This document shows, in pieces, positions 1 through 64,000 of a stretch of 64,000 nt of DNA. The stretch's first letter is position 1. Each line of letters starts with the position of its first letter. Position numbers and translations under genes: made by a program. The stretch is from assembly GCF_001953955.1 (NCBI RefSeq), contig NZ_CP019301.1:62001-126000 (forward strand), in the 5' to 3' direction. The DNA comes from Prevotella intermedia ATCC 25611 = DSM 20706 (lineage in GTDB: Bacteria > Bacteroidota > Bacteroidia > Bacteroidales > Bacteroidaceae). Below the pieces are notes generated by a model, which saw nothing but the letters and a program-made list of their open reading frames with translations, was not told the DNA's origin and did not search any database.

Positions 1-1
1 A

Positions 2-868
2 TTCGTATTCATCGGCTTTGGTATCCTCGGTGCGTTGTTCCCATTCCACACATGGTCGCCCGACGGTCATGCTTCAGCCCCTACAGCCGTTTCAATGCTC
101 CACGCAGGTGTATTGATGAAGTTGGGAGGCTACGGCTGTTTGCGCATTGCCATGTTCATTATGCCTGACGCGCTCGAGATGTGGGCACCCGTTTTCCTCG
201 TCCTCACAACGGTTTCTGTGGTTTACGGTGCGCTCTCTGCCTGTGTTCAGACCGACTTGAAGTACATTAACGCCTACTCTTCAGTTTCTCACTGTGGTAT
301 GGTGCTCTTCGCTTTGGTTATGACAACGCAGACCGCTATCACAGGTGCAATCCTCCAAATGCTTTCACACGGTTTGATGACTGCCTTGTTCTTCGCCTGC
401 ATCGGTATGATTTACCACCGCGCAGGAACACGCGACGTTCGCTATCTTGGCGGTTTGATGAAGGTAATACCATTCCTTGCCGTTTCTTATGTAGTGGCAG
501 GTTTGGCTAACCTCGGTTTGCCAGGCTTCTCGGGCTTCATTGCCGAAATGACCATCTTTGTTGGTTCGTTCGAGAACGGCGGCACTTTCCACCGCGTTTG
601 TACACTCGTTGCCTGCACGTCAATCGTTGTTACCGCAGTCTACATTCTGCGCGTGGTGGGCAAGATTCTGTTCCAGACCATTCCTAACCAGAAGTTCAAC
701 GAGCTTCACGATGCCACTTGGGACGAGCGTTTTGCCGTTGCAGGACTCATCTTCTGCGTTGCAGGACTCGGACTTTTCCCTCTGTTCTTCGAGGATATGA
801 TTATCGATGCTGTCGGTCCAATCTTCGACCACATCATCGCATACGTTCCAAATTTAGGTAATCTTTAA
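2..868 (+). CDS. nuoM: NADH-quinone oxidoreductase subunit M, 3' part
   Basis: This is the C-terminal part of NuoM, one of the three antiporter-like proton-pumping membrane subunits of complex I. The reading frame is open from the window edge, so the start lies upstream. Visible family features are the conserved FPFHTWSPDGHASAPT stretch near residue 12 of the fragment, the LKYINAYSSVSHCGM helix, and several hydrophobic membrane segments up to the stop. In place of the usual LPDAH, the histidine-bearing loop here reads SPDGH. It is followed after 15 nt by nuoN in the same direction, the normal order at the end of a nuo operon. The protein sits in the inner membrane. The identification is secure; only the missing 5' end limits the entry. 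Confidence 0.95.
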   Translation, partial: FVFIGFGILGALFPFHTWSPDGHASAPTAVSMLHAGVLMKLGGYGCLRIAMFIMPDALEMWAPVFLVLTTVSVVYGALSACVQTDLKYINAYSSVSHCGMVLFALVMTTQTAITGAILQMLSHGLMTALFFACIGMIYHRAGTRDVRYLGGLMKVIPFLAVSYVVAGLANLGLPGFSGFIAEMTIFVGSFENGGTFHRVCTLVACTSIVVTAVYILRVVGKILFQTIPNQKFNELHDATWDERFAVAGLIFCVAGLGLFPLFFEDMIIDAVGPIFDHIIAYVPNLGNL

Positions 869-883
869 TAAAGTAGCAAAAAA

Positions 884-2323
884 ATGAATTATACTGATTT
901 CTTTAAAATGATTCCAGAGGCAAGTCTTGTTGCCGTTCTGATAATCCTTTTCGTTGCTGACTTTATTTCAGCAAAGACCGAAGAACGCAAGTGGTTCAAC
1001 CCCTTGGCTTGTGCGCTCCTGCTTGCAAACACCATCGTTTGCCTGCTCCCGATGCAGCCCGAAGAAGCCTTTGGCGGTATGTACATTACTTCGGCTGCGG
1101 TAAATGTCATGAAAGCAATCCTCGCTTTCGGTACATTCATCGTGGTGCTGCAAAGCCGCGTGTGGGCAGGAAAGAGCGGTAAAGAGGGCGAATTCTATAT
1201 GCTTGTCGTTTCAACCCTGCTGGGTATGAACACAATGATGAGCGCAGGAAACTTCCTCATGTTCTTCCTTGGTTTGGAAATGGCATCTGTGCCGATGGCG
1301 TGCGTGGTGGCTTTCGACGCCTATCGCAACAATTCTGCCGAAGCAGCAGCCAAGTTCATACTCACCGCAACCTTCTCAAGCGGTGTAATGCTCTATGGTA
1401 TCAGCTTCATTTATGCAGCTTACGGCACAATGTACTTCAACGATATTGCTGCCAACATACAGGCTACACCACTCACCATCATGGGCTTGGTGTTCTTCTT
1501 CAGCGGTCTTGGCTTCAAGATTTCGCTCGTTCCGTTCCACTTCTGGACAGCCGACACCTACCAAGGTGCGCCTACCACTGTTACGGGCTACCTCAGCGTA
1601 ATCTCTAAAGGTGCTGCCGCTTTCACCCTGTTGAGCATTCTGTTCCACGTCTTCGGCAGTATGATAGCTTACTGGCACGTACTTATGATGATTGTCATTG
1701 CACTTTCCATCACCATTGCCAACCTCTTCGCTATCCGCCAAGGCGAATTGAAACGCTTCATGGCGTTCAGTTCCATCTCGCAGGCAGGCTACATCATGCT
1801 TGCTGCATTGGGCAACAATTGGGACGCATCAATAGCATCGCTAAGCTACTACGTACTTATCTACGTGGTTGCCAATATGGCTGTGTTCACCATCATCTCG
1901 GTTGTAGAACAGAACAATGGCGGCAAGACCGACATTTCAGACTACAATGGTTTCTACAAAACCAACCCACGTTTGAGTTTCCTTATGACCATTGCCATGT
2001 TCTCGCTCGGTGGTATCCCTCCGTTTGCAGGTATGTTCTCTAAATTCTTCGTCTTCATGTCGGGCGTTAAGGGAGCAGACATCACCACAACCGAAGGTGC
2101 TTGGATTTACGGCATACTGTTCATTGCGCTGATAAACACAGTCGTTTCGCTTTACTACTACCTCAAGATAGTAAAGGCAATGTACATTACACGTTGCGAC
2201 ACTCCTATGCCAACCTTCAAGAGCGACACCAACACCAAGTTTGCCCTTGCTGTTTGCACAACGGGCATCGTACTTTTCGGTGTCTTCAGCTGTGTTTACG
2301 AATGGATTGCAGCAGCTATCTAA
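884..2323 (+). CDS. nuoN: NADH-quinone oxidoreductase subunit N
   Basis: NuoN is a 479-residue, many-times membrane-spanning, proton-pumping subunit of complex I. The family is shown by the length, the repeated hydrophobic helices, the conserved KISLVPFHFWTADTYQGAPT stretch around residues 212-231 and the LKRFMAFSSISQAGY helix around residue 290. It is the last gene of the nuo run: it follows nuoM by 15 nt and a strong intrinsic terminator lies just after its stop. Co-transcription with nuoM is therefore likely. The start ATG at 884 is preceded by an A-rich stretch and no clear Shine-Dalgarno, which is usual in Bacteroidetes. Confidence 0.96.
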   Translation: MNYTDFFKMIPEASLVAVLIILFVADFISAKTEERKWFNPLACALLLANTIVCLLPMQPEEAFGGMYITSAAVNVMKAILAFGTFIVVLQSRVWAGKSGKEGEFYMLVVSTLLGMNTMMSAGNFLMFFLGLEMASVPMACVVAFDAYRNNSAEAAAKFILTATFSSGVMLYGISFIYAAYGTMYFNDIAANIQATPLTIMGLVFFFSGLGFKISLVPFHFWTADTYQGAPTTVTGYLSVISKGAAAFTLLSILFHVFGSMIAYWHVLMMIVIALSITIANLFAIRQGELKRFMAFSSISQAGYIMLAALGNNWDASIASLSYYVLIYVVANMAVFTIISVVEQNNGGKTDISDYNGFYKTNPRLSFLMTIAMFSLGGIPPFAGMFSKFFVFMSGVKGADITTTEGAWIYGILFIALINTVVSLYYYLKIVKAMYITRCDTPMPTFKSDTNTKFALAVCTTGIVLFGVFSCVYEWIAAAI

Positions 2324-2351
2324 GCAAGCAAAGATACACTTCAAATAATAA

Positions 2352-2394
2352 GAAAACGCCTAAAGGACCCCTTCCTTTGGGCGTTTTCTTTTTC
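2352..2394 (+). terminator. Intrinsic terminator of the nuo operon
   Basis: A GC-containing inverted repeat (GAAAACGCC at 2352-2360 pairs with GGCGTTTTC at 2380-2388, extended by AAAGG/CCTTT) is followed by a T-rich run. It lies 29 nt after the nuoN stop. Confidence 0.9.
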
Positions 2395-2505
2395 TAAAAC
2401 CAAAAATCTAAAAACTTCCTATAACACCTAGTTTCCCTAGAATATCTAAAAAAGCCTATCCCCTTACCATTATAATATTCCACCCAAAAACACGTTATCA
2501 AGAAT

Positions 2506-3093
2506 ATGAAGCAACTTCTACTTTTATCCTTGCTGCTGCTCTGCACCCACGCACTGGCGCAAAGCCCCACAACAGCCGAACGCCAGCACCTTACCTTCTG
2601 CGGCATTTCCCTCAACAACACCGCTGCAGCCTTTGCCGACTCGCTCGTTGCAAAAGGTTTCAAGTCCGAAACCGCCCCACTCCGCCTGCCCATCAATAAA
2701 GCCAACACTACCTTTCGCGGACACTTCGAGAACATTCCGTGCATCGTTGAAGTAGGACAAAACCATACCGGAAAGGTAGACACCCTACGCATATACCTCT
2801 TAAATGTAAACAATCCGCTGCGAAGCTACAAAATCCTGACCAACTTCTACCGTTCCCGTTACGGTGCGCCCATCTTTGAAAACTACTACGACACGCACCT
2901 CTTGCCACGAGAAGCCCAGCAGCAGTTGGCTGCCGACCCTTTCATCACCACCTTCTCCGTAGACGGAGGCATCGTCCAGTTTTCCCTGAAATACGATGCC
3001 CAACTCTACAACTACATTTACAGCCTCCTCTTTATCGACACCGAAAACGCCCTACCCATACTCTCCAACGACGACAGCGTAATAGAATGGTAA
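2506..3093 (+). CDS. Secreted hypothetical protein
   Basis: A 195-residue protein with an obvious signal peptide (MKQLLLLSLLLLCTHALAQS), so it is exported to the periplasm or beyond. The mature part has alternating polar/hydrophobic beta-like segments and no catalytic motif I recognise. It does not have a lipobox cysteine at the cleavage site. It stands alone between the nuo terminator and the convergent regulator gene, so the context does not suggest a role. I do not recognise a named family and assign no function. Confidence 0.8.
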   Translation: MKQLLLLSLLLLCTHALAQSPTTAERQHLTFCGISLNNTAAAFADSLVAKGFKSETAPLRLPINKANTTFRGHFENIPCIVEVGQNHTGKVDTLRIYLLNVNNPLRSYKILTNFYRSRYGAPIFENYYDTHLLPREAQQQLAADPFITTFSVDGGIVQFSLKYDAQLYNYIYSLLFIDTENALPILSNDDSVIEW

Positions 3094-3126
3094 ACCCACA
3101 ACTCATTGATTTGGCGATAAAAACAG

Positions 3127-3252
3127 AATCATCACATTCCTAAAACAAAGCATACACAAAAACAACAACAAACAATTAAACGTAAGGGCGCGATTCATCA
3201 CGCTCTTAAAACAAAACACGCACAAGAACAACAATGAACAATTAGCCGTAAG
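3127..3252. repeat. Imperfect 60-bp tandem duplication overlapping a degraded family B repeat
   Basis: Positions 3127-3186 and 3193-3252 are about 80% alike, sharing ATCATCAC, TTAAAACAAA, ACAACAA and CAATTA blocks, with a 6-nt spacer. The second unit lies inside a weak version of the GTAGGGGCGTGAT…CACGCCCC repeat (family B, 3182-3275). Confidence 0.7.
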
Positions 3253-3323
3253 AAACTGAATAAACCACGCCCCCACCACTTCTTGCTATCCACCAATTCA
3301 TAGCTAACAAACAGTACAACAAC

Positions 3324-3509
3324 TGTAAATATTTTTCACAAACCTATCTGCGACATAACCTCCTCACCACCAACGCCTTGCAAAACCTATTGTTTTGCAT
3401 TCCAAAAGCGGCTGTTTTGCACGGTAAAAGCGTAGGTTTTGCCATGCAAAACAGCCGCTTTCGCAACGCCAAACCAAAATTATAGTTTTTCTTACGAATT
3501 ATCTTTACA
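3324..3509 (+). repeat. Family A 186-bp intergenic repeat, copy 1
   Basis: This copy runs TGTAAATATTTTTCAC … ATCTTTACA, the reverse of most copies. The core carries AAAAGCGGCTGTTTTGC and AAAAGCGTAGGTTTTGC modules. Read from the TGTAAAGAT end its arm slots are GGCTG, CTACG, AGCCG. It lies between convergent genes, 84 bp from the end of the regulator gene. The stretch 3253-3323 just before it shows nothing else. Confidence 0.93.
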
Positions 3510-3592
3510 AAATAAGGGTGCTTTTCGGCTCTCAACGGAGCGGTTTTCGGGTTTTAATGAATAGGATTACACGCTTACTGCAACATACGGCA

Positions 3593-5203
3593 TTAGCCTA
3601 TCTTCTTTACTGCATTCTCGAACCCATCGTGGTCGATGGAACGAGCTTTCAGCTTCGAGCGATAAGTGTAAACGGTGGTAAGGCTCGCACGCAGAATGGA
3701 AGAGATGCGCGCATTGTCGGTAATGCCAAGGCGTATGAGGGCGAGAATGCGCAGCTCGGTGGTGAGCCGCTCGTCGCCTTTCGGCTCTATCTGTCCGTCG
3801 GGACGCAGCAACTGGTTCACTTCCGTTACGAAATTGGGGTATATATTCAAGAAAGCCGTGTCGAAATTGATATAATAATGGCGTGTGGCGGTCTGAATAA
3901 AATCGCTGTTTTTCAGCTCTGTATAAAGTTCTTCCATTCGCTTCTCGCGCGCCAGACGGTTGTAGAGCTTGCGCCGCTCGTCTACTCGGTCGATAAATTT
4001 CGATACCAACTCGAGGAAACGGGCTATGTATTCCTCTTTTATACTGTTGGTTTCACTTATCTGCGCATTCACCTTGCTAAGGTTTTCCACAGCTTCGTTC
4101 AGCTGATGGTTCATCACCACCACCCGTTTGTTCATTTTTCGGTAGCGTTTCAAGAGCTTCAAGATGAACAGAATAGCCACCAAAAGGGCTATTGCCACAA
4201 GGCTCACCACTGCCAGAAGTATGGTAATGCGCCTGCTTTGTGCACGTTTCTGCACCAAATAGACCGACAGAATGCGGGGCAGAATGCGCGAATTTTGACT
4301 GTTGCGCAAATGTGTGCCGTAGAAATTGGCATCTTCTATCGAAATATTCAGATACTTGTAAGCCCGCTCCACATCGCCTTTCTCGAACAAAAGCGTAGCC
4401 AAGAGGCGCAAGGAGTTGTTCTCCTTCACCGACGAGCGTATGTCTGACATCGCACTTTCGATAAGATAGAAATACTGCTTGTCGGTGTTGCCCAGCTTAC
4501 CGTACAGTCTTGCCAACTCGCTGGTTATCATTGCATACTCGTGTTCGTGCCTCTGCCACTTCTGCAGGTATTCTTTCAGCATCGCAATGGCTTCGTCGGT
4601 GTTGCCCTGCTCGCTCAAATCGTTTGCCTTCACCATGATATAGGTGCGCGTATCTTTGTACGGACTTTTCAAAATCAGCCCACTGTAATAGTCCGCCTGC
4701 TTGTCGTAATACTTATGCATCTGCGTTCCTGCGGTGAATTCAGACATAAACATCATCAGCAAAAACCACTCTTTATAATAATCCTGACGAAGACGGTCGT
4801 CTAAAACCGCCGTACTCAGAGTGTCCAAGAGTTCTCTCGACTCCAAGAAAAGTGCAGCCAGCGTGTACACATGCACTTTCTTGAGCTGCGCTTCCACAAT
4901 CCACTTCGGGTCGCCCACACGCTTTGCATACATAATGGTACGGTTGGCGTAGACCAATGCCGAGTCGAAACGGAACGCCTCGTACTCGTCGTAAAGCTGC
5001 ATACATATCTTATAGCGTTGCTTGTCGGTTAGATAAGGTGTCGAAAGGCGTTGTCGTATGTCGTTAATCTGCGATAACTTCTTGTCGGTTATCGCCTTAC
5101 GCTGTCCTATAAGATGGTCCAGCTCATCGTATTCGTTGGCTGCCATTCCCATCGAACAGTGCAACACTGCAAGAAGAAACAGCAAAAACAGCTTGCGCAT
5201 CAT
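3593..5203 (-). CDS. Membrane-anchored DUF6377-type transcriptional regulator
   Basis: A protein of about 536 residues, if started at the second Met cluster (MMRKLFLL) where a signal peptide begins; an in-frame start at 5236 would add 11 polar residues. The order is signal peptide, a helical TPR-like region (about 30-320), one membrane helix (about 325-350, ILLAVVSLVAIALLVAILFIL), a coiled-coil linker, and a C-terminal helical domain ending in a helix-turn-helix-like segment (LALIRLGITDNARISSILR, TTVYTYRSKLKAR). This is the architecture of Bacteroidetes DUF6377 regulators, which are thought to sense an extracytoplasmic cue and bind DNA on the cytoplasmic side. It has its own good promoter (5262-5292). 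Its target is unknown; nothing next to it is an obvious partner. Confidence 0.85.
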   Translation of the reverse strand: MMRKLFLLFLLAVLHCSMGMAANEYDELDHLIGQRKAITDKKLSQINDIRQRLSTPYLTDKQRYKICMQLYDEYEAFRFDSALVYANRTIMYAKRVGDPKWIVEAQLKKVHVYTLAALFLESRELLDTLSTAVLDDRLRQDYYKEWFLLMMFMSEFTAGTQMHKYYDKQADYYSGLILKSPYKDTRTYIMVKANDLSEQGNTDEAIAMLKEYLQKWQRHEHEYAMITSELARLYGKLGNTDKQYFYLIESAMSDIRSSVKENNSLRLLATLLFEKGDVERAYKYLNISIEDANFYGTHLRNSQNSRILPRILSVYLVQKRAQSRRITILLAVVSLVAIALLVAILFILKLLKRYRKMNKRVVVMNHQLNEAVENLSKVNAQISETNSIKEEYIARFLELVSKFIDRVDERRKLYNRLAREKRMEELYTELKNSDFIQTATRHYYINFDTAFLNIYPNFVTEVNQLLRPDGQIEPKGDERLTTELRILALIRLGITDNARISSILRASLTTVYTYRSKLKARSIDHDGFENAVKKIG

Positions 5204-5261
5204 TGTTTTGAATCTTTGGTTTTTCCTCTTCCACATTATATATTAAGGTGGTTCAGCCTTA

Positions 5262-5292
5262 CAAAAATAGATAAAAATATTGAAAAACCAAA
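5262..5292 (-). promoter_or_regulatory. Bacteroidetes-type promoter of the DUF6377 regulator
   Basis: On the minus strand a TTTG box (CAAA at 5289-5292 on the plus strand) is 19 nt upstream of TATTTTTG (5262-5269), matching TTTG-N19-TAnnTTTG. It lies just after the terminator of the upstream small RNA unit, so the regulator is transcribed separately. Confidence 0.75.
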
Positions 5293-5301
5293 ATTAAGGC
5301 A

Positions 5302-5485
5302 CAAAAAAAGTGCGCCATAACCTCTCGTCTTGGTGCACTTTGCGTTTAGCTAATTGTTGATTGAGAATTGATTCACCTATAATCTACAAATAGGTTCTAC
5401 AATTTAACATTACCTAAAATCACCTTTTTACCATTTTAAACGCTACATTTTACCATTGCCTCACGGCAGTCTTTTCGTTAAATCT
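5302..5485 (-). ncRNA. Candidate small RNA, about 180 nt
   Basis: A self-contained minus-strand transcription unit. A promoter -7 box TATCTTTG (5490-5497) lies upstream, and a terminator hairpin (5308-5317 with 5332-5341, a 10-bp stem with one G-U pair) followed by seven T lies downstream. The next gene has its own promoter beyond the terminator. No reading frame longer than about 10 codons starts inside it. A small hairpin, TGCC-GTGA-GGCA, with a GNRA-type loop lies near the 5' end. I do not recognise it as 6S, SRP or tmRNA. Alternatively it could be an attenuated leader of the regulator gene. Confidence 0.5.
5308..5341 (-). terminator. Terminator of the candidate small RNA
   Basis: Stem AAAGTGCGCC / GGTGCACTTT with a 14-nt loop. 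On the minus strand it is followed by a run of seven T. Confidence 0.75.
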
Positions 5486-5489
5486 GATA

Positions 5490-5520
5490 CAAAGATACTC
5501 AATAAAATCGTTGTTGCAAT
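5490..5520 (-). promoter_or_regulatory. Promoter of the candidate small RNA
   Basis: TATCTTTG (5490-5497) matches TAnnTTTG exactly. The upstream box 19 nt away is ATTG instead of TTTG. Confidence 0.55.
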
Positions 5521-5851
5521 GCCTTACAAATATAAATCTAAGTTTATCTAAAAGGTATAAAATAGCTATCTACTTGATTATCTTATAATTAAACATTTTA
5601 AAACCCCTACTTAAAATTATAAAAATCTAAATATCTTCCTAATATATCAAAGTTAAAAGGGAACAAAAACGGGTATAATGAAACAGAAATAACAGAAAAA
5701 GACAATAACGCATAAAGCAGACAAGAACAATATTTGCACTTACAAGAAATAAAAAAGTAGGAGCACTGCAGCTGCACCGTGAAGGGCAAGAACAGCATAC
5801 GTTTGTATGCCATAAAAACTATTCTGCTGAATGCAACAACCGCATTGATTT
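5521..5851. other. AT-rich non-coding stretch
   Basis: Very AT-rich. The short open frames here have no signal, domain or plausible start context. I see no RNA structure or promoter that convinces me. Confidence 0.6.
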
Positions 5852-6037
5852 TGTAAAGATAATTCTGTTAAAAAGCGGTAGTTGCGTTTTGGCGTTGCGA
5901 AAGCGTAGGTTTTGCGATGCAAAAGAGCCGCTTTTACCGTGCAAAACCTACGCTTTTGGAACGCAAAACAACAGCTTTTACATTACGTTGATAGTGAGCG
6001 AGTTACACAAAAGCCACGCTTGCGAAAAATATTTACA
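5852..6037 (-). repeat. Family A 186-bp intergenic repeat, copy 2
   Basis: Runs TGTAAAGATAATTC … AATATTTACA. The arm slots are GTAGG, GAGCCGC (one base off the usual AGCCGC arm) and CTACGC. The usual AACAATAGGTTTT segment is changed to AACAACAGCTTTT. It lies between the small RNA unit and the 3' end of the ABC operon. Confidence 0.92.
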
Positions 6038-6175
6038 TACTTTTTGGGTGTCAGAAGCATAATTATTGCCGAGCGACAGAGAACGAAAGGGCGTGCAGCC
6101 GAAGCGATGCAGAGGTTCGCTTACGTGGGTAAAATGAACACCCTGCATAGGGTTCGGCTTGCCAAGTTGCGTGTA

Positions 6176-7909
6176 TTACAGGCTGTTGCCCCTTTCCTGT
6201 TGCAGACGAACCATGCGGGCGAACTCGCCGTTGCGAGCCAACAGCTCGTCGGGCGTGCCCTGTTCGCTCACCGTACCGCCGCTAAGCACCACGATGTGGT
6301 CGGCATTGCGGACGGTGCGCATACGGTGGGCGATGATGATGACGGTTTTGTTGCGCACCAGTTCGGAGATGCCCGCTTGTATTTTCGTCTCGTTCTCGGC
6401 GTCAAGGCTTGCGGTGGCTTCGTCGAGAAGTATGATTGGGGCATTCTTCAGCAGGGCGCGGGCAATGGAAATGCGCTGCCGCTCGCCACCCGAAAGGGTT
6501 TCGCCGTTTTCGCCGATAACGGTATCGTAACCTTGCGGCATTCGACTGATGAAGTCGTCGCACTGCGCCAGTCGGGCAACGTGGCGCACTTCCTCGTCGG
6601 TAGCGTTGCGCTTGCCGATTCGGATATTGTCGGCAATAGAGGCATTGAACAGCAATACGTCTTGAAAAACAATGGAATAATGTTTCAGCAGAGTTTCGGG
6701 GTCAATCTTCGAGATGTTGTTTCCACCCACAAGAATTTGTCCTTCGGCAATGTCCCAAAAGCGTGCGGCGAGCTTGGCAGTAGTACTTTTGCCCCCACCC
6801 GACGGTCCCACGAGGGCGGTAACGGTGCCTTGGCGTGCCGTGAACGAGACATTGTGCAGCACTTGCTTCTCGGTTTCGTAGGCAAAACTTACGTTGCGGA
6901 ACTCGATGTCGTAGTTTTCGAGTTGTACGGCTGCACTTCCCTCCTGCGTGGGCATACCTTCTATTTCCTTCATACGGTTGATGCGCACATCGAGAAAGGA
7001 GAGAAGGGCAAGGTAGTTGCACACTTCGATAATGGGATTGTAGACCATTGCCGATGCCAAGAGGTAAGCCAAGTAGGTGAATACCGACACTTCGCCCTGC
7101 TGCAACAGCCACGCTCCCACCAATATAACGGTGGGCATGCCGAGTTTGAGCAGCATTCCGGCGAGGTTGAGGAAGACTCCTGCCACGAGTTCGCCACGCA
7201 CCAGCTCGTGTTCGTAGCCCTTCAGCCGCTTGTCGAAGCTGCGGCAGTATGCCTGTTCGCCACTGTACGACCTTATTTCCTGCATACATTCCAGCCCTTC
7301 CTGTATCTGTTCGGTTACGCCACGCTTCACTTTATAGTGCTGAACGAAGGCTTTGTGGAGCTGACGGCGCGACAGCAACAGTACGGTTACGGCGAGCGGA
7401 ACAACCCAAAAGAGGGCTAAAGCCAGGTGCCAGTTGTAGGAGAACATGCCCACGCCGATGATGACGACGCTCAGAGCCGACGCAAACAGCTGGGGAACAG
7501 CGTGCGAGAAGGTTTGCTCGAGCATCGTGCAGTCTTCCATCACGGTAGAGGTGAGGTCGGAAAGGTTGCGTTCGCCGAAGAAAGCGAGGGGCAGTCGGCG
7601 CAGTTTTTCCGCCACTCCGATGCGGCGTTGCGCACTCTCGTTGTAGACGGTGGTGTAGGTGCTGTCGTACTGTCGGAGGGCTATGAAGAACATAAACACT
7701 GCCAAGAGCACTGCCACAAGCACATAGAACCACAGCGTGTGCGGCTCGGTGGAGGTCTTGGCGTCGATGTGTTCCATGAGGAAGAAGAACAAATAGGTGG
7801 GCGGCAGCATCAATGCGAGGTTCATCAATGTAGAGAAGGCGATGCCTTTCCGCAAGTCTTTCGCTCCTTTTTCGGTGAGGGCGAACCGTTGTTGAAGATA
7901 TTTTATCAT
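6176..7909 (-). CDS. ABC exporter, fused permease/ATPase, second half of a pair
   Basis: A 577-residue half-transporter: six-helix membrane domain (about 20-310) followed by a complete ATPase domain with Walker A GPSGGGKS (368-375), signature LSGGERQR, Walker B IILLDEATA and the switch histidine (IIAHR). It is 24 nt downstream of a second half-transporter in the same direction, so the two probably form a heterodimeric exporter in the inner membrane. The tetR gene upstream suggests induction by the exported compound. The pairing is reminiscent of YbtP/YbtQ- or IrtA/IrtB-like transporters, but the substrate cannot be read from the sequence. Both ATPase sites look intact. Confidence 0.92.
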   Translation of the reverse strand: MIKYLQQRFALTEKGAKDLRKGIAFSTLMNLALMLPPTYLFFFLMEHIDAKTSTEPHTLWFYVLVAVLLAVFMFFIALRQYDSTYTTVYNESAQRRIGVAEKLRRLPLAFFGERNLSDLTSTVMEDCTMLEQTFSHAVPQLFASALSVVIIGVGMFSYNWHLALALFWVVPLAVTVLLLSRRQLHKAFVQHYKVKRGVTEQIQEGLECMQEIRSYSGEQAYCRSFDKRLKGYEHELVRGELVAGVFLNLAGMLLKLGMPTVILVGAWLLQQGEVSVFTYLAYLLASAMVYNPIIEVCNYLALLSFLDVRINRMKEIEGMPTQEGSAAVQLENYDIEFRNVSFAYETEKQVLHNVSFTARQGTVTALVGPSGGGKSTTAKLAARFWDIAEGQILVGGNNISKIDPETLLKHYSIVFQDVLLFNASIADNIRIGKRNATDEEVRHVARLAQCDDFISRMPQGYDTVIGENGETLSGGERQRISIARALLKNAPIILLDEATASLDAENETKIQAGISELVRNKTVIIIAHRMRTVRNADHIVVLSGGTVSEQGTPDELLARNGEFARMVRLQQERGNSL

Positions 7910-7934
7910 TGTCTTGTGTCCTTTCTGTTTAGGT

Positions 7935-9689
7935 TTATAGTTTCCATGCCACCGACTTTTGGTATTCGTTCCACATCTTATAATATAATGTGGCTTGCTC
8001 CATGAGCTGTTGGTGCGTGCCCTGTTCGGCTATTCTGCCCTTGTCCACCACGACAATGTTGTCGGCATCTTGCACGGTGGTCAGTCGGTGGGCTATCATG
8101 AGCACGGTTTTTCCGCAAGTCAGGTGGGCAAATGCCTGCCTGATAAGGTGCTCGTTTTCGGGGTCGGCAAAGGCAGTAGCCTCGTCGAGCACCACGATGG
8201 GCGCATCTTTCAGAATGGCACGGGCAAGCACTATGCGCTGTTGTTCGCCGCCAGAGAGGTATGTTCCCTCCGCTCCTATCACGGTGTTCAGTCCCTGTGG
8301 CAGCCGCTTGATGATTTCCCGACTCTGCGAGAGGTCTACGGCACGGTTCACCTGCTCGATGGTTGCATCGGGATTGCCGTAGCGTATGTTCTCCAAAATG
8401 GAGGTCTTGAACAGTCGGGTATTCTGAAACACGAACGACACGTTGCGCATCAGCATTGCCTTATCCATGTGCCGAACGTCCACACCGCCTATTCTCAAAC
8501 TGCCTTCGCGCACGTCCCAGAAGCGTGGAATGAGCCTTGCGATGGTTGTCTTGCCGCTTCCAGACGCTCCAACCAACGCAACGGTCTTGCCTTGCGGTAT
8601 GTCGAGGTCGATGTGGCTTACGGCATCGCGCTCCGCCGCTTCGTATCGGAACGACACATTGCGCAGACTGACGTTGAAGACTGTCGCTTTCTCGGGCTTG
8701 GAACTCTCTGGAAGCGGTGGCGTGGCGGTGAGTTTCTCCAATCGGTCTACTGCTTCGTTTGCCAGAAAGAGGTTCTGACTGAGGTGCATGGCTTTCATTA
8801 CGTTGGCTGCAATGATGGGTGCGATGAGCACATACAGCACCATATCGGAAACGATGATGGCAGTTTCGCCGCCGTGCCCTATCAGTATGATGCCCGTAGG
8901 CACAAGCAGAAAGGCGAAAGCATTGATGGCTATGGTGTAGGCAGACATGGGCGTGCGCCACAGAAGGGTGTACCTGATGACGAGGTCGCGGTAGTTGATG
9001 ATGCTGTCGTGAAAGCGTTTGAACGAGAACACCGTCTGTTGGAAGACCTTCACGACGGGTATTCCGCGCACGTATTCCACGGCTTCGGCACTCATTTTCT
9101 CCTGTGCGTCGAGGTACATACGCTGGAAATCGTTGTTCTTAGGGTTCATCATGTAGCCCATGATGCCGAAGGCGCACACTATCGGTACCATTGCGGCAAT
9201 GCCCAACTGCCAGTCTACGGCAAGCAGAAGCACTATAATGCCTATCGGAGCCACCACGCTGCCTGCCACATCGGGCAGTATGTGTGCCACGAAAGTGTGG
9301 GTCTGGCTCGAATCTTCGTCTATTATCTTGCGCATGCGCCCCGTGTTCTGCGTGTCGAAAAAGCCCAACGGAACCCGCATCAGCCGTTCCATGGCAGTGC
9401 GCCGCATATTGGTTTCGATGCGGAAAGCGGAAAGATGCGAGAGCATGAGGGCGGCGAAATAGAGCAAAACATTCGCCACCGACACCACGAACGCCGCAAT
9501 GGCATAGTCCCATACGGGCGTATCGGCAAGGTTTCCGTCGGCAGTGAGCAGCGTGCGCACCACCAACCACAGGAAAATAAAGGGTACGAGCGACAGCAGT
9601 CCGTTCACTGCCGACAGCACAACCGAGCAGGGCAGCAACGGCTTGCGCCCTCCCATGTAACGTCCTAAGCGTTTCAGTATTCTTATCAT
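7935..9689 (-). CDS. ABC exporter, fused permease/ATPase, first half of a pair
   Basis: A 584-residue half-transporter. The membrane domain spans about residues 15-310; the ATPase domain has Walker A GASGSGKT (374-381), a Q-loop at 422, signature LSGGEQQR (478-485), Walker B VVLDEATAF (499-507) and MIAHRLT. The signature and Walker motifs are canonical, so it should hydrolyse ATP. It sits between tetR (32 nt upstream) and the second half-transporter (24 nt downstream) in one leftward operon. The position after Walker B reads FADPEN in place of the usual SLDxEN, a small deviation in the D-loop that some heterodimeric exporters show. Substrate unknown; drug, peptide or siderophore export/import are all possible. 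Confidence 0.92.
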   Translation of the reverse strand: MIRILKRLGRYMGGRKPLLPCSVVLSAVNGLLSLVPFIFLWLVVRTLLTADGNLADTPVWDYAIAAFVVSVANVLLYFAALMLSHLSAFRIETNMRRTAMERLMRVPLGFFDTQNTGRMRKIIDEDSSQTHTFVAHILPDVAGSVVAPIGIIVLLLAVDWQLGIAAMVPIVCAFGIMGYMMNPKNNDFQRMYLDAQEKMSAEAVEYVRGIPVVKVFQQTVFSFKRFHDSIINYRDLVIRYTLLWRTPMSAYTIAINAFAFLLVPTGIILIGHGGETAIIVSDMVLYVLIAPIIAANVMKAMHLSQNLFLANEAVDRLEKLTATPPLPESSKPEKATVFNVSLRNVSFRYEAAERDAVSHIDLDIPQGKTVALVGASGSGKTTIARLIPRFWDVREGSLRIGGVDVRHMDKAMLMRNVSFVFQNTRLFKTSILENIRYGNPDATIEQVNRAVDLSQSREIIKRLPQGLNTVIGAEGTYLSGGEQQRIVLARAILKDAPIVVLDEATAFADPENEHLIRQAFAHLTCGKTVLMIAHRLTTVQDADNIVVVDKGRIAEQGTHQQLMEQATLYYKMWNEYQKSVAWKL

Positions 9690-9721
9690 CTTCTTCTATA
9701 TATGTTAAAAGGTTGTTATTT

Positions 9722-10336
9722 CTACGGTTTCATCAGCTCTCTCCACCCTGCCATACTGTAAGCGGCATACTGCTCGAGCGCACGGTTCACCTCGCTTTCG
9801 TCGTACTCCTCGTGCTCCACAAGCTCGCAGAAGATGTTCACCCACATAGAACTCGCAATGTGCAGGAAGAAGGGCGATATGTCGATGTTGATGTGCGGAT
9901 AGCGCGCTTTCATCAGTCGCAGGTATTCAGTGCCTGCTTTCAGTTGGTGTTCAGCTATTCTCTCCTTGTACCCCGCAAGCGATGTGCCTTCGGCATTGAA
10001 CAGCAACAGGCGCAGCTCGGGGCGGTAAAGCCTCACCATTCGCTTCATTGCGCCGATGTATTCGTTCTGGAAATCGAGTGCGTCGAACACCTCGATGCAG
10101 AGGTGCCGCTCCTCGTTGTGCGACAGAATGTAGCGGTTCAGCTCGTTGAGCAGTGGCCGCAGCACCTCACAGAACAGCTCGTCCTTGCTGCGGAAGTAGT
10201 TGTACACGTTGCCAGCAGCAATGCCTGCACGCCGCGCCACCGTGCGGATAGACGTGCTGCGTGCGCCGTGAGCGATGAATTCCTCGCGCGCCACGGCAAC
10301 GATACGCTGCCGAATGTCGTCTTTCAGTTTCTGCAT
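9722..10336 (-). CDS. TetR/AcrR-family transcriptional regulator
   Basis: A 204-residue one-component regulator. The N-terminal helix-turn-helix (residues about 10-55: VAREEFIAHGARSTSIRTVA … GIAAGNVYNYFRSKDEL) is the classical TetR signature; the rest is helical and would form the ligand-binding and dimer domain. It heads the leftward operon tetR-ABC-ABC, so it most likely represses this operon and is released by a substrate of the exporter. Its leader holds a promoter, a 26-bp palindrome directly upstream of the -33 box and an intrinsic terminator between promoter and start codon, suggesting both repression and attenuation. Confidence 0.9.
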   Translation of the reverse strand: MQKLKDDIRQRIVAVAREEFIAHGARSTSIRTVARRAGIAAGNVYNYFRSKDELFCEVLRPLLNELNRYILSHNEERHLCIEVFDALDFQNEYIGAMKRMVRLYRPELRLLLFNAEGTSLAGYKERIAEHQLKAGTEYLRLMKARYPHINIDISPFFLHIASSMWVNIFCELVEHEEYDESEVNRALEQYAAYSMAGWRELMKP

Positions 10337-10473
10337 ACGCCCATGAAAACTTTAAATAATGAACCAAGTTCTGTTTTGTTCATAAAAAAATCGCACCGTT
10401 TCGTAATCGAACGGTGCGATTGATTGAACGAGCCTATTTGCGCTCTTACTATATAAATATTGTGTATTCGCAT
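10324..10473 (-). CDS. Possible leader ORF running through the tetR attenuator
   Basis: A 49-codon frame starting with ATG at 10473, about 25 nt after the predicted transcription start, translates through the terminator hairpin (10390-10420) and ends 13 nt inside tetR. A ribosome on it would open the terminator stem. The peptide shows no domain. I list it only because of its position; it may be chance. Confidence 0.25.
   Translation of the reverse strand: MRIHNIYIVRAQIGSFNQSHRSITKRCDFFMNKTELGSLFKVFMGVCRN
10384..10420 (-). terminator. Intrinsic terminator/attenuator in the tetR leader
   Basis: Perfect 11-bp stem (ATCGCACCGTT at 10390-10400 with its complement at 10410-10420), a 9-nt loop that can pair further, and seven T after it on the minus strand. 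It lies 48 nt before the tetR start and about 80 nt after the promoter. Confidence 0.85.
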
Positions 10474-10501
10474 AGCTGCAATGTTTATTTTGCAAAAGTA
10501 G

Positions 10502-10531
10502 CAAAGATATAAAAACGCCGCAATACCCAAA
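10502..10531 (-). promoter_or_regulatory. Promoter of the tetR-ABC operon
   Basis: On the minus strand, TTTG (10528-10531) and TATCTTTG (10502-10509) are separated by 18 nt. No other good match lies between it and tetR. Confidence 0.75.
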
Positions 10532-10532
10532 A

Positions 10533-10558
10533 ATAAGTATTTTGCAATAAATACTTAT
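10533..10558. promoter_or_regulatory. Palindrome, candidate TetR operator
   Basis: Perfect inverted repeat: ATAAGTATTT (10533-10542), 6-nt centre TGCAAT, AAATACTTAT (10549-10558). It abuts the -33 box of the tetR promoter. The size is in the range of TetR-family operators, but binding is inferred only. Confidence 0.5.
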
Positions 10559-10648
10559 GTGTGTTGAATATCTAAATTTATTTTATAAGTCAAACAACAT
10601 ATTGTGGAATAGAATATGAAGAGTTTCAGTTATACAAAATCAATCCCC

Positions 10649-10936
10649 TCACTTGTAATTCTCCTCCAACATTCTCTCCAAGTCCGAAGCCTTGTAGAGT
10701 ATTTTTCCTGCAAACTGCGTGTAGGGAATAATCCTTTTGTCCCGATAGTCCTGCAAGGTACGGGGACTGATATACAGCCGTTCGCACACTTCCTTGCCTG
10801 TGAGGAAAAGTTCGCCTGCAAAGAGTGGCTTGTGCGTCTGCGCCACTTCCACAATCCGTTTGCCTACACCTCTCAATGCCAAGATGACCAGCTGCATCTC
10901 GTCCGTCTCCATGTTCAAGTCTCTTGCTGTTTCCAT
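10649..10936 (-). CDS. Helix-turn-helix (HTH_17) protein of a mobile element
   Basis: A 95-residue protein with a C-terminal MerR/excisionase-like helix-turn-helix (LTGKEVCERLYISPRTLQDY … IPYTQFAGKILYKASDLERML). Such proteins are routine in Bacteroidetes conjugative and mobilizable elements, where they act as excision factors or regulators. The start overlaps the stop of the gene before it by one base (TAATG), so the two are translationally coupled and in one operon. It is very similar in plan to its neighbour, suggesting a duplication. The exact role here is inferred from the family. Confidence 0.85.
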   Translation of the reverse strand: METARDLNMETDEMQLVILALRGVGKRIVEVAQTHKPLFAGELFLTGKEVCERLYISPRTLQDYRDKRIIPYTQFAGKILYKASDLERMLEENYK

Positions 10937-11232
10937 TATATCTGTCTGTTTTTAGGTTTGTTAGACTTCGTAAGAAGCAATGCTTCCACATCCTCACGCT
11001 TGTAATAGCACTTGTGTCCGATTTGCGTAAACGGCAGCACACCCGTATCACGATAATGCTGCAAGGTGCGCTTGCTGATATTCAGCAGCCGGCAAACATC
11101 TCCGTTGTGCAGCCAGTCCGTGTGCTTGCTTTTCTCTCCGAATGCCTTGTGGCAGCATTCTGCAAGGCTCAAGATTTCATCCCGGAGCTTTGTCAAATTG
11201 GTTTCTGTAATGATGTAATAGTTCATAATCAT
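10936..11232 (-). CDS. Helix-turn-helix (HTH_17) protein of a mobile element
   Basis: A 98-residue protein with the same layout as the next gene: variable N-terminus, then LHNGDVCRLLNISKRTLQHY … LPFTQIGHKCYYKREDVEALL, a DNA-binding helix-turn-helix of the excisionase/MerR kind. It is the first gene of the leftward pair and has a good promoter (11278-11308) about 45 nt upstream. It faces away from the virE-primase-mob genes, so 11233-11638 is a divergent control region. Probably an excision factor or regulator of the element. Confidence 0.85.
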   Translation of the reverse strand: MIMNYYIITETNLTKLRDEILSLAECCHKAFGEKSKHTDWLHNGDVCRLLNISKRTLQHYRDTGVLPFTQIGHKCYYKREDVEALLLTKSNKPKNRQI

Positions 11233-11277
11233 ATTTTATTATTGTTTGTTGTTTCAGGTCTTTCCTGTTTCTGCTGG

Positions 11278-11308
11278 CAAAGGTAATGGCGTGCGTGCGT
11301 CTCTCAAA
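11278..11308 (-). promoter_or_regulatory. Promoter of the HTH gene pair
   Basis: TTTG (11305-11308) - 19 nt - TACCTTTG (11278-11285) on the minus strand; a consensus match. A second -7-like box, TAATTTTG, is at 11412-11419. The remaining divergent region 11309-11638 shows no gene. Confidence 0.7.
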
Positions 11309-11638
11309 GTCGAAGGGAACAGCAGGGATTTATCGGGAAGAATAAGAAAAAGAGCAATCCGTTCCATCGGTTCGCATTTGCGTTTTCCTGTCCCACCTTT
11401 TTCTTTCATTGCAAAATTAATATCGGGCATTTCTTATTCCATCCCTTTTCATTCAAGTGGCAGCTTGTGGCGTCGTAATGGAATAGGTTGGCACAGTAAT
11501 CCGATATAAATATGCTCCAGTCAATAGTTTGTAGATAGTTGGAGCAAAAGACTGCATCTGAAAGCAAACAACGACATCCACATTTCCTGCTTACTCTTCG
11601 TTCGTACTATCCGTTTTTTTTTCTTAATGAGACGATAA

Positions 11639-12441
11639 ATGCTCTTCTTGACTACCTATCTCCCTAAGAATTTTAAAGCGGACGAGTGCAACATTATGCA
11701 AGAAGGCTCTGAATGCTTGGAAGTTACGTATTCCCACCCTAACTTCACTCTTGGAAACCAATTCAAGGGAATAATGAAAAAGAAAGCAGATGCAGGCAAT
11801 ATAGACAGCAGGAGAAATCTTCATCGAAAGAGGAGTCCCTCCAAGAACGCAGAGATAGAAAACTATCTCTCCACACACTACGATTTTAGATACAATACAA
11901 TATTGGGTAGAACCGAATATTGCAGTAAGGGTAATAATCGTTTTGTAAAAGTCGGTCGCTATGAAATCAATACGTTTCGCAGGGAACTTGATTGCGATGA
12001 AAGCATAGCGACTTCTGCCGAGAACCTTTATTCCATCATCGAGAGCAGCTTCTCTCCCCGTATCAATCCCGTGCAGGAGTATTTCAAAGAGTTGCCACTG
12101 ATAGATATAGGCGATGGTAGTAGTTACAGTGGTAGTAGTGTTCCTATTTCCTTTTCACCAAAAGCAATTCCCAATTTGGCAAGTTGCGTGGTCGTCCGTA
12201 ATTCTAACAAGTGGTTGCCGTATCTTACCAAGTGGCTTGTGGCGGTGGTCGCCAACGCAATTGACGACCGCGAGTGCCGTAACCATACCTGTCTTGTACT
12301 GACAGGTGAGCAGGGTAAGTTCAAGACAACGTTTCTCGATTTACTTTGTCCACCCAAACTGCACGGTTACAGCTATACGGGCAAGATATATCCACAAGAG
12401 AAGGACACACTCACTTATATCGGTCAGAACCTTATCGTAAA
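11639..12441 (+). pseudogene. VirE-domain protein, 5' part, interrupted by an IS
   Basis: The N-terminal two thirds of a virulence-associated-E-type P-loop ATPase of mobile elements. CLVLTGEQGKFKTTFLDLL is the Walker A-like motif and NRFVKVGRYEINTFRRELD is also family-typical as I recall it. The better start may be the ATG at 11774 (AAGGGA six bases upstream), giving MKKKADAGN. The frame runs into an IS982-type element at 12442; only seven codons later a stop encoded in the IS ends it. The 3' part resumes after the IS in a frame that joins perfectly when one target-site copy is removed (…QNLIV-NIDDQL…). The family is linked with replication modules of mobile elements. Confidence 0.85.
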
Positions 12442-13464
12442 CGTGAGTTCGATATAAGAAAGTTGTTTTAAAAGTTGTAGGAGTGGAATATTTTTTGTAC
12501 CTTTATACTTGTAAACCAAAGAGTTACAAACAAATACCCACTCCTATGACTGATACAAATTTAATAGAAATATTCTGTATATTCGACGATTTTTGCAAGT
12601 ATTTTACTCCAGAGTTGAAAAAACATACGCTTCAGGTACCCGGCAAGCGGCACCGTAACCGTGTTTCCCGTATGTCAGACAGTGAAATCATGACCATTCT
12701 GGTCCTGTTCCACACTCACCGCTTCCGAGACCTCAAGTCCTTCTACTTAGGCTATATCTGCCAGCATATGCGTGGAGACTTCCCACATCGGATTTCCTAC
12801 AACCGCTTCGTCGAGCGACAAGCACAGGTCGCACTGCACCTGTTGCTGTTTCTCCAGACATGTGCACTGGGCAAGTGTTCAGGCATATCCATCATTGATT
12901 CCACACCACTGGCTTCCTGCCACATCAAGCGTGAGCGGCAGCACAGGACCATGAGGGGCTGGGCGGCAAAGGGAAAGTGCACCATGGGCTGGTTCTACGG
13001 CTTCAAGCTACATCTTGTCATCAATGACAAGGGAGAGATTATCCAGTGGAAGCTCACGCCAGGAAACGTAGATGACAGGGAGCCACTGAAGGACAAACGC
13101 TTCACCGAGAGGTTGTTTGGGAAACTCTTCGCAGACAGGGGGTATATCAGTCAGAACCTCTTTGAGATGCTCTTTGTGGACAATATACATTTAGTGACAA
13201 AGATAAAGAAGAACATGAAGAACTCCCTGATGAGCCTGTATGATAAGTTGTTGCTCAGAAAGCGTTCTGTGATAGAGACGGTGAACGATGAACTGAAGAA
13301 TGTATGTCAGATAGAACACACCAGACATCGCTCTTTTGATAACTTTGCAACAAATCTGATAGCAGGACTCATTGCATACAATCTGTTGCCAAAGAAGCCA
13401 GAAATGAACATAGAAATAATTGATAAAAGCAGAATAATTGCATAGAGCTTATATCGAACTCACG
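12442..13464 (+). mobile_element. IS982-family insertion sequence
   Basis: A 1023-bp element with 17-bp perfect terminal inverted repeats (CGTGAGTTCGATATAAG) and one transposase gene. The flanks carry TTATCGTAAA at 12432-12441 and 13465-13474, a target duplication of up to 10 bp (8 or 6 if one or two more bases are counted into the ends). It disrupts the virE-like gene. The undamaged ends and open transposase indicate a recent insertion. Confidence 0.93.
12546..13445 (+). CDS. IS982-family transposase
   Basis: A 299-residue DDE transposase started at the ATG of MTDTNLIEIF; an upstream GTG in frame at 12483 is less likely because it lies close to the IS end. The family is shown by SDSEIMTILVLFHTHRFRDL near the N-terminus, IIDSTPLASCH with the first catalytic Asp, the LFADRGYIS stretch with the second Asp, and the C-terminal RSVIETVNDELKN with the Glu. 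All three catalytic positions look intact, so it may be active. Relatives occur in Porphyromonas and Prevotella (for example IS195, from memory). Confidence 0.92.
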   Translation: MTDTNLIEIFCIFDDFCKYFTPELKKHTLQVPGKRHRNRVSRMSDSEIMTILVLFHTHRFRDLKSFYLGYICQHMRGDFPHRISYNRFVERQAQVALHLLLFLQTCALGKCSGISIIDSTPLASCHIKRERQHRTMRGWAAKGKCTMGWFYGFKLHLVINDKGEIIQWKLTPGNVDDREPLKDKRFTERLFGKLFADRGYISQNLFEMLFVDNIHLVTKIKKNMKNSLMSLYDKLLLRKRSVIETVNDELKNVCQIEHTRHRSFDNFATNLIAGLIAYNLLPKKPEMNIEIIDKSRIIA

Positions 13465-13466
13465 TT

Positions 13467-13844
13467 ATCGTAAATATAGATGACCAACTCAAAGCCCTCA
13501 ATAAGCGGGATGAGAACGAGCTGAAAAACCTCATCACCTGTCCGATGGTCAAGTACCGTATGCCGTATGACAAGTACGTGGAGGAGTATCCCCACTTGGC
13601 AAGCTTCGTGGCATCAGTGAACGGCAATGACCTTCTTACAGACCCGACAGGCAGCAGAAGGTTTCTGCCCTTTGAAGTTCTATCCATAGACGTAGAGAAA
13701 GCCAAGCGTATGGGCGAAGCCTTGAAGAAAGCAGGATACATAAAGGTGAGCAAACGAAGAAACGGTGGTAGCCCCATCTATGTCTACAAGATTAGGAAAA
13801 TCCTACCTTGCCCGCTCCTTCAAACTTGTAGTAACCAAATGTAG
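13467..13844 (+). pseudogene. VirE-domain protein, 3' part after the IS
   Basis: Continuation of the interrupted gene: IVNIDDQLKALNKRDENELK, then a conserved motif-rich stretch (VNGNDLLTDPTGSRRFLPFE), then a short tail KRMGEALKKAGYIKVSKR. As I recall the family, relatives have a few dozen more residues between …VLSID and …KRMGEAL, so an in-frame deletion near 13700 is likely as well. The tail carries the basic winged-helix-like end. It cannot be expressed as part of the full protein while the IS is present. Confidence 0.8.
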
Positions 13845-14025
13845 TAGAATGTGTAGTATTGTCTTATACTACAAAGTAATACTGATTATCAATTACTTAT
13901 CACAAAATAATATGTAGTAAGAAGAAAGATGAAAAAGTTTGGAGGGGAAAAACTTTGGAAACGGTAAAACCATAAAACAGACAAGCATAAATAATTATCA
14001 TTCAACTCATTAAAGTATCAAAACA

Positions 14026-14983
14026 ATGAAAGAAGAAGATTTATCAGCTATCAAGCGATATTCCATCGTGGAATATCTCGAAAAGAAAGGCATCAAGCCT
14101 GCCCGCAAAACACCAACCTATGCTGTGTATCGCTCACCATTGAGGGAAGAAGTGCATCCGAGTTTCAAGGTGGACAGGGAAAAGAACCTTTGGCATAGAC
14201 TATGCCGAAGGCAGGGGTGGAAGTATCATCGACCTTTGTATGCGCTTGGAAGGCTGCACGCTCTCGGAAGCCATCTGCCGTTTGGGGCAGAACGCTTCAG
14301 AGTATATAGTGCCCAGCTCCAGCTCTCCAAAGAGAGAAACATCCATCAGCCCAAAGCAAACAGAAAATACAATGGCAAGCGGTACAAGGAGACTGACAAG
14401 CATATCAGACACCTTGCCGCCGCACCTGCAGGAGTATCTCAAAAAGGAACGCTGTATTGATTTAGAAAAGGCAACACCCTTTCTCAAATGTATCAGCTAC
14501 GAGGTAAGGGGAAGAAGACATGAAACCATCGGCTTTGCCAATTCTTCGGGTGGTTATGAACTTCGGGACAACAAAATATTCAAAGGAACGATTGCCCCCA
14601 AAGACATCACTCCGATATTTGAGGACAGGGCACAACCCGTCTGTCTGTTTGAAGGCTTTATGGACTTTCTCTCTTTTCTTTCAATGAAAGGGGAAGTAAC
14701 CAACCAATGTCTCGTGATGAATTCTGTGAGTAATGTAGCAAGAAGTATTCACTACCTGAACAAAAGAAATATAACCTCTGTTCGTGCTTTTCTTGATAAT
14801 GACGATACAGGGCGAAAAGCAGTACAGGAATTTGTAAACGCAGGTTTTAAGGTAGAAGATATGGCTGTGTATTATAAAGACTTCAAAGACCTCAACGAGT
14901 ATCATGTCAGCCGTGTCCGTGAGCATGAGAAATCTCAAAATACAAGCAACAAAATAAAACAAGTCAAACTTAAAATAAGATAG
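14026..14983 (+). pseudogene. TOPRIM-type primase of the mobile element, frameshifted
   Basis: Codons from 14026 give MKEEDLSAIKRYSIVEYLEK … SPLREEVHPSFKVDREKNLW, the N-terminal CHC2-like region of small primases of Bacteroidetes mobile elements. At 14191-14195 the reading TGG-C-ATA holds one extra C (14194). Removing it restores …NLWIDYAEGRGGSIIDLCMR … in the frame that continues to 14983. The second frame holds the TOPRIM domain: VCLFEGFMDFLSF (Glu), then AFLDNDDTGRKAV (DxD). The zinc-binding cysteines of classical DnaG are absent, as is usual in this group. The gene would supply priming for element replication. The shift may be real decay or a sequencing error. Confidence 0.85.
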
Positions 14984-14987
14984 AGTG

Positions 14988-15449
14988 ATGAAAAAGGAAA
15001 GAAGAAATATGGAAGAAATAGATCGTTTCATAGGAAAAACTTTTGGTATGAGCCAAGCTGAAAATTCAAGTGAACAATCTGTCTCTGAATTCCGGGAAAA
15101 GGGAATGAAAACTATTCAAGAGCAAAAACAACAAGAAACAGAACATGCCATAGAGCATGCCACGCCATCCGAGCCTGTACTGCATACAGAGCATGCAACT
15201 ATTCAACGACGCATCAGTGCCAAGATGAGAAAAGAGACACTTGACGCATACAAGCAAGCGTTCCTTGTTCCAACAAAGCTGAGCGAGAGAAAGGCGGTCT
15301 ATCTGAGCAGGGAAACACAGGAACGTGCGGACTTCATTGTCCGTAGATTGGGAGATAAAGGAGCCAATGTCTCGAGCTTCATCGAAAACCTTGTGCGTAT
15401 CCATTTGGAGGAATACGGTGAGGAAATAGAAAAATGGAGGAAGCTGTAA
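14988..15449 (+). CDS. DUF3408-type mobile-element protein
   Basis: A protein of 153 residues. The N-terminal half is polar and low in complexity; the C-terminal half (RRISAKMRKETLDAYKQAFL … RADFIVRRLGDKGANVSSFI … HLEEYGEEIEKWRKL) has the look of a DUF3408/ribbon-helix-helix region found in Bacteroidetes conjugative and mobilizable elements. Start choice: ATG at 14988, five bases after the primase stop; ATG at 15009, with AGGAAAGAAG upstream, is an alternative. It is followed by a strong terminator, so primase and this gene form one unit. DNA binding or a role in partition/transfer is inferred. Confidence 0.75.
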   Translation: MKKERRNMEEIDRFIGKTFGMSQAENSSEQSVSEFREKGMKTIQEQKQQETEHAIEHATPSEPVLHTEHATIQRRISAKMRKETLDAYKQAFLVPTKLSERKAVYLSRETQERADFIVRRLGDKGANVSSFIENLVRIHLEEYGEEIEKWRKL

Positions 15450-15463
15450 ACAACAGAAAAATG

Positions 15464-15520
15464 GTCGAGGGTTTTTAGAAAAAGGAACGCCCCTTTCACT
15501 CAAAACCCTCGACACTTTTT
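15464..15520 (+). terminator. Intrinsic terminator after the DUF3408 gene
   Basis: A 12-bp perfect stem (GTCGAGGGTTTT at 15464-15475 with its complement at 15502-15513) and five T at 15516-15520. Confidence 0.85.
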
Positions 15521-15809
15521 AGAGAGTAAGGCAACGAACTTTTGCTAAAAACACTGAAAGGTGGGAACGCCATGAACATAGTTATACATGGAATGCACGG
15601 CATTCACTTTTAGGCTACAAAACGCTTTGTGCGTAAACGGAACGTTAGCTGACATTGCAAGACGTCAGTTTGTACCCACAAACTGCTTTTGCTCCCCTCG
15701 TCCATCTATCGGGGAGGTTAGACCGTAATCACTCCGTTCTCATCGGTCAGTATTCAGGAATTAAGAAGCAACGAATCATCTACAATGATTAACTTTCAAA
15801 AAAACTTAT
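15521..15809 (+). other. Candidate oriT region
   Basis: A non-coding stretch of 289 nt directly before mobC and the relaxase, the usual place of an origin of transfer. It holds a perfect 8-bp hairpin (CAGTTTGT-ACCC-ACAAACTG, 15666-15685) and a shorter inverted repeat, CTGAC…GTCAG, just before it. The nick site cannot be recognised by eye. Confidence 0.45.
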
Positions 15810-16241
15810 ATGAGCAGATACAAGGGAAAAGCTGCCCGATGGCAGCAACAGAATAAGGAAGAGCAGCAGATGAACAAGACGGAGTTCATCAAGGTAAGAT
15901 GCACCTTAGAGGAAAAGCAGCGTATCAAATCAAGGACGGAAATCACGGGGCGGAAGTTCTCCGACTACTGCCGTGAGATACTCCTTAACGGAGAAGTTAC
16001 AGCCGTTCCAAAAATGACCGACAATGAGAGGGAAGCCATTGCCATACTCCAGCATACAGGAAGGTTCTACGGGCAGGTTTCCAACCTCATCAAGGTCAAG
16101 GACGAGGATTGGCTACATATCACAAAGAACCTTTCCCTATGTGCAAAGGAAGCATTTAAGCGATTTTACGACCCTCATTTTCGTGTGGACGATGAGGTAT
16201 ATAAGGTCTTAAATCTGACAAGAGATGATAGGAAAATGTAA
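15810..16241 (+). CDS. MobC-like relaxosome accessory protein
   Basis: A 143-residue protein: a basic N-terminus, then a ribbon-helix-helix-like region (MNKTEFIKVRCTLEEKQRI … ITGRKFSDYCREIL), then a helical part with ILQHTGRFYGQVSNLIKV, which resembles plasmid mobilization relaxosome proteins (MobC/MobA-type of Bacteroidetes). It would bind oriT and assist the relaxase. It ends 17 nt inside the relaxase gene, so the two are coupled. A second ATG (MNKTEF) is possible as an internal start. It appears intact, unlike its partner. Confidence 0.8.
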   Translation: MSRYKGKAARWQQQNKEEQQMNKTEFIKVRCTLEEKQRIKSRTEITGRKFSDYCREILLNGEVTAVPKMTDNEREAIAILQHTGRFYGQVSNLIKVKDEDWLHITKNLSLCAKEAFKRFYDPHFRVDDEVYKVLNLTRDDRKM

Positions 16242-17239
16242 GGCGATAGCACACGGCAGCACGGCTTTGGACTATATTTTCAGAGAGGGCAAACTCGGTT
16301 ATCGGCTTGCTTTTCACAATCTTTGCAGCAGGGAGGCAAAGACGATTTATGAAGAAATGAAAGTGGTCAGCGACCATAACAGCCGTTGCAGGAACAAGTT
16401 TCTCCGCATTGAAATAGGCATCGCACCTCAGGACGAGAAAAAGCTGCCTGTGTCCGAACTTATGAGGATAGCCCATTTGTTTGCCAAGCGAATGGGACTT
16501 GACAACCATCAATGGGTGGCGGTAACGCACAAGGACACCGACAACAGACATATTCACATCATTGCCAACCGCATCAGTCTGTACGGTGAGGTTTATGATA
16601 CCACTTTTGCGAGCAACAGGGCAGCGAGAGTGGCAGAGGAAATAAGCAGAGAGAAAGGCTTGACCATCGCAAAGGAGGTCAAGGCGGAGAAGAAATATCA
16701 AAAGACAAAAGCCAGTCCAACGAGAGAGCAGACGAAGCAGCAGGTGCAGAAGATTTGCTATGCCTTGCTTGAAAAATACAAAGGTACAGGTATCACGGGA
16801 CACTCCATGTTCCTCTATGAGCTGAATAAGAACGGCATCGCCATAGAGCGCATGAAGAACAAGCAAGGTAATGTTCTATGGCTTGAAATTCTCATACGCA
16901 GGACAATCCTTCAAAGCTTCCGAGATAGGCAGGGAGTTCGGCTACCGTTCCTTGCAGAAGAACTTTGAACCAACCGAAAAGAAAGAACTACATGCTGCAG
17001 GCTATCAACTTGTTCCTCCAAGCCGTTCCTCTATCTCACGAGACAATGACACTCCACGAGTGCAGAATCCCATTGGTGCAGTGGCAGACGCCATTGTTGG
17101 CGCAGCCGATGAAGTGGTGGAAGGATTGGGCGATTTGATTACACCATCCACACATGGCGATGACTATACCGAAGCAGCATGGCAGCGTAAACTCAGAAAC
17201 CAAGCCAACAGAAAGAAGAAGCGAGGACGAGGATTATAA
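16225..17239 (+). pseudogene. Relaxase/mobilization nuclease, frameshifted
   Basis: The first frame (16225-16968) carries a MobA/VirD2-type relaxase: the N-terminal tyrosine region (TALDYIFREGKLGYR) and the metal-binding histidine motif (DTDNRHIHIIANRI). After KNKQGNV the frame changes: one extra C near 16876 shifts the rest, and the original continuation (YGLKFSYAGQSFKASEIGRE …) is found in the next frame to 17239, ending in a basic tail NRKKKRGRGL. The uninterrupted gene would encode about 338 residues. The truncated product keeps the catalytic domain, so partial function is possible. It is the second single-C insertion in this element. Confidence 0.85.
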
Positions 17240-17299
17240 TCCCATTACAGTGACAAAAAACAGCATTAAAAAATGCAGAATGAAGAATTTCTCATTAAA

Positions 17300-17354
17300 A
17301 ACGCTTGTTATTCGCCAGCAAAGTATTATCTTTGCAAACAGAATAACAAGCGTT
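17300..17354. repeat. Nested inverted repeat after the relaxase gene
   Basis: Outer arms AACGCTTGTTATTC (17300-17313) and its exact complement (17341-17354) enclose a 27-nt centre that itself contains GCAAAG-TATTAT-CTTTGC. The centre also matches a -7 box (TATTATCTTTGC). It may be the element end, a recombinase or regulator site, or a transcript structure. Confidence 0.7.
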
Positions 17355-17667
17355 CTTTGTTAGGCAGAAAACAGCGGAGCCAAGTAGTTCGCTCGTTTCT
17401 AAATCGTTACCAGTTTAGTTGTATCAGTAAGGTAACTTCTTTATTTTCAATTAGATACACTTTAATAAATATCTTGCATGGTGATAGTTATATTTGTGAA
17501 AAATATTTACAGCCTTGTAGCCCTTTTTTCGTTCAAAAGGGAAGTGGTTGTTTCTGATTTCCTATTGTTTCTTTGCTTTGGTTGTGAAATGAAAAAATAC
17601 CTTCTGATGCGGATAAGGAAGGGGGCTTGACGTGCTGTTGGCTTCAGTCGTAAAACAAAAAGCAGCC
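17355..17667. other. Non-coding stretch beyond the mobile element
   Basis: AT-rich, no credible gene. The part at 17499-17508 (GAAAAATATT) resembles one end of a family A repeat, but the rest of the repeat is missing. Confidence 0.5.
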
Positions 17668-17700
17668 CCAAACACGGTGGATTGGGACTGCTTCTGCGAA
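17668..17700 (-). terminator. Probable terminator of the dipeptidase transcript
   Basis: AAGCAGCCCCAA pairs with TTGGGACTGCTT with one mismatch and a 10-nt loop. On the minus strand it is followed by TTTTTGTTTT. It now lies about 300 nt past the dipeptidase stop because a MITE sits between. Confidence 0.65.
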
Positions 17701-17739
17701 AATAAAAGGGTTTTATTCTGTTGGAACTTTAAACTTTTT

Positions 17740-17971
17740 TATTGCTGTCCGGTAAAACTTTTCTCTCCAATTCATTATTATAAATAATGCTCCTAAAGTA
17801 TTATTCTGGGTGTTTTTCTCTTAAATTTCGCCCCAATTTCATTCAAATAAGAGTTTTTAGTAACTGTTACTATTTGAAACAAAAAGTAAGCCCCTATTGG
17901 CTATATGTGCTTGTAATACCGATAAATAAAGGTTTGTAGAACTTTCAATCAGTTTTTACCGGACAGCAATA
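17740..17971. mobile_element. 232-bp MITE
   Basis: Perfect 18-bp terminal inverted repeats (TATTGCTGTCCGGTAAAA and its complement) flanked by the 9-bp direct repeat AAACTTTTT (17731-17739 and 17972-17980). It has no transposase. A 34-codon minus-strand frame reading outwards through the left end could be a transposase remnant. Confidence 0.85.
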
Positions 17972-18000
17972 AAACTTTTTATTCTTTTGGGTTTAAGTTC

Positions 18001-19638
18001 TTATTCTGCAGGAACTTCAAACTTGTCGCCTGTCTGCTCTACGAGTGCCTTGCGGGCAGCTTGGCTCATACCTGGACGAGCGGGGCGAGCGGCAAAGCCA
18101 GACTCGGTGCGTTCGAACTTACCGTCCTTTTCGGGCTTCACAGCCATATCGTTGAACTTCACGATGAGGTAGGTTGCGAGCTGCTTCCATTCGGCAATCA
18201 TTTCGTTGCTCTTTGCTACCGAGTAGTCGTTGAGGAACTTAACGGCTGCTGCCTTGTCGGTAAGGTAAAGCTCCTGTGCTCTTTCCTCAATCTGCTTGCG
18301 GTCGGCTTCGTAGCCTTTTTCCAAGCGGTCGCGCACAGCTTTGAGTGCTGGGAACATCTGAGAGTAGCGTGGGTAAACCATATTTGCCACCCAGTTGCAT
18401 ACCCAGAATGCGTTCTTGTCAGAGAAAGTAACGGCGTCGGCACCTGGTGTGTTGAAACATTCGGCACGTTCTACGTTGCTGCAATAGATTGGAACGTAGG
18501 CTGCCATATTGGCGTCGTCGTTGGCAAACCAGATGATACCGCCGATTTCGCGTGGCAACCACGAACGCAACTGGCATACATAAGAGAATGCGCTCTGCTG
18601 TGTAGAGGCTGGACGCTCGGTGAAATACTTCTTTCCGTTGTATTCGAATACCAGTGGAGTGGGGCGATAAGGCATATCCCAGTTGCCCTGACCGCAGTCG
18701 TTGAGTGTGCTCAGCGGTGTGCCTTCGTAGTGGTCGCGCATGCTCATCTGCACGTCAGCGAGGGTTAGCTTGCGGTCTGGCTGAATCCAGAGAGGCATAT
18801 CTTCGGCGTTCTTGTCCTTACCGAGTGCCCAAGGCAAGTAGCGAGACATATCCTTGAAGTGGTTGAAGAAGCTCCACACGCGTGCATCGCAGTAGCGACG
18901 GCCGCCGAAATCGGGTGCTGCGTAAACCATTTTCCAGTTGAAGTCCTTGTCGTTGCCTGTGAACCAGCCCTTTTCGCGAGCGAACTTGATGCAGTTCTTC
19001 GATGTCATAACGTCGGTGTTGTATGTAGAGAACTGGCCGATGCGTGCTTGGTTGGCGTGTCCTGAAATCATTCCGTCAGGTATGCGCACAGCTACCCACA
19101 CCACTTTCTGCTTCTTGTCGCCACCGCAACCCATCATTTCGAGAATCCAAACTTCGTTAGGGTCGGCAATGGTGAAGCTCTCTCCGCTCGACTGGTAGCC
19201 GTATTTCTCTACCAATTCGGTCATTACCTTGATGGCTTCGCGTGCTGTCTTTGCACGTTGCAAGCCGAGATACATCAGCGAACCGTAGTCGATGATACCT
19301 GTTTTGTCTATCATCTCCTCGCGTCCGCCGTAGGTTGTCTCGCCAATGCTGAGCTGATACTCGTTGATGTTGCCGATAACGTTGTAGGTTTCGGCAGCTT
19401 CGTCGATGAATCCGTGGCTTTCGCCAGAGTCGTAGTCGATGATTTCGCGCTTCGTGCCCTTTGCGTGCTTGCCTGCAGCGTAGTGGCAGAGGTTAGTGAA
19501 CAAGCCGTAATCGTCGGCACTGTAAGTTACGAAAACCGAACCGTCGGTAGTCGCTCCCTTTGTTGCAATGAAGTTTGTGCAAGCCTTTGCTGCTCCGAAA
19601 GAGCATACGGCGAGCACGGCTAAAAGTAGTTTCTTCAT
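18001..19638 (-). CDS. C69-family dipeptidase
   Basis: A 545-residue peptidase of the C69 (Ntn-hydrolase) family. After a signal peptide (MKKLLLAVLAVCSFGAAKA) the chain continues CTNFIATKGATTDGSV; Cys20 would become the N-terminal nucleophile after processing. NEYQLSIGETTYGGRE and the YGYQSSGESFTIADPNEVWI block are family features. It cleaves dipeptides, probably in the periplasm or on the surface, in keeping with a peptide-fermenting anaerobe. It is 34 nt downstream of the M23 peptidase and probably the last gene of that unit. A near copy of its last 24 bases (KFKVPTE-stop instead of KFEVPAE-stop) lies on the far side of the MITE. Confidence 0.92.
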   Translation of the reverse strand: MKKLLLAVLAVCSFGAAKACTNFIATKGATTDGSVFVTYSADDYGLFTNLCHYAAGKHAKGTKREIIDYDSGESHGFIDEAAETYNVIGNINEYQLSIGETTYGGREEMIDKTGIIDYGSLMYLGLQRAKTAREAIKVMTELVEKYGYQSSGESFTIADPNEVWILEMMGCGGDKKQKVVWVAVRIPDGMISGHANQARIGQFSTYNTDVMTSKNCIKFAREKGWFTGNDKDFNWKMVYAAPDFGGRRYCDARVWSFFNHFKDMSRYLPWALGKDKNAEDMPLWIQPDRKLTLADVQMSMRDHYEGTPLSTLNDCGQGNWDMPYRPTPLVFEYNGKKYFTERPASTQQSAFSYVCQLRSWLPREIGGIIWFANDDANMAAYVPIYCSNVERAECFNTPGADAVTFSDKNAFWVCNWVANMVYPRYSQMFPALKAVRDRLEKGYEADRKQIEERAQELYLTDKAAAVKFLNDYSVAKSNEMIAEWKQLATYLIVKFNDMAVKPEKDGKFERTESGFAARPARPGMSQAARKALVEQTGDKFEVPAE

Positions 19639-19672
19639 AATTATATAATTTAAAATTAAAAGTTTGACATTA

Positions 19673-21316
19673 TTAATATATCAGTTTTGTCGTGTAGGTT
19701 GCCACGTTCTGTCGGCGGTCGGTGGCTGTAATCTGCAGTGTGCGCTGTGCCTTTGTGGGGCGAATGGGTGTCTTGCTCAGGTCGCAGAAGATGATGGAAC
19801 GGTCTTTTCCTTGCTCGAACAGCACGAATTTGCCGTCGATGTAGGCTTCGTAGCCCTTTACTCCGCTACCCGTATCGGACAGTCGGAAGGCGAGAAACGT
19901 CGGACTTGCCGAGGTTTGCTGTATTGTGGGCAGCGTGTTGTCGCAAGCTGCATAGTACACCAAGCCCAGGTCGCGAATGTTTCCCTTCAGCCAACCGCCC
20001 TTGTAGGTGCCTCCGCAGTACATCGGAGGTGTGCCTGCGCCACTGCCTGCTGCCACTGCTGCCATATACAACTTCGATGGGTCGGAGGGCGGTGTGGCTA
20101 TCTTGATGTTCAAATCGGTGTAGCCGAGCAAGGGCAAGAGCGACGGTGCAAAGTGATAACCTGCCGAAAAGGCACCTGCTATGTTGCTTTGTTGAGGCTG
20201 CAAGAGGCTGTTGCGTGCCAAGAGCGAGCCATCGACGTGGAGCAAGGCTGCACCGAAGGGCACGCGGTTGGTGCGGTTGGTGAGCAAAGCCGTGCTGCCG
20301 TTGCCTATGGACTGTGCAGGCTGAATGGCTTGCGGAGTGCCCACAACGTATATGTCTTTTACGGTTTTGTTGCCGTAGTAGTCGCGGAAGACGTATTGCA
20401 GGTGGTATTCACGCTGTTGGTTGAAGTCGATAATGCCACGTGCGTGGTTGGTTTTAATGAACGGTAGGCGGTTGCCTGGTTCAAGGAAAGACTTCAGATA
20501 CCACGTCCGATGACTCACAAAATACTCGTAGTCGCCCCACACGTTTATCATTCGGTTGCACTTTTGGGGTATGTTGTTCACATCGCTTTTGCAGACTAAC
20601 TTGCCGTCGCAGTAAAGCTCGGTGTAGCGCACGCCGTAGCTGTTGTACACGCCGTCCATGTGGTCGTAAGCCCATGCGCCGAAGCCAACCTTACCCCACG
20701 CTTGGTAGCGGGTTTGTCCGAACGAGCAGATGCGGCTTTCCTGCGTGTTCTGGAAGACGCCCTGCCCACGCTGCGGATAGCTCTTGAACGAGTAGGCGGT
20801 GGGTGCCTCGGTGTCGGGAACGATGTGCGAGAGCCAGTTCAGCGGGTCCATCAGGTTGCCCGTTGCCGTCTGGTGCATTTCCAAATGTAGGTGCGGACCT
20901 TGCGAAGCCCCCGTATTTCCGCTGAGCGCAATGAACTGTCCCTTTCTTACAGGTATTTCACCAGGTCGGAAATGTATGTCGCCGTTGAACTTACGGTGCG
21001 CATATTGCCAGCGTTCCACGGCTGCCTGCACCTGCGGAGCAAAGCGGTTGAGATGCACGTAGAAGCTGGAATAGCCGTTGGGGTGGGCTATTACGAGTGC
21101 GTAACCGAAGCCGTATTCGCCCACAATGGCACGCGAGATGTAGCCATCGGCAATGGAATAGATGCCAAAGTTTACGCCACGCTCGGTTTTCACGTCGATA
21201 CCGCCGTGGAAATGGTTGGGTCGGGGTTCGCCGAAGTTGCCCGCGAGCTGTACGGGTATGTGCACTGGCGAGCCGAATGAGAGTGCTGTGAGCAGTAAAC
21301 TTATGATAAGCTGCAT
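19673..21316 (-). CDS. M23-family metallopeptidase
   Basis: A 547-residue protein with a short signal peptide. The N-terminal LytM/M23 domain has the zinc ligands HFHGGID (His37, Asp41) and HLHLE (His142, His144). The catalytic histidines are all present, so peptidoglycan endopeptidase activity is likely. The remaining 380 residues form a Bacteroidetes-specific beta-rich extension including CDLSKTPIRPTKAQRTLQIT near the end. It is likely periplasmic and involved in wall remodelling. It is followed closely by the C69 dipeptidase; a 199-nt gap separates it from the small upstream ORF. Confidence 0.9.
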   Translation of the reverse strand: MQLIISLLLTALSFGSPVHIPVQLAGNFGEPRPNHFHGGIDVKTERGVNFGIYSIADGYISRAIVGEYGFGYALVIAHPNGYSSFYVHLNRFAPQVQAAVERWQYAHRKFNGDIHFRPGEIPVRKGQFIALSGNTGASQGPHLHLEMHQTATGNLMDPLNWLSHIVPDTEAPTAYSFKSYPQRGQGVFQNTQESRICSFGQTRYQAWGKVGFGAWAYDHMDGVYNSYGVRYTELYCDGKLVCKSDVNNIPQKCNRMINVWGDYEYFVSHRTWYLKSFLEPGNRLPFIKTNHARGIIDFNQQREYHLQYVFRDYYGNKTVKDIYVVGTPQAIQPAQSIGNGSTALLTNRTNRVPFGAALLHVDGSLLARNSLLQPQQSNIAGAFSAGYHFAPSLLPLLGYTDLNIKIATPPSDPSKLYMAAVAAGSGAGTPPMYCGGTYKGGWLKGNIRDLGLVYYAACDNTLPTIQQTSASPTFLAFRLSDTGSGVKGYEAYIDGKFVLFEQGKDRSIIFCDLSKTPIRPTKAQRTLQITATDRRQNVATYTTKLIY

Positions 21317-21515
21317 CTGTTTTGTCGTTGTTTTATCTTGTTTTTTCGTTCCTCAAAAGGTGCGTTTTTTCGCTATGGCAGTGCTCAAACAGGTTGGGCA
21401 ATGCTCGTTTGGTTTAAGGGGAACGTTCTTTCTGTTGTTCCTTGTTGTTGTTTATGTAGTTGTCTTGCTGTTCCGTTCCTTTCTTTACAAGGTGTTTTCA
21501 GCAAGTGCCTTGCCT

Positions 21516-21722
21516 TTATTCAGCGAGCAGTTTGCCGTCTTTATAGGCACGAAGGCTGTCCATGTTGCCTTGTAGGACGACCTCGCCGCCTATCCATTCC
21601 GTCACAGCAAGCTCCTCTGTGAGGGGGAAGCAGCGCACCACCGTCTCGCCAACGAGTTCAATTACGGCAGGCTCTATGCGCTCGTTGTCGCAGATTGCCG
21701 TGTTGGCAGCCACTCTTCTCAT
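21516..21722 (-). CDS. Small hypothetical protein coupled to DUF4296 gene
   Basis: A 68-residue acidic protein (MRRVAANTAICDNERIEPAVIELV …). Its start overlaps the stop of the DUF4296 lipoprotein gene by four bases (ATGA type), a sign of a real, translationally coupled gene. There is no signal peptide, membrane helix or motif that I can name; the sequence suggests a small beta fold. It probably co-evolves with the lspA-DUF4296 cluster. Function unknown. Confidence 0.75.
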   Translation of the reverse strand: MRRVAANTAICDNERIEPAVIELVGETVVRCFPLTEELAVTEWIGGEVVLQGNMDSLRAYKDGKLLAE

Positions 21723-22690
21723 CGTGTTACGGGTATCTGCAGGTTCTTTTCGCTCAGGGCTTCTTTCGGTGTGCTGCGTTCCAGCATAACTGGCTGGTCG
21801 GTTCCCGAGGCAGGTTCGACTTGTAGTTTCTCCACTGCTTCGCCGCCCACGTTGCGTATGGGGTAGGTGGTATCGGTAGAATCGCTTGCTTCGGTTGCGG
21901 CAGTTTTGCTCTTGTGCATACGAATGAGCTTGATGTTGGTTACTGCCAACAGGCGGAAAGTGCTTGATGCTTCTTGCGGTTGAGGCATGTAGAAGTAACC
22001 ACGCACCCGCTTTATGCCCACGTTGGCGTTGTCGCGAATGGACAATACTTGGTGGTCTTCGTTGTATATGCGTATGGTTTCGGTGGCTACGCTGTCGTTT
22101 CCGAACGTTACGGAGAACACGGCGACACCCTCGCGTGTACCGTCTTGCACGATGAATTGTGGGTCGAATTCGAGCGTTAGCTGGTCGCCCTTGTGGTAGG
22201 TGGTGTCTGTTTGTATTTCAAAATATCTGTAATTGTCGGGCGATTGCGGCATCAGTATCACTGCCCTTGCCTTGTTCCACACGTTCGTGGTGTCGCCCTT
22301 GAGCGATGCTTCGCCGTATTGACTGAAGTCGGACGCCGATGCGCCTTGTGCACGGGCTTCCTTTTGCAACCTTTCGTCGATGTTCTCGTACATCTTCTTC
22401 AGCCGTTCGGTGTGGCGCATATAGTATTGCAGCGACTTGCTGAACTCGCTTTCGCTCACTTCGTGGCGTTTGAATACAGCCAGCTTGTAGGCTTCCTGTT
22501 CGGTTGGGGTTGCGTTTTTAATGGCTGCCATCGACATTGCGATGTGGTAGTCGTATAGCAGGTCTTCCATATCGCCGGGCTGAATGTAGTCTGACGGTAC
22601 GGTGGGTTTGCACGAAACCAACACGAGAACGAGCAAAATCAAGAGTTTTGCCCATCTTCCTTGTGTGTTGTTGGGTTGCTGTGCGTGCAT
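21719..22690 (-). CDS. DUF4296 lipoprotein
   Basis: A 323-residue protein with a lipoprotein signal (LLILLVLVLVSC, lipobox Cys about residue 27). The first half after the Cys (PSDYIQPGDMEDLLYDYHIA … FKRHEVSESEFSKSLQYYMRH) is the DUF4296 helical domain; the second half is a beta-rich extension. It follows lspA by nine bases in the same direction. The ileS-dksA-lspA-DUF4296 order is typical in Bacteroidales as I recall it. As a lipoprotein it would itself be a substrate of LspA. The role is not known. Confidence 0.87.
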   Translation of the reverse strand: MHAQQPNNTQGRWAKLLILLVLVLVSCKPTVPSDYIQPGDMEDLLYDYHIAMSMAAIKNATPTEQEAYKLAVFKRHEVSESEFSKSLQYYMRHTERLKKMYENIDERLQKEARAQGASASDFSQYGEASLKGDTTNVWNKARAVILMPQSPDNYRYFEIQTDTTYHKGDQLTLEFDPQFIVQDGTREGVAVFSVTFGNDSVATETIRIYNEDHQVLSIRDNANVGIKRVRGYFYMPQPQEASSTFRLLAVTNIKLIRMHKSKTAATEASDSTDTTYPIRNVGGEAVEKLQVEPASGTDQPVMLERSTPKEALSEKNLQIPVTR

Positions 22691-22699
22691 TCCTAATAT

Positions 22700-23374
22700 C
22701 TATTTTTCAGTGTTTTCTGTTGTTTCTTCTATGTTCTCGGCTGTTGGCGGTGTTGCCTTGATGTTGTTGAAGTCGTTTCGGTAGAATAGGAAAAGTACCA
22801 CTACGCCCACCGAAATGCAGGCATCGGCAAAGTTGAATATCGCCGAGAAGAAAGTGAAGTCCTCGCCTCCCCACACTGGAAACCAATTGGGGAAAGTGCC
22901 GTGGAAGAGCGGGAACGAGAACATATCTACCACGTTGCCCATCAGTATAGATGCGTAGCCTTCGCCCCACGGCACAAGTTGGGCAGGCGGCAAGTTGGTA
23001 TAATAGGGGTGCGACGCCGTGAAGATTTCGCCATAGAAGAGCGAATCGAAGATGTTGCCTGCTGCTCCGGCGTAAATCATACTCAGTACGACGATGTAGC
23101 CTATGCGTGCACCCTCTTTAATCTTCTTCCAAATGTACCACGTCAAGCCACCTACGGCAACGATTCGGAACAAACTTAGGAAGAGTTTGCTGCCGATTTC
23201 CATACCGAAAGCCATACCGCGGTTTTCTATAAACGAGATGCGAAACCAATCGAACACGACGATTTCCTCGCCGATATTCATATTCAGCTTCACTGCAACC
23301 TTAATTGCTTGGTCAATCAGCAGCAGCAAAACGATGATTGCTGCTGCGATTGTACATTTCTTTTTGTTGTTCAT
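22700..23374 (-). CDS. lspA: Lipoprotein signal peptidase (signal peptidase II)
   Basis: A 224-residue inner-membrane aspartyl protease that removes the signal peptide of prolipoproteins after lipidation. Family motifs are visible: LIDQAIKVAVK near residue 20, FIENRGMAFGM, then AGNIFDSLFYG and FPVWGGED…FNFADACIS, which carry the two catalytic Asp residues. It has four hydrophobic segments and is somewhat longer than the E. coli enzyme because of a loop containing the HPYYTNLPPAQLVPWGEGYA stretch, as in other Bacteroidetes. It starts eight bases after the dksA-like gene and is part of its operon. Confidence 0.95.
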   Translation of the reverse strand: MNNKKKCTIAAAIIVLLLLIDQAIKVAVKLNMNIGEEIVVFDWFRISFIENRGMAFGMEIGSKLFLSLFRIVAVGGLTWYIWKKIKEGARIGYIVVLSMIYAGAAGNIFDSLFYGEIFTASHPYYTNLPPAQLVPWGEGYASILMGNVVDMFSFPLFHGTFPNWFPVWGGEDFTFFSAIFNFADACISVGVVVLFLFYRNDFNNIKATPPTAENIEETTENTEK

Positions 23375-23382
23375 CTGAACCT

Positions 23383-23766
23383 TTAATGGTCTTTGTTGGC
23401 CTGCTTCGATGCCACGCTGAGTGTTGCGTGTGGCACTATTCTGAGGCGTTCCTTGGGGATTAGCTCTCCCGTAATTCTGTCTATGCCGTACGTTTTGTTG
23501 TCAATACGCACCAATGCAGCCTGCAAACCCTGTATGAACTTCTGCTGACGCTGTGCCATCTGCACGAGTTCCTCTTTGGTTTGGTTGGTACTGCCTTCTT
23601 CCAGTGCCTTGTAGGTGGGCGAGGTGTCGTTCACGTCGTTGGTGTTCTTGTTCATCAAGACCTTCATCGTTTCCTCGTAGTCCGACTTGGCAATGTCTAA
23701 TTTCTTGTTTATGATAGCGCGGAACTCCTCGAGTTCTTCGTCGCTGTAACGCTTCTTTTCTTCCAT
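23383..23766 (-). CDS. TraR/DksA-family protein lacking zinc cysteines
   Basis: A 127-residue protein with an N-terminal coiled coil (YSDEELEEFRAIINKKLDIA …) and the C-terminal remnant of a DksA zinc finger: YGIDRITGELIPKERLRIVP. Members normally have Cys at several positions here; this protein contains no cysteine at all. It may therefore fold without zinc or be a divergent RNA-polymerase-binding factor. It lies between ileS (133 nt upstream) and lspA (8 nt downstream), a conserved arrangement in this phylum. Acting on RNA polymerase during the stringent response is inferred from the family only. Confidence 0.88.
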   Translation of the reverse strand: MEEKKRYSDEELEEFRAIINKKLDIAKSDYEETMKVLMNKNTNDVNDTSPTYKALEEGSTNQTKEELVQMAQRQQKFIQGLQAALVRIDNKTYGIDRITGELIPKERLRIVPHATLSVASKQANKDH

Positions 23767-23856
23767 AGATTGTTAGTTAAATGGTGTTCTACTTAGATTT
23801 ACTGTTCTCTGTATGTATGTTTTTGTTGTTCCTTATATATAATAAGGTGTACTGCG

Positions 23857-23886
23857 GCGTGGTGGAAGAGCGTTCAGCCACCACGC
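23857..23886 (-). terminator. Hairpin after ileS
   Basis: Perfect 9-bp stem GCGTGGTGG / CCACCACGC, 12-nt loop, just after the ileS stop on the minus strand. No T run follows, so it may be a processing or stability element instead of a terminator. Confidence 0.4.
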
Positions 23887-23899
23887 GCAGCCTGCCTTG

Positions 23900-26800
23900 T
23901 TATGCTTTTTGTACGAGAATGTTGAGCTTAAAGTCGTCGAAATCCACTTCCGTTCCGCCGTTTTCAGCCACTACAATATCGTTTGCCAGCACCTGTGTCT
24001 TAACGAGTTCGCCGAAGGCAGCGATGGCTGCGGTGGTTTCGTCGTTAGGTGTTACGGTTACGATGATGCGGTCGGTGATTTCAAAACCTGTTTCCTTGCG
24101 GAGGTTCTGAATGCGGTTTACAAGCTCGCGTGCCATTCCTTCCTTCTTCAGTTCGTCGGTAAGCTCCACTTCGAGTGCCACGGTGAGGTTGCCCTCGTTG
24201 CTTACCAGCCAGCCTGGCATATCTTCTGAGATGATTTCAACATCGGCTACGTCTACGTTGATGGTTTCGCCTTGCAGGTCGAAAGCGAAGTTTCCGCTCT
24301 GCTCGAACAGTGCAATCTCGTCTTGGTTCAGGCTGTTCATCTTTGCCGCAACGTCTTTCATAAGCTTGCCATACTTCTTTCCCATAATGCGGAAGTTGCA
24401 CTTCACTTTCTTCACGAGTATGCCCTGACCTTCCACGAAGTTGAGTTCCTTCACGTTTACTTCACTCTTTATGAGGTCTGCCATAGCCGTAATGTGCTGA
24501 CGTTGTGTGTCGTCGATGGCTGGAACCATAATCTGTGCGAGCGGTTGGCGCACTTTAATGTTCACCTTACGGCGCAAAGCCAGTACCATAGAGGTGATGC
24601 GCTGTGCCATATCCATACGTGCTTCGAGGTCGAGGTCGATGGCTGCCTTGTCGGAAACGGGCCACTTGTCGAGGTGAACGCTTTCTTTCTTGCCCCCAAG
24701 GTCGTGATAGAGTTCGTCGGCATAGAACGGTGCGAGCGGTGCGACGAGCTTTGCCACCGTCATAAGGCAGGTGTAGAGTGCATCGTAAGCACTGCGCTTG
24801 TTTCCGCTCATCTCCTTTCCCCAGAAGCGTTTGCGGTTCAGACGCACGTACCAGTTGCTCAAATCGTCGTTCACGAAGTTGTCTATCAAGCGTCCTGCGC
24901 GTGTTGGGTCGAAGTTTTCAAGCTCTGCGGTAACCTTGTCTACCAGCGAATTGAGCTTTGAAATAATCCAACGGTCAATCTCTGTCGCATCTTCCGTCAG
25001 CACTGGTGTGCCTTCGGCAGGTATCTCGTAGTTGTCTACGTTGGCATAGAGTGCGAAGAAACTGTATGTATTATATAATGTGCCGAAGAACTTGCGGCGA
25101 CATTCGTCCACGCCTTCGGGGTCGAACTTGAGGTTATCCCACGGTTCGCTGTTGGTCATCATGTAGAAGCGCACTGGGTCGGCACCATATTTCTCCATCA
25201 TTTCAAATGGATTGGTAACGTTGCCCACGTGCTTGCTCATCTTGTTGCCCTTTGCATCGAGCACGAGTCCGGTTGATATAACGTTCTTGAACGCAACCGA
25301 ATCGAACACCATTGTTGCGATTGCGTGGAGCGTGAAGAACCAACCACGTGTCTGGTCTACACCTTCGTTGATGAAATCGGCAGGGTAGAAGGCTGGTGGA
25401 ACGGCTGTTCCGCTGTACGAAGAGCTTACGAGCTGCTTGCGATATTTGTCCTCCGACAATCCTGTCTTAGCCAAACCGTCCTTGCAGATTTCGCCTTCGA
25501 ACGGATAGTGGAGCTGTGCGTAAGGCATAGAACCGCTGTCGAACCACACGTCGATGAGGTCGTCTTCGCGTCGCATAGGCTCTCCTGCATCGTTTACGAG
25601 TACGATGTCGTCCACGTAAGGGCGGTGGAGGTCGATGCGGTCGTAGTTTTCCTGACTGTAATCGCCCACTACGAAGCCGCGTTCCTTGAGCGGATTGCTC
25701 TTCATAACGCCTGCTGCAACTGACCTTTCTATCTCGTTGTAGAGTTCTTCTACCGAACCGATGCACTTTTCGTTGCGCTTTTCGTCGCGCCAGATAGGCA
25801 GCGGTGTGCCCCAGAAGCGCGAACGGCTCAGGTTCCAGTCGTTCAGATTCTCCAACCAGTTGCCGAAACGTCCCGTACCAGTTGATTCCGGCTGCCAGTT
25901 AATGGTCTTGTTGAGTTCCACCATACGTGTCTTGGCTGCCGTGTCTTTGATGAACCAGCTGTCGAGCGGATAGTAAAGAATGGGCTTGTCGGTACGCCAG
26001 CAGTGCGGATAGTTGTGCGTGTGTTTCTGAATATTGAAGGCTTCGCCCGCCATTTTCATCTCCATACACATCACGATGTTGAGGTCTTCCGACTTCTCGG
26101 AAGTCTTCTTGTCCCATACGCCGTCAGGGTTGAAGCGTGGGTCGTAGGCGTTCTTCACGTAGTCGCCTGCGTGTTTGCCGTAAGCGTCTTTGTCTACGCA
26201 GGCAGCAATGAAGTTGTTGTCGAGTTCCTCAAAGGTGTAATACTTACCCTGTAAGTCCACCATTGGGCGTGTTTCTCCTTTTTTTGAGATGAGGTAGAGT
26301 GCCGGAATGTTGGCGTCTTTAGCCACTTTGGCGTCGTCGGCACCGAAAGTGGGAGCGATATGCACAACGCCAGTACCGTCTTCGGTAGTAACGTAGTCGC
26401 CAAGAATAATGCGGAAGGCTTCGCTTTCCATTTCTACAAATTCGTCGCGACCGTCTTCGCTCTTGAATACCTTCTCGGTATGCGCCTTGGCGTAGTTGTT
26501 TACGAATGTAGGAGCTACCTCGCCGGTGCGCTCAACAGGCTTAATCCATTTCATAAGCTGCTCGTAGTGAATGCCTTCGAGCTCGGTACCCATTGCCTTT
26601 CCTACGATACGGTAAGGCAATACCTTGTCGGTAGGCTCGTAAGCAGGCATTTCGCCTTCCTTCACTTCGCCTTCGGGCTTGAAGTAAGCCGTCAATCGGG
26701 TAGATGCCACCACCACTGTAGCCTTGTCGGCAGTGTATGGATTGTAGGTCTCTACTATCAGATATTCAATCTTCGGACCCACGCAGAGTGCCGTGTTTGA

Positions 26801-27568
26801 AGGCAATGTCCAAGGCGTTGTAGTCCACGCAAGGAACGATGGCTTGCCCCAAGCATTGGTTTTGATGCCTTGTTTCTGGCAGAAAGCTGCCCAATCGTTT
26901 TCCACAATGGTGAAGTGCACCGTTGCAGTGGTATCTTTCACATCGCGATAGCAGCCTGGTTGGTTCAGCTCGTGGCTCGAAAGTCCAGTGCCTGCGCCTG
27001 GCGAATAGGGCTGAATGGTGTAACCCTTATAGAGCAAACCTTTGTTGTAGAGCTGCTTCAAGAGCCACCAAAGCGTTTCGATGTATTTGTTGTCGTAAGT
27101 AATGTAAGGGTGGTCGAGGTCTACAAAGTAGCCCATCTCCTCGGTAAGTTTACGCCATTCGGCTGTGAACTTCATCACATTTTCACGACATCTGTGGTTG
27201 TATTCCTCAGTCGAAATGTATTTTTCCGAATCCTTGTTGTCGATGTCTTTCTTCGTAATGCCCAGTTCTTTCTCCACGCTGAGTTCCACAGGTAGTCCGT
27301 GTGTGTCCCAACCAGCCTTGCGATGCACCTGAAAACCCTGCATCGTCTTGTATCTGTTGAAAGTATCCTTAATGGCACGTGCCAACACGTGGTGTATTCC
27401 GGGGTGTCCGTTTGCAGAGGGAGGACCCTCGAAGAAGATGAACTGAGGCGCGCCCTCGCGCTCGTCAATACTCTTATGGAAGATGTCTTTGTTCTTCCAC
27501 TCTTCTAACACTTCCTTGTTGGTATTTACCAAGTTCAGTCCGTTATGTTCGGCGAATTTCTTAGCCAT
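23900..27568 (-). CDS. ileS: Isoleucyl-tRNA synthetase
   Basis: A 1222-residue class I aminoacyl-tRNA synthetase that charges tRNA-Ile. The HIGH motif is present as GHPGIHHVLAR near residue 56 and the KMSKS motif as GNKMSKHVGN near residue 775. The CP1 editing domain lies between, with the SWFIKDT and FWGTPLPIW features downstream. The length fits the longer, eukaryotic-like form found in Bacteroidetes. It is the first gene of a leftward cluster with a dksA-like gene and lspA. A -7 box (TAAATTTG, 27606-27613) lies 38 nt upstream of the start. Confidence 0.97.
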   Translation of the reverse strand: MAKKFAEHNGLNLVNTNKEVLEEWKNKDIFHKSIDEREGAPQFIFFEGPPSANGHPGIHHVLARAIKDTFNRYKTMQGFQVHRKAGWDTHGLPVELSVEKELGITKKDIDNKDSEKYISTEEYNHRCRENVMKFTAEWRKLTEEMGYFVDLDHPYITYDNKYIETLWWLLKQLYNKGLLYKGYTIQPYSPGAGTGLSSHELNQPGCYRDVKDTTATVHFTIVENDWAAFCQKQGIKTNAWGKPSFLAWTTTPWTLPSNTALCVGPKIEYLIVETYNPYTADKATVVVASTRLTAYFKPEGEVKEGEMPAYEPTDKVLPYRIVGKAMGTELEGIHYEQLMKWIKPVERTGEVAPTFVNNYAKAHTEKVFKSEDGRDEFVEMESEAFRIILGDYVTTEDGTGVVHIAPTFGADDAKVAKDANIPALYLISKKGETRPMVDLQGKYYTFEELDNNFIAACVDKDAYGKHAGDYVKNAYDPRFNPDGVWDKKTSEKSEDLNIVMCMEMKMAGEAFNIQKHTHNYPHCWRTDKPILYYPLDSWFIKDTAAKTRMVELNKTINWQPESTGTGRFGNWLENLNDWNLSRSRFWGTPLPIWRDEKRNEKCIGSVEELYNEIERSVAAGVMKSNPLKERGFVVGDYSQENYDRIDLHRPYVDDIVLVNDAGEPMRREDDLIDVWFDSGSMPYAQLHYPFEGEICKDGLAKTGLSEDKYRKQLVSSSYSGTAVPPAFYPADFINEGVDQTRGWFFTLHAIATMVFDSVAFKNVISTGLVLDAKGNKMSKHVGNVTNPFEMMEKYGADPVRFYMMTNSEPWDNLKFDPEGVDECRRKFFGTLYNTYSFFALYANVDNYEIPAEGTPVLTEDATEIDRWIISKLNSLVDKVTAELENFDPTRAGRLIDNFVNDDLSNWYVRLNRKRFWGKEMSGNKRSAYDALYTCLMTVAKLVAPLAPFYADELYHDLGGKKESVHLDKWPVSDKAAIDLDLEARMDMAQRITSMVLALRRKVNIKVRQPLAQIMVPAIDDTQRQHITAMADLIKSEVNVKELNFVEGQGILVKKVKCNFRIMGKKYGKLMKDVAAKMNSLNQDEIALFEQSGNFAFDLQGETINVDVADVEIISEDMPGWLVSNEGNLTVALEVELTDELKKEGMARELVNRIQNLRKETGFEITDRIIVTVTPNDETTAAIAAFGELVKTQVLANDIVVAENGGTEVDFDDFKLNILVQKA

Positions 27569-27605
27569 AATTGTATGTTTGTTTTACCTGTTTTCTTTGA
27601 AACTG

Positions 27606-27613
27606 CAAATTTA
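27606..27613 (-). promoter_or_regulatory. Probable -7 box of ileS
   Basis: TAAATTTG on the minus strand matches TAnnTTTG. No TTTG box at the expected distance. Confidence 0.45.
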
Positions 27614-27712
27614 CGCAATTTATTTTAATTATGGCCGATAAAAGACGAAAAAAAGACCCTACCGAAATTTGCAGGAAACAAAAATGCACAAGAGTACGAT
27701 GTGGCAAAAAGG

Positions 27713-27817
27713 GTAGGGGCGAGGTTTATCACGTTCCTAACGCCAAATGCAGCAAACCGATAACCACCGAGAAATGCGGCGTTTTCGGTGTAGGAACGTG
27801 ATGAATCACGCCCCTAC
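27713..27817. repeat. Family B 105-bp inverted-end repeat
   Basis: Starts GTAGGGGCGAGGTTTATCA and ends with the near complement (TGATGAATCACGCCCCTAC). The inner part TTCCTAACGCCAAATGCAGC is shared with the other copies. The ends pair over about 27 bases with a few mismatches. Confidence 0.85.
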
Positions 27818-27894
27818 GCTCCCTTGCATAGCCTTGCCTACACTCCCCGCAGCTGCTATCCACGTACCCCATTTCGCCTAATCATAGCCGTGAA

Positions 27895-28088
27895 ATATCT
27901 TTACAGAAAATCAATACTTTTTCTTCCGTTTTCCAAAAGCGTAGGTTTTGCGCTGCAAAACAGCCGCTTTTACCTTGCAAAACCTACGCTTTTGGAATGC
28001 GAAACAATAGGTTTTGGAACGCCAAAGAGTAGTTGTTGATTATCAGTGAGTTACAAGTGATAAAATAAAACACTGTTTGTAAAGATAT
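27895..28088 (-). repeat. Family A repeat, 194-bp subtype, copy 3
   Basis: Bounded by perfect 11-bp inverted ends ATATCTTTACA / TGTAAAGATAT. The core has arm slots GTAGG, AGCCGC, CTACGC and the fixed AACAATAGGTTTTG part. It belongs to a 375-bp block (27861-28235) repeated at 30431-30807 in the same orientation. Confidence 0.92.
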
Positions 28089-28130
28089 TTTACAACACCA
28101 ACAGGGACGGCAAATGATATTTCAGAAGGG

Positions 28131-28235
28131 GTAGAGGCGTGATTCATCACGTTCCTGAAACCAAATGCAGCAAGCCGATAGCTACTGAAAGAAGTCGCTT
28201 TCTTTGTATAAAAATGTGATAAACCACGCTCCAAC
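28131..28235. repeat. Family B repeat next to copy 3
   Basis: GTAGAGGCGTGATTCATCAC … GTGATAAACCACGCTCCAAC, with the shared inner AAACCAAATGCAGCAAGCC. It forms the second half of the direct-repeat block before the HagA-like gene. Confidence 0.82.
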
Positions 28236-28278
28236 GCTGCCCGAATACCCGACATAAATAAAAATATATTACGAAATG

Positions 28279-28310
28279 TTTGGCATTAAGAGATAAAAAC
28301 GTTATATTTG
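28279..28310 (+). promoter_or_regulatory. Promoter of the HagA-like adhesin
   Basis: TTTG (28279-28282) - 20 nt - TATATTTG (28303-28310), a full consensus match, 120 nt before the start codon. Confidence 0.8.
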
Positions 28311-28429
28311 CGAAAGTAAATGGTAATAACTAAGAATATAAAACATAGTCTGATTAACTTAATTAAACGCCCACGTCTCTGAAACGGCGTTGCTCTTGAA
28401 AGGAGTTTTAATGGGGAGGCACTACTACA

Positions 28430-30265
28430 ATGAAACCACATTTACTAAAGAACGTGTATGCTACTATGGCTGCACTGTTCATCGCAATGTTTGCGTTGCC
28501 CACTACGGCGCAGGCACAAGGTACGGCAAGAATTATTCTCGAGGCACACGATGTATGGAAAGATGGCAGCGGCTACCAGTTGTTGCTCGATGCCGACCAC
28601 AATCTTTATGGCGACAAGATTCCTGTCGGAGGACCGCTATGGAAAGACGCCAACCCACCTGCCGACCTCTACGATGGCTTCGAATACAAGATTCCAGCCA
28701 ATGCCGACCCCTCTACGAAACCTCAATATATGGTTGTAGACGGCGAGGATTTTGTGGATATTCCTGCAGGAATCTACGATTTCTGCATCGCAGCACCGCA
28801 GGCTGATAAGAAAATATGGATTGCAGGAGATAGCGATGCACCCACAAGAGACAACGATTACAAGTTCGAAGCGGGCAAGACCTACCGCTTTGCTATGTAT
28901 AAAAGCACGCAGGACGAGAACGATGCGGCAAAACTGACGATTACCGAAAGCGGAAACGTTACAACCTATAAGCTATGGATTGGCGGCACGCAGGTTACCT
29001 CAGACAACTGCAGCGACCTTCCCCACACGAGCGGAACGGTGAGTTACGACCCACCGACCAGAATGCTTACACTCGACAATGCCACCATTAACGCATCTGA
29101 CGGAAGCGAGGGTATCTGGTCGAAGATTGACGGACTGACTATCTTCATCAAGGGAACCACTTCCATTACCACCAATGGTGCCGCTGCAATCAAGACCGAA
29201 GCATCGCATTGTACCATCGGTGGCGGCGAAAAACTCAAGCTGTCGGGAAAGAATTTCGGACTGAATGCTGCATCGAATGCCTTTGTAACCATCGTTGATT
29301 GCGACATCGAATGCGACGGCTCTTTCGGTAACGACAAGAACGATGCCGATATAACCATCAGAAACTCTAAGATAACGGCAAAGGGAAAAGGCTCGCCAAG
29401 TGTCTACGGCATTCAGAAACTCACCCTCGAAGCCTGTGGCATAGCACAGCCCGAAGGTGCCGTCTACGACCCAGCACTATTCGGTATCGCCCTCAACGGA
29501 CAGTTGGTAACAGACAAGGTGGTTATCAAGACGATAGAGAACTACGACCTTGAAATAGCAAACACAAAGGTAACTGCCACCAACTGTGGCGACCTCTCTG
29601 TGATTAACGGTGTAAGTGGAACGGTGAACTACGACCCAACGAACAAGGTTCTTACGTTGCAGAATGCTGCAATTGTTACAGAAAACGACAACGCAATCTT
29701 GTCGAATATCGATGATTTGACCATTAAGTGCATCGGCAACAATAGTCTGTCGGCACAGAAAGCAGCCCTTACCTTTAGAAATTCGCTGACCATTAAGGGC
29801 GGAGGAACACTTGATGTAGAGAGCCAGAAAGATTGTGCTGTCTTTGTAAACGGAGGCAATCTCACCATCGACAACTGCACCGTGAACGCCAAGAGCAAGA
29901 TGTACGGTATCTCTGGAAACAACGGCGAGAACGAAATTCTTGCTGTCAAGAATGCTACGGTAACGGCAGAAGGAACCGAAAGAGGCTCTGTCGTGGACTT
30001 TGCCACACTCGAATTGACAGGTTGCAGCATCACTCAGCCTATGGGAGCTAAGTTCGACCCAATGAAGCATTGCATTGTTTTGAATGGTGAGAAGGTAAAA
30101 ACCAAGGTGGTAATTACAACCCCAACTGCCATTGAAGCCCCAACTGCCGACACCGCAGCTACACAAGGCATCTACACCCTTAACGGTATCCGTCTGTCGG
30201 GCGAACGAAAAGACTTGCCAAAAGGTGTTTACATCGTGAACGGCAAGAAGGTTGTGAAGCTGTAA
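28430..30265 (+). CDS. HagA/gingipain-type adhesin with sorting motif
   Basis: A 611-residue secreted protein with a signal peptide (ending TTAQAQG). Residues about 25-170 (ARIILEAHDVWKDGSGYQLL … IPAGIYDFCIAAP … FEAGKTYRFAMYK) closely resemble the DUF2436 module of Porphyromonas gingivalis gingipains and HagA as I remember them. Two homologous beta-helix-like units of about 190 residues follow, each opening with a TxxNCxDL … SGTVxYDP … LTLxNA pattern. The C-terminus (LNGIRLSGERKDLPKGVYIV) is a type IX-like sorting domain. It is probably displayed on the cell surface for haemagglutination or matrix binding. The gene has its own promoter and terminator and is bracketed by direct repeats of about 375 bp. 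Confidence 0.88.
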   Translation: MKPHLLKNVYATMAALFIAMFALPTTAQAQGTARIILEAHDVWKDGSGYQLLLDADHNLYGDKIPVGGPLWKDANPPADLYDGFEYKIPANADPSTKPQYMVVDGEDFVDIPAGIYDFCIAAPQADKKIWIAGDSDAPTRDNDYKFEAGKTYRFAMYKSTQDENDAAKLTITESGNVTTYKLWIGGTQVTSDNCSDLPHTSGTVSYDPPTRMLTLDNATINASDGSEGIWSKIDGLTIFIKGTTSITTNGAAAIKTEASHCTIGGGEKLKLSGKNFGLNAASNAFVTIVDCDIECDGSFGNDKNDADITIRNSKITAKGKGSPSVYGIQKLTLEACGIAQPEGAVYDPALFGIALNGQLVTDKVVIKTIENYDLEIANTKVTATNCGDLSVINGVSGTVNYDPTNKVLTLQNAAIVTENDNAILSNIDDLTIKCIGNNSLSAQKAALTFRNSLTIKGGGTLDVESQKDCAVFVNGGNLTIDNCTVNAKSKMYGISGNNGENEILAVKNATVTAEGTERGSVVDFATLELTGCSITQPMGAKFDPMKHCIVLNGEKVKTKVVITTPTAIEAPTADTAATQGIYTLNGIRLSGERKDLPKGVYIVNGKKVVKL

Positions 30266-30360
30266 AATAGGCTCGCAGGTGTGCATAAAGTATCTTGCAG
30301 ATATGCAATGCACTGCTTTCCTGCACCCTTTCGGATTAAATATTAAGTATTGAAAACAAT

Positions 30361-30397
30361 AGTAGGAGCGTGAGCAATTTGCGCTCCTACTTTTTTT
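30361..30397 (+). terminator. Terminator of the HagA-like gene
   Basis: 10-bp stem AGTAGGAGCG / CGCTCCTACT followed by seven T. The stem resembles the end of a family B repeat. Confidence 0.88.
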
Positions 30398-30464
30398 GTG
30401 CGGTCGTCTCGCCCCGCCACAGATACATTCCACACGCCCTATTTCGCCTTACCACAACCACGAA

Positions 30465-30658
30465 ATATCTTTACAGAAAATCGGGTGTTTTTCTTCGGTT
30501 TTCTAAAAGCGGCTGTTTCGCATCGCAAAACAGCCGCTTTTACCTTGCAAAACCTACGCTTTTGCAATGCGAAACAATAGGTTTTGGAACGTCAAAGCGT
30601 AGTTATTGATAATCAATGAGTTATGAGTAGTAAGATAAAACAATATTTGTAAAGATAT
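30465..30658 (-). repeat. Family A repeat, 194-bp subtype, copy 4
   Basis: Same 11-bp ends as copy 3 (ATATCTTTACA / TGTAAAGATAT). The arm slots are GGCTG, AGCCGC, CTACGC. It lies between the convergent HagA-like and DKNYY genes. Confidence 0.92.
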
Positions 30659-30700
30659 TTTACAATATTAAAAGGCATTACAAATGATATTTCAGAAAGG

Positions 30701-30807
30701 GTAGGGGCATAATTTATCACGTTCCCAACACCAAATGTGGCGAGCAGATAGCTATTGAAAAAGGTCTGCTTCGTTGGTGTTGGGAACGTGATAAACTATG
30801 CCCTTAC
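30701..30807. repeat. Family B repeat next to copy 4
   Basis: GTAGGGGCATAATTTATCAC … GTGATAAACTATGCCCTTAC with a well-preserved second inverted pair (GTTCCCAACACC / GGTGTTGGGAAC). The second half of the right-hand direct-repeat block. Confidence 0.87.
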
Positions 30808-30901
30808 ATTCTTGTTGCTTGGTTTGGCGGACTGAAAATGCGAAGTTGTGCTTGTTGGTACTTCGTTCAGAGCATACGGTGGGTGCGTGTCTGCACTGCG
30901 T

Positions 30902-31465
30902 TTACTTCACTTTCTTTCCTTTATAGTATGTGTTGAACGTGTCTTCGGCATAGCCGTCTTCTAGCACTTTGAAGGTGGATGAGAAAACGTCGTCCATCTT
31001 TTGTCCCATATAGTACACGTTGAAATTGTCTTTGCCGTAGCCCCAGCCAAGGTCTTTGAAACTTCTTGGCGAGTCGCTAATCTTTCTTCCACGGAAGAGA
31101 ACAGCGTTCGAGGTGATGCGGTAGCCGTAGTAGTCGTCTGGACCGTACATATCTTCGTCCATCGGATAGTCGCCAGGGTAGGTCGGCATCGCCACGCGAA
31201 GACTGAAAGTCATTGGGTCTACATACGGAAGAATGCGTCCTAAGTAGTACACGTTATAGCGGTCTTTGGCATAGCCGAAGCCCAAATCTACGAACGAACG
31301 GTAGTCGGCGTCGATGATGGGTTGCCTTTGGTAGTACACTTTATTGCGGTTGAGCGAATATGGCTTTATCTTTTGTTGTTGCGCCTGTGCGCTGATGTTG
31401 AGTGTGAAAGCAGCGAAAAGCAAGAGTACGCTGCAACGTAGGGTGTTGAACTTAATCTGTTTCAT
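30902..31465 (-). CDS. DKNYY-family secreted protein
   Basis: A 187-residue protein with a signal peptide (…LNISAQAQQ). Three units of the kind GYAKDRYNVYYLGR, GYGKDNFNVYYMGQ and GYAEDTFNTYYKGK follow each other; this is the DKNYY repeat, found in secreted proteins of Bacteroidetes and Fusobacteria and of unknown function. Each unit probably forms a small beta sheet. It stands alone on the minus strand with a -7 box (TACCTTTG, 31517-31524) about 50 nt upstream. No partner is suggested by the context. Confidence 0.85.
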   Translation of the reverse strand: MKQIKFNTLRCSVLLLFAAFTLNISAQAQQQKIKPYSLNRNKVYYQRQPIIDADYRSFVDLGFGYAKDRYNVYYLGRILPYVDPMTFSLRVAMPTYPGDYPMDEDMYGPDDYYGYRITSNAVLFRGRKISDSPRSFKDLGWGYGKDNFNVYYMGQKMDDVFSSTFKVLEDGYAEDTFNTYYKGKKVK

Positions 31466-31516
31466 AGTCGTTTCCTTTCTTGTTTAATGCCTGCTGGCTG
31501 TTGTTTTATGATAGTG

Positions 31517-31524
31517 CAAAGGTA
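31517..31524 (-). promoter_or_regulatory. -7 box of the DKNYY gene
   Basis: TACCTTTG on the minus strand, matching TAnnTTTG. The upstream box is not clear. Confidence 0.5.
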
Positions 31525-31684
31525 ATGCTAAAAACCGAAACTGCCATCGGGATTACCCTAAACTGTGGTAGGGAAACCAGACTTTTGCGTAGGTTGTTGC
31601 GTCGCATTGTCGTTATTCCGTTGGTGTGCAGGGCGTTAGGAATGCAATAAAATGTTCCGTTAAGTTGCTTGCTGTATGGTTTAA

Positions 31685-31712
31685 GAGCGTGAAGAACTAT
31701 ATCTTCATGCTC
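31685..31712 (-). terminator. Hairpin after the beta-barrel gene
   Basis: 11-bp stem GAGCGTGAAGA / TCTTCATGCTC with one G-U pair, 29 nt after the stop. Only a weak T stretch follows. Confidence 0.45.
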
Positions 31713-31740
31713 CTAAATAGCTGTTTTACTTCACGAAAGT

Positions 31741-32529
31741 TTAGAATTTGTACCCGAAACCAAGGTTCAGATAGATGGGATACATATTGAAAGTAATGGT
31801 TTTGAAGTTGCTTTCGAATATGTCGTTCATAGCCCACGTAAGGTCGGCGTTCAGCGTGAAGTGGGTAGAAGCCTGCCACGTGCCGCCTATCTGTGTGCCC
31901 CAGTGGAAGTGGTTCAGATGCGATGAGAAGTCGTAGGTAGCCGTCTTGCCGCCCTCGTATGTCAGTTTTTCGCCTATCGGACTGCCTTCTCGCAGGTAGC
32001 CGTTGCTGACGTCGCCGTTGAATTCGCCGTCCAAGCGGAACGAAGCGAAGAGTCCTGCACGCACTTTCCATTTGTTGCAGAGGCGATAGTTAGCCATTAC
32101 GGGAACGGAAAGGAAGGTGCTGGTGTATCGTGTCTTCACGTAGCCTGTCCAAAAGCCCGACACACGTTCGCCCTCGTTGATGATTTCCATGCTGTAACCC
32201 TTTGTTGTGGAACCCGTTATCATTCCTTTCTGCTCGAATTTAAGTCCTGCCGACACGCCCCACTTATGGTTTGAGCCGAGCCACTTGGTTGCTACGCCCT
32301 CGAGCGATGCGTTCAGGCGCGGACTGTAGCTGTCGATGCTTCTTATTTCGCGCGGTATAGAGAGTGGCGATGCGCCGCCAATGTTCACTCCTGCCTTTAC
32401 TTCAAGTTCCCAGCCGTTGCGTTCGCTTTCTTCGTTGGCGTTGGGTGTGTTCTGCGCCTGTGCCGTTGCGGCTACGAATGTCAGCAGTGTTGTGGCTGCT
32501 GCTTTGGCGATTATATTTGTTGTTTTCAT
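31741..32529 (-). CDS. Outer-membrane beta-barrel protein
   Basis: A 262-residue protein started at MKTTNIIAKAAATTLLTF, where a signal peptide begins; the longer open frame upstream overlaps the previous gene and is not coding. The mature part has a typical small barrel pattern: alternating hydrophobic strands, glycines and a final aromatic residue (YLNLGFGYKF). It follows the PCMD lipoprotein gene by 23 bases in the same direction, suggesting that lipoprotein and barrel work together at the outer membrane. The ligand or role is not evident. Confidence 0.85.
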   Translation of the reverse strand: MKTTNIIAKAAATTLLTFVAATAQAQNTPNANEESERNGWELEVKAGVNIGGASPLSIPREIRSIDSYSPRLNASLEGVATKWLGSNHKWGVSAGLKFEQKGMITGSTTKGYSMEIINEGERVSGFWTGYVKTRYTSTFLSVPVMANYRLCNKWKVRAGLFASFRLDGEFNGDVSNGYLREGSPIGEKLTYEGGKTATYDFSSHLNHFHWGTQIGGTWQASTHFTLNADLTWAMNDIFESNFKTITFNMYPIYLNLGFGYKF

Positions 32530-32552
32530 TGTCTTTTCTTTGTCGGTAGGTT

Positions 32553-33677
32553 TTATTTGTAGTAGAGTTCCATTTCGTCTACGTAGAGCGTGCTGCCCAC
32601 TGCGCCGTTGAAAATGGCACCGTCCTTGCTCGACGACATGATGATAGCGAGGTTGTACTTGCCCTCTGCCAGCTTCTTTGCGTCTACCTTGCGTCCGTCT
32701 ACGGCTTTGAAGTCGAGTAGGAAGTGCGTCCACGTGTCGGTTTCCTTGCGGTCGGTCAGTTCAGCCTTCAGCACAATGTTGTCGCTTGTAAGCGAGTTGG
32801 TTCCGTCAAGGTGCGGCACCTGCTCCGTAACCTCGTAGAGCACGGCGTAGATAGCGAAGTCGTCGTGCATTCCTTTCACCTCTTTGCTGTATTTATCGGT
32901 GAACACTGCGCCCGCCTTATACTTGTAGTAGCCCGCCAGTCGGGTAGGCATCTTGCGGAAAGGCTGACCGAAACGTGTAGACTTTGCAGGGTTCATAATG
33001 TCGATTTTGAATGTTCCCGTAAACAAGTTGCCCGCTGCGATGGGTGCATTGACCATCTTTCCGAACGACCCTGTGCTTACGGTCTGCAACTTGGCGCACT
33101 TGCCTTTCAGTCCGCCATCTGCCTGACTGGTAGGGTATTCTTCGGCTTTCGCCTTTGAGTTGGTAATCAAAAAGCCTGCGTTTCCGCTGCCCCATTCCAT
33201 CGTGTCCTTCGGTGCAGTGAGTTCGTAGAATATGTGGAAGAACTTGGTTGTTTCGGCGTCGTCTGGCGAGCGTTTCGCCTCGTGCCACTTTATGTTCTCG
33301 AAATGGTATTCCGTTGCCACATCTTCGCTGATGAACGATACCTTGTATTGCTTTTTCCACTGTCCGTCTTCCGATGTTACGGTGTAGGTCTGCGGTGTCA
33401 TAAAGTTGCGTACGGTTCCGCTTGCAGGCTCAATGGTAGCCCCTGGTGTAAGTTCGAACTTCGGTGCAAGCTGTGTCAGGTCGTTTCCGCCGTTCACAAA
33501 GAATTTCACCTCGTTGTTCGTAATTACAGGTTCGCGTATCAGCAGGTTCTCGCCGTCCACTTTTGCCGTTACGATGTCGGCCTCCTGGTTCGGTGCTTCG
33601 TCCTTGATGCACGCAGTGAGCGACAGGGCGAGCGACAGGAAAAGTATTCCTGTTTTCAATGATTTCAAAGGATTCAT
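32553..33677 (-). CDS. PCMD-domain lipoprotein
   Basis: A 374-residue lipoprotein (MNPLKSLKTGILFLSLALSL, then TAC lipobox). The N-terminal part (about 30-130) is an immunoglobulin-like region seen in many Bacteroidetes surface lipoproteins; the C-terminal part (about 145-374: YHFENIKW … GWGSGNAG-like, NAPIAAGNLFTGTFKIDI, TLYVDEMELYYK) fits the PCMD (putative carbohydrate metabolism) domain. The start at 33677 is chosen because an upstream in-frame start would add a charged stretch before the signal. Probably an outer-membrane lipoprotein paired with the downstream barrel. A -7-like box (TAATTTTG, 33705-33712) lies upstream. Confidence 0.83.
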   Translation of the reverse strand: MNPLKSLKTGILFLSLALSLTACIKDEAPNQEADIVTAKVDGENLLIREPVITNNEVKFFVNGGNDLTQLAPKFELTPGATIEPASGTVRNFMTPQTYTVTSEDGQWKKQYKVSFISEDVATEYHFENIKWHEAKRSPDDAETTKFFHIFYELTAPKDTMEWGSGNAGFLITNSKAKAEEYPTSQADGGLKGKCAKLQTVSTGSFGKMVNAPIAAGNLFTGTFKIDIMNPAKSTRFGQPFRKMPTRLAGYYKYKAGAVFTDKYSKEVKGMHDDFAIYAVLYEVTEQVPHLDGTNSLTSDNIVLKAELTDRKETDTWTHFLLDFKAVDGRKVDAKKLAEGKYNLAIIMSSSKDGAIFNGAVGSTLYVDEMELYYK

Positions 33678-33866
33678 TTTCTTAATGTATAGATATTTTG
33701 GGTGCAAAATTACGAAAAAGTTTTAACATCGTGCCATTTGTGCCACTTTTTTGCCTGCTTTCGGTTTCGTGGTTGCCTATCTGCAATCTGCCTGCCGTTT
33801 CGCAATTGAAAGGCGCAAATTCCGTATTCCTCATCTTGTTTTTGGGTGGGAATAAGGCGATAATGC

Positions 33867-34052
33867 TGTAAATATTTTTCATAAGCGCATCTATTGCGTA
33901 ACTATCTCGTTATCAATGTGTTGTAAAACCTATTGTTTTGCGTTCCAAAAGCGTAGGTTTTGCACGGTAAAAGCGGCTCTTTTGGAACGCAAAACAGCCG
34001 CTTTCGCAATGCCAAAGCGAAATTATCGTTTTCTTATTGATTTATCTTTACA
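33867..34052 (+). repeat. Family A 186-bp intergenic repeat, copy 5
   Basis: Runs TGTAAATATTTTTCAT … ATCTTTACA. Read from the other end its arm slots are GGCTG, GAGCCGC (one base off) and CTACGC. It lies between the divergent PCMD and RhuM genes. The flanking stretches 33713-33866 and 34053-34201 show nothing else. Confidence 0.92.
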
Positions 34053-34201
34053 AAATGGCAGCTGTTTTCAGCATCTGTTATCCTTTCGTTGTGGGGATAC
34101 GATTCATTAAGGTTGATTTTTGCAGATAAGTAGTGAGATAAAGAAGAATAAAGGATAATAAATCTAATTTTCCTTTTTCTCATAAAATAATAATCTAAAG
34201 T

Positions 34202-34233
34202 TTTGCCTACGATATTAGAAAATAGTACCTTTG
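34202..34233 (+). promoter_or_regulatory. Promoter of the RhuM-family gene
   Basis: TTTG (34202-34205) - 20 nt - TACCTTTG (34226-34233). It predicts a leader of about 118 nt. Confidence 0.75.
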
Positions 34234-34357
34234 TAAATAAACTTTTAAATGAAGTATTCATTGTAATCGTATAAGCGAACTCGAAGATAATAGGACTGAT
34301 AAGATATGGCTTACAGTTTTTCGTGCAACTTTGTCTAAGAATGAAAAAGATTAAAAT

Positions 34358-35389
34358 ATGGAAGCTAACAATAACGATAATATGCTCATCTATCAATCGG
34401 AAGATGGGAAAATCAAGATAGACGTCCGTTTTGAAGGTGAAACTGCTTGGCTTAGCTTAGAGCAGATGTCAATGCTTTTCGGTCGTGACAAATCTACAAT
34501 ATCCAGACATATTAAGAATGTATTTGAAGAAGGAGAATTGAACCTTAATTCAACTGTTGCAAAATTTGCAACAGTTCAAATGGAAGGAAGCAGAACTATC
34601 GAAAGAAATATAGATTATTACAACCTTGATGTTATTATTTCTGTTGGCTATCGTGTTAAATCGCAACAAGGTACGCAGTTTCGTATCTGGGCAACTCAAC
34701 GTCTGAGAGAATATATCATAAAAGGTTTTGCGCTGAACGATGAGCGGTTTAAAACAGGTTCATCGTACAATTACTTTAAGGAACTCTTAGGGCGCATTCG
34801 AGAGATACGTCTTTCTGAGAAGGTATTTTATCAACAGATAAAGGACATCTATGCCACCAGCATAGACTATAACCCTTCAGACGATATGACACTGGCATTT
34901 TATAAGGAGGTACAAAACAAATTGCTTTGGGCGGTAAGTGGAAAAACGGCTGCAGAACTTCTTTATTATCGTGCCAATGCAACGCTTCCTATGATGGGGC
35001 TGACTTCAACTTTGAAAGAGGGGAAGGTAACCAAAGCCGATGCCTTGATAGGTAAGAACTATCTCAATGAGGACGAAATAAATATGTTGAAACTAATTGT
35101 AGAGCAGTTTCTTGCCTATGCAGAAGCACAGGCATTGGCAGAGAAGCCTATGTATATGCGTGATTGGGTGCAGAAACTACGCCTTGTTCTTACTATGAAC
35201 GAGAAAAATATTCTTGAACATGCAGGTAGTATTTCTCACGAATTGGCAGTGGAGAAAGCTACAAAGGAATACATTGCTTACAAAGAACAACAACGACAAA
35301 TAGAGCATATTGACAGTATTAAGCAGCTTGACCAAGACATCAAGCGTATTGCACCAAATAAGAATAGTAAGAAAGAAACACAACGATAA
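34358..35389 (+). CDS. RhuM-family protein
   Basis: A 343-residue cytoplasmic protein of the RhuM family. Features: KIDVRFEGETAWLSLEQMS with a DNA-binding-like MSMLFGRDKSTISRHIKNVF, YYNLDVIISVGYRVKS and FRIWATQRLREYI-GFALND, all hallmarks of the family. The first part resembles phage-type Bro/KilA regulators; the rest is helical. RhuM genes were named from a Salmonella pathogenicity island and occur near restriction or mobile genes, but here it stands alone. The gene is more AT-rich than its neighbours, suggesting transfer. A 25-bp palindrome lies inside it (34552-34576). Function unknown. Confidence 0.88.
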   Translation: MEANNNDNMLIYQSEDGKIKIDVRFEGETAWLSLEQMSMLFGRDKSTISRHIKNVFEEGELNLNSTVAKFATVQMEGSRTIERNIDYYNLDVIISVGYRVKSQQGTQFRIWATQRLREYIIKGFALNDERFKTGSSYNYFKELLGRIREIRLSEKVFYQQIKDIYATSIDYNPSDDMTLAFYKEVQNKLLWAVSGKTAAELLYYRANATLPMMGLTSTLKEGKVTKADALIGKNYLNEDEINMLKLIVEQFLAYAEAQALAEKPMYMRDWVQKLRLVLTMNEKNILEHAGSISHELAVEKATKEYIAYKEQQRQIEHIDSIKQLDQDIKRIAPNKNSKKETQR

Positions 35390-35529
35390 GCAAGAGACAT
35401 AAGAATATGCGCCACTTCAAATCAAAGGACTTGAGGAGGAAGAAAGGAGAAGACATCTGTTCATACCTTCGGCAGCGGGTCTTTAACGAATTTTTATATA
35501 CCCTTTAAAAGGTAATGGAAAAAAAATAT

Positions 35530-35537
35530 TACCTTTG
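35530..35537 (+). promoter_or_regulatory. -7 box of the DUF2723 gene
   Basis: TACCTTTG, 67 nt before the start codon. The -33 box would be TTAA-like. Confidence 0.5.
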
Positions 35538-35604
35538 CAAGCAACTTTGCACTTACTGCAAAGGAAAACGCAGAAAGACAATTACACATTATTATATATA
35601 ATAG

Positions 35605-38600
35605 ATGAAAAAGTTTAGATTGGTGGACAACACGCTGGGGTGGCTCGCTTTCCTGATTGCTGCCTTCGTTTACTGCTCCACGATAGAGCCAACGGCAAGT
35701 TTTTGGGACTGCCCCGAGTTTATTACAACAGGCTATAAGCTCGAAGTAGGGCACCCACCGGGGGCACCGTTCTTTGCGCTTACAGCCAATCTCTTCTCGC
35801 ATTTTGCAAGCGACGTAACGCAGGTGGCACGTATGGTGAACACTATGAGTGCGCTGTTGTCGGCAACGTGCATTATGTTCCTGTTTTGGACAATCTCCCA
35901 TCTCGCACGCAAGCTAATCGTGCGCGACGGCGAAGAAATATCAATGGGCAAGATGATAGCCATTGAGGGCGCAGCGATGGTGGGCGCATTAATCTACACT
36001 TTCAGCGATACTTTCTGGTTTTCGGCTGTCGAAGGCGAAGTTTATGCCTACTCGTCGGCGTTCACGGCAGTGGTGTTTTGGCTCATATTGAAGTGGGAAG
36101 ACAATGCCGACAAGCCGCACGCCGACCGATGGTTGGTTTTAATTGCCTATATGACAGGACTTTCCATCGGTGTTCACTTGCTCAATTTGCTTTGTATTCC
36201 TGCCATCGTGCTGGTTTATTATTACAAGCGTGTGCCCGATGCCAACCTCAAAGGCTCGCTCATTGCCCTCGCCGTATCTATCGTTTTGGTGGCTGCCGTG
36301 CTTTATGGCATCGTGCCAGGCATCATCACCGTGGGCGGTTTCTTCGAGCTTTTGTTTACCAATACGCTCGGTATGCCGTTCAACACGGGTACCATTCTTT
36401 ACATCTTACTGCTCATTGGCAGCTTTGTTTGGGCTATTGCCGAAACCTATAAGGACAGCAATCGCAATCGTCAGAACATAGCATTCCTTGCTGCTTTCGG
36501 ACTTATCGGTATTCCGTTCGTGGGCTACGGCTGGAGCGCATTCATCGTTGGCATCATCATACTTGCAAGTCTGTACTTCGTGCTCAACATCAAGCGTGGC
36601 AAAGAGTTGCTCGTTTCAGCACGTTTGAAGAACACGGCGTTGCTCTGTATGCTCATGATGATAATCGGATACGCATCGTATGCCGAAATCGTGATACGCT
36701 CAACGGCGAACCCTCCAATGGACCAGAACTCGCCAGAGGACATCTTTACGCTCGGAAACTACCTTGCACGCGACCAGTATGGCGACTCTCCGCTGCTCTA
36801 CGGACAGGCTTATACCAGTCAGCCAAAGGTGGCAGAAGACGGCAGACACTACGAGATGAAGAAGGGCAAGCCTATCTATGAACGCAAGGAAAAGGCATCG
36901 CCCGACGAGCCAGACGCTTACTTCCTGGTGCGCAACAAGACATCGCAGGTGTTTGAACAGAATATGTTCTTCCCTCGTATGTGGGACAATGCGCACGCAC
37001 AGGACTACGAACAGATTATGGGAGGCATAGACGGACACGACGTGAACGGCGTTAAGATGCCGACACAGTTCGAGAACATACGCTTCTTCCTGTCTTATCA
37101 GTGCAACTTTATGTACTGGCGATACTTTATGTGGAACTTCGCTGGTCGCCAAAACGACATACAAGGCTATGGCGAACCTGAACACGGAAACTGGATTACG
37201 GGTATCTCGTTCATCGACAATATGCTCTATGGCGACCAAGACTTGCTGCCCGACGAGCTGAAAGCAAACAAGGGACACAATGTGTTCTACTGTCTGCCGC
37301 TCTTGCTCGGTCTGCTTGGTCTGTTCTGGCAGGCATGGCGAGGACGCCGAGGCATACAGCAGTTCTGGGTAGTGTTCTTCCTTTTCTTTATGACAGGACT
37401 TGCCATCGTGGTTTATCTGAACCAAACACCAAGCCAGCCACGCGAGCGCGACTATGCTTATGCAGGCTCGTTCTACGCTTACGCTATATGGTGCGGACTC
37501 GGAGTGCTTGCCATTTACGACTGGCTGAAGAAGCTGAAGGTTTCCGGAACCGCCGCTGCAGCCATTGCTTCGGCAGCATCTATCCTTGTTCCGATACAGA
37601 TGGCGTCGCAGACTTGGGACGACCACGACCGCTCTGGACGCTACACTTGCCGCGATTTCGGACAGAATTATCTGAACTCTATGCAGGAAAAGGGCAACCC
37701 AATCGTGTTCACTAACGGCGACAACGATACTTTCCCACTGTGGTACAACCAAGATGTTGAAGGCGTGCGCACCGACACTCGCGTCTGCAACCTGTCGTAC
37801 TTGCAGACCGATTGGTACATCGACCAGATGCGCCGACCTGCCTACACATCGCCAAGTGTGCCAATCAAGTGGAACCGACTCGACTATATAAGCGGTACAA
37901 ACGAATACATTCCTGTGCAGCCAGAGCTGAAACAACAGGTGTTAGACTTATACAAGGAGAACCCTGAACAGGCAAGACAACAGTTCGGTGCCGACCCATT
38001 CGAACTGAAGAACGTGCTGAAATACTGGGTGCGTTCGCGCGACCCGCAGTTCCACTGCATACCTACTGACACGTTGTATATGACCATTGACAAGGCAGCA
38101 GTGCGCCGCAGTGGTATGATGATGCCCACCGACAGCATTCCAGACCGTATGGCTATCTCGCTCGTGGGTAAGGAAGGATTGATGAAGAGCGACATTATGA
38201 TGCTCGAAATGATTGCCAACTGCAACTGGACACGTCCGCTTTATGTGGCTATTACCGTAGGCAGCGACAACTTTATGAATCTTGGCGACAACTTCATACA
38301 GGAAGGATTGCTGAACCGCATCACACCGTTCTACACCAAGGAGGCAGGTAGCTTCGACACAGATAAGACCTATAACCTCGTTATGAACAAGTTCCGATGG
38401 GGCGGAGTAGCTACAAAGGGAGTCTATCTCGACGAAACCGTTCTGCGTATGTGCTACACCCACCGTCGTGAAATGGCACAATTGGCAATGAATCTTCTGT
38501 TGGAAGGCAAGCGCGACAAGGCTTTGAAGGTGCTTGAGAAGGCTGAAAAGGAACTGCCAACCTATAATGTGCCGCTTTCGTTCTCACACGTGAAGGGTGG

Positions 38601-38883
38601 ACCGATAATGGCTGACGCCTACGCAATGTTAGGAAAGAAAGCCAAAGCAGAAGCAATGTACAATGCAATGTGGAAGACATCAGCGCAATACGTGCGCTAC
38701 TACTTGAGTCTTCCTACAAATACATTCAATATGAACATGAGTTCTTGCGCAATGCACTTGCAGATTATGTATCAGTATATTCGTGCAAACGAGCAGAACA
38801 ATCCGCAGTGGGCAAATGCACACAACGCCGAACTTATGGGAATGTTAAAGGCTTACGAGGCAAAAGGCGGCAAAATGCAGTAA
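35605..38883 (+). CDS. DUF2723-family membrane protein
   Basis: A 1092-residue protein. The N-terminal half has about ten membrane helices and the family block SFWDCPEFITTGYKLEVGH (around residue 33), a glycosyltransferase-C-like acidic loop. Later come SQPRERDYAYAGSFYAYAIW and NGDNDTFPLWYNQDVEGVRT. The C-terminal third is soluble and helical with TPR-like character. DUF2723 proteins are thought to be membrane O-glycosyltransferases using a lipid-linked sugar; in Bacteroidetes general protein O-glycosylation exists, so this may serve secreted proteins like those in this window. That link is inference. The gene is monocistronic by spacing. Confidence 0.9.
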   Translation: MKKFRLVDNTLGWLAFLIAAFVYCSTIEPTASFWDCPEFITTGYKLEVGHPPGAPFFALTANLFSHFASDVTQVARMVNTMSALLSATCIMFLFWTISHLARKLIVRDGEEISMGKMIAIEGAAMVGALIYTFSDTFWFSAVEGEVYAYSSAFTAVVFWLILKWEDNADKPHADRWLVLIAYMTGLSIGVHLLNLLCIPAIVLVYYYKRVPDANLKGSLIALAVSIVLVAAVLYGIVPGIITVGGFFELLFTNTLGMPFNTGTILYILLLIGSFVWAIAETYKDSNRNRQNIAFLAAFGLIGIPFVGYGWSAFIVGIIILASLYFVLNIKRGKELLVSARLKNTALLCMLMMIIGYASYAEIVIRSTANPPMDQNSPEDIFTLGNYLARDQYGDSPLLYGQAYTSQPKVAEDGRHYEMKKGKPIYERKEKASPDEPDAYFLVRNKTSQVFEQNMFFPRMWDNAHAQDYEQIMGGIDGHDVNGVKMPTQFENIRFFLSYQCNFMYWRYFMWNFAGRQNDIQGYGEPEHGNWITGISFIDNMLYGDQDLLPDELKANKGHNVFYCLPLLLGLLGLFWQAWRGRRGIQQFWVVFFLFFMTGLAIVVYLNQTPSQPRERDYAYAGSFYAYAIWCGLGVLAIYDWLKKLKVSGTAAAAIASAASILVPIQMASQTWDDHDRSGRYTCRDFGQNYLNSMQEKGNPIVFTNGDNDTFPLWYNQDVEGVRTDTRVCNLSYLQTDWYIDQMRRPAYTSPSVPIKWNRLDYISGTNEYIPVQPELKQQVLDLYKENPEQARQQFGADPFELKNVLKYWVRSRDPQFHCIPTDTLYMTIDKAAVRRSGMMMPTDSIPDRMAISLVGKEGLMKSDIMMLEMIANCNWTRPLYVAITVGSDNFMNLGDNFIQEGLLNRITPFYTKEAGSFDTDKTYNLVMNKFRWGGVATKGVYLDETVLRMCYTHRREMAQLAMNLLLEGKRDKALKVLEKAEKELPTYNVPLSFSHVKGGPIMADAYAMLGKKAKAEAMYNAMWKTSAQYVRYYLSLPTNTFNMNMSSCAMHLQIMYQYIRANEQNNPQWANAHNAELMGMLKAYEAKGGKMQ

Positions 38884-38926
38884 AGCATAGAGGCGGTCAG
38901 AAAGCAACGAATACAGGACAAGACGT

Positions 38927-39003
38927 GTAGGGACGTGATTTTTCACGTCCCCCACACCCTGCCAACAGCGCGAAAGCGTTGTTTCATCACGTTTCCAACA
39001 CCG
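38927..39003. repeat. Short family B repeat with perfect hairpin
   Basis: GTAGGGACGTGATTTTTCAC … TTCATCACGTTTCCAACACC. It contains the perfect 9-bp stem GGGACGTGA-TTTT-TCACGTCCC (38930-38951), 47 nt after the DUF2723 stop, where it may also act as transcript end. Confidence 0.75.
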
Positions 39004-39142
39004 ACCTCGCACCCTCGAACGTTCGTTATCTCGCTGCCTATTCTGCGATAACAGAAAATGGAGGAACACGTTTTTCCGCCATTAACCACACGAACACCCA
39101 CCCCAAAAGCCTCTTAACGAAAGACAAGGGAATACGCTGAAT

Positions 39143-39763
39143 ATGTTTATAGAACAACCCGCACGCTGGTTGCGATGGCTTTACCCGCACGCATTGTGGC
39201 GAATGTCGCCCGACGACCACTCCGTCTATCTGACATTCGACGATGGTCCTATCCCCGAAGCCACACCTTTCATTCTCGATACGCTCGACAAGTACGGTGC
39301 AAAAGCAACCTTCTTTATGGTTGGCGACAACGTAAGGAAGTATCCCGAACTTTACGAAGAAGTGGTGCGCAGGGGGCATTTGGTGGGCAACCATACCTAT
39401 CATCACCTTGGCTCGTTCAAGCATTTCACCCTTACCTATGCGGTCGATGTCATCGAAGCCAACGCCCTCATCAAGTCAAAGTTCTTCCGTCCGCCGCACG
39501 GCTGGCTCCGCCATACCGTCTATTGGTGGGTGAAACGGAGGTATCGTGTCGTAATGTGGGACCTCGTAACCCGCGATTACTCCAAGTGGCTTACAGGGAA
39601 AGACGTGCTGCGCAACGTTCAGAAATACGCCCGCAACGGTTCTATCATCACGTTCCACGATTCATTGAAGAGCATCGACAAGCTTCATTACGCCCTGCCG
39701 CGTGCTTTGGAGTGGCTGAAAAACGAAGGATATGAGTTCAAGATATTCAAGGAAGGAGATTAA
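39143..39763 (+). CDS. Polysaccharide deacetylase family protein (NodB domain)
   Basis: A 206-residue enzyme with the whole NodB fold: motif 1 TFDDGP with the catalytic and metal Asp, motif 2 GNHTYHHLG with two metal histidines, motif 3 FFRPPHGWLR, motif 4 MWDLVTRDYSKW and motif 5 IITFHDS. It removes N-acetyl groups from a polysaccharide, possibly peptidoglycan; there is no signal peptide, though a hydrophobic N-terminus (ARWLRWLYPHALW) may attach it to the membrane. The 3' end overlaps queG by 32 nt. All catalytic residues appear present. Confidence 0.92.
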   Translation: MFIEQPARWLRWLYPHALWRMSPDDHSVYLTFDDGPIPEATPFILDTLDKYGAKATFFMVGDNVRKYPELYEEVVRRGHLVGNHTYHHLGSFKHFTLTYAVDVIEANALIKSKFFRPPHGWLRHTVYWWVKRRYRVVMWDLVTRDYSKWLTGKDVLRNVQKYARNGSIITFHDSLKSIDKLHYALPRALEWLKNEGYEFKIFKEGD

Positions 39764-40742
39764 AGTCGAGGCAGAACGTCTCGGCTTTTTTGCTTGTGGC
39801 ATAGCCCGTGCCGAGCCTGTCGATGCCGAAACAGCCGCTGCCGTGCGTGGTTGGATAAGCAAAGGCAGTCAAGCCACGATGGACTATATGGCGAACTACA
39901 CCGAAAAGCGGCTTAACCCCTGCTTACTCGTGCCTGGAACAAAGTCCATCGTTTCGCTCGCTATGAACTATGCCCCTGCCCAAACGATGCCCGAAACCGA
40001 ATATCAGCTCGCTGCCTACGCCTATGGGCAAGACTATCACGACGTTATGAAAGCGAAGCTGCGACAGCTCGCAGCCCTCATCGCCAACAAGTTTGAAGGC
40101 GAAAATGATAGCGAAGTGGGCGAGAACGACGGCAATAGCACAGCCATTACCACTCCTAAAACCAACAAAACCAGTGAAGAACCTACGGGCGAAATCCGTG
40201 TTTTTGTCGATACCGCTCCCGTACTCGAACGCTATTGGGCGCAGCGGGCAGGCTTAGGGTGGATAGGAAAGAATCATCAGCTCATCATTCCCCGCGCAGG
40301 CTCCATGTTTTTCCTTGGCGAAATCTTCCTTCCCTACGAGTTCGAAAGCTACGACAGTCCTATGCCAAGCCGTTGCGGCAATTGCCGTCGCTGCATAGAA
40401 GCCTGTCCCACCTGTGCCATTACCGACGAATGGGGCTTCGATAGCGAGAAGTGTCTGTCCTACCAGCTCATCGAAAACCGTGGCGAACTCTCCGAACAAG
40501 CCAAGCAAAGTATGGGCACCACCATCTACGGGTGCGACCGTTGCCAAACCGCCTGCCCATGGAACAAGTTCGCAACGCCCAATACCACCCCCGAATTTCA
40601 GCCCAAATCCGAACTCCTTGCCATGACAAAAGCCGATTGGCACAACCTTACCATCGACGAATACCGTGCTCTTTTCAAAGGCTCAGCAGTAAAACGTGTC
40701 AAGTTCGACGGCTTGAAGCGCAACATTTCAGCAAAGGAATAA
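39732..40742 (+). CDS. queG: Epoxyqueuosine reductase
   Basis: A 336-residue cobalamin- and iron-sulfur-dependent enzyme that reduces epoxyqueuosine to queuosine in tRNA. The two 4Fe-4S motifs are clear: CGNCRRCIEACPTCAI and CDRCQTACPWN. ERYWAQRAGLGWIGKNHQLI and FLGEIFLP are family blocks. A polar insertion of about 30 residues (from about 115, with GENDSEVGENDG) is unusual. The start overlaps the deacetylase gene by 32 nt, and no later Met keeps the conserved N-terminus (KEIKVEAERLGFFACGIARA), so the overlap is real. It acts in the cytoplasm. Confidence 0.94.
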   Translation: MSSRYSRKEIKVEAERLGFFACGIARAEPVDAETAAAVRGWISKGSQATMDYMANYTEKRLNPCLLVPGTKSIVSLAMNYAPAQTMPETEYQLAAYAYGQDYHDVMKAKLRQLAALIANKFEGENDSEVGENDGNSTAITTPKTNKTSEEPTGEIRVFVDTAPVLERYWAQRAGLGWIGKNHQLIIPRAGSMFFLGEIFLPYEFESYDSPMPSRCGNCRRCIEACPTCAITDEWGFDSEKCLSYQLIENRGELSEQAKQSMGTTIYGCDRCQTACPWNKFATPNTTPEFQPKSELLAMTKADWHNLTIDEYRALFKGSAVKRVKFDGLKRNISAKE

Positions 40743-40878
40743 GGGCTTAATTCTAAATACATACTGTGCAAGCCCTGCTATATAGAGCAACAACCCATCG
40801 TTTTCGACAGTGCTTTTACTATTTGAAAGGTATGGCTTATTATAATCTTAGCACCGAAAAAATAACCGTGTGGCTACG

Positions 40879-40911
40879 AGGAACGTGATGAATAACGCCC
40901 TTACATTAAAG
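40879..40911. repeat. Family B fragment
   Basis: GAGGAACGTGATGAATAACG…CTTACA: one end of a family B repeat, directly before family A copy 6. Confidence 0.55.
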
Positions 40912-40920
40912 CAATGGTTT

Positions 40921-41106
40921 TGTAAAGATAATTCCAACGAAAAACGGTAATTTCGGTTTGGCATTGCGAAAGCGGCTGTTTTGTAGCGCAAAACCTACGC
41001 TTTTACCGTGCAAAACAGCCGCTTTTGGAACGCAAAACAATAGGTTTTGCAATGCGCTGATAATTAGGTTGTTATGTAATAGTTGTGCTTGTGAAAAATA
41101 TTTACA
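40921..41106 (-). repeat. Family A 186-bp intergenic repeat, copy 6
   Basis: TGTAAAGATAATTCC … AATATTTACA. Arm slots GGCTG, CTACGC, AGCCGC. It lies upstream of the first choice-of-anchor J adhesin and is part of a region duplicated at 45089. Confidence 0.93.
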
Positions 41107-41259
41107 GTATTTGTGGGCGTTTTGAACTGTTATGGCAGATATTCGGAGTTGCCGATGCGAGGTGCTATCCTTGCAACAGAGCCGATTAATGGCAGGTTTT
41201 GGAAATCGTCTTTGTAGGGTTTGGAATATGGAAGAATACCACGATTTTTCTTCCTTTCT

Positions 41260-41291
41260 TTTGTTTAATTAAAATATTTTTATTATTTTTG
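41260..41291 (+). promoter_or_regulatory. Promoter of the first choice-of-anchor J adhesin
   Basis: TTTG (41260-41263) - 20 nt - TATTTTTG (41284-41291). The leader is about 150 nt long. The same arrangement occurs at 45449-45480. Confidence 0.78.
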
Positions 41292-41450
41292 CAAAACTCG
41301 GTAGTCTATTACCGATACGAAAGACGAATGTAAAAGCATATATTGTCCTATGCCTTGCTTATATATTAAGGTAGGAAAGGGCACGGAAACATTAGTAATC
41401 TGAAAGAGAAATGAGCAATCTGATAAACCAACATTAAAAATATTTTTACG

Positions 41451-43517
41451 ATGAAAAAGCTTTTTATTACCCTTTTTGCTGCCATAGCTTTCTTTGCAGC
41501 AACGCCAGCCACAGCACAAACGGCTGATGCAGACTACAATTTGTACGGACACCTTGTGGGTGTGAACGAAAACAACGGCATCTACAAGTTCACGACGGAA
41601 GCCACTTCGCCACTAACGGCGGTTCAGAAAATACCCTATTCGCCCGACTACGGCATCGTAAAGGTGAAAGACCGCTACTTTTTCTTCGTGCTCGACGACT
41701 CGGGTTACGGTGTAGAAATGTATATGTACATCTACAACGCCAACGATTTTACTTTCATCACACGCCATAAAGTGCCTACCGATATGGTGTCTATCGGCTG
41801 TCCTATTGCATACGACGAGAAGACGGACAAGGTGTATTCTGTCTACAAAGACGGCAGCACCTACAAGCTATGCACCCTTAACCTTACCAAACACGAACGC
41901 AACGAGGTGGGCACACTGGGCAACAACTTCCTCGCAATAACCTTCAACAGGGAGGGAAAGCTCTACGGCATCAACTCGGCAGGTAGGGTTGGAGAGATTT
42001 CAACCACCGATGCTACCTTCACCGAGATACTTTCAACGGGTATGAACCCGCTCTATCAGCAGTCGGCAGCATTCCCTGCAAACGACAGCAACACGATGTA
42101 TTGGGCTGCCACGCTCGACGATTGGGGCGGCACTCCGGGCATTTACAAAATTGATTTGAAGGCTAAGACCAGCACAATGCTGCGCGAATTCAAGCACGAA
42201 GAGGAATTTGGCTGTCTTTGGGTGGGCGATAAAGTGATGGCACAGGGTGCTCCTGCCGCTGCCACCGACCTTGCTGCCGACTTTGCAAACGGCGAACTGA
42301 CGGGCAAAATCAACTTTACCGCACCCGAAAAGACTTACGGCGGACAGACGCTTACGGGCGACCTTACCTACAAAGTCCTCGTAGATGGCGTGGAAAACAT
42401 GCAGGGCAGCACGCAGGCAGGCAAGGCTACCATTGCCGAAGTTACCACCACGCAGGGTCTGCACGATTTTGCAGTCATCGTAATCAACGCCGAGGGCGAT
42501 GGCGACAAGGCTGAAATAAAGAACATATACGTAGGACACGACACGCCAAAGCAGGTGAAGAACGTGAAGTTGGTGCAGGGCGGAGCCACCGATAAGCTGA
42601 CGCTGACATGGGACGCAGCCACCGAAGGAATGAACAACGGATATGTAGACCCAACGGAAGTGAAATACCAAGTGCGCAAGATGCCTTCGGGTGAAATTGT
42701 AGACAATGCTGGCACATCGCCATACACCTACACCGTAACGCAGGAAAAAGCCGAAAAGTGCTTCTTCGACGTAACACCATACATCGACGACGAGCACAAA
42801 GGCTTGCCCACAGCATCGAACAAGATAATGATAGGCAAACCTTTTGAGGTGCCCTACACTGCCACTTTCGACACCAACGACGAAGTATTGCTCTTCACCA
42901 TCGAGCACATCGGCGACGGAAACACCTACTGGGATTGGGACTACGACTACAAGTTCATGAAGATATACAGCTCTACTGCGCCCAAGGACGACTGGTTGTT
43001 CACACCGTTCATTGCCGTAGAGGAAGGCTCGATATACAAACTGTCGTTCGATGTGCGCACCATAGGCACCGAAAAGTATGAAGTGAAGTACGGGGTGGCA
43101 CCCGAAGCCGTTGCCATGACCGAGCAATTGGTGGAAGATACCGAAGTGGATACCGACCAGTTCGCCACTCGCAGCGTCGAGTTCACTGCCAACAAGACGG
43201 CTGTTATCTACATTGGCTTCCACGCCAACACCACAAACGTGGAGAAAGGTATGAACTTCTACCTCGACAACATACGCTTGGAGAAGGTCGGTACAACCGC
43301 TATCGGCTGCATACCTACCACCACAACCGATGCGAACCTGCGCATTGCCGACAGCGGATTTTATGTTCTTGACCGCGATACCCACGTCAGTGTGGCACGC
43401 ATCGACGGCACCACCGTGCTCAGTCGCACCGTTCAGGCTGGTCAGCACGTATCTCTGCCGAAAGGCATCTACATTGTGCGCACTGCCAACGCCGCACAGA
43501 AAGTGGTTGTGAGGTAA
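41451..43517 (+). CDS. Choice-of-anchor J surface protein with sorting motif
   Basis: A 688-residue exported protein. Order: signal peptide (…ATPATAQ), a beta-propeller-like part (about 25-260), two fibronectin-III-like domains (about 266-455), a choice-of-anchor J/cleaved-adhesin domain (about 461-616, with DDWLFTPFIAVEEGSIYKLS and MNFYLDNIRLEKV) and a type IX-like C-terminal domain (about 633-688, ending HVSLPKGIYIVRTANAAQ…). It should be anchored on the surface and mediate adhesion or peptide capture. It is a smaller paralogue of the next adhesin. A strong terminator follows. Confidence 0.87.
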   Translation: MKKLFITLFAAIAFFAATPATAQTADADYNLYGHLVGVNENNGIYKFTTEATSPLTAVQKIPYSPDYGIVKVKDRYFFFVLDDSGYGVEMYMYIYNANDFTFITRHKVPTDMVSIGCPIAYDEKTDKVYSVYKDGSTYKLCTLNLTKHERNEVGTLGNNFLAITFNREGKLYGINSAGRVGEISTTDATFTEILSTGMNPLYQQSAAFPANDSNTMYWAATLDDWGGTPGIYKIDLKAKTSTMLREFKHEEEFGCLWVGDKVMAQGAPAAATDLAADFANGELTGKINFTAPEKTYGGQTLTGDLTYKVLVDGVENMQGSTQAGKATIAEVTTTQGLHDFAVIVINAEGDGDKAEIKNIYVGHDTPKQVKNVKLVQGGATDKLTLTWDAATEGMNNGYVDPTEVKYQVRKMPSGEIVDNAGTSPYTYTVTQEKAEKCFFDVTPYIDDEHKGLPTASNKIMIGKPFEVPYTATFDTNDEVLLFTIEHIGDGNTYWDWDYDYKFMKIYSSTAPKDDWLFTPFIAVEEGSIYKLSFDVRTIGTEKYEVKYGVAPEAVAMTEQLVEDTEVDTDQFATRSVEFTANKTAVIYIGFHANTTNVEKGMNFYLDNIRLEKVGTTAIGCIPTTTTDANLRIADSGFYVLDRDTHVSVARIDGTTVLSRTVQAGQHVSLPKGIYIVRTANAAQKVVVR

Positions 43518-43557
43518 GGTTCGGGTAAACCGCAGAAACCATTTAGTAAACATACAG

Positions 43558-43602
43558 CACGTCCCACATTGCAGAATAAATGCAGTGTGGGACGTTTGTT
43601 TT
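43558..43602 (+). terminator. Terminator of the first J adhesin
   Basis: Stem ACGTCCCACATTGCA / TGCAGTGTGGGACGT (one G-U pair), 7-nt loop, then TTGTTTT. Confidence 0.85.
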
Positions 43603-43638
43603 AGTTCTTCAACAATTTCATTTATCAAAAATAAATAG

Positions 43639-43646
43639 TATCTTTG
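43639..43646 (+). promoter_or_regulatory. -7 box of the DUF389 gene
   Basis: TATCTTTG only 18 nt before the ATG at 43665. It shows that the TTG at 43644, in frame, is not the start and that the leader is very short. Confidence 0.65.
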
Positions 43647-43664
43647 CAGAAAAAAGAAAGCAGT

Positions 43665-45020
43665 ATGCAGAGAGATAACACGCAGACATTATGGCAAGTA
43701 GTGAAAGGATACTTCAATGCTTTCCCAGAGAAAGATTGCGAAGACGAAGTGGTAGCGCAGATAAGCGATGGCGTAGACTTTCACGGTGCAACCCTTTGGG
43801 TACTTATTTTTGCCATCTTCATAGCCTCGTTGGGCTTGAATGTCAACTCAACGGCAGTCATAATAGGTGCCATGCTCATATCGCCACTGATGGGACCAAT
43901 CATCGGAATGGGCTTAGCAGTGGGCATAGCCGACCTTAAATTGTTCAAGCGGGCACTTACAAACTATCTCATTACGACGGTAATCAGTGTCGTTACGGCT
44001 ACGATTTACTTCACCATTTCGCCCATTACCGAAGCCCAATCGGAACTTTTGGCACGCACATCGCCCACCCTCTACGACGTGTTAATAGCCCTTTTTGGTG
44101 GTGCTGCGGGCATTTTAGCCATCTCCACCAAGAGTAAGAACAACGTAATACCGGGTGTTGCGATAGCCACGGCATTGATGCCTCCGCTCTGTACGGCAGG
44201 TTATGGATTTGCAATGGGCAACACTTCCTACTTCTTTGGTGCATTCTATCTGTACTTCATCAATACGGTTTTCATCGCCTTTACCACCTGCATAGGCGTC
44301 CGCTTGCTACATTTCCATCGCAAGAAGTTTGTCGATCGCGAGAAGATGAAGCGGGTGAACTATTATATTATAAGCATTGTCATCATCACAATGTTACCTG
44401 CTGGCTATATGACATGGAGCATTATCAAGCAGAGTGTAACTGAAAACAACGTTGAGAAATTTGTACGCGACGAGCTGAATAACAATGGAACGTACATTAT
44501 TTCGTACGAATACGATTCAAAAACCAAGACACTCAACGTGGTGGCAATAGGCAAACCAATCTCAGTCGGTGCCATAGCGAAAGCGCAGAAGAGTATGGCA
44601 GACTATAAGCTTGGCGACTATACACTTAAAGTGATACAAGGAGCGAGTTCCGATAGCCTTTTGGCCATACAGCGTAACAAGAAAGGTTTGGCTGTTACAG
44701 GCGAAGGAAACTCGTCCAAATGGCAAGAACAGGCATATCAGAACGTTGCATTGCAGAAGCAGTTGGCTGCCTATACACGCTATCCTGTATTGGCAAATGA
44801 TATGAAACGCGAGCTGAAAGTGGTGTGCCCTGCAGCCAAAAGCCTTGTTCTTTCTCAGTCTTCTGAATGCTTTTTAGATACCGCTTTGACGAAAGGATAT
44901 GTTATGGCAGTGGTTAAAACCAACAATACGCTTGCCAAAGACGATAGGCAACAGCTTTATGAATGGCTCAAGGCGAGAGTGAAAACCGACAGTCTGGAGT
45001 TGATAGTTCTGCCACAATAG
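43665..45020 (+). CDS. DUF389 membrane protein
   Basis: A 451-residue protein of the DUF389 family. Family blocks are WVLIFAIFIASLGLNVNSTA, VIIGAMLISPLMGPIIGMGL and GVAIATALMPPLCTAGYGFA, within a core of about seven membrane helices (35-270); the C-terminal 200 residues are soluble and periplasmic or cytoplasmic. The role is unknown; some relatives are listed as possible transporters. The start is fixed by the promoter position. It lies between two related adhesin genes but shares no motif with them. Confidence 0.9.
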   Translation: MQRDNTQTLWQVVKGYFNAFPEKDCEDEVVAQISDGVDFHGATLWVLIFAIFIASLGLNVNSTAVIIGAMLISPLMGPIIGMGLAVGIADLKLFKRALTNYLITTVISVVTATIYFTISPITEAQSELLARTSPTLYDVLIALFGGAAGILAISTKSKNNVIPGVAIATALMPPLCTAGYGFAMGNTSYFFGAFYLYFINTVFIAFTTCIGVRLLHFHRKKFVDREKMKRVNYYIISIVIITMLPAGYMTWSIIKQSVTENNVEKFVRDELNNNGTYIISYEYDSKTKTLNVVAIGKPISVGAIAKAQKSMADYKLGDYTLKVIQGASSDSLLAIQRNKKGLAVTGEGNSSKWQEQAYQNVALQKQLAAYTRYPVLANDMKRELKVVCPAAKSLVLSQSSECFLDTALTKGYVMAVVKTNNTLAKDDRQQLYEWLKARVKTDSLELIVLPQ

Positions 45021-45088
45021 CAAGTGCGGTCAGTATGTCGATTGCCGAAGAGCATTTGTTTCGTCAAGGGCAGAAAACACTTCAGTTT

Positions 45089-45274
45089 TGTAAAGATTAT
45101 TCCGACGAAAAACGATAATTTCGATTTGACACTGCGAAAGCGGCTGTTTTGCATTGTAAAACAGCCGCTTTTACCGTGCAAAACCTACGCTTTTGGAACG
45201 CAAAACAATAGGTTTTGCAACACGCTGATAACAAGATAGTTATACGATTGATGCGCTTGTGAAAAATATTTACA
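45089..45274 (-). repeat. Family A 186-bp intergenic repeat, copy 7
   Basis: TGTAAAGATTATTCC … AATATTTACA. Arm slots GGCTG, AGCCGC, CTACGC. It begins the region that duplicates the 5' region of the first J adhesin. Confidence 0.93.
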
Positions 45275-45448
45275 CTATTTGTGAGTATTTTGAACAGCAG
45301 CAGTAGGTACTTGGACTTGCCTATAAAGAGTGCTATCCTCGCAGCAGACTCTGTCAGAGTAATGTTTTCACCCATTAGCATTTTTCCTTTTTTATCGTAT
45401 AGCAAATTGGCAGAATGTTGAAAAATATCACGATTTTTCTTCTTTTCG

Positions 45449-45480
45449 TTTGTGTAGTTAAAATAATATTTTTATTTTTG
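45449..45480 (+). promoter_or_regulatory. Promoter upstream of the large adhesin
   Basis: TTTG (45449-45452) - 20 nt - TATTTTTG (45473-45480), a copy of the promoter at 41260. Another -7-like TATCTTTG is at 45733-45740, nearer to the gene, without a -33 box. Confidence 0.7.
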
Positions 45481-45607
45481 CAAAAGTTAGTAGATATTTA
45501 CCTATAAGAAAAGATAATTAAAAACCATACATAGCCTTATACCTTAATTTATACGGAGGTAGGGCAGGGAACGTTACAATCAGTAATCTGAAAGAAAAAT
45601 AGCAATC

Positions 45608-45704
45608 TTCAGGCAGGTCGGCACGTAGCTTTGACGCAAGACAGCTACACCGTGTGCACTGCCAACGCCACACATTTGGTGGTAGAGAAGTTAGGTTGGG
45701 CAGC
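45608..45704 (+). pseudogene. Fossil C-terminus of a deleted adhesin paralogue
   Basis: These 97 nt align with the last codons of the first J adhesin (43432-43528). In the matching frame it reads RHVALTQDSYTVCTANATHLVV, against QHVSLPKGIYIVRTANAAQ in the intact gene. It is joined directly to a copy of that gene's promoter and leader, so the body of a third paralogue was lost by a deletion of about 2 kb. Confidence 0.8.
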
Positions 45705-45781
45705 CGTATGCAGGCACGAAATGAAAGAAAAATATCTTTGTCATCATCGTAGTAACATATTAAATACTAAATTTATTGCTT

Positions 45782-48700
45782 ATGGAAAAGAAGTCTAACT
45801 TTATGTTTGCTGGCTTTTTAGCCTTTTTGCTGTGTTTGCCGTTGGGAATAATGGCACAGAGCAACAGCCAGCGTGAGAGTAAATTGAGAGATGCCTTGTC
45901 AAGCAGACGAGGCGGTTTGGTGTTGGGTTCAACACTGAATACGCCTGTCGGTTCACTTCTTAATACAGATAGTCCGCTATTGCAAGTAGCAGGTGCACCA
46001 TTGCAGAAGCCGTTTGGTGCGCCTATAATGAAAGCCCCTGCAGGCACCGTTCTGTGGGGAAACGTCATTCACCAAGAAGGCTGGAAGGTGGGTTCAGCTG
46101 CCTACGGAATGTATTCGGTGGGCACAACTGCCCCCATTCAGGTGAATGCGTTAGGTCTTATGAATTACATGGAGGTTAATTCGGGTAGTGGTATCGTTGG
46201 CGACGTGTTCCATGCAATGTATTTAGACCTCTTGGCATACTCGGAAGGTCGAGTCATAGTGCATCATTATACCTACGATATAGACACTTGGGAACAACTG
46301 TCTGACGATAATTTGGGTGAAGATGGATTGTCGCTATGTGCTATGGAAACGGCACAAGACCGCAATACAGGTAAAATCTATGGTGTGTTCTGGGACGAAA
46401 GCGGCACGAACCTGCAATGGGGAGTCATCGACTATACCAAAATGAAGCGTGAGTTCATAGGTTGGGCAGAACATCAGTATGTGGCTCTCGGCATCAGCAA
46501 GGAGGGAACGCTATATGGAATATCGCTCGAGGGCGACCTATACTCTATCAGTACTGCCGACGGAAAGGAAACACTTGTAGGTTCGACTGGTGTTACCGTG
46601 AAGGATTCGTATGGCAATTATTATCAGCAAAGTGGCGAGATAGACCAGAAAACCAACACGTTCTATTGGGCAAGCATAGACCAAGACGGCAAATCGGTGC
46701 TCTATAATGTAGACCTTGCTACGGGACGTGCCAACAAAATTGGAGATATGCCTGCCGAAACGCAGGTGTTGGCACTGACTATTCCTGCGAATACGGCAGC
46801 TCCAGAAGCTCCTGCACGCATCGAAGACCTCAAGTTTGTGTTCGACAAAGGCAATACAACGGGTCGCATACAGTTTACTGCACCCAGCAAGAAGATGAAC
46901 GGTGAAAGTCTTTCGGGCAACCTTACCTACTATGTTGTTGCCAACAACGACACCATAAAGAAAGGCGTTGCAGCGGCAGGCTCGAAGGTAGATGCAGAAA
47001 TAACCGTTGCTGGTGGCGATACAAAGTTCCTCGTTACCACTGCCAACGATGCAGGCTCGTCGCCCAAGGTCAGACATTCTGTATGGGTGGGCTACGATAT
47101 TCCTGCTGATATAGAACGAGTTAAGTTCAGCTACGACGGTGCAACCGCTGTCGTTACATGGGCTGCCGTAACGAAAGGCGAGCATGGCGGATATGTAGGC
47201 GATGTGAAATACGACGTGAAGCGAATGCCTGACGGTGCACAAGTGCAGACCGATGTTGCAGGCACAAGTCTCTCAGTAGCATTCACAGCTACCGAATTAA
47301 AGAAGTATAGCTTTGTTGTTACGCCGAAAGCAGGCAACCGTAAGGGCAAGGGCATTGCATCTAACGGAATCGTTATCGGCAATGCGCTCACGCCACCATT
47401 CAAGGAAAGCTTCTACGATGAGGAGTCTTTCAATAACTTTACAGCAGTAGATGCCAACGACGACAGCCAGACATGGGAGTGGGGATTGGCAGACGACTGG
47501 AAGGGACGCGCACAATCGGGCTATAATCCTAAGGGTGCAGCAGACGATTGGCTTATGTCGCCACCGTTTGAACTGAAAGCCGACCGACTCTACACCGTTT
47601 CGCTCGAGGCTTACAATACGCTTGCAGGAGAGTACAAGGAGGTGATGGAGGTTGCCTATGGCGAAGGTTACAACCCTACAACCTATACGAAAGTGGGTCA
47701 GCCAGTAGTCGTTCCGAAAGCGCAGACAAAGTTCTCTTACGAGATTAGAGTGCCGAAAGACGGCACATATCGTTTGGCTATTCACGATAAAAGCGGTTAT
47801 AATCAATGGCGTTTCTATGTTCGCAACTTCCAATTGGCATCTGGCTCGCTCTTTACGGCACCCGATGCATCGACCGATTTCAGCGTAACCGTAGACCAAA
47901 CAGGTGCAGAAAAAGCCACATTGAACTTTACTCTGCCTACAAAAACCATCGGTGGCAACGCACTTGCTGCACAGTTGGATTCGGCAGTGATATACCGCGA
48001 CAACGTTAAACTCGGTGTAATGAAGCAACTGATGAGTGGTAAGCGGGTGAGCTATCAAGACAACAACGTTGCAAAGGGCGCACATATATATAAGGTAGTA
48101 GCCTATAATACGGCGGGAGCAGGACGCGAAGCAGTTGCGAAAGCCTTTGTCGGACCCGATATGCCAGCTGCACCAACAGGCTTGAAGGCATTGGACAAGA
48201 GCACAATGGCTACTCTGTCGTGGGATAAGATTTCTACCGTCGGAGCCAATGGTGGCGTTGTCTTCCCCGAAGAGGTTACCTATAACGTTATTTCGATGAA
48301 GAATGCGAAGGAACCTACCGATACTTTGGCATCGTTCAAGAACAACACCAACTTTGATGTAACGTCTATCAACCTCAACGATGGCGAGCAACAATGCTTC
48401 GTTTATTGGGGTGTTTCAGCGCAAAACCAGTTGGGAAGCAGTGGCATAGCTACCACCCGACTCATTGCTGGTAAGGCTTATAACGTGCCATTCAAGGAGA
48501 GTTTTGCCAATGCATCGCTCTCTTCATTGGTTTGGTTGGCTGATACAAAGGGCACATCATGGAAGATTAAACGTGGCGTAGCTTACGATAACGACGGTGG
48601 CACACTCTGCTTTGAGCCTACAAATGCAGGCGATGAAAGTACTTTAGGTACAGGAAAGATTTCGTTAATGGGTACTACTGCCCCGAGATTGATATTCAAC

Positions 48701-50248
48701 TACGGGCGTAAAGACTTCCCCGACACCAAACTTGTTGTGTTTGCACAGCGTCCTGACGGCACACGCACCGAACTGAAGACCATTGATTACTCTAAAATAA
48801 ATGGGAACGAAGCGTGGCTGACCGAAGTTTTATCGTTGGACGGATTTGAAAACGAACGCTACATATTCGTTGGTTTCAAAGCCATTGGCGGCGATAACCG
48901 TGCGCCAATCTTTGTCGATAACATTCGCATAATGGAAGTTCAGCGACACAACTTGGCTGTTACCGTATCTGGAACAGGCAAGGTTATCAAGGGACGCAAT
49001 GCCAAACTGAATGTGAAAGTTGAAAACATCGGCGAGCGCAGTGCTGAAGAGTTCACCATACGCATAAAGTCTGCGGACAAGGAAATTACTTCTTCCGACC
49101 AGACGGAGGCACTCGCATCGTTCAATAATCGCACACTGACCTTCGATGTTCCTACATCTGCCATCATTGCAGAAGCGAAAGAGATGAAGGTAGTGGCAGA
49201 AGTTGAATACGATAAGGACTTGGACAACACCGACAACAAAGCCGAGTTTATCATCAGACTCGAAGATTCTGAAAAGCCAAAGGTTCGGGATTTGCGTGGA
49301 GTAAGGGAACAATCGAAGGTTTCGCTTATATGGAGAGCTCCAAGTATAGAGCCACAGACCGTAACGGAAGACTTCGAACGCTACGACGCATGGTCTACAG
49401 AGTTCGGCGATTGGACTCTGGTGGACGGCAACAAGGGCTATGCAGGCGGTTTCTTCAACGACCTTTGGTACCCTAACCAGTTTACGCAGTTTGCTTATAT
49501 CATCTTCAATCCGTATGTCTTGGGCGAAGATGTGCCACGCCTTAATCCGTGGTTGCTGCCGTCCTCGGGCAAGCAATACGCTGCTGTTCCTTACGAACTC
49601 GATGCCACTGGACAGGCTTATGTGAACAGCGATAACTGGATTATCAGTCCGAAACTCTCTGGGCAGGCGCAAACCATCTCGTTCTATGTGCACAATATGA
49701 TGGTGAACAACGTTGCTTATATTGAGAATTACGACGTGCTTTGTTCGACAACAGGCAACGAGATAGCCGATTTCACCAACACTGTTGTTAAGAACCGAGA
49801 AGCCGTTTCGGGCGAATGGGAGAAGATAACCATTGACGTGCCTGCAGGTACGACCTACTTTGCAATCCATCAGACGACACCGCAGACAGGTCTTATGTTC
49901 GGTATCGACGACGTAACTTTCATTAAAGCGACGCCTGTGCCTACGCACTATGGCATCTATCGTGAGGGAGAGCGTATCGACAAGGTAACAGCTACACAGT
50001 TCTATTATGTAGACAATGCTGCAGGAAACAATAATCGCTATGCCGTAACAGCAATTTATGCCGACGGAACAGAGTCTGCTCCGGCTGAAGTCAATATTCC
50101 TACGGGAATCGACAGCGTTGTCATGGACGGCAAACCAGTAGATGTTTATACTATCGACGGCAAACTTGTGCGTCGCCAGACAACCACACTTCGTGGTCTG
50201 CGCAAGGGCGTATATGTTGTTGGAAACAAGAAAGTAGTAGTAGAATAG
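45782..50248 (+). CDS. Large multi-domain choice-of-anchor J adhesin
   Basis: A 1488-residue surface protein started at MEKKSNFMFAGFLAF (signal peptide); two codons upstream belong to the leader. Rough order: propeller-like part (60-340), fibronectin-III-like (345-535), J domain 1 (540-690, DDWLMSPPFELKADRLYTVS), fibronectin-III-like (695-890), J domain 2 (900-1050), CARDB-like (1055-1165, AVTVSGTGKVIKGRNAKLNV), J domain 3 (1190-1370, SDNWIISPKLSGQAQTISFY), then a type IX-like C-terminus ending TTLRGLRKGVYVVGNKKVVV. It is probably a secreted adhesin, maybe processed between domains as in cleaved adhesins of Porphyromonas. Adjacent to the interpain-like protease gene. Confidence 0.88.
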   Translation: MEKKSNFMFAGFLAFLLCLPLGIMAQSNSQRESKLRDALSSRRGGLVLGSTLNTPVGSLLNTDSPLLQVAGAPLQKPFGAPIMKAPAGTVLWGNVIHQEGWKVGSAAYGMYSVGTTAPIQVNALGLMNYMEVNSGSGIVGDVFHAMYLDLLAYSEGRVIVHHYTYDIDTWEQLSDDNLGEDGLSLCAMETAQDRNTGKIYGVFWDESGTNLQWGVIDYTKMKREFIGWAEHQYVALGISKEGTLYGISLEGDLYSISTADGKETLVGSTGVTVKDSYGNYYQQSGEIDQKTNTFYWASIDQDGKSVLYNVDLATGRANKIGDMPAETQVLALTIPANTAAPEAPARIEDLKFVFDKGNTTGRIQFTAPSKKMNGESLSGNLTYYVVANNDTIKKGVAAAGSKVDAEITVAGGDTKFLVTTANDAGSSPKVRHSVWVGYDIPADIERVKFSYDGATAVVTWAAVTKGEHGGYVGDVKYDVKRMPDGAQVQTDVAGTSLSVAFTATELKKYSFVVTPKAGNRKGKGIASNGIVIGNALTPPFKESFYDEESFNNFTAVDANDDSQTWEWGLADDWKGRAQSGYNPKGAADDWLMSPPFELKADRLYTVSLEAYNTLAGEYKEVMEVAYGEGYNPTTYTKVGQPVVVPKAQTKFSYEIRVPKDGTYRLAIHDKSGYNQWRFYVRNFQLASGSLFTAPDASTDFSVTVDQTGAEKATLNFTLPTKTIGGNALAAQLDSAVIYRDNVKLGVMKQLMSGKRVSYQDNNVAKGAHIYKVVAYNTAGAGREAVAKAFVGPDMPAAPTGLKALDKSTMATLSWDKISTVGANGGVVFPEEVTYNVISMKNAKEPTDTLASFKNNTNFDVTSINLNDGEQQCFVYWGVSAQNQLGSSGIATTRLIAGKAYNVPFKESFANASLSSLVWLADTKGTSWKIKRGVAYDNDGGTLCFEPTNAGDESTLGTGKISLMGTTAPRLIFNYGRKDFPDTKLVVFAQRPDGTRTELKTIDYSKINGNEAWLTEVLSLDGFENERYIFVGFKAIGGDNRAPIFVDNIRIMEVQRHNLAVTVSGTGKVIKGRNAKLNVKVENIGERSAEEFTIRIKSADKEITSSDQTEALASFNNRTLTFDVPTSAIIAEAKEMKVVAEVEYDKDLDNTDNKAEFIIRLEDSEKPKVRDLRGVREQSKVSLIWRAPSIEPQTVTEDFERYDAWSTEFGDWTLVDGNKGYAGGFFNDLWYPNQFTQFAYIIFNPYVLGEDVPRLNPWLLPSSGKQYAAVPYELDATGQAYVNSDNWIISPKLSGQAQTISFYVHNMMVNNVAYIENYDVLCSTTGNEIADFTNTVVKNREAVSGEWEKITIDVPAGTTYFAIHQTTPQTGLMFGIDDVTFIKATPVPTHYGIYREGERIDKVTATQFYYVDNAAGNNNRYAVTAIYADGTESAPAEVNIPTGIDSVVMDGKPVDVYTIDGKLVRRQTTTLRGLRKGVYVVGNKKVVVE

Positions 50249-50257
50249 ACAATTTTT

Positions 50258-50296
50258 TGTCGGTGTCTTCGTTCTTATCAGTCGGGGACACCGACA
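50258..50296 (+). terminator. Probable terminator of the large adhesin
   Basis: Perfect 10-bp stem TGTCGGTGTC / GACACCGACA, 19-nt loop, followed by TTTCTCT. Confidence 0.6.
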
Positions 50297-50382
50297 TTTC
50301 TCTAACCATAAGGTAATGGAAAAACCGAGCAGCAAATGCAGTTCGTTTCCCCACTGGATATTCATTTTTTAAACATATATAT

Positions 50383-52923
50383 ATGAAAATTAAACAAAAC
50401 CTATTCGTAGCCCTGGTGCTTCTGATGCTCGTGCCCACATTTGCATGGGCTAAGCCACGCACAAAGGCACAGATGAAGAAAACAGCTGCAAGTGCAATTA
50501 ATCTGCAGACCACACTTGGCAAGCACAAAATGAACGCTCCACAGCAGGGCGGTAAAAGAACAGTAAACCAGTTGCGCGAGTTGAAGCAAACCCACACGTA
50601 CACCGTGTTCGGATATACCGATGGTGGCTTTGCCGTAATCTCGGCTGACGACCTCGCACCCGAACTGCTTGGCGTGTCGGAATCGAACTTCGTAGAAACC
50701 GATAACCCCAGTTTCAAATGGTGGCTGAAGGCTATCGACGAAGTTATAACCAACGCTGTGAAGAACAACAAGCCCCTGAGTGTCATTAAACCCGATCCAT
50801 CTAAGTATGCTGCTGAAGTGTCTACATTGCTCACAACGACGTGGGGACAGCAGATGCCTTACAACAAATTGTTGCCTAACACGAAGAAAGGACGACTGAT
50901 TACGGGCTGCGTGGCAACAGCAACAGCACAGGTGCTCAACTATTTCAAGTATCCAGTGCGAGGCATAGGCTCACATACGGTACACTATCCAGCTAACGAC
51001 CCCAGTGGCGTTGCTATCAGTGCAGACTTCGGAAACACCACCTACGACTGGGCAAATATGAAGGACGATTATAGCGGAAACTACACCGAAGCCGAAGCTA
51101 ACGCTGTTGCAACCCTTATGTTGCACTGCGGTGTGGCTTCCGAAATGCAATATGGCGGTCCTAATGAGGGTAGTGGTGCATATATGACCGACTGTGCCGC
51201 AGGCTTGCGAACCTATTTCGGATTTACCGATGCTGAATACATTACTCGTGCTGACTATACCGACGAACAGTGGATGGACATCGTTTTCAGCGAACTAACG
51301 AAAGGACACCCACTCATCTACGGTGGTGTAAGCCCTGGTTCTATGGGACAAGACGCTGGACACGCTTTTGTAATCGACGGCTATAACAAGGCTGGCTTGG
51401 TGAGCGTGAACTGGGGTTGGAACGGCGATGTTGATGGATACTACAAGATAGACTTGCTTAATCCAGGCAATATGTACTCTTTCACTGCCGAACAAGATAT
51501 GGTTAGAGGTGTTTACGGAAAACCAAAAGACCTTGAAAAGCGAACCATAAACCTTACTAAAGCAGGTATGTTGGCAGAAAGCATACCCGCCGATATGCGC
51601 GAAAAGATAGGCGAGCTTACGCTGACAGGCGACATCAATGGTTCCGATTTCCGCGTTATCCGCGAAATGGCAGGCTGCGACTATGCAGGTAAATTCACAC
51701 AAGGAGGTCTCTCAATGCTCGATATAAAAGGTGCAAGAATAGTAAGTGGTGGCGAAGCATATCTGAAAGACGGTCAACTAACCACCACCAACGACAACCT
51801 TCCAGAGCGTGTTTTCTACGGCTGCAACAGTCTTAGGAAAATCGTTCTGCCCGATGGACTCAAGACAATCTCCGACGGAACGTTTGCACTCTGCCGTGCG
51901 CTCGAAGCAGTAGATAACATTCCAGCTGGCGGTGGTGATAATTTCGTTTATGAAAACGGAATTTTCTACACCAAAGACCGCAAGGAAATCATCAGCGTTG
52001 TGCCCTCTGCGAAAGGCGACCTCGTTGTTGCCGAAGGCATAACCACCCTCCGCAACTATGCTCTTGCAGGTTGCATAGGCATCAAACGCCTCGTGTTGCC
52101 TACAACCATCACCAACTTGGGCAACGAGAGTATGGCAGGTTGCCACAGCCTTGCCGAAATAAAGATATTCGCAAAGCAGCCGCCAAAGGTGGGCAAAGAC
52201 CCACTGCTCAGCAGCCGCATCAACAGCATCATTCTGCGTGTTCCTATCGACACCAAGAAGACTTACAGAGGTTGGGCAGGAATACCATACAGAAATATAA
52301 AGGAATTTGGCAGCATTGTTACCGTGCGCAATACCGTTCGTGCATATGGCGAAGCCAATCCGAAGTTCGGTTACTCTGTACGTGGCGAATACTTCGAGGG
52401 CAAACCAGAAATTACTTGCGAAGCTAACGAGAAGTCGCCAGTAGGCAAATACGACATTCGAATCGACTACGGAACCATCACCGACAAGAGTATACAGCTT
52501 GTAGGTGGCGTCCTCACCGTCGACAAAGCTACCCTCACGGTCAGCACCGACAACGTTACACGCCAAGAAGGCAAGCCAAACCCAGAGTTCGTTCTCCATT
52601 ACAGAGGATTTACGAACGGCGAAAACGATCAGGTACTCACCGTCCGTCCGACAGCGTCTACCACTGCAACCGAAACCAGTCCTGCAGGCGAATACGACAT
52701 TATCATCAGCGGAGGCGAGGCACAGAACTACAAGTTCAGCTACAAGAAGGGTAAACTCACCGTCCTAACCGCTGCAGGCATCGACCACGCCGACGCCTCT
52801 GACGCAGCCACACCTCAAACAGTCTACTCTGTTTCAGGTGCTAAGGTTGGCACAACCGCATCTCTTTCTTCACTTCCTCGCGGTGTCTACATCGTGAACA
52901 ATAAGAAAGTAGTTGTGAAATAA
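50383..52923 (+). CDS. C10-family cysteine protease, interpain A-like
   Basis: An 846-residue secreted protease. Order: signal peptide (…PTFAWA), propeptide (about 24-145, YTVFGYTDGGFAVISADDLA), the C10/streptopain catalytic domain with Cys176 (RLITGCVATATAQ) and His327 (GQDAGHAFVIDGY), a BspA-like leucine-rich region (about 460-630, LPERVFYGCNSLRKIVLPDG), two MBG-like domains (about 645-795) and a type IX-like C-terminus (SSLPRGVYIVNNKKVVVK). The Cys-His distance of 151 equals that of Cys154/His305 of P. intermedia interpain A as I recall it. It would degrade host proteins, including haem carriers or complement. It stands alone, 134 nt after the large adhesin. Confidence 0.92.
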   Translation: MKIKQNLFVALVLLMLVPTFAWAKPRTKAQMKKTAASAINLQTTLGKHKMNAPQQGGKRTVNQLRELKQTHTYTVFGYTDGGFAVISADDLAPELLGVSESNFVETDNPSFKWWLKAIDEVITNAVKNNKPLSVIKPDPSKYAAEVSTLLTTTWGQQMPYNKLLPNTKKGRLITGCVATATAQVLNYFKYPVRGIGSHTVHYPANDPSGVAISADFGNTTYDWANMKDDYSGNYTEAEANAVATLMLHCGVASEMQYGGPNEGSGAYMTDCAAGLRTYFGFTDAEYITRADYTDEQWMDIVFSELTKGHPLIYGGVSPGSMGQDAGHAFVIDGYNKAGLVSVNWGWNGDVDGYYKIDLLNPGNMYSFTAEQDMVRGVYGKPKDLEKRTINLTKAGMLAESIPADMREKIGELTLTGDINGSDFRVIREMAGCDYAGKFTQGGLSMLDIKGARIVSGGEAYLKDGQLTTTNDNLPERVFYGCNSLRKIVLPDGLKTISDGTFALCRALEAVDNIPAGGGDNFVYENGIFYTKDRKEIISVVPSAKGDLVVAEGITTLRNYALAGCIGIKRLVLPTTITNLGNESMAGCHSLAEIKIFAKQPPKVGKDPLLSSRINSIILRVPIDTKKTYRGWAGIPYRNIKEFGSIVTVRNTVRAYGEANPKFGYSVRGEYFEGKPEITCEANEKSPVGKYDIRIDYGTITDKSIQLVGGVLTVDKATLTVSTDNVTRQEGKPNPEFVLHYRGFTNGENDQVLTVRPTASTTATETSPAGEYDIIISGGEAQNYKFSYKKGKLTVLTAAGIDHADASDAATPQTVYSVSGAKVGTTASLSSLPRGVYIVNNKKVVVK

Positions 52924-52933
52924 ACATTCATCA

Positions 52934-52983
52934 AACCTCAATAAGTTGTTTTCACCGATAACCTATTGAGGTTGATATTGACA
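52934..52983 (+). terminator. Hairpin directly after the protease gene
   Basis: 10-bp stem AACCTCAATA / TATTGAGGTT with a 30-nt loop and no T run; weak. Confidence 0.35.
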
Positions 52984-53037
52984 AAACAACCCGAATAGGT
53001 TGTTCGTAAAAGCAACAACTCATTTGTCCGATAGATA

Positions 53038-53080
53038 TATTGGTGTCCGCAACAACCTTTTTGCGGGCACCAATATTTTT
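53038..53080 (+). terminator. Terminator of the protease gene
   Basis: 14-bp stem TATTGGTGTCCGCA / TGCGGGCACCAATA (one G-U pair) followed by TTTTTG. Confidence 0.82.
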
Positions 53081-53241
53081 GTTTCCCTTCCTTTAAACCT
53101 ACTGCAAACCATAGCTTCTATATGTTGGAGCATTACTTATCACGTTCCTAATACCAAGAAAGCATCGAATTTATCTATAATATTCTAGGTTATATAGAAC
53201 TCATAGAAACCCTGTTGCAAAAATAGAAAACAGCTTCAGCT

Positions 53242-53428
53242 TTGTAAAGATAATTCTTACGAAAAACGGCAATTTCGATTTGGCGTTGCGAAAGCGTAGG
53301 TTTTGCAACGCAAAACAGCCGCTTTTACCGTGCAAAACCTACGCTTTTGGAATGCAAAACAATAGGTTTTGCAAGTCGTTTGTAATGAGGTTGTTATACA
53401 ATAACTGTATCTGTGAAGAATATTTACA
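53242..53428 (-). repeat. Family A intergenic repeat, copy 8 (187 bp)
   Basis: TGTAAAGATAATTCT … AATATTTACA. Arm slots GTAGG, AGCCGC, CTACGC. A family B fragment (TTATCACGTTCCTAATACC) lies just before, at about 53135-53153. Confidence 0.92.
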
Positions 53429-53590
53429 AAATTATGAGTATCTGTAAGTATGAAAGGTATAATAAAAGAGTTTACTTCCTATGCCTTCTAATTGCTTTCT
53501 ATAAAATATTATGAGTGTACAGATAGAGGAATATGGGGTAGGGTTTAATTTGGGGCAGTACGAGTTTATACAATCTTTTGTATAAATAGA

Positions 53591-53626
53591 AATATCCCCG
53601 AAAGCTATTATGCTTTCGAGGATATT
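53591..53626 (-). terminator. Terminator of the secreted-protein pair
   Basis: 15-bp stem AATATCCCCGAAAGC / GCTTTCGAGGATATT (one G-U pair), 6-nt loop. On the minus strand it is followed by TTTCTATTT. The stretch 53429-53590 holds nothing else. Confidence 0.7.
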
Positions 53627-53714
53627 ATTGTTTGGCTACGATTAATCGTTATGTTTATGGTGCTTTGTTCACGCATTGATTCGCCAGATGCAAATCTATG
53701 GTGGGGAAAAATGG

Positions 53715-54806
53715 TTAGGGGATAACCTTAATTGCAGCACAATTGCCGATGCGAACGAAGAAAGGCTGGCGTGGAAGGTCTGAAATAAGGTTGTTACCAG
53801 TGCGAACAGTTGTGCTTTTTAGGCATTTTCCATTGAATGTATAGATGGCGAGGGACTTGCCAACATATTGTTCGGCTTGGATTTTTAATATACCGTTGTT
53901 CAGTTCGCACTGTACTTTGGGTTGTTCGGCACGAATGTTTTGAATAGCTGTTGGGTTAGGGTCGTTGGCTAAGTAAGAAAGACCTACGTAGCAATAGCCG
54001 CACCCTTCTACTACCATCAATCCACAGGTAGCAAGCGTTTTAGAAGTTGGGTTATACATTTGCCAGCAGTGGGTGTCTGGATTCATGCCTCTGTCCTTAA
54101 ATCCATTGGCTATGAGGAGCTTGTAAACCTCACTGATTTGCGGTGTTGTTACGCGTTCCCAAGATGATGCAAGTAGGTAGAGAGCACACAATTCATTCTC
54201 TTCAGGTGTGAAAGCAAGCATAATAAATGGAAATTCGGTATTTGTTGTAGACAGAATTTCAAGTCCTTTGCGGTCTTCTGCACTGACTTTTGGGTTCATT
54301 GTCCAATAGTCGGAGGTGTAGTTCGTGTATGCTCCGCTTTTTAAAAAGGTTTCCATTGTTTCTGCTTTGCTTTGTCCCCAAGTAGCTGAGAACTGTGGAA
54401 ATGGCATGTCTACATGGTCTTTTACCTCGACCGAAAACTTTATTTCGTCCAATATGTGGTTGGGGTCGAAAGTATCTAATGTACCTGGATAGGCACTTGA
54501 GATGCGCAATGTTAGGTTTGTGCGACCTTTTCCGACCGACTTAAAGGCGTTGCCCTCAGGTTCTATGACTGTATTGTCGTCCGTGGTGTAGCGTATAACG
54601 ATGCGCTCACCCTTTGTTATGTGTGCCTGTGTGGCTTTGTTGTATTTCTTTATATACATACGGTAAGTGCGGTTCAGCGGAATTGTCATCTCGTTGGCAG
54701 TTAGTATGCCGTGGTCATCATTGCCTGCATATGCTTGCAAAGTGCTTATTGTAAAGAGCATTAGACAATAGATGATGCTATATCTGATTTGTTTTATATT
54801 TTTCAT
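53715..54806 (-). CDS. Secreted hypothetical protein with sorting-like C-terminus
   Basis: A 363-residue exported protein (signal peptide ending STLQAYA). The N-terminal 110 residues look like an immunoglobulin-like beta domain (MTIPLNRTYRMYIKKYNKAT … NLTLRISS). The middle part is mixed. The end (YVGKSLAIYTFNGKCLKSTT … ISDLPRQPFFVRIGNC) resembles a divergent type IX sorting domain. It follows the GLUG-type adhesin gene by 35 nt in the same direction, so the two are probably co-transcribed. I do not recognise a named family. Confidence 0.8.
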   Translation of the reverse strand: MKNIKQIRYSIIYCLMLFTISTLQAYAGNDDHGILTANEMTIPLNRTYRMYIKKYNKATQAHITKGERIVIRYTTDDNTVIEPEGNAFKSVGKGRTNLTLRISSAYPGTLDTFDPNHILDEIKFSVEVKDHVDMPFPQFSATWGQSKAETMETFLKSGAYTNYTSDYWTMNPKVSAEDRKGLEILSTTNTEFPFIMLAFTPEENELCALYLLASSWERVTTPQISEVYKLLIANGFKDRGMNPDTHCWQMYNPTSKTLATCGLMVVEGCGYCYVGLSYLANDPNPTAIQNIRAEQPKVQCELNNGILKIQAEQYVGKSLAIYTFNGKCLKSTTVRTGNNLISDLPRQPFFVRIGNCAAIKVIP

Positions 54807-54841
54807 TGTTTATTATATTTTGTTGTTAGAAAAGGGTTTTG

Positions 54842-57064
54842 TTAGTTTGCTTCAATGATTACTTTTACTGTTAACAGTGTTTCTGCTTTGGCAGGCATCA
54901 TTGTTACGATGTAGATGCCTGCGGGTAGTTTGCTCGAAGTGGCATAGCAACGACCTGCAACATTGTGTATTGACAAAATGCGGACGCCGTCTGACGCTGC
55001 AATGTGTCCGTCTACAATGTTCAGAGTGGGCATTGCCATGGCTGTTTGTGCAATGTGGGTAATTACTTCCCCCTCTCCGCACGGTACAGGAAGTTCGTCA
55101 TTCACACCTACAAGTCGTCGCCATACATACTCGGCACGGTCGCCGTTCAGTTTTTCGGTAAATTCCTGCGAGCGCATCTCTGCACGAGCATAGGGCATAC
55201 CTACCGAATTGCCATTGTAAAGTGCTTTGTCGTAATAGCAGTTTTGTGTGTTTATAATCAGTCCTTCTGTCTTTATTGCAGCTGAGAAGATAGGGTCGAA
55301 AGCACCATCGGGGTCTGTTGCTTCTACACGACCAATATTGTAGGAATTGCGTATATTGATAGAAGAGCCCTGTAGCCCCATTCCTAAGAATCCGCCTGCA
55401 TAAGATTCAGCTTTTATGTCGCCTGCATTGAGGCAGTCGTCAATGTTAATACTGCCTGATTCCACGTAGCCGACAATTCCGCCAGCGAAGTTACTGTTGG
55501 TGTGTATGCTGCCATAATTGATACAACGGCTTATGCTTGTTCCCTGTACGCTATTCAAACCTAATATTCCACCTACTGCTACATCATCGGCTTCTACACT
55601 TGCTCTTGATGTACAGTCTGTTATAGAAGATGGTGAAAGGAATGCAGAGGTTGCTATACCGCCAGCATAGGGCTTCAATCGAGCCTTTACCGTTACGTTT
55701 TCGCCCGCATGGCAGTTGTGCAATGCCGAACCTACAAGCACGGAAGCAACGCTTGCAACAATGGCATCAGCTTCGAAATGGCAGTCTGCCAATGTAAGAT
55801 TCATCACCTTGGCATCTTTCAAAATGCCGAAAAGAGCTACGCCAATATTGTTCTTTCCTTTGAAAGTCATTGTGAGCTGGGTAATCTTATGATTGTCGCC
55901 ATCGAATGTTCCACTGAAAGCTTTCAGCGTTGTTCCGCTCGTTCCGAAGTTGTTTCCGATAGGCTTCATATTGTTTACGCCACTCATATCAATGTCTTTC
56001 GTTAGTTTGAAGTATCTGCCTGCATAATCGGTTTCGGTGTCTACAGCAAGCGAAAGGTCTTCTATATCGCCTGCTGTGCTAATCAGATAGGGACTTTCCT
56101 TTGTACCCTCGCCACCACTATACGTGAATTCGCCTGCCTTACGGATAGCTTTTCCCGTCAGTTGCACTTCGGTTGTGGTTTCTCCCGATTGCAGTTTCAG
56201 CACGGCTTGGTAGGTGCCCAATGCCTGTGGAGCAAAGGTTACGTCGATGTTGGCGGTTCCATTTGCCTCTGTAACCGTTATTTTGTCTGCCGATAAGCTG
56301 AAGACTTGTGCGCTTTCGCCCATCAACGACAATGCAATATCTGCATTTAAGTTCTTATAAGTAATGTTCAGCGTCAGCTTTTTCGTTTCTCCTTTGTTCA
56401 CTTCATCGAACGACAGGAGGTCGTTGTTTGCAATAATGGAAGGTCGGTTAGGTGCTTCGGCTTCGTAATCGGTAATGCTGATATCGTCCAAATTAAAGGC
56501 TGCATCGAATTTTCCTGCGGCAGCATAGTCGAAAACAGCATAATCGGTACGCACAATGCGTATGCGCCCTGTCTCCACATTAGCCTTTGCGTGGAAGGTT
56601 TGCACATCTTCTTTCGGTGTAAAAGGCTGCCCGATGGTTTCCCAATGCTCACCTTTGTCTTCCGAAATTTGCACACACCATGCTACCTGTGATGCTTTGT
56701 GCTCGCCGTAGGCGCGATAAACAAACTCTACAGTGCCTATGCCGCCTACTTTATCTTCGGTCATTGCCATATAGGGCATCTCCTTCATCGACATTTTGCT
56801 GCCATAGATGCGTGCTGCATATTTGCCGTTGGCAAAGTCGTTTGCCCCTCCCGTGCGTCTGACGGCATACATCGACCACGCCAAACCGTTCAATTTAAGG
56901 TCGTAATGGTTCGGTCTGTCGCCGAGATTGTCAGCTTTTGCCGTTTCAAAATCGTAGTTCCACGCTTGTTTTGCCTGCCCTCTAAGATAGGTAGGAGAAG
57001 CCTTTAGCCCCAAAATACAGGCAAAGACGAATGTCATAGTTAAATAGATGTACTTCTTTTTCAT
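54842..57064 (-). CDS. GLUG-repeat surface protein with J-like and ASH domains
   Basis: A 740-residue exported protein. Order: signal peptide, a choice-of-anchor J-like beta sandwich (about 30-200, FNLDDISITDYEAE at its end), an ASPM/HYDIN-like choice-of-anchor D domain (about 213-310, VDVTFAPQALGTY-type sequence seen as IDVTFAPQALGTYQAVL), a GLUG-type beta-helix (about 320-640, SGTFDGDNHKITQLTMTF, VGGILGLNS, AGGIVGYVES) and a type IX-like end (SSKLPAGIYIVTMMPAK). Probably an adhesin on the surface. A full-consensus promoter is 141 nt upstream; the secreted gene downstream belongs to the same unit. Confidence 0.87.
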   Translation of the reverse strand: MKKKYIYLTMTFVFACILGLKASPTYLRGQAKQAWNYDFETAKADNLGDRPNHYDLKLNGLAWSMYAVRRTGGANDFANGKYAARIYGSKMSMKEMPYMAMTEDKVGGIGTVEFVYRAYGEHKASQVAWCVQISEDKGEHWETIGQPFTPKEDVQTFHAKANVETGRIRIVRTDYAVFDYAAAGKFDAAFNLDDISITDYEAEAPNRPSIIANNDLLSFDEVNKGETKKLTLNITYKNLNADIALSLMGESAQVFSLSADKITVTEANGTANIDVTFAPQALGTYQAVLKLQSGETTTEVQLTGKAIRKAGEFTYSGGEGTKESPYLISTAGDIEDLSLAVDTETDYAGRYFKLTKDIDMSGVNNMKPIGNNFGTSGTTLKAFSGTFDGDNHKITQLTMTFKGKNNIGVALFGILKDAKVMNLTLADCHFEADAIVASVASVLVGSALHNCHAGENVTVKARLKPYAGGIATSAFLSPSSITDCTSRASVEADDVAVGGILGLNSVQGTSISRCINYGSIHTNSNFAGGIVGYVESGSINIDDCLNAGDIKAESYAGGFLGMGLQGSSINIRNSYNIGRVEATDPDGAFDPIFSAAIKTEGLIINTQNCYYDKALYNGNSVGMPYARAEMRSQEFTEKLNGDRAEYVWRRLVGVNDELPVPCGEGEVITHIAQTAMAMPTLNIVDGHIAASDGVRILSIHNVAGRCYATSSKLPAGIYIVTMMPAKAETLLTVKVIIEAN

Positions 57065-57204
57065 AAATATATGCGTTTAAAAAATGAAAAGATAAAACTG
57101 TTGTTGCAATGTTGTTCTTGCTTTCAATAGTTAGTTTTTCAGTTTGTCAAGTCAGTTATTTGTGTGTGGTTCAGCTTGAAATATTGGTTTGAAATACTTC
57201 GTTG

Positions 57205-57236
57205 CAAATATAGTAAAATTATTTTAGGTTTACAAA
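57205..57236 (-). promoter_or_regulatory. Promoter of the GLUG adhesin operon
   Basis: TTTG (57233-57236) - 20 nt - TATATTTG (57205-57212) on the minus strand, a full consensus match. The leader is about 135 nt. Confidence 0.8.
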
Positions 57237-57299
57237 ACTTTAGCTTTGTTTTCTTAAAATTTATATTTATGGTGGTTTTTAAAAGGGTGTTGAGGCTTT

Positions 57300-59999
57300 C
57301 TATCCCTCGAAATGGTGGGCTATGCTGTCCATAAAAGGGGTGAGCTCGCGGGTGTAGGACACGTTGTGCCAATCGCGGGCGGTGAGGGAATAGGCTACGA
57401 TGAGGCGTCGTTTGGCACGCGACATAGCTACGTAGAACTTGCGGGCGTCTTCTTGGTTCTGCTTTTCGGTGGTGTTGCGCTTGTTCGGATAGCGTTCGGA
57501 GGCAGCATCGAAGACGATGACGTTGTCGAATTCGAGTCCCTTTGCCTTGTGTACGGTGGTAACGTAGACACGCTCGTCAAGGCTCTTACTGTTGCAGAAG
57601 TCGCTTTCTTTCATCGTGCTGATTTCCAGCATATAGCGGTTAATCTGTTCAATAAGTGCATTAGGTATGCTTTCATCGGTGAGTAAGTCGAGTTCCAAGT
57701 AACGCAGGAAGTAGGGCAGACGGTCTATTTCGCCGATTAGTCCTTGCGCAATCAACTCGTTGTAGGTGTTCTTCACCTCTTCGACGAGGGCTTTCTCGCT
57801 GCCCGCTTTCAGCTCGTAGCAATGCGAAAGTGCGGTGTTGAAAAACGGTGCGTAGGCTGCACGGAAGCGTTGAGCGCAGGGAACAACCTGCTTGTGTGCC
57901 ATAAAGGCGGCTTGCAGGGGCTGCTGCTGTGCGGCTTTATCGGCGCAAAGGCGTACAAGCGAGATGGTTGCAGCAACGTCGTCGATGGCTTGGTGCGAGT
58001 TGATACCTGCGAGTTGGAAGTGCTCTAAAAGCGTTTCCAGCTTGTAAGATGGTAGCCCCGGAGCCAATAGGCGTATGAGTTTGAGCGAGTCGAAGCAAGG
58101 GTTGGTGTGGTTTTTCATACTGTCGGCAGGCGTATATCGGCGCATATTGTAGTCCAAGATGTTGCTGTCGTAGGCAACGTTGTGCCCTAAGAGAGCCGCA
58201 TCGCCCACGTATTGCCAGAACCGTTGCAGGGCTTCGGCAGGCGAAAGCAGCTGTCCGCTGTGCATCTTCTCGTGGTAGATGGCATACATTGGGTTGTCTT
58301 TCTCGCCGAGTTTGGGCAGAATGGTCTTGTCGGTGCGTATGTAGAGGTCGAGCGGTTCGCCCACAATCTCGCCCTTGTGGAGTCGTATGGCTGCTATTTC
58401 GATGATGTCGTCGGCGAATACATTCAGCCCCGTAGTTTCCGTATCGAACACTACGATGTCGCCGTCGTTGTAGTTTTGCAGGAAGTCGGCGGTGTAGTTG
58501 CTGTCTTTATACAGCAGGAAGTCGGTTGGCGAGAGCGACAGTTGGCGCAGTTTGTGCACGAAACGGCGGGCAAGACCTTTAGAATCGAACACCTTCAGTC
58601 CTTTCAGCAGGAGCGACCACGCAAGTATGTTCTGCTCGTTGTTCAGCACAGCGATGTGGGCGATAAGCGTTTTCATGGCAGGCGTGTCGAAAAGGTCGCG
58701 CCCCGACACTTTCAAATAGTTCACACCGTGGCGTTCCAAGGCTCTGCTAACCTTGTCGGCGTCGGCATTGGCGTTTACAATGACTGCCGTTGTAGCCGTT
58801 GCATCTTGCTGAAGTAGGCGTGCCGATGTTGCTGCGACGGCATCGGTTTCGTCTTCCACCGTATTGCTTGTCAGCACCACGAGGTCGCCTTGCTGGGCTT
58901 TAGCGTCGTTGTCGGTGAGTGGCAGCAGCTCGCGGTCGATGTGCAGCTGGTGTTCGGCATAGTCGTTGAACACGTCCAAGAGGTATTTTGGCGAGCGGTG
59001 GTTCTGCAGCAGGTGGTGAATGTTGCCTTTGCAGCGTGTTTTCAGCAGACTCAGCATTTCTATTTTTGCACCCATAAACGAGAAAATGGCTTGCTGCTCG
59101 TCGCCGAGATACATCACCATAGGGTCGTCGTCAGCCACCAACAGGTCGATGATGGCGAGCTGCATGGCGTTTAAATCCTGCACCTCGTCTACCTGAATCC
59201 ACTTGTATTTGCGATGTGTGGCACCTGCCCTGTATATATTATAGGTGTAGAGCAGCAGGTCCTCGAAGTCCAGCATTGCGTGTTCCTTCTTGTATTCGGC
59301 AAAGAGTTTGGCGTAGTGCATTTTGGTTACGAGTGCCCGAATGCTTTCCGCCATCTGTCGGTTGATGTACGGCGAGTCGGCTTCGTCGGCATACTGCATT
59401 GCGTTGTTGTATATTTCCAGCACCGTTTGCTCGTTGTAGGGCTTGCCCTGCGAGTGGCAAATGTGTCTGATGGCTTCGCGGTCGTTGTCGGTAAGGCACT
59501 CTGGGTGAAGGAAATACTTCCACTCGTGGCGATGCTCCATTTGGAACATAAGGTGCGAAAAAAGAATTATCTGCTTGTATTCCTGCTGCTTTTTGTAGTT
59601 GTTCATTACGGCTTCTTCGCCCTCTTGCCTGTATTCGGCAATGATGCTGATGGCTTCTTCGTCGTCGATAATGGACGTGTCGGCAGATACTTTCCCCTCT
59701 TCAAACAAGAATTTGGAACAGAAATGGTGCACGTTTCCTACTTGCAGACTGCTTGTGTCGTTGTCTTTCATCACCGTGCGAATACGGTTCAGCATTTCGC
59801 GTGCTGCACGGTTGGTAAACGTAAGGCACAGCATATCAGCGTATTCCAATCCCTGTTGCCGTGCGTGGCGTATGCGTTGGGCAAGAATATGAGTCTTTCC
59901 GCACCCTGGCGATGCCAAAACAAGGTGGTGTCCGTGCTGTGCGTTTACTACCTTTCGCTGACTTTCGTCGAGCAAGTCGTATGTTTCCATTTCTTTCAT
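57300..59999 (-). CDS. UvrD/REP helicase with embedded DEDDh exonuclease
   Basis: An 899-residue protein started at MKEMETYDLLDESQRKVVNA; the frame is open for 62 codons upstream but that part is not helicase-like. Helicase motifs: Walker A ASPGCGKTH (29-37), DEVQD (271-275), GDEQQAIFSFMGA (299-311), QNHRS (332-336), then VYVTTVHKAKGLEFDNVIVF and EDARKFYVAMSRAKRRL near the C-terminus. Between these, at about 510-690, sits a DnaQ-like exonuclease: VVFDTETTGLN, LLGHNVAYDSNILDY and HQAIDDVAAT (DEDDh). The two-in-one layout suggests coupled unwinding and 3'-5' degradation in repair or recombination. It is cytoplasmic and monocistronic by spacing. Confidence 0.88.
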   Translation of the reverse strand: MKEMETYDLLDESQRKVVNAQHGHHLVLASPGCGKTHILAQRIRHARQQGLEYADMLCLTFTNRAAREMLNRIRTVMKDNDTSSLQVGNVHHFCSKFLFEEGKVSADTSIIDDEEAISIIAEYRQEGEEAVMNNYKKQQEYKQIILFSHLMFQMEHRHEWKYFLHPECLTDNDREAIRHICHSQGKPYNEQTVLEIYNNAMQYADEADSPYINRQMAESIRALVTKMHYAKLFAEYKKEHAMLDFEDLLLYTYNIYRAGATHRKYKWIQVDEVQDLNAMQLAIIDLLVADDDPMVMYLGDEQQAIFSFMGAKIEMLSLLKTRCKGNIHHLLQNHRSPKYLLDVFNDYAEHQLHIDRELLPLTDNDAKAQQGDLVVLTSNTVEDETDAVAATSARLLQQDATATTAVIVNANADADKVSRALERHGVNYLKVSGRDLFDTPAMKTLIAHIAVLNNEQNILAWSLLLKGLKVFDSKGLARRFVHKLRQLSLSPTDFLLYKDSNYTADFLQNYNDGDIVVFDTETTGLNVFADDIIEIAAIRLHKGEIVGEPLDLYIRTDKTILPKLGEKDNPMYAIYHEKMHSGQLLSPAEALQRFWQYVGDAALLGHNVAYDSNILDYNMRRYTPADSMKNHTNPCFDSLKLIRLLAPGLPSYKLETLLEHFQLAGINSHQAIDDVAATISLVRLCADKAAQQQPLQAAFMAHKQVVPCAQRFRAAYAPFFNTALSHCYELKAGSEKALVEEVKNTYNELIAQGLIGEIDRLPYFLRYLELDLLTDESIPNALIEQINRYMLEISTMKESDFCNSKSLDERVYVTTVHKAKGLEFDNVIVFDAASERYPNKRNTTEKQNQEDARKFYVAMSRAKRRLIVAYSLTARDWHNVSYTRELTPFMDSIAHHFEG

Positions 60000-60118
60000 A
60001 GCCTGTTTGTGGGTTATGCAGACAAAAGTACGAAAAAGAAAAGAGATAGCCGAACAATGGTAGGAAAAAGTATTTGGGGTGGGAGAGCGGTTACGCAACG
60101 AAGGCAAGCGTCGCCTTG

Positions 60119-60150
60119 TAGAAACGTGATGCAGCACGTTTCTAACACTA
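60119..60150. repeat. Family B fragment with hairpin
   Basis: GTAGAAACGTGATGCAGCAC…TTTCTAACA; the pair GAAACGTG / CACGTTTC is perfect. Confidence 0.55.
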
Positions 60151-60201
60151 AGTTTGGTTGCCTTATCAGTGGAAAGGTGCGACAAATTGCAGCAATAAAA
60201 G

Positions 60202-60387
60202 TGTAAATATTTTTTATAAGTATAAGTGTTGTATAACTATCTTGTTATCAACGCTTTGCAAAACCTATTGTTTTGCATTCCAAAAGCGGCTGTTTTGCAC
60301 GGTAAAAGCGTATGTTTTGCGTTGCAAAAGAGGCACTTTCGCAATGCCAAATCGAAATTAGCGTTTTTCTTTGGAATAATCTTTACA
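60202..60387 (+). repeat. Family A 186-bp intergenic repeat, copy 9
   Basis: TGTAAATATTTTTTAT … ATCTTTACA. Read from the other end its arm slots are GTGCCTC (a decayed GGCTG), ATACGC (a one-base variant of CTACGC) and AGCCGC. It lies between the helicase start and the prolyl oligopeptidase end. Confidence 0.9.
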
Positions 60388-60806
60388 AAAGCAAAGTGAT
60401 TTTTCAATTTTAAACTAGAAGCCCTAGTGAATTATAGAAGAACTAGAATTTACTATAAATACCCTCTAAAACACACCCTTCGCCCCATCTATACGAAAAG
60501 CGTTATACCGCTATATAAAACGCTGCAATCTAAACTTGGGCAAGGCAAATACAAACTGTGTGTTATCGTGCACAGCCATAAAGTGAGAAAAAAGCATCGA
60601 AAAGATTTGGTGCAACGAATATTTCTGCATACCTTTGCTCCCGTTATCCTGAAAACAATCTTTTTTACCTTAAATTCACTAATACCTATTGAAGATTTGG
60701 AGCGGTAGCCTGAGAGGGGTCATCGCTTTTTTTTGCCCCATATAAACATTGTTTACACACCAGACATACACCCCACGCAAGGCTTTCCACGTGCCAGTCC
60801 ATAAGC
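60388..60806. other. Non-coding stretch
   Basis: AT-rich, with a 93-codon frame (60427-60708) that shows no signal, domain or start context and is rejected as a gene. Nothing else visible. Confidence 0.5.
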
Positions 60807-60893
60807 GTAAGGGTGCAACTTATCAGATTCCTAATACCTAACAATGCAAGGCAATAGATACAAGAAAGGGACGTGAAAAATCACGTCCCTAAT
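60807..60893 (-). repeat. Family B repeat doubling as terminator of the prolyl oligopeptidase gene
   Basis: It holds the perfect hairpin GGGACGTGA-AAAA-TCACGTCCC (60869-60890), 61 nt after the stop on the minus strand and followed there by TTTCTTG. The same stem occurs at 38930-38951. Confidence 0.7.
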
Positions 60894-60951
60894 GCTTTGA
60901 GGCAATGTTTATGGCGTTTTGCCTCTATGTTTCCTGCTGTTCGCAGGGCTG

Positions 60952-63057
60952 TTATTTAAACTTCATACCTAAGTGTTTCATAATGAAACCGTAGATGTCG
61001 GCTTGTTCTTCCAACTGTTTTGCCAATGGTTTGCCGCTGCCGTGTCCTGCCTTGCTGTCGATACGAATGAGGACAGGAGCTGTGCCAGCCTGACAATCTT
61101 GCAAGGTTGCTGCGAATTTGAACGAGTGTGCGGGCACCACACGGTCGTCGTGGTCGGCTGTTGTTACGAGTGTTGCAGGGTAGCTTACACCTTTCTTCAG
61201 GTTGTGCAGGGGCGAATAAGAGTACAGATATTCGAACATTTCCCTGCTGTCTTCGCTTGTGCCGTAGTCGGGAGCCCAGTTCCAGCCGATGGTAAACTTA
61301 TGATAGCGCAGCATATCCATTACGCCGACTTGCGGAATGCAGACTTTGAAGAGGTCGGGGCGTTGCGTCATACAAGCACCAACGAGGAGTCCGCCGTTGC
61401 TGCCGCCCATAATGGCGATGTGGTCTTTGCTTGTAAAGTTGTTCGTAATGAGCCATTCGGCAGACGAAATAAAGTCGTCGAACACGTTTTGCTTTTGCAT
61501 TTTTGTGCCTGCAACGTGCCATTCTTCGCCATATTCGCTACCGCCACGCAGGTTTACCTGTGCGTAGATACCACCATTTTCGAGGAATGGTATGCGCATT
61601 GACGAGAAACTTGGAGGCAACGACACGTTGAAACCACCGTAACCATAGATGAGCACGGGGTTCTTGCCGTTTCGCTTCAAGTCCTTCTTGTAGGTAAGGA
61701 ACATCGGAACACGTGTTCCGTCCTTGCTGGTAACGAACACTTGCTGCGTGGTATATTTGTCGAGGTCGAACTTAATCTTCGGTGCAGTGTAGACGGTGCT
61801 CTTGTTTTCGGCAATGTCGTACTGGTAAATGGTGCCTGGAACGGTGAACGAAGAGAAGCTGTAGAAACATTCTTTCTGTCCACGCTTGCTGTTTACGTAA
61901 GCACGTCCTACGGTAGGAAGCGTTATTTCGTTGAGTTCCTTGCCGTCAATCGAGTAGACATAGAGGTGTGTGGAAGCGTCTTGGCTGTAAGTAAGTATGA
62001 GTTTGTCGTCGGCAAACTGCACGTCTTCGAGCACGCTCTTGCTTTCGGCGATGAGCTCTTTCCAGTCTTTAAAGCCTGGCTTGTGTATGTTGGCAACCAT
62101 TACACGGCCACGTGGCGCACCGTCGTTGGTGAGCAAATAGATGTTGTCGCCGATGGTTTCGATGGGGCTGTACTGCAAATCCATATTGGAAGTCATCTGT
62201 ATGAACTGCGAGTTTGGCACACGAAGGTCGCGCACGTATAGGTTCATACCCGAGCCTGCACCGCTCTCATTGAGGAACATCATGGTTTCGTCCTCGTTCA
62301 GCGACACCGAGTAGAAGCGCAGTGGGTGGGCTGGATTCTGATAGAACAATACGTCGTCGCTCTGTTTCGTGCCTATCTTGTGGTAGTAAACCTTGTGCAC
62401 TTCGTTCTTTGAACTGAACTCCTTGCCCTTTTCGGGAGCATCGTAGGCACTGTAAAAGAAGCCGTTGCCGCACCATTGCGCGCCGCCAAACTTCGCCCAT
62501 TCTATATGGTCGGACAGCAGTTCGCCCGTTGCAACGTCCTTCACGTATATTTCCTGCCAGTCGCTGCCACTGCGCGAGATGACGTAAGCCATATATCTGC
62601 CGTCTTTAGAGAAGCTCGTGTTCTGCAGTGCCACGGTGCCGTCGTCGCTCAGCTTGTTAGGGTCGAGAAACTCGTTGAGCTGTCCTCCCAACTCGTCCAT
62701 TTGGTAAAGAACACTCTGGTTTTGCAGTCCGTTGTTCTTATACACATACCATTTGCCATTCTTGTTGAACGGTGTGCCCACCTTTTCAAAGTCTGCCACC
62801 TCCTTCAAGCGTTTCAAGAGCTTGGCACGGAAGGGTATTTTCGCCAAATAAGCGTTGGTTACTTTGTTTTCAGCCTCTACCCACGCCATGGTTTCTTGGC
62901 TTCGGTCGGCTTCCAAAGGGCGGTAAGGGTCGGGCACTTTCACACCGAAGTATGTGTCCACAGTGCCGTCTTTCGGTGCCTGCGGATAGACAATGTTCTG
63001 TGCTGTCATTGTTGTTGCTGTCAGCGCAAGTGCCGACAATGCGATAAACTTTCTCAT
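60952..63057 (-). CDS. Prolyl oligopeptidase (S9A)
   Basis: A 701-residue serine peptidase with a signal peptide (MRKFIALSALALTATTMTAQ), so it is probably periplasmic. An N-terminal S9 beta-propeller (about 70-420) is followed by an alpha/beta-hydrolase domain with the catalytic triad: Ser in GGSNGGLLVGA (about 550), Asp in DDRVVPAHS (about 639) and His in GHGSGKP (about 673). It cleaves short peptides after proline, complementing the other peptidases of the window. All catalytic residues are present. It forms a single-gene unit with a hairpin terminator. Confidence 0.94.
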   Translation of the reverse strand: MRKFIALSALALTATTMTAQNIVYPQAPKDGTVDTYFGVKVPDPYRPLEADRSQETMAWVEAENKVTNAYLAKIPFRAKLLKRLKEVADFEKVGTPFNKNGKWYVYKNNGLQNQSVLYQMDELGGQLNEFLDPNKLSDDGTVALQNTSFSKDGRYMAYVISRSGSDWQEIYVKDVATGELLSDHIEWAKFGGAQWCGNGFFYSAYDAPEKGKEFSSKNEVHKVYYHKIGTKQSDDVLFYQNPAHPLRFYSVSLNEDETMMFLNESGAGSGMNLYVRDLRVPNSQFIQMTSNMDLQYSPIETIGDNIYLLTNDGAPRGRVMVANIHKPGFKDWKELIAESKSVLEDVQFADDKLILTYSQDASTHLYVYSIDGKELNEITLPTVGRAYVNSKRGQKECFYSFSSFTVPGTIYQYDIAENKSTVYTAPKIKFDLDKYTTQQVFVTSKDGTRVPMFLTYKKDLKRNGKNPVLIYGYGGFNVSLPPSFSSMRIPFLENGGIYAQVNLRGGSEYGEEWHVAGTKMQKQNVFDDFISSAEWLITNNFTSKDHIAIMGGSNGGLLVGACMTQRPDLFKVCIPQVGVMDMLRYHKFTIGWNWAPDYGTSEDSREMFEYLYSYSPLHNLKKGVSYPATLVTTADHDDRVVPAHSFKFAATLQDCQAGTAPVLIRIDSKAGHGSGKPLAKQLEEQADIYGFIMKHLGMKFK

Positions 63058-63196
63058 TCTGTTGTTAGGTTTATGTTATTCCAATATTTTATTTGCCACA
63101 AAGATACTAATATTTTTTGTATTTCTAAATTCACAACAAGTATTATTATGCAGATAATTTTCGTCCTTTTGATTTTCTGTTTGTCTTGCTCGATAT

Positions 63197-63382
63197 TGTA
63201 AAGATAATTCCGTTAAAAAGTGGCAATTGCGTTTTGGCATTGCGAAAGCGGCTGTTTTGCATCGCAAAACAGCCGCTTTTACCTTGTAAAACCTACGCTT
63301 TTGGAATGCAAAACAATAGGTTTTGTAATGTGTTGATGGATAAGTAGTTAGGCGACAGTTGCGCTTGTGAAAAATATTTACA
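63197..63382 (-). repeat. Family A 186-bp intergenic repeat, copy 10
   Basis: TGTAAAGATAATTCC … AATATTTACA. Arm slots GGCTG, AGCCGC, CTACGC. Slots 1 and 2 make a perfect 13-bp stem (GCGGCTGTTTTGC … GCAAAACAGCCGC) with a 3-nt loop. Confidence 0.93.
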
Positions 63383-63411
63383 CTATTATCGTCTGTTTTT
63401 GCCTATATACA

Positions 63412-63453
63412 AAAAAGACCGTAGCATAGAATGGGGTATGCTACGGTCTTTTT
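63412..63453 (-). terminator. Terminator of the clp gene
   Basis: 17-bp stem AAAAAGACCGTAGCATA with its complement, 8-nt loop, T run on both strands. It lies 87 nt after the clp stop. Confidence 0.9.
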
Positions 63454-63539
63454 ATTGTCGGGCACCAATGCTGTTCTTGCTGTTCGATTAATGCGTTTAT
63501 GCTTGTATGTAGGCACGCCTTTTGGCTGTACCTGCGCCT

Positions 63540-64000
63540 TTACTTAAACGTAAGTTCGTCTGCGTTAGGGTTCTTGCCGATAGCGATGGTTTCGCCCTCG
63601 TGGACTTTTCCTGCAAGTATTCTTTCGCAAATGCCGTCTTCAATATAGTTTTGTATGGCACGTTTCAGTGGGCGTGCGCCGAACTGGACGTCGTATCCCT
63701 TCGTGGCAACAAACTCTTTTGCCTTGTCGGTGATGGTGATGTCGTAGCCGAGTTCCTTTACACGCTTGAAAAGACTGCGCAGTTCGATGTCGATAATCAA
63801 CTTGATGGCAGCGAGGTCGAGCTGGTCGAAGGTGATGATTTCGTCCAAACGGTTCAGAAATTCGGGTGCAAACTGCTTGCTCAGGCTTTTCTGTATGATG
63901 GCACGAGCACGCTCCTTGTCTTGTTCGTTGTGCGAAAGTCCGTTGATATTCGCTGCCGTGAAGCCCACGCCTTGTCCGAATTCCTTCAGCTGGCGTGTAC
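63540..64000 (-). CDS. Clp ATPase (ClpB/ClpC type), C-terminal part
   Basis: The last 153 codons of a class I Clp/HSP100 ATPase; the frame is open to the window edge, so the start lies beyond it. The part KQFAPEFLNRLDEIITFDQL with the sensor-2/D2-small-domain block GYDVQFGARPLKRAIQNYIE is characteristic of ClpB and ClpC. The upstream KEFGQGVGFTAANINGL is a ClpC-type linker before the small domain. The product unfolds proteins, for ClpP if it is ClpC. The two cannot be separated safely from this fragment; ClpC is my preference. Confidence 0.9.
   Translation of the reverse strand, partial: TRQLKEFGQGVGFTAANINGLSHNEQDKERARAIIQKSLSKQFAPEFLNRLDEIITFDQLDLAAIKLIIDIELRSLFKRVKELGYDITITDKAKEFVATKGYDVQFGARPLKRAIQNYIEDGICERILAGKVHEGETIAIGKNPNADELTFK

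Follow-up and report, generated by a model that had tools for sequence, protein, structure and literature searches.

Matching hairpin cores in the intergenic repeat PINSR of Prevotella intermedia and related elements in other Prevotella

Long imperfect palindromes of 100-200 bp, ERIC and RUP among them, lie between genes in enterobacteria or pneumococci and are like PINSR, the repeat treated here; in E. coli, BIMEs are DNA sites for nucleoid protein or gyrase. PINSR itself, the 188-bp Prevotella intermedia/nigrescens repeat, was named in 2015 and its function is not known (PMC4755523). It was described as intergenic and non-coding, with many copies in the P. intermedia group, one of them downstream of tnaA, and as occurring also in P. 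falsenii and P. nigrescens. PCR found none in other Prevotella clades, and the text of that paper reports no terminal inverted repeats and gives no slot structure. Naito et al. also argue there against PINSR as a MITE (PMC4755523).

Two described systems come close. REP/BIME sequences, as presented in PMC3733652, are likewise many-copy, extragenic short palindromes in mosaic arrays, but PINSR has a conserved flank without the unpaired GTAG/CGTC tag that marks one end of a REP hairpin, its cores vary inside one element, and no RAYT gene accompanies it in its own genome or in the related genome G017; the word Prevotella is absent from the main text of that article. BrickBuilt, a minisatellite MITE of Porphyromonas gingivalis, is likewise an oral Bacteroidales repeat with tandem units of 22-23 nt, but the 23-nt unit given for it in PMC4596501 (AGAYCATARTATCCTCTCRTRTG), like its IS-like ends, has no resemblance to the PINSR unit GCAAAA-N7-TTTTGC. 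For mutation within palindromes, arm homogenisation and spacer inversion are described outcomes of template switching (PMC8604942), which is also reported to create and fix stems (PMC8794818).

PINSR copies in the window and in the genome

The window, the whole 64-kb stretch of DNA that was analysed, holds ten copies that belong to PINSR, identified by their agreement with its published description (PMC4755523). Here as there, the repeat is intergenic, non-coding and high copy, with a copy behind tnaA, and its length is 186 bp here and about 188 bp in the publication. A sequence-only reading of the window had placed all ten copies and their slot patterns correctly, the decayed copy included; it had treated the repeat as novel unless a described family contained it, and because that family is PINSR (PMC4755523) the repeat itself is not new. 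New here are the slot-matching rule, the evidence against founder descent and the relatives across Prevotella. To the published text we add that the ends are inverted, though imperfectly, that the element has four slots of 22 bp whose cores match, and that relatives occur across the genus.

The PINSR array consists of four 22-bp units GCAAAA-N7-TTTTGC, the N7 being the slot core. In the copy at 40921..41106 (plus strand, slots P T P), slot 1 carries the core GCGGCTG (P) at 40972..40978 on the plus strand, and slots 2, 3 and 4 follow at 40994-41000, 41016-41022 and 41038-41044, one per 22 bp. The pattern P T P recurs at 3324..3509 (minus strand, between convergent genes) and, nominally, in a copy with decayed arms at 60202..60387 (minus strand, slot 1 GTGCCTC). 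Copies at 5852..6037 and 53243..53428 (both plus strand, the latter between convergent genes) are T P T, while P P T is found at 33867..34052 (minus strand, between divergent genes), 45089..45274 and 63197..63382 (both plus strand). Two plus-strand variants of 194 bp complete the set, one T P T at 27895..28088 (profile match 27888-28085) and one P P T at 30465..30658 (profile match 30458-30655). The inverted ends noted in the earlier reading are an imperfect 14-bp inverted repeat, TGTAAAGATAATTC / TGTAAATATTTTTC, from which these two variants depart with the ends ATATCTTTACA...TGTAAAGATAT. Both 194-bp lengths stood, but a copy read as 187 bp from 53242 proved to be 186 bp from 53243, giving eight rather than seven 186-bp copies in register. 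By our own ORF scoring, all ten copies lie between called genes, as had been proposed, and none of 108 own-genome copies falls inside one.

Genome-wide, the slot-4 motif with up to two mismatches occurs at 132 + 128 sites (about 260), against 2 + 3 for the reversed control, an excess that excludes chance. A 186-bp query returned at least 39 further full-length matches in the same genome at 85-91% identity (the best 40 of 287 candidates being scored), and 108 of 110 end-to-end matches had a length of exactly 186. Conservation does not stop at the borders of the element but continues for about 15 and 25 bp outside it. A search with exact ends gave zero matches to that strict pattern and was for that reason left out of the copy counts. 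Among the own-genome copies sampled, no full-length copy was shorter by 22 bp (164 bp); P. falsenii has three. The repeat was confirmed in P. falsenii and P. nigrescens, as published, and at one tnaA locus a full 186-bp match lies at 1075-1260, 231 bp past an ORF end at 1492, the tnaA call there being a model match of 527 bits, under the curated cut-off of 825.8. No phage carried a PINSR match, one viral contig did, and Rfam gave zero matches at or above the gathering cut-off across the whole window.

Matching of slot cores

The copies analysed from the P. intermedia genome are a sample, 120 unique within the fetched stretches out of about 260 sites, drawn from the exact slot-4 matches listed (100 of 260) and the 30 loci nearest one PTP query. 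Slot 1 has a single match among slots 2 and 3 in 103 of 106 typed copies (two of the 108 full copies were untypable), against 59.5 expected and a highest value of 77 in 5000 shuffles. Ten of the 108, all PTP, entered only through the PTP query; with these removed the rule holds in 93/96. Because the alphabet has two letters, having exactly one partner and having different slots 2 and 3 are one statement, and the claim that slots 2 and 3 always differ stands as a strong tendency and not as a strict law: the exceptions are two PPP copies and one TTT. The sequence-only reading had regarded PPP, TTT, PTT or TPP copies as fatal to its pairing rule should they be as common as the three patterns seen; they make up 3 of the 106. 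A separate finding, beyond the difference between slots 2 and 3, is the absence of TTP: among copies with T,P in slots 2 and 3, 0/70 have T in slot 1, versus 14/33 of those with P,T.

In P. falsenii, where a third core is used besides P and T, the rule is looser. Genome G017 is probably P. falsenii as well (6/11 of its copies recur identically in P. falsenii), and in the combined set, in which up to 6/96 rows are possibly double-counted, exactly one match is present in 69/90 typed copies (48.6 expected, shuffle maximum 62) and 21/90 lack it. The effect shrinks when t is counted as T, to 37 versus 31.4 expected. Deletion of identical slots was considered as an origin of the rule and is unsupported, the own-genome sample containing zero 164-bp copies.

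Where base changes fall in slot 1 or in the partner that matches it best, 14 were uncompensated versus 2 compensated, both of the latter in one copy; 11 further changes sit in partnerless slots, uncompensated cases total 35 over all slots, and base pair 58 is mismatched in 46/107 own stems. Mismatches on the plus strand show no excess of G-U over A-C (8 v 9 in the own genome; 5 v 11 in P. falsenii and G017), and thus no sign of RNA in PINSR. In folds of the natural own copies, the only sequences folded, the plus strand pairs slots 1:3 in 67/67 PTP copies and 1:2 with 3:4 in 15/19 PPT copies.

Related elements in other Prevotella and the setting of both forms

A model, R1, built from four other Prevotella species only, matches all ten window copies, with scores of 23.4 to 36.8 bits in the canonical copies (E 1e-5 to 0.009) and E values of 2.4e-5 and 0.042 in the variants. 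The shared module reads TAAC-N-TATCAACG-N-TTGCAAAA, followed by the slot 4 and slot 3 units, and in 8/8 canonical copies it occupies one register, element positions 92-158 on the element's minus strand. Copy 40921 is matched over the full length of R1 at 41012..41078 (minus strand); the other canonical modules lie at 3352-3418, 33895-33961 and 60230-60296 on the plus strand and at 5943-6009, 45180-45246, 53334-53400 and 63288-63354 on the minus strand. In the 194-bp variants the matches (27935-28018 and 30549-30627, minus strand) are in registers that differ from those of the canonical copies.

At E<=1e-4, R1 is found in 32 of 198 Prevotella genomes, among them the own genome, the match numbers including hairpins read twice, once per strand; outside Prevotella, single weak matches occurred in 5/118 other genomes of the order. 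A pattern without the pairing condition matched in 29/299 Prevotella genomes, and of 75 hairpins among the matches listed, drawn from 21 of the 26 other matching genomes, 25 have perfectly complementary cores, against 1.0 expected. A stricter pattern requiring TTTTGC at the outer end was found in 1/251 genomes of the family, the own one only. Alignments, judged by inspection, show TTRCAAAA and TTTT as the conserved sequence flanking the hairpin. Stem letters differ in the other species and the arms co-vary, with two-sided changes in 14/16 stem pairs and almost no one-sided core steps in the model-aligned set, although such sets lean towards paired stems and many of their hairpins are read on both strands. 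The elements of other Prevotella are a simple, two-unit form, the module plus one hairpin, and the two-unit form and PINSR are alike in module, unit and spacing. From these sequences, PINSR seems to be a branch within a broader family of hairpin elements, in which copies swap stem letters while the two stem halves mostly remain matched. Rfam gave no match on an element at 20 simple-element loci; the sole match at these loci was a 6S-like RNA (1881-2069, at the locus whose element lies at 1501-1567).

The simple elements stand in sense in 31/40 tandem cases, which points to an RNA role in those species, and on their module side the stop codon precedes them by a median of 27 bp (58 gene ends). 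In PINSR the same strand is the minority strand (35/98 tandem copies). A separate T-rich terminator lay within 300 nt at 0/59 sense element ends, 4/27 antisense ends and 2/49 element-free ends in other species (sense versus element-free, p 0.20). Among own copies, 45/107 lie between convergent genes, the background being the neighbourhood of the elements and the gene calls our own ORF scoring. The suggestion that PINSR is a mobile terminator was not borne out: in our scan, controlled by a plain mononucleotide shuffle, a GC-rich hairpin followed by a T run was seen on the plus strand of 2/100 own and 2/81 falsenii copies and on the minus strand of 0/100 and 0/81, and the gene's own terminator already precedes the copy at 55/125 gene 3' ends (ends at least 50 bp from the copy), as it does at 26/86 in P. 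falsenii.

Origin and possible role

Three founder copies (PTP, PPT and TPT), amplified so that the pattern reflects descent only, would account for the three classes that cover 103/106 own copies and for the absence of TTP, which would pair equally well. On the outer tree, class changes also number 30, slightly below the 33.6 obtained with shuffled labels (10/300 shuffles as low), so that some inheritance of class persists. Descent alone is nevertheless highly improbable and was rejected on linkage, being largely refuted. Slot class is unlinked to the left haplotype only about 20 bp away (mutual information 0.000-0.010, not significant, 107 own copies), as is the p/P base between slots 1 and 3 (0.011, p 0.37, n=71), while the slots themselves are locked together (0.728 for slots 2-3, 0.270 for 1-3 and 0.196 for 1-2; none reached in 2000 shuffles, 107 own copies). 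Cores also change at orthologous sites while most matches survive. Of 20 orthologous rows found between the own genome and P. falsenii, 18 were trusted, and at least one slot differs in 17 of these; slot 1 differs at 11 orthologous loci and its falsenii version is still partner-matched in 9/11. Over all 20 rows, orthologs are more alike than non-orthologs outside the core (0.818 vs 0.733) and hardly so inside it (0.876 vs 0.863). The proposal that arms are exchanged as blocks, with slot 1 retaining one partner, is supported beyond chance and beyond shared descent, as judged by shuffles and linkage. The swaps include a same-locus pair (L046 vs L178) in which the segment between slots 1 and 3 is inverted, and ten slots overall in which the whole core is inverted or moved from slot 4, as in L048, whose slot 2 holds the slot-4 core. 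These changes speak for an account by mutation alone, in which matching arms would arise with no function at all, by template switching between inverted units and loop flips, copy exchange spreading the result; homogenisation and spacer inversion are described template-switch outcomes (PMC8604942), stems are reported to be created and fixed in this way (PMC8794818), and the two-sided stem changes of other species, in a set selected for pairing, fit as well. Repeated homogenisation should, however, end in PPP or TTT, seen in only 3/106 own copies; full-length 164-bp copies are missing from the own-genome sample, and base changes in paired slots mostly go uncorrected (14 vs 2). We consider mutation alone possible but the less likely account.

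Mobilisation in trans as a MITE, by an IS transposase recognising the TGTAAA ends, appears improbable. The imperfect 14-bp inverted ends, the near-constant length and differences in occupancy between P. intermedia and P. falsenii at some sites would suit it, but five sites examined yielded no clean empty site with a target duplication, conservation runs past both ends, and Naito et al. likewise argue against it (PMC4755523). The search for a REP-type transposase proposed in the earlier reading also gave nothing, with no Y1 or RAYT gene in the own genome or in G017; among 12 other Prevotella, Y1_Tnp is found in 5/8 with pattern hairpins and 2/4 others. By analogy with E. coli BIMEs, PINSR might instead be bound as DNA by a nucleoid protein or by gyrase, acting by hairpin extrusion or as phased 22-bp sites and not as RNA. 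The many copies between convergent genes, those beyond terminators, the lack of wobble asymmetry and the 22-bp phasing are in keeping with such a site. The preference of the simple elements for the sense orientation argues instead for RNA where they occur; we hold a DNA site only as a tentative alternative.

The explanation we favour, at about even confidence for the whole including its inferred steps, is a REP/BIME-like intergenic element with exchangeable cores whose foldability is kept. It would comprise a conserved flank module and an array of 22-bp units, the seven-base cores being replaceable while the strand still folds back, with PINSR as the form with four units, found in the P. intermedia lineage, and the two-unit form elsewhere in Prevotella. 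Template switching during replication, between inverted units, and exchange from copy to copy probably moved the cores, and copies leaving slot 1 partnerless may have been removed by selection on folded DNA or RNA. There is evidence for both causes that the sequence-only reading had offered for the swapped arms, selection on the fold and recombination within palindromes. With less assurance, the folded element could be a two-way barrier behind gene ends, either a back-up terminator or, between convergent genes, an obstacle to read-through and supercoiling, and would not be a regulatory RNA. Several results count against this explanation: the mostly uncompensated base changes in the cores, the frequent mismatch at base pair 58, the looser matching in P. 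falsenii and G017, the lack of a G-U excess, the many copies that follow a normal terminator, the minority position of the strand that is sense in the simple elements, and the residual inheritance of class.

More speculatively, the gene-end hairpins of the genus may all have a stem that is a free, exchangeable cassette in which only complementarity is policed, PINSR being a four-unit version with two folds. If so, PINSR would fold either into neighbouring hairpins 1:2 and 3:4 or into a long-range 1:3 pairing (with a 2:4 knot possible), and the cores carried would set the fold, so that about 260 copies would each be fixed in one state. For PINSR, the slot logic and the linkage test provide a testable principle, that block complementarity is kept and not sequence. 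In several Prevotella species each genome offers separate hairpins of the wider family by the dozen, an unusual natural data set on selection for folds versus template-switch mutation, a question in stem evolution. The family also connects the repeat of an oral pathogen with hairpins at gene ends elsewhere in Prevotella, for which a model for annotation is now at hand.

A known repeat and its interior

The ten intergenic copies of the sequence-only reading (beginning at window positions 3324, 5852, 27895, 30465, 33867, 40921, 45089, 53242, 60202 and 63197) were confirmed in position and slot pattern. The repeat as such had been put forward as possibly new, and is already known: it is PINSR, the Prevotella intermedia/nigrescens repeat of Naito et al. 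(2015). That paper describes an intergenic element of 188 bp, counts 177 copies in one P. intermedia strain and 184 in another, records it in P. nigrescens, P. falsenii and P. disiens as well and downstream of tnaA, and leaves its function and source open (PMC4755523). A literature search for PINSR with Prevotella found this paper alone. In the present genome (2.67 Mb; the window lies on the smaller, 708-kb contig of two) a full copy lies 231 bp behind a tnaA-like ORF, and the slot-4 motif occurs 260 times against 5 for a control. Named relatives carrying the repeat are P. falsenii, P. aurantiaca and P. nigrescens. What appears new is the slot logic, the evidence against descent and the wider family, none of which was found in the literature searched or in Rfam. 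Two copies identical even in their flanks lie near opposite contig ends (C2:31231-31416 and C2:701091-701276), reflecting either duplication or assembly overlap.

A canonical copy spans 186 bp (TGTAAAGATAATTC ... GAAAAATATTTACA) and contains four 22-bp units of the form GCAAAA-N7-TTTTGC, whose seven-base cores (slots 1-4) occupy element positions 52-58, 74-80, 96-102 and 118-124; slot 1 is opposite in sense to slots 2 and 3. Among 108 copies from this genome and 96 from P. falsenii and G017 (probably P. falsenii), each 186 bp long, conservation is high along the whole element and fades over about 15 bp leftward and 25 bp rightward, which leaves the element without sharp ends. The two 194-bp variants of the window share the middle of canonical copies and have different ends; this pair (27895-30658), with its TGTAAAGATAT ends outward, flanks a DUF2436 gene (28430-30265), the flanks of its two members are alike, and a third variant occurs at locus L189. 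A three-unit array in P. nigrescens (about 12352-12537 of locus L199) has a different core, GGCACTG/CAGTGCC, which would be a sign of further core types.

Several copies adjoin or lie within other repeated or apparently mobile DNA. At P. falsenii loci L047, L052, L116 and others PINSR sits inside a longer repeat, with TTTTTAAGCAAGT...GATGAAACAGTGAG upstream and AATAACGTGAGTTCGGTGTAAGAATTTGAAG downstream. Truncated copies (L181, about 2944-3128; L200, about 4911-5096; L321, 3965-4069) abut the apparent end of an integrative element, and in an annotated P. nigrescens case two tandem site-specific integrases adjoin the truncated PINSR. The single pattern match in genome G178 is one of these truncated copies, a half copy whose adjoining DNA is 77% identical to L181 and 84% to L200. 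The integrative element may use PINSR or its immediate vicinity as an insertion site and transport pieces between species. The sole viral-collection contig with the motif (IMG/VR contig 2825927844, L127) holds one full 186-bp copy and might derive from bacterial DNA or from the edge of a prophage.

Slot combinations and their turnover

With P denoting GCGGCTG/CAGCCGC and T GCGTAGG/CCTACGC, slots 1-3 of the 108 P. intermedia copies read PTP in 70, PPT in 19, TPT in 14, PPP in 2 and TTT in 1, two being untyped; PTT, TPP and TTP were absent among them, against 19.0, 3.6 and 7.2 expected under independence. Slot 1 is complementary to exactly one of slots 2 and 3 in 103 of 106 copies (59.5 expected, maximum 77 across 5000 shuffles; 93 of 96 without ten copies obtained solely via a PTP query) and to at least one in all 106 (83.1 expected). 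The one-partner rule proposed from the window extends to nearly all typed copies from this genome, among which uniform or unmatched patterns are far rarer than the three first seen, yet it is not strict, being broken by the PPP and TTT copies, and it is looser in P. falsenii. Many copies there and in G017 carry a third core, t (CCGTAGG/CCTACGG), and exactly one exact match occurs in 69 of 90 typed copies (of 96; 48.6 expected, maximum 62); merging t with T lowers this to 37 (31.4 expected) and gives any match in 85 (74.2 expected, maximum 83).

Where slot 1 or its best partner carries a rare base change, the change is left uncompensated in 14 cases and compensated in 2, which belong to a single copy. 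A further 11 fall in partnerless slots, ten slots hold a whole core inverted or moved, and 46 of 107 P. intermedia stems have a mismatch at pair 58. These figures argue against a strict constraint on folding: the identity of whole blocks is kept more closely than perfection of pairing, and the pattern suits template switching with whole-core exchange at least as well as base-by-base selection.

Descent of the slot classes from founders was largely rejected, as they lack significant linkage to the left haplotype at a distance of about 20 bp (mutual information 0.000, 0.005 and 0.010 for slots 1, 2 and 3; 107 copies). Slots 2 and 3 share 0.728 in the same copies, and the p/P base that flanks the P core shows no significant correlation between slots 1 and 3 (0.011, p 0.37). 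Nominal linkage to slot class appeared at three of the 14 variable columns examined (65, 67 and 88; p 0.01-0.02), and a tree built from the outer columns, which is poorly resolved, requires 30 class changes versus 33.6 +- 1.5 with shuffled labels (10 of 300 equally low), so that slight inheritance of class remains.

Comparison with P. falsenii gave 20 orthologous rows with common flanks, 18 of them trusted; L116/L131 was distrusted because the P. intermedia site stands empty elsewhere within the same P. falsenii locus, and L123/L191 as a weak match whose P. intermedia copy was already paired with L047. In the trusted rows element orientation is conserved, at least one slot differs in 17, and exactly one match is retained by 17 P. 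intermedia and 13 P. falsenii copies; slot 1 changed in 11, with a partner still present in 9. Examples are L153/L070 (PPT versus TTt), a compensated private core, TCGGCTG, at L086, and an inverted loop in L178/L046. Across all 20 rows orthologs are closer than non-orthologs in the outer parts (0.818 v 0.733), the corresponding values for the core region being 0.876 and 0.863; locus memory is kept by the outer parts, not by the core region.

Placement at gene ends and a wider Prevotella family

Neighbouring genes are convergent around 45 P. intermedia copies, tandem around 33 and 16, divergent around 13 and undecided for 1 (33, 30 and 19, 19 and 19 in P. falsenii). With gene 3' ends counted where they lie 50 bp or more from a copy (8 and 5 nearer ones set aside), a scan found a separate terminator ahead of the element at 55/125 in P. 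intermedia and 26/86 in P. falsenii, against 0/125 and 0/86 for shuffled ends; 5' ends gave 6/67 and 7/71. PINSR therefore often lies outside transcripts. Terminators are similarly frequent in convergent gaps with and without the element (36/86 v 7/12; 15/52 v 20/52) and commoner with it in tandem gaps (21/45 v 16/86; 16/45 v 16/112); tandem gaps lacking the element may be internal to operons.

A family pattern with AAA, TTTTGC, GCAAAA and TTTT fixed and both N7 free is present in 29 of 299 Prevotella genomes, control matches being zero or single in nearly all and outnumbering true ones in G210. Among the matches listed, 75 hairpins from 21 genomes (P. intermedia, G017 and G178 left out) have 60 distinct left cores, and 25 have perfectly complementary cores versus 1.0 expected when arms are shuffled across genomes; if each genome with at least three listed hairpins is taken by itself, the figures are 22/58 and 8.1. 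In many loci read, a module, TAAC-N-YTTGATA-N-CAACG-N-TTRCAAAA, adjoins the hairpin with spacing nearly equal to that of the PINSR minus strand behind slot 4. A profile model (R1) built from eight module-bearing hairpins of four other Prevotella species finds every canonical copy of the window, all eight in the same register (23.4-36.8 bits, E 1e-5 to 0.009), and also both 194-bp variants, which it aligns in other registers (E 2.4e-5 and 0.042). It is positive in 32 of 198 Prevotella genomes of completeness >=90%, this one included, and, with 150 candidates scored per genome and some hairpins read on both strands, gives more than 100 matches each in G004, G069, G094, G081 and G288; of 118 genomes beyond the genus, 5 have one weak match each. 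The model-aligned set, itself selected for pairing, has two-sided changes at 14 of 16 stem pairs. These simple elements, module plus one hairpin, lie in 27 convergent, 31 sense tandem, 9 antisense tandem and 4 divergent gaps (best 79 matches; 8 without both neighbours); on their module side the stop codon is a median of 27 bp away.

Persistence and possible role of the fold

Cores would be moved by template switching, to which the loop inversion and the few one-sided steps point, and also by exchange between copies, as suggested by a core region without locus memory; matched copies would then be kept by selection on the fold. Pure homogenisation should give PPP and TTT, and because both are rare, selection on the fold is the preferred reading of why matched copies persist. 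As to its role, the folded element may act as a two-way barrier at gene ends, the reading that best reconciles simple elements lying in sense with PINSR lying between convergent genes; we give it less than an even chance, and a site in the DNA recognised by gyrase or a nucleoid protein follows close behind. Best supported in this account is the persistence of a foldable array despite the turnover of its letters.
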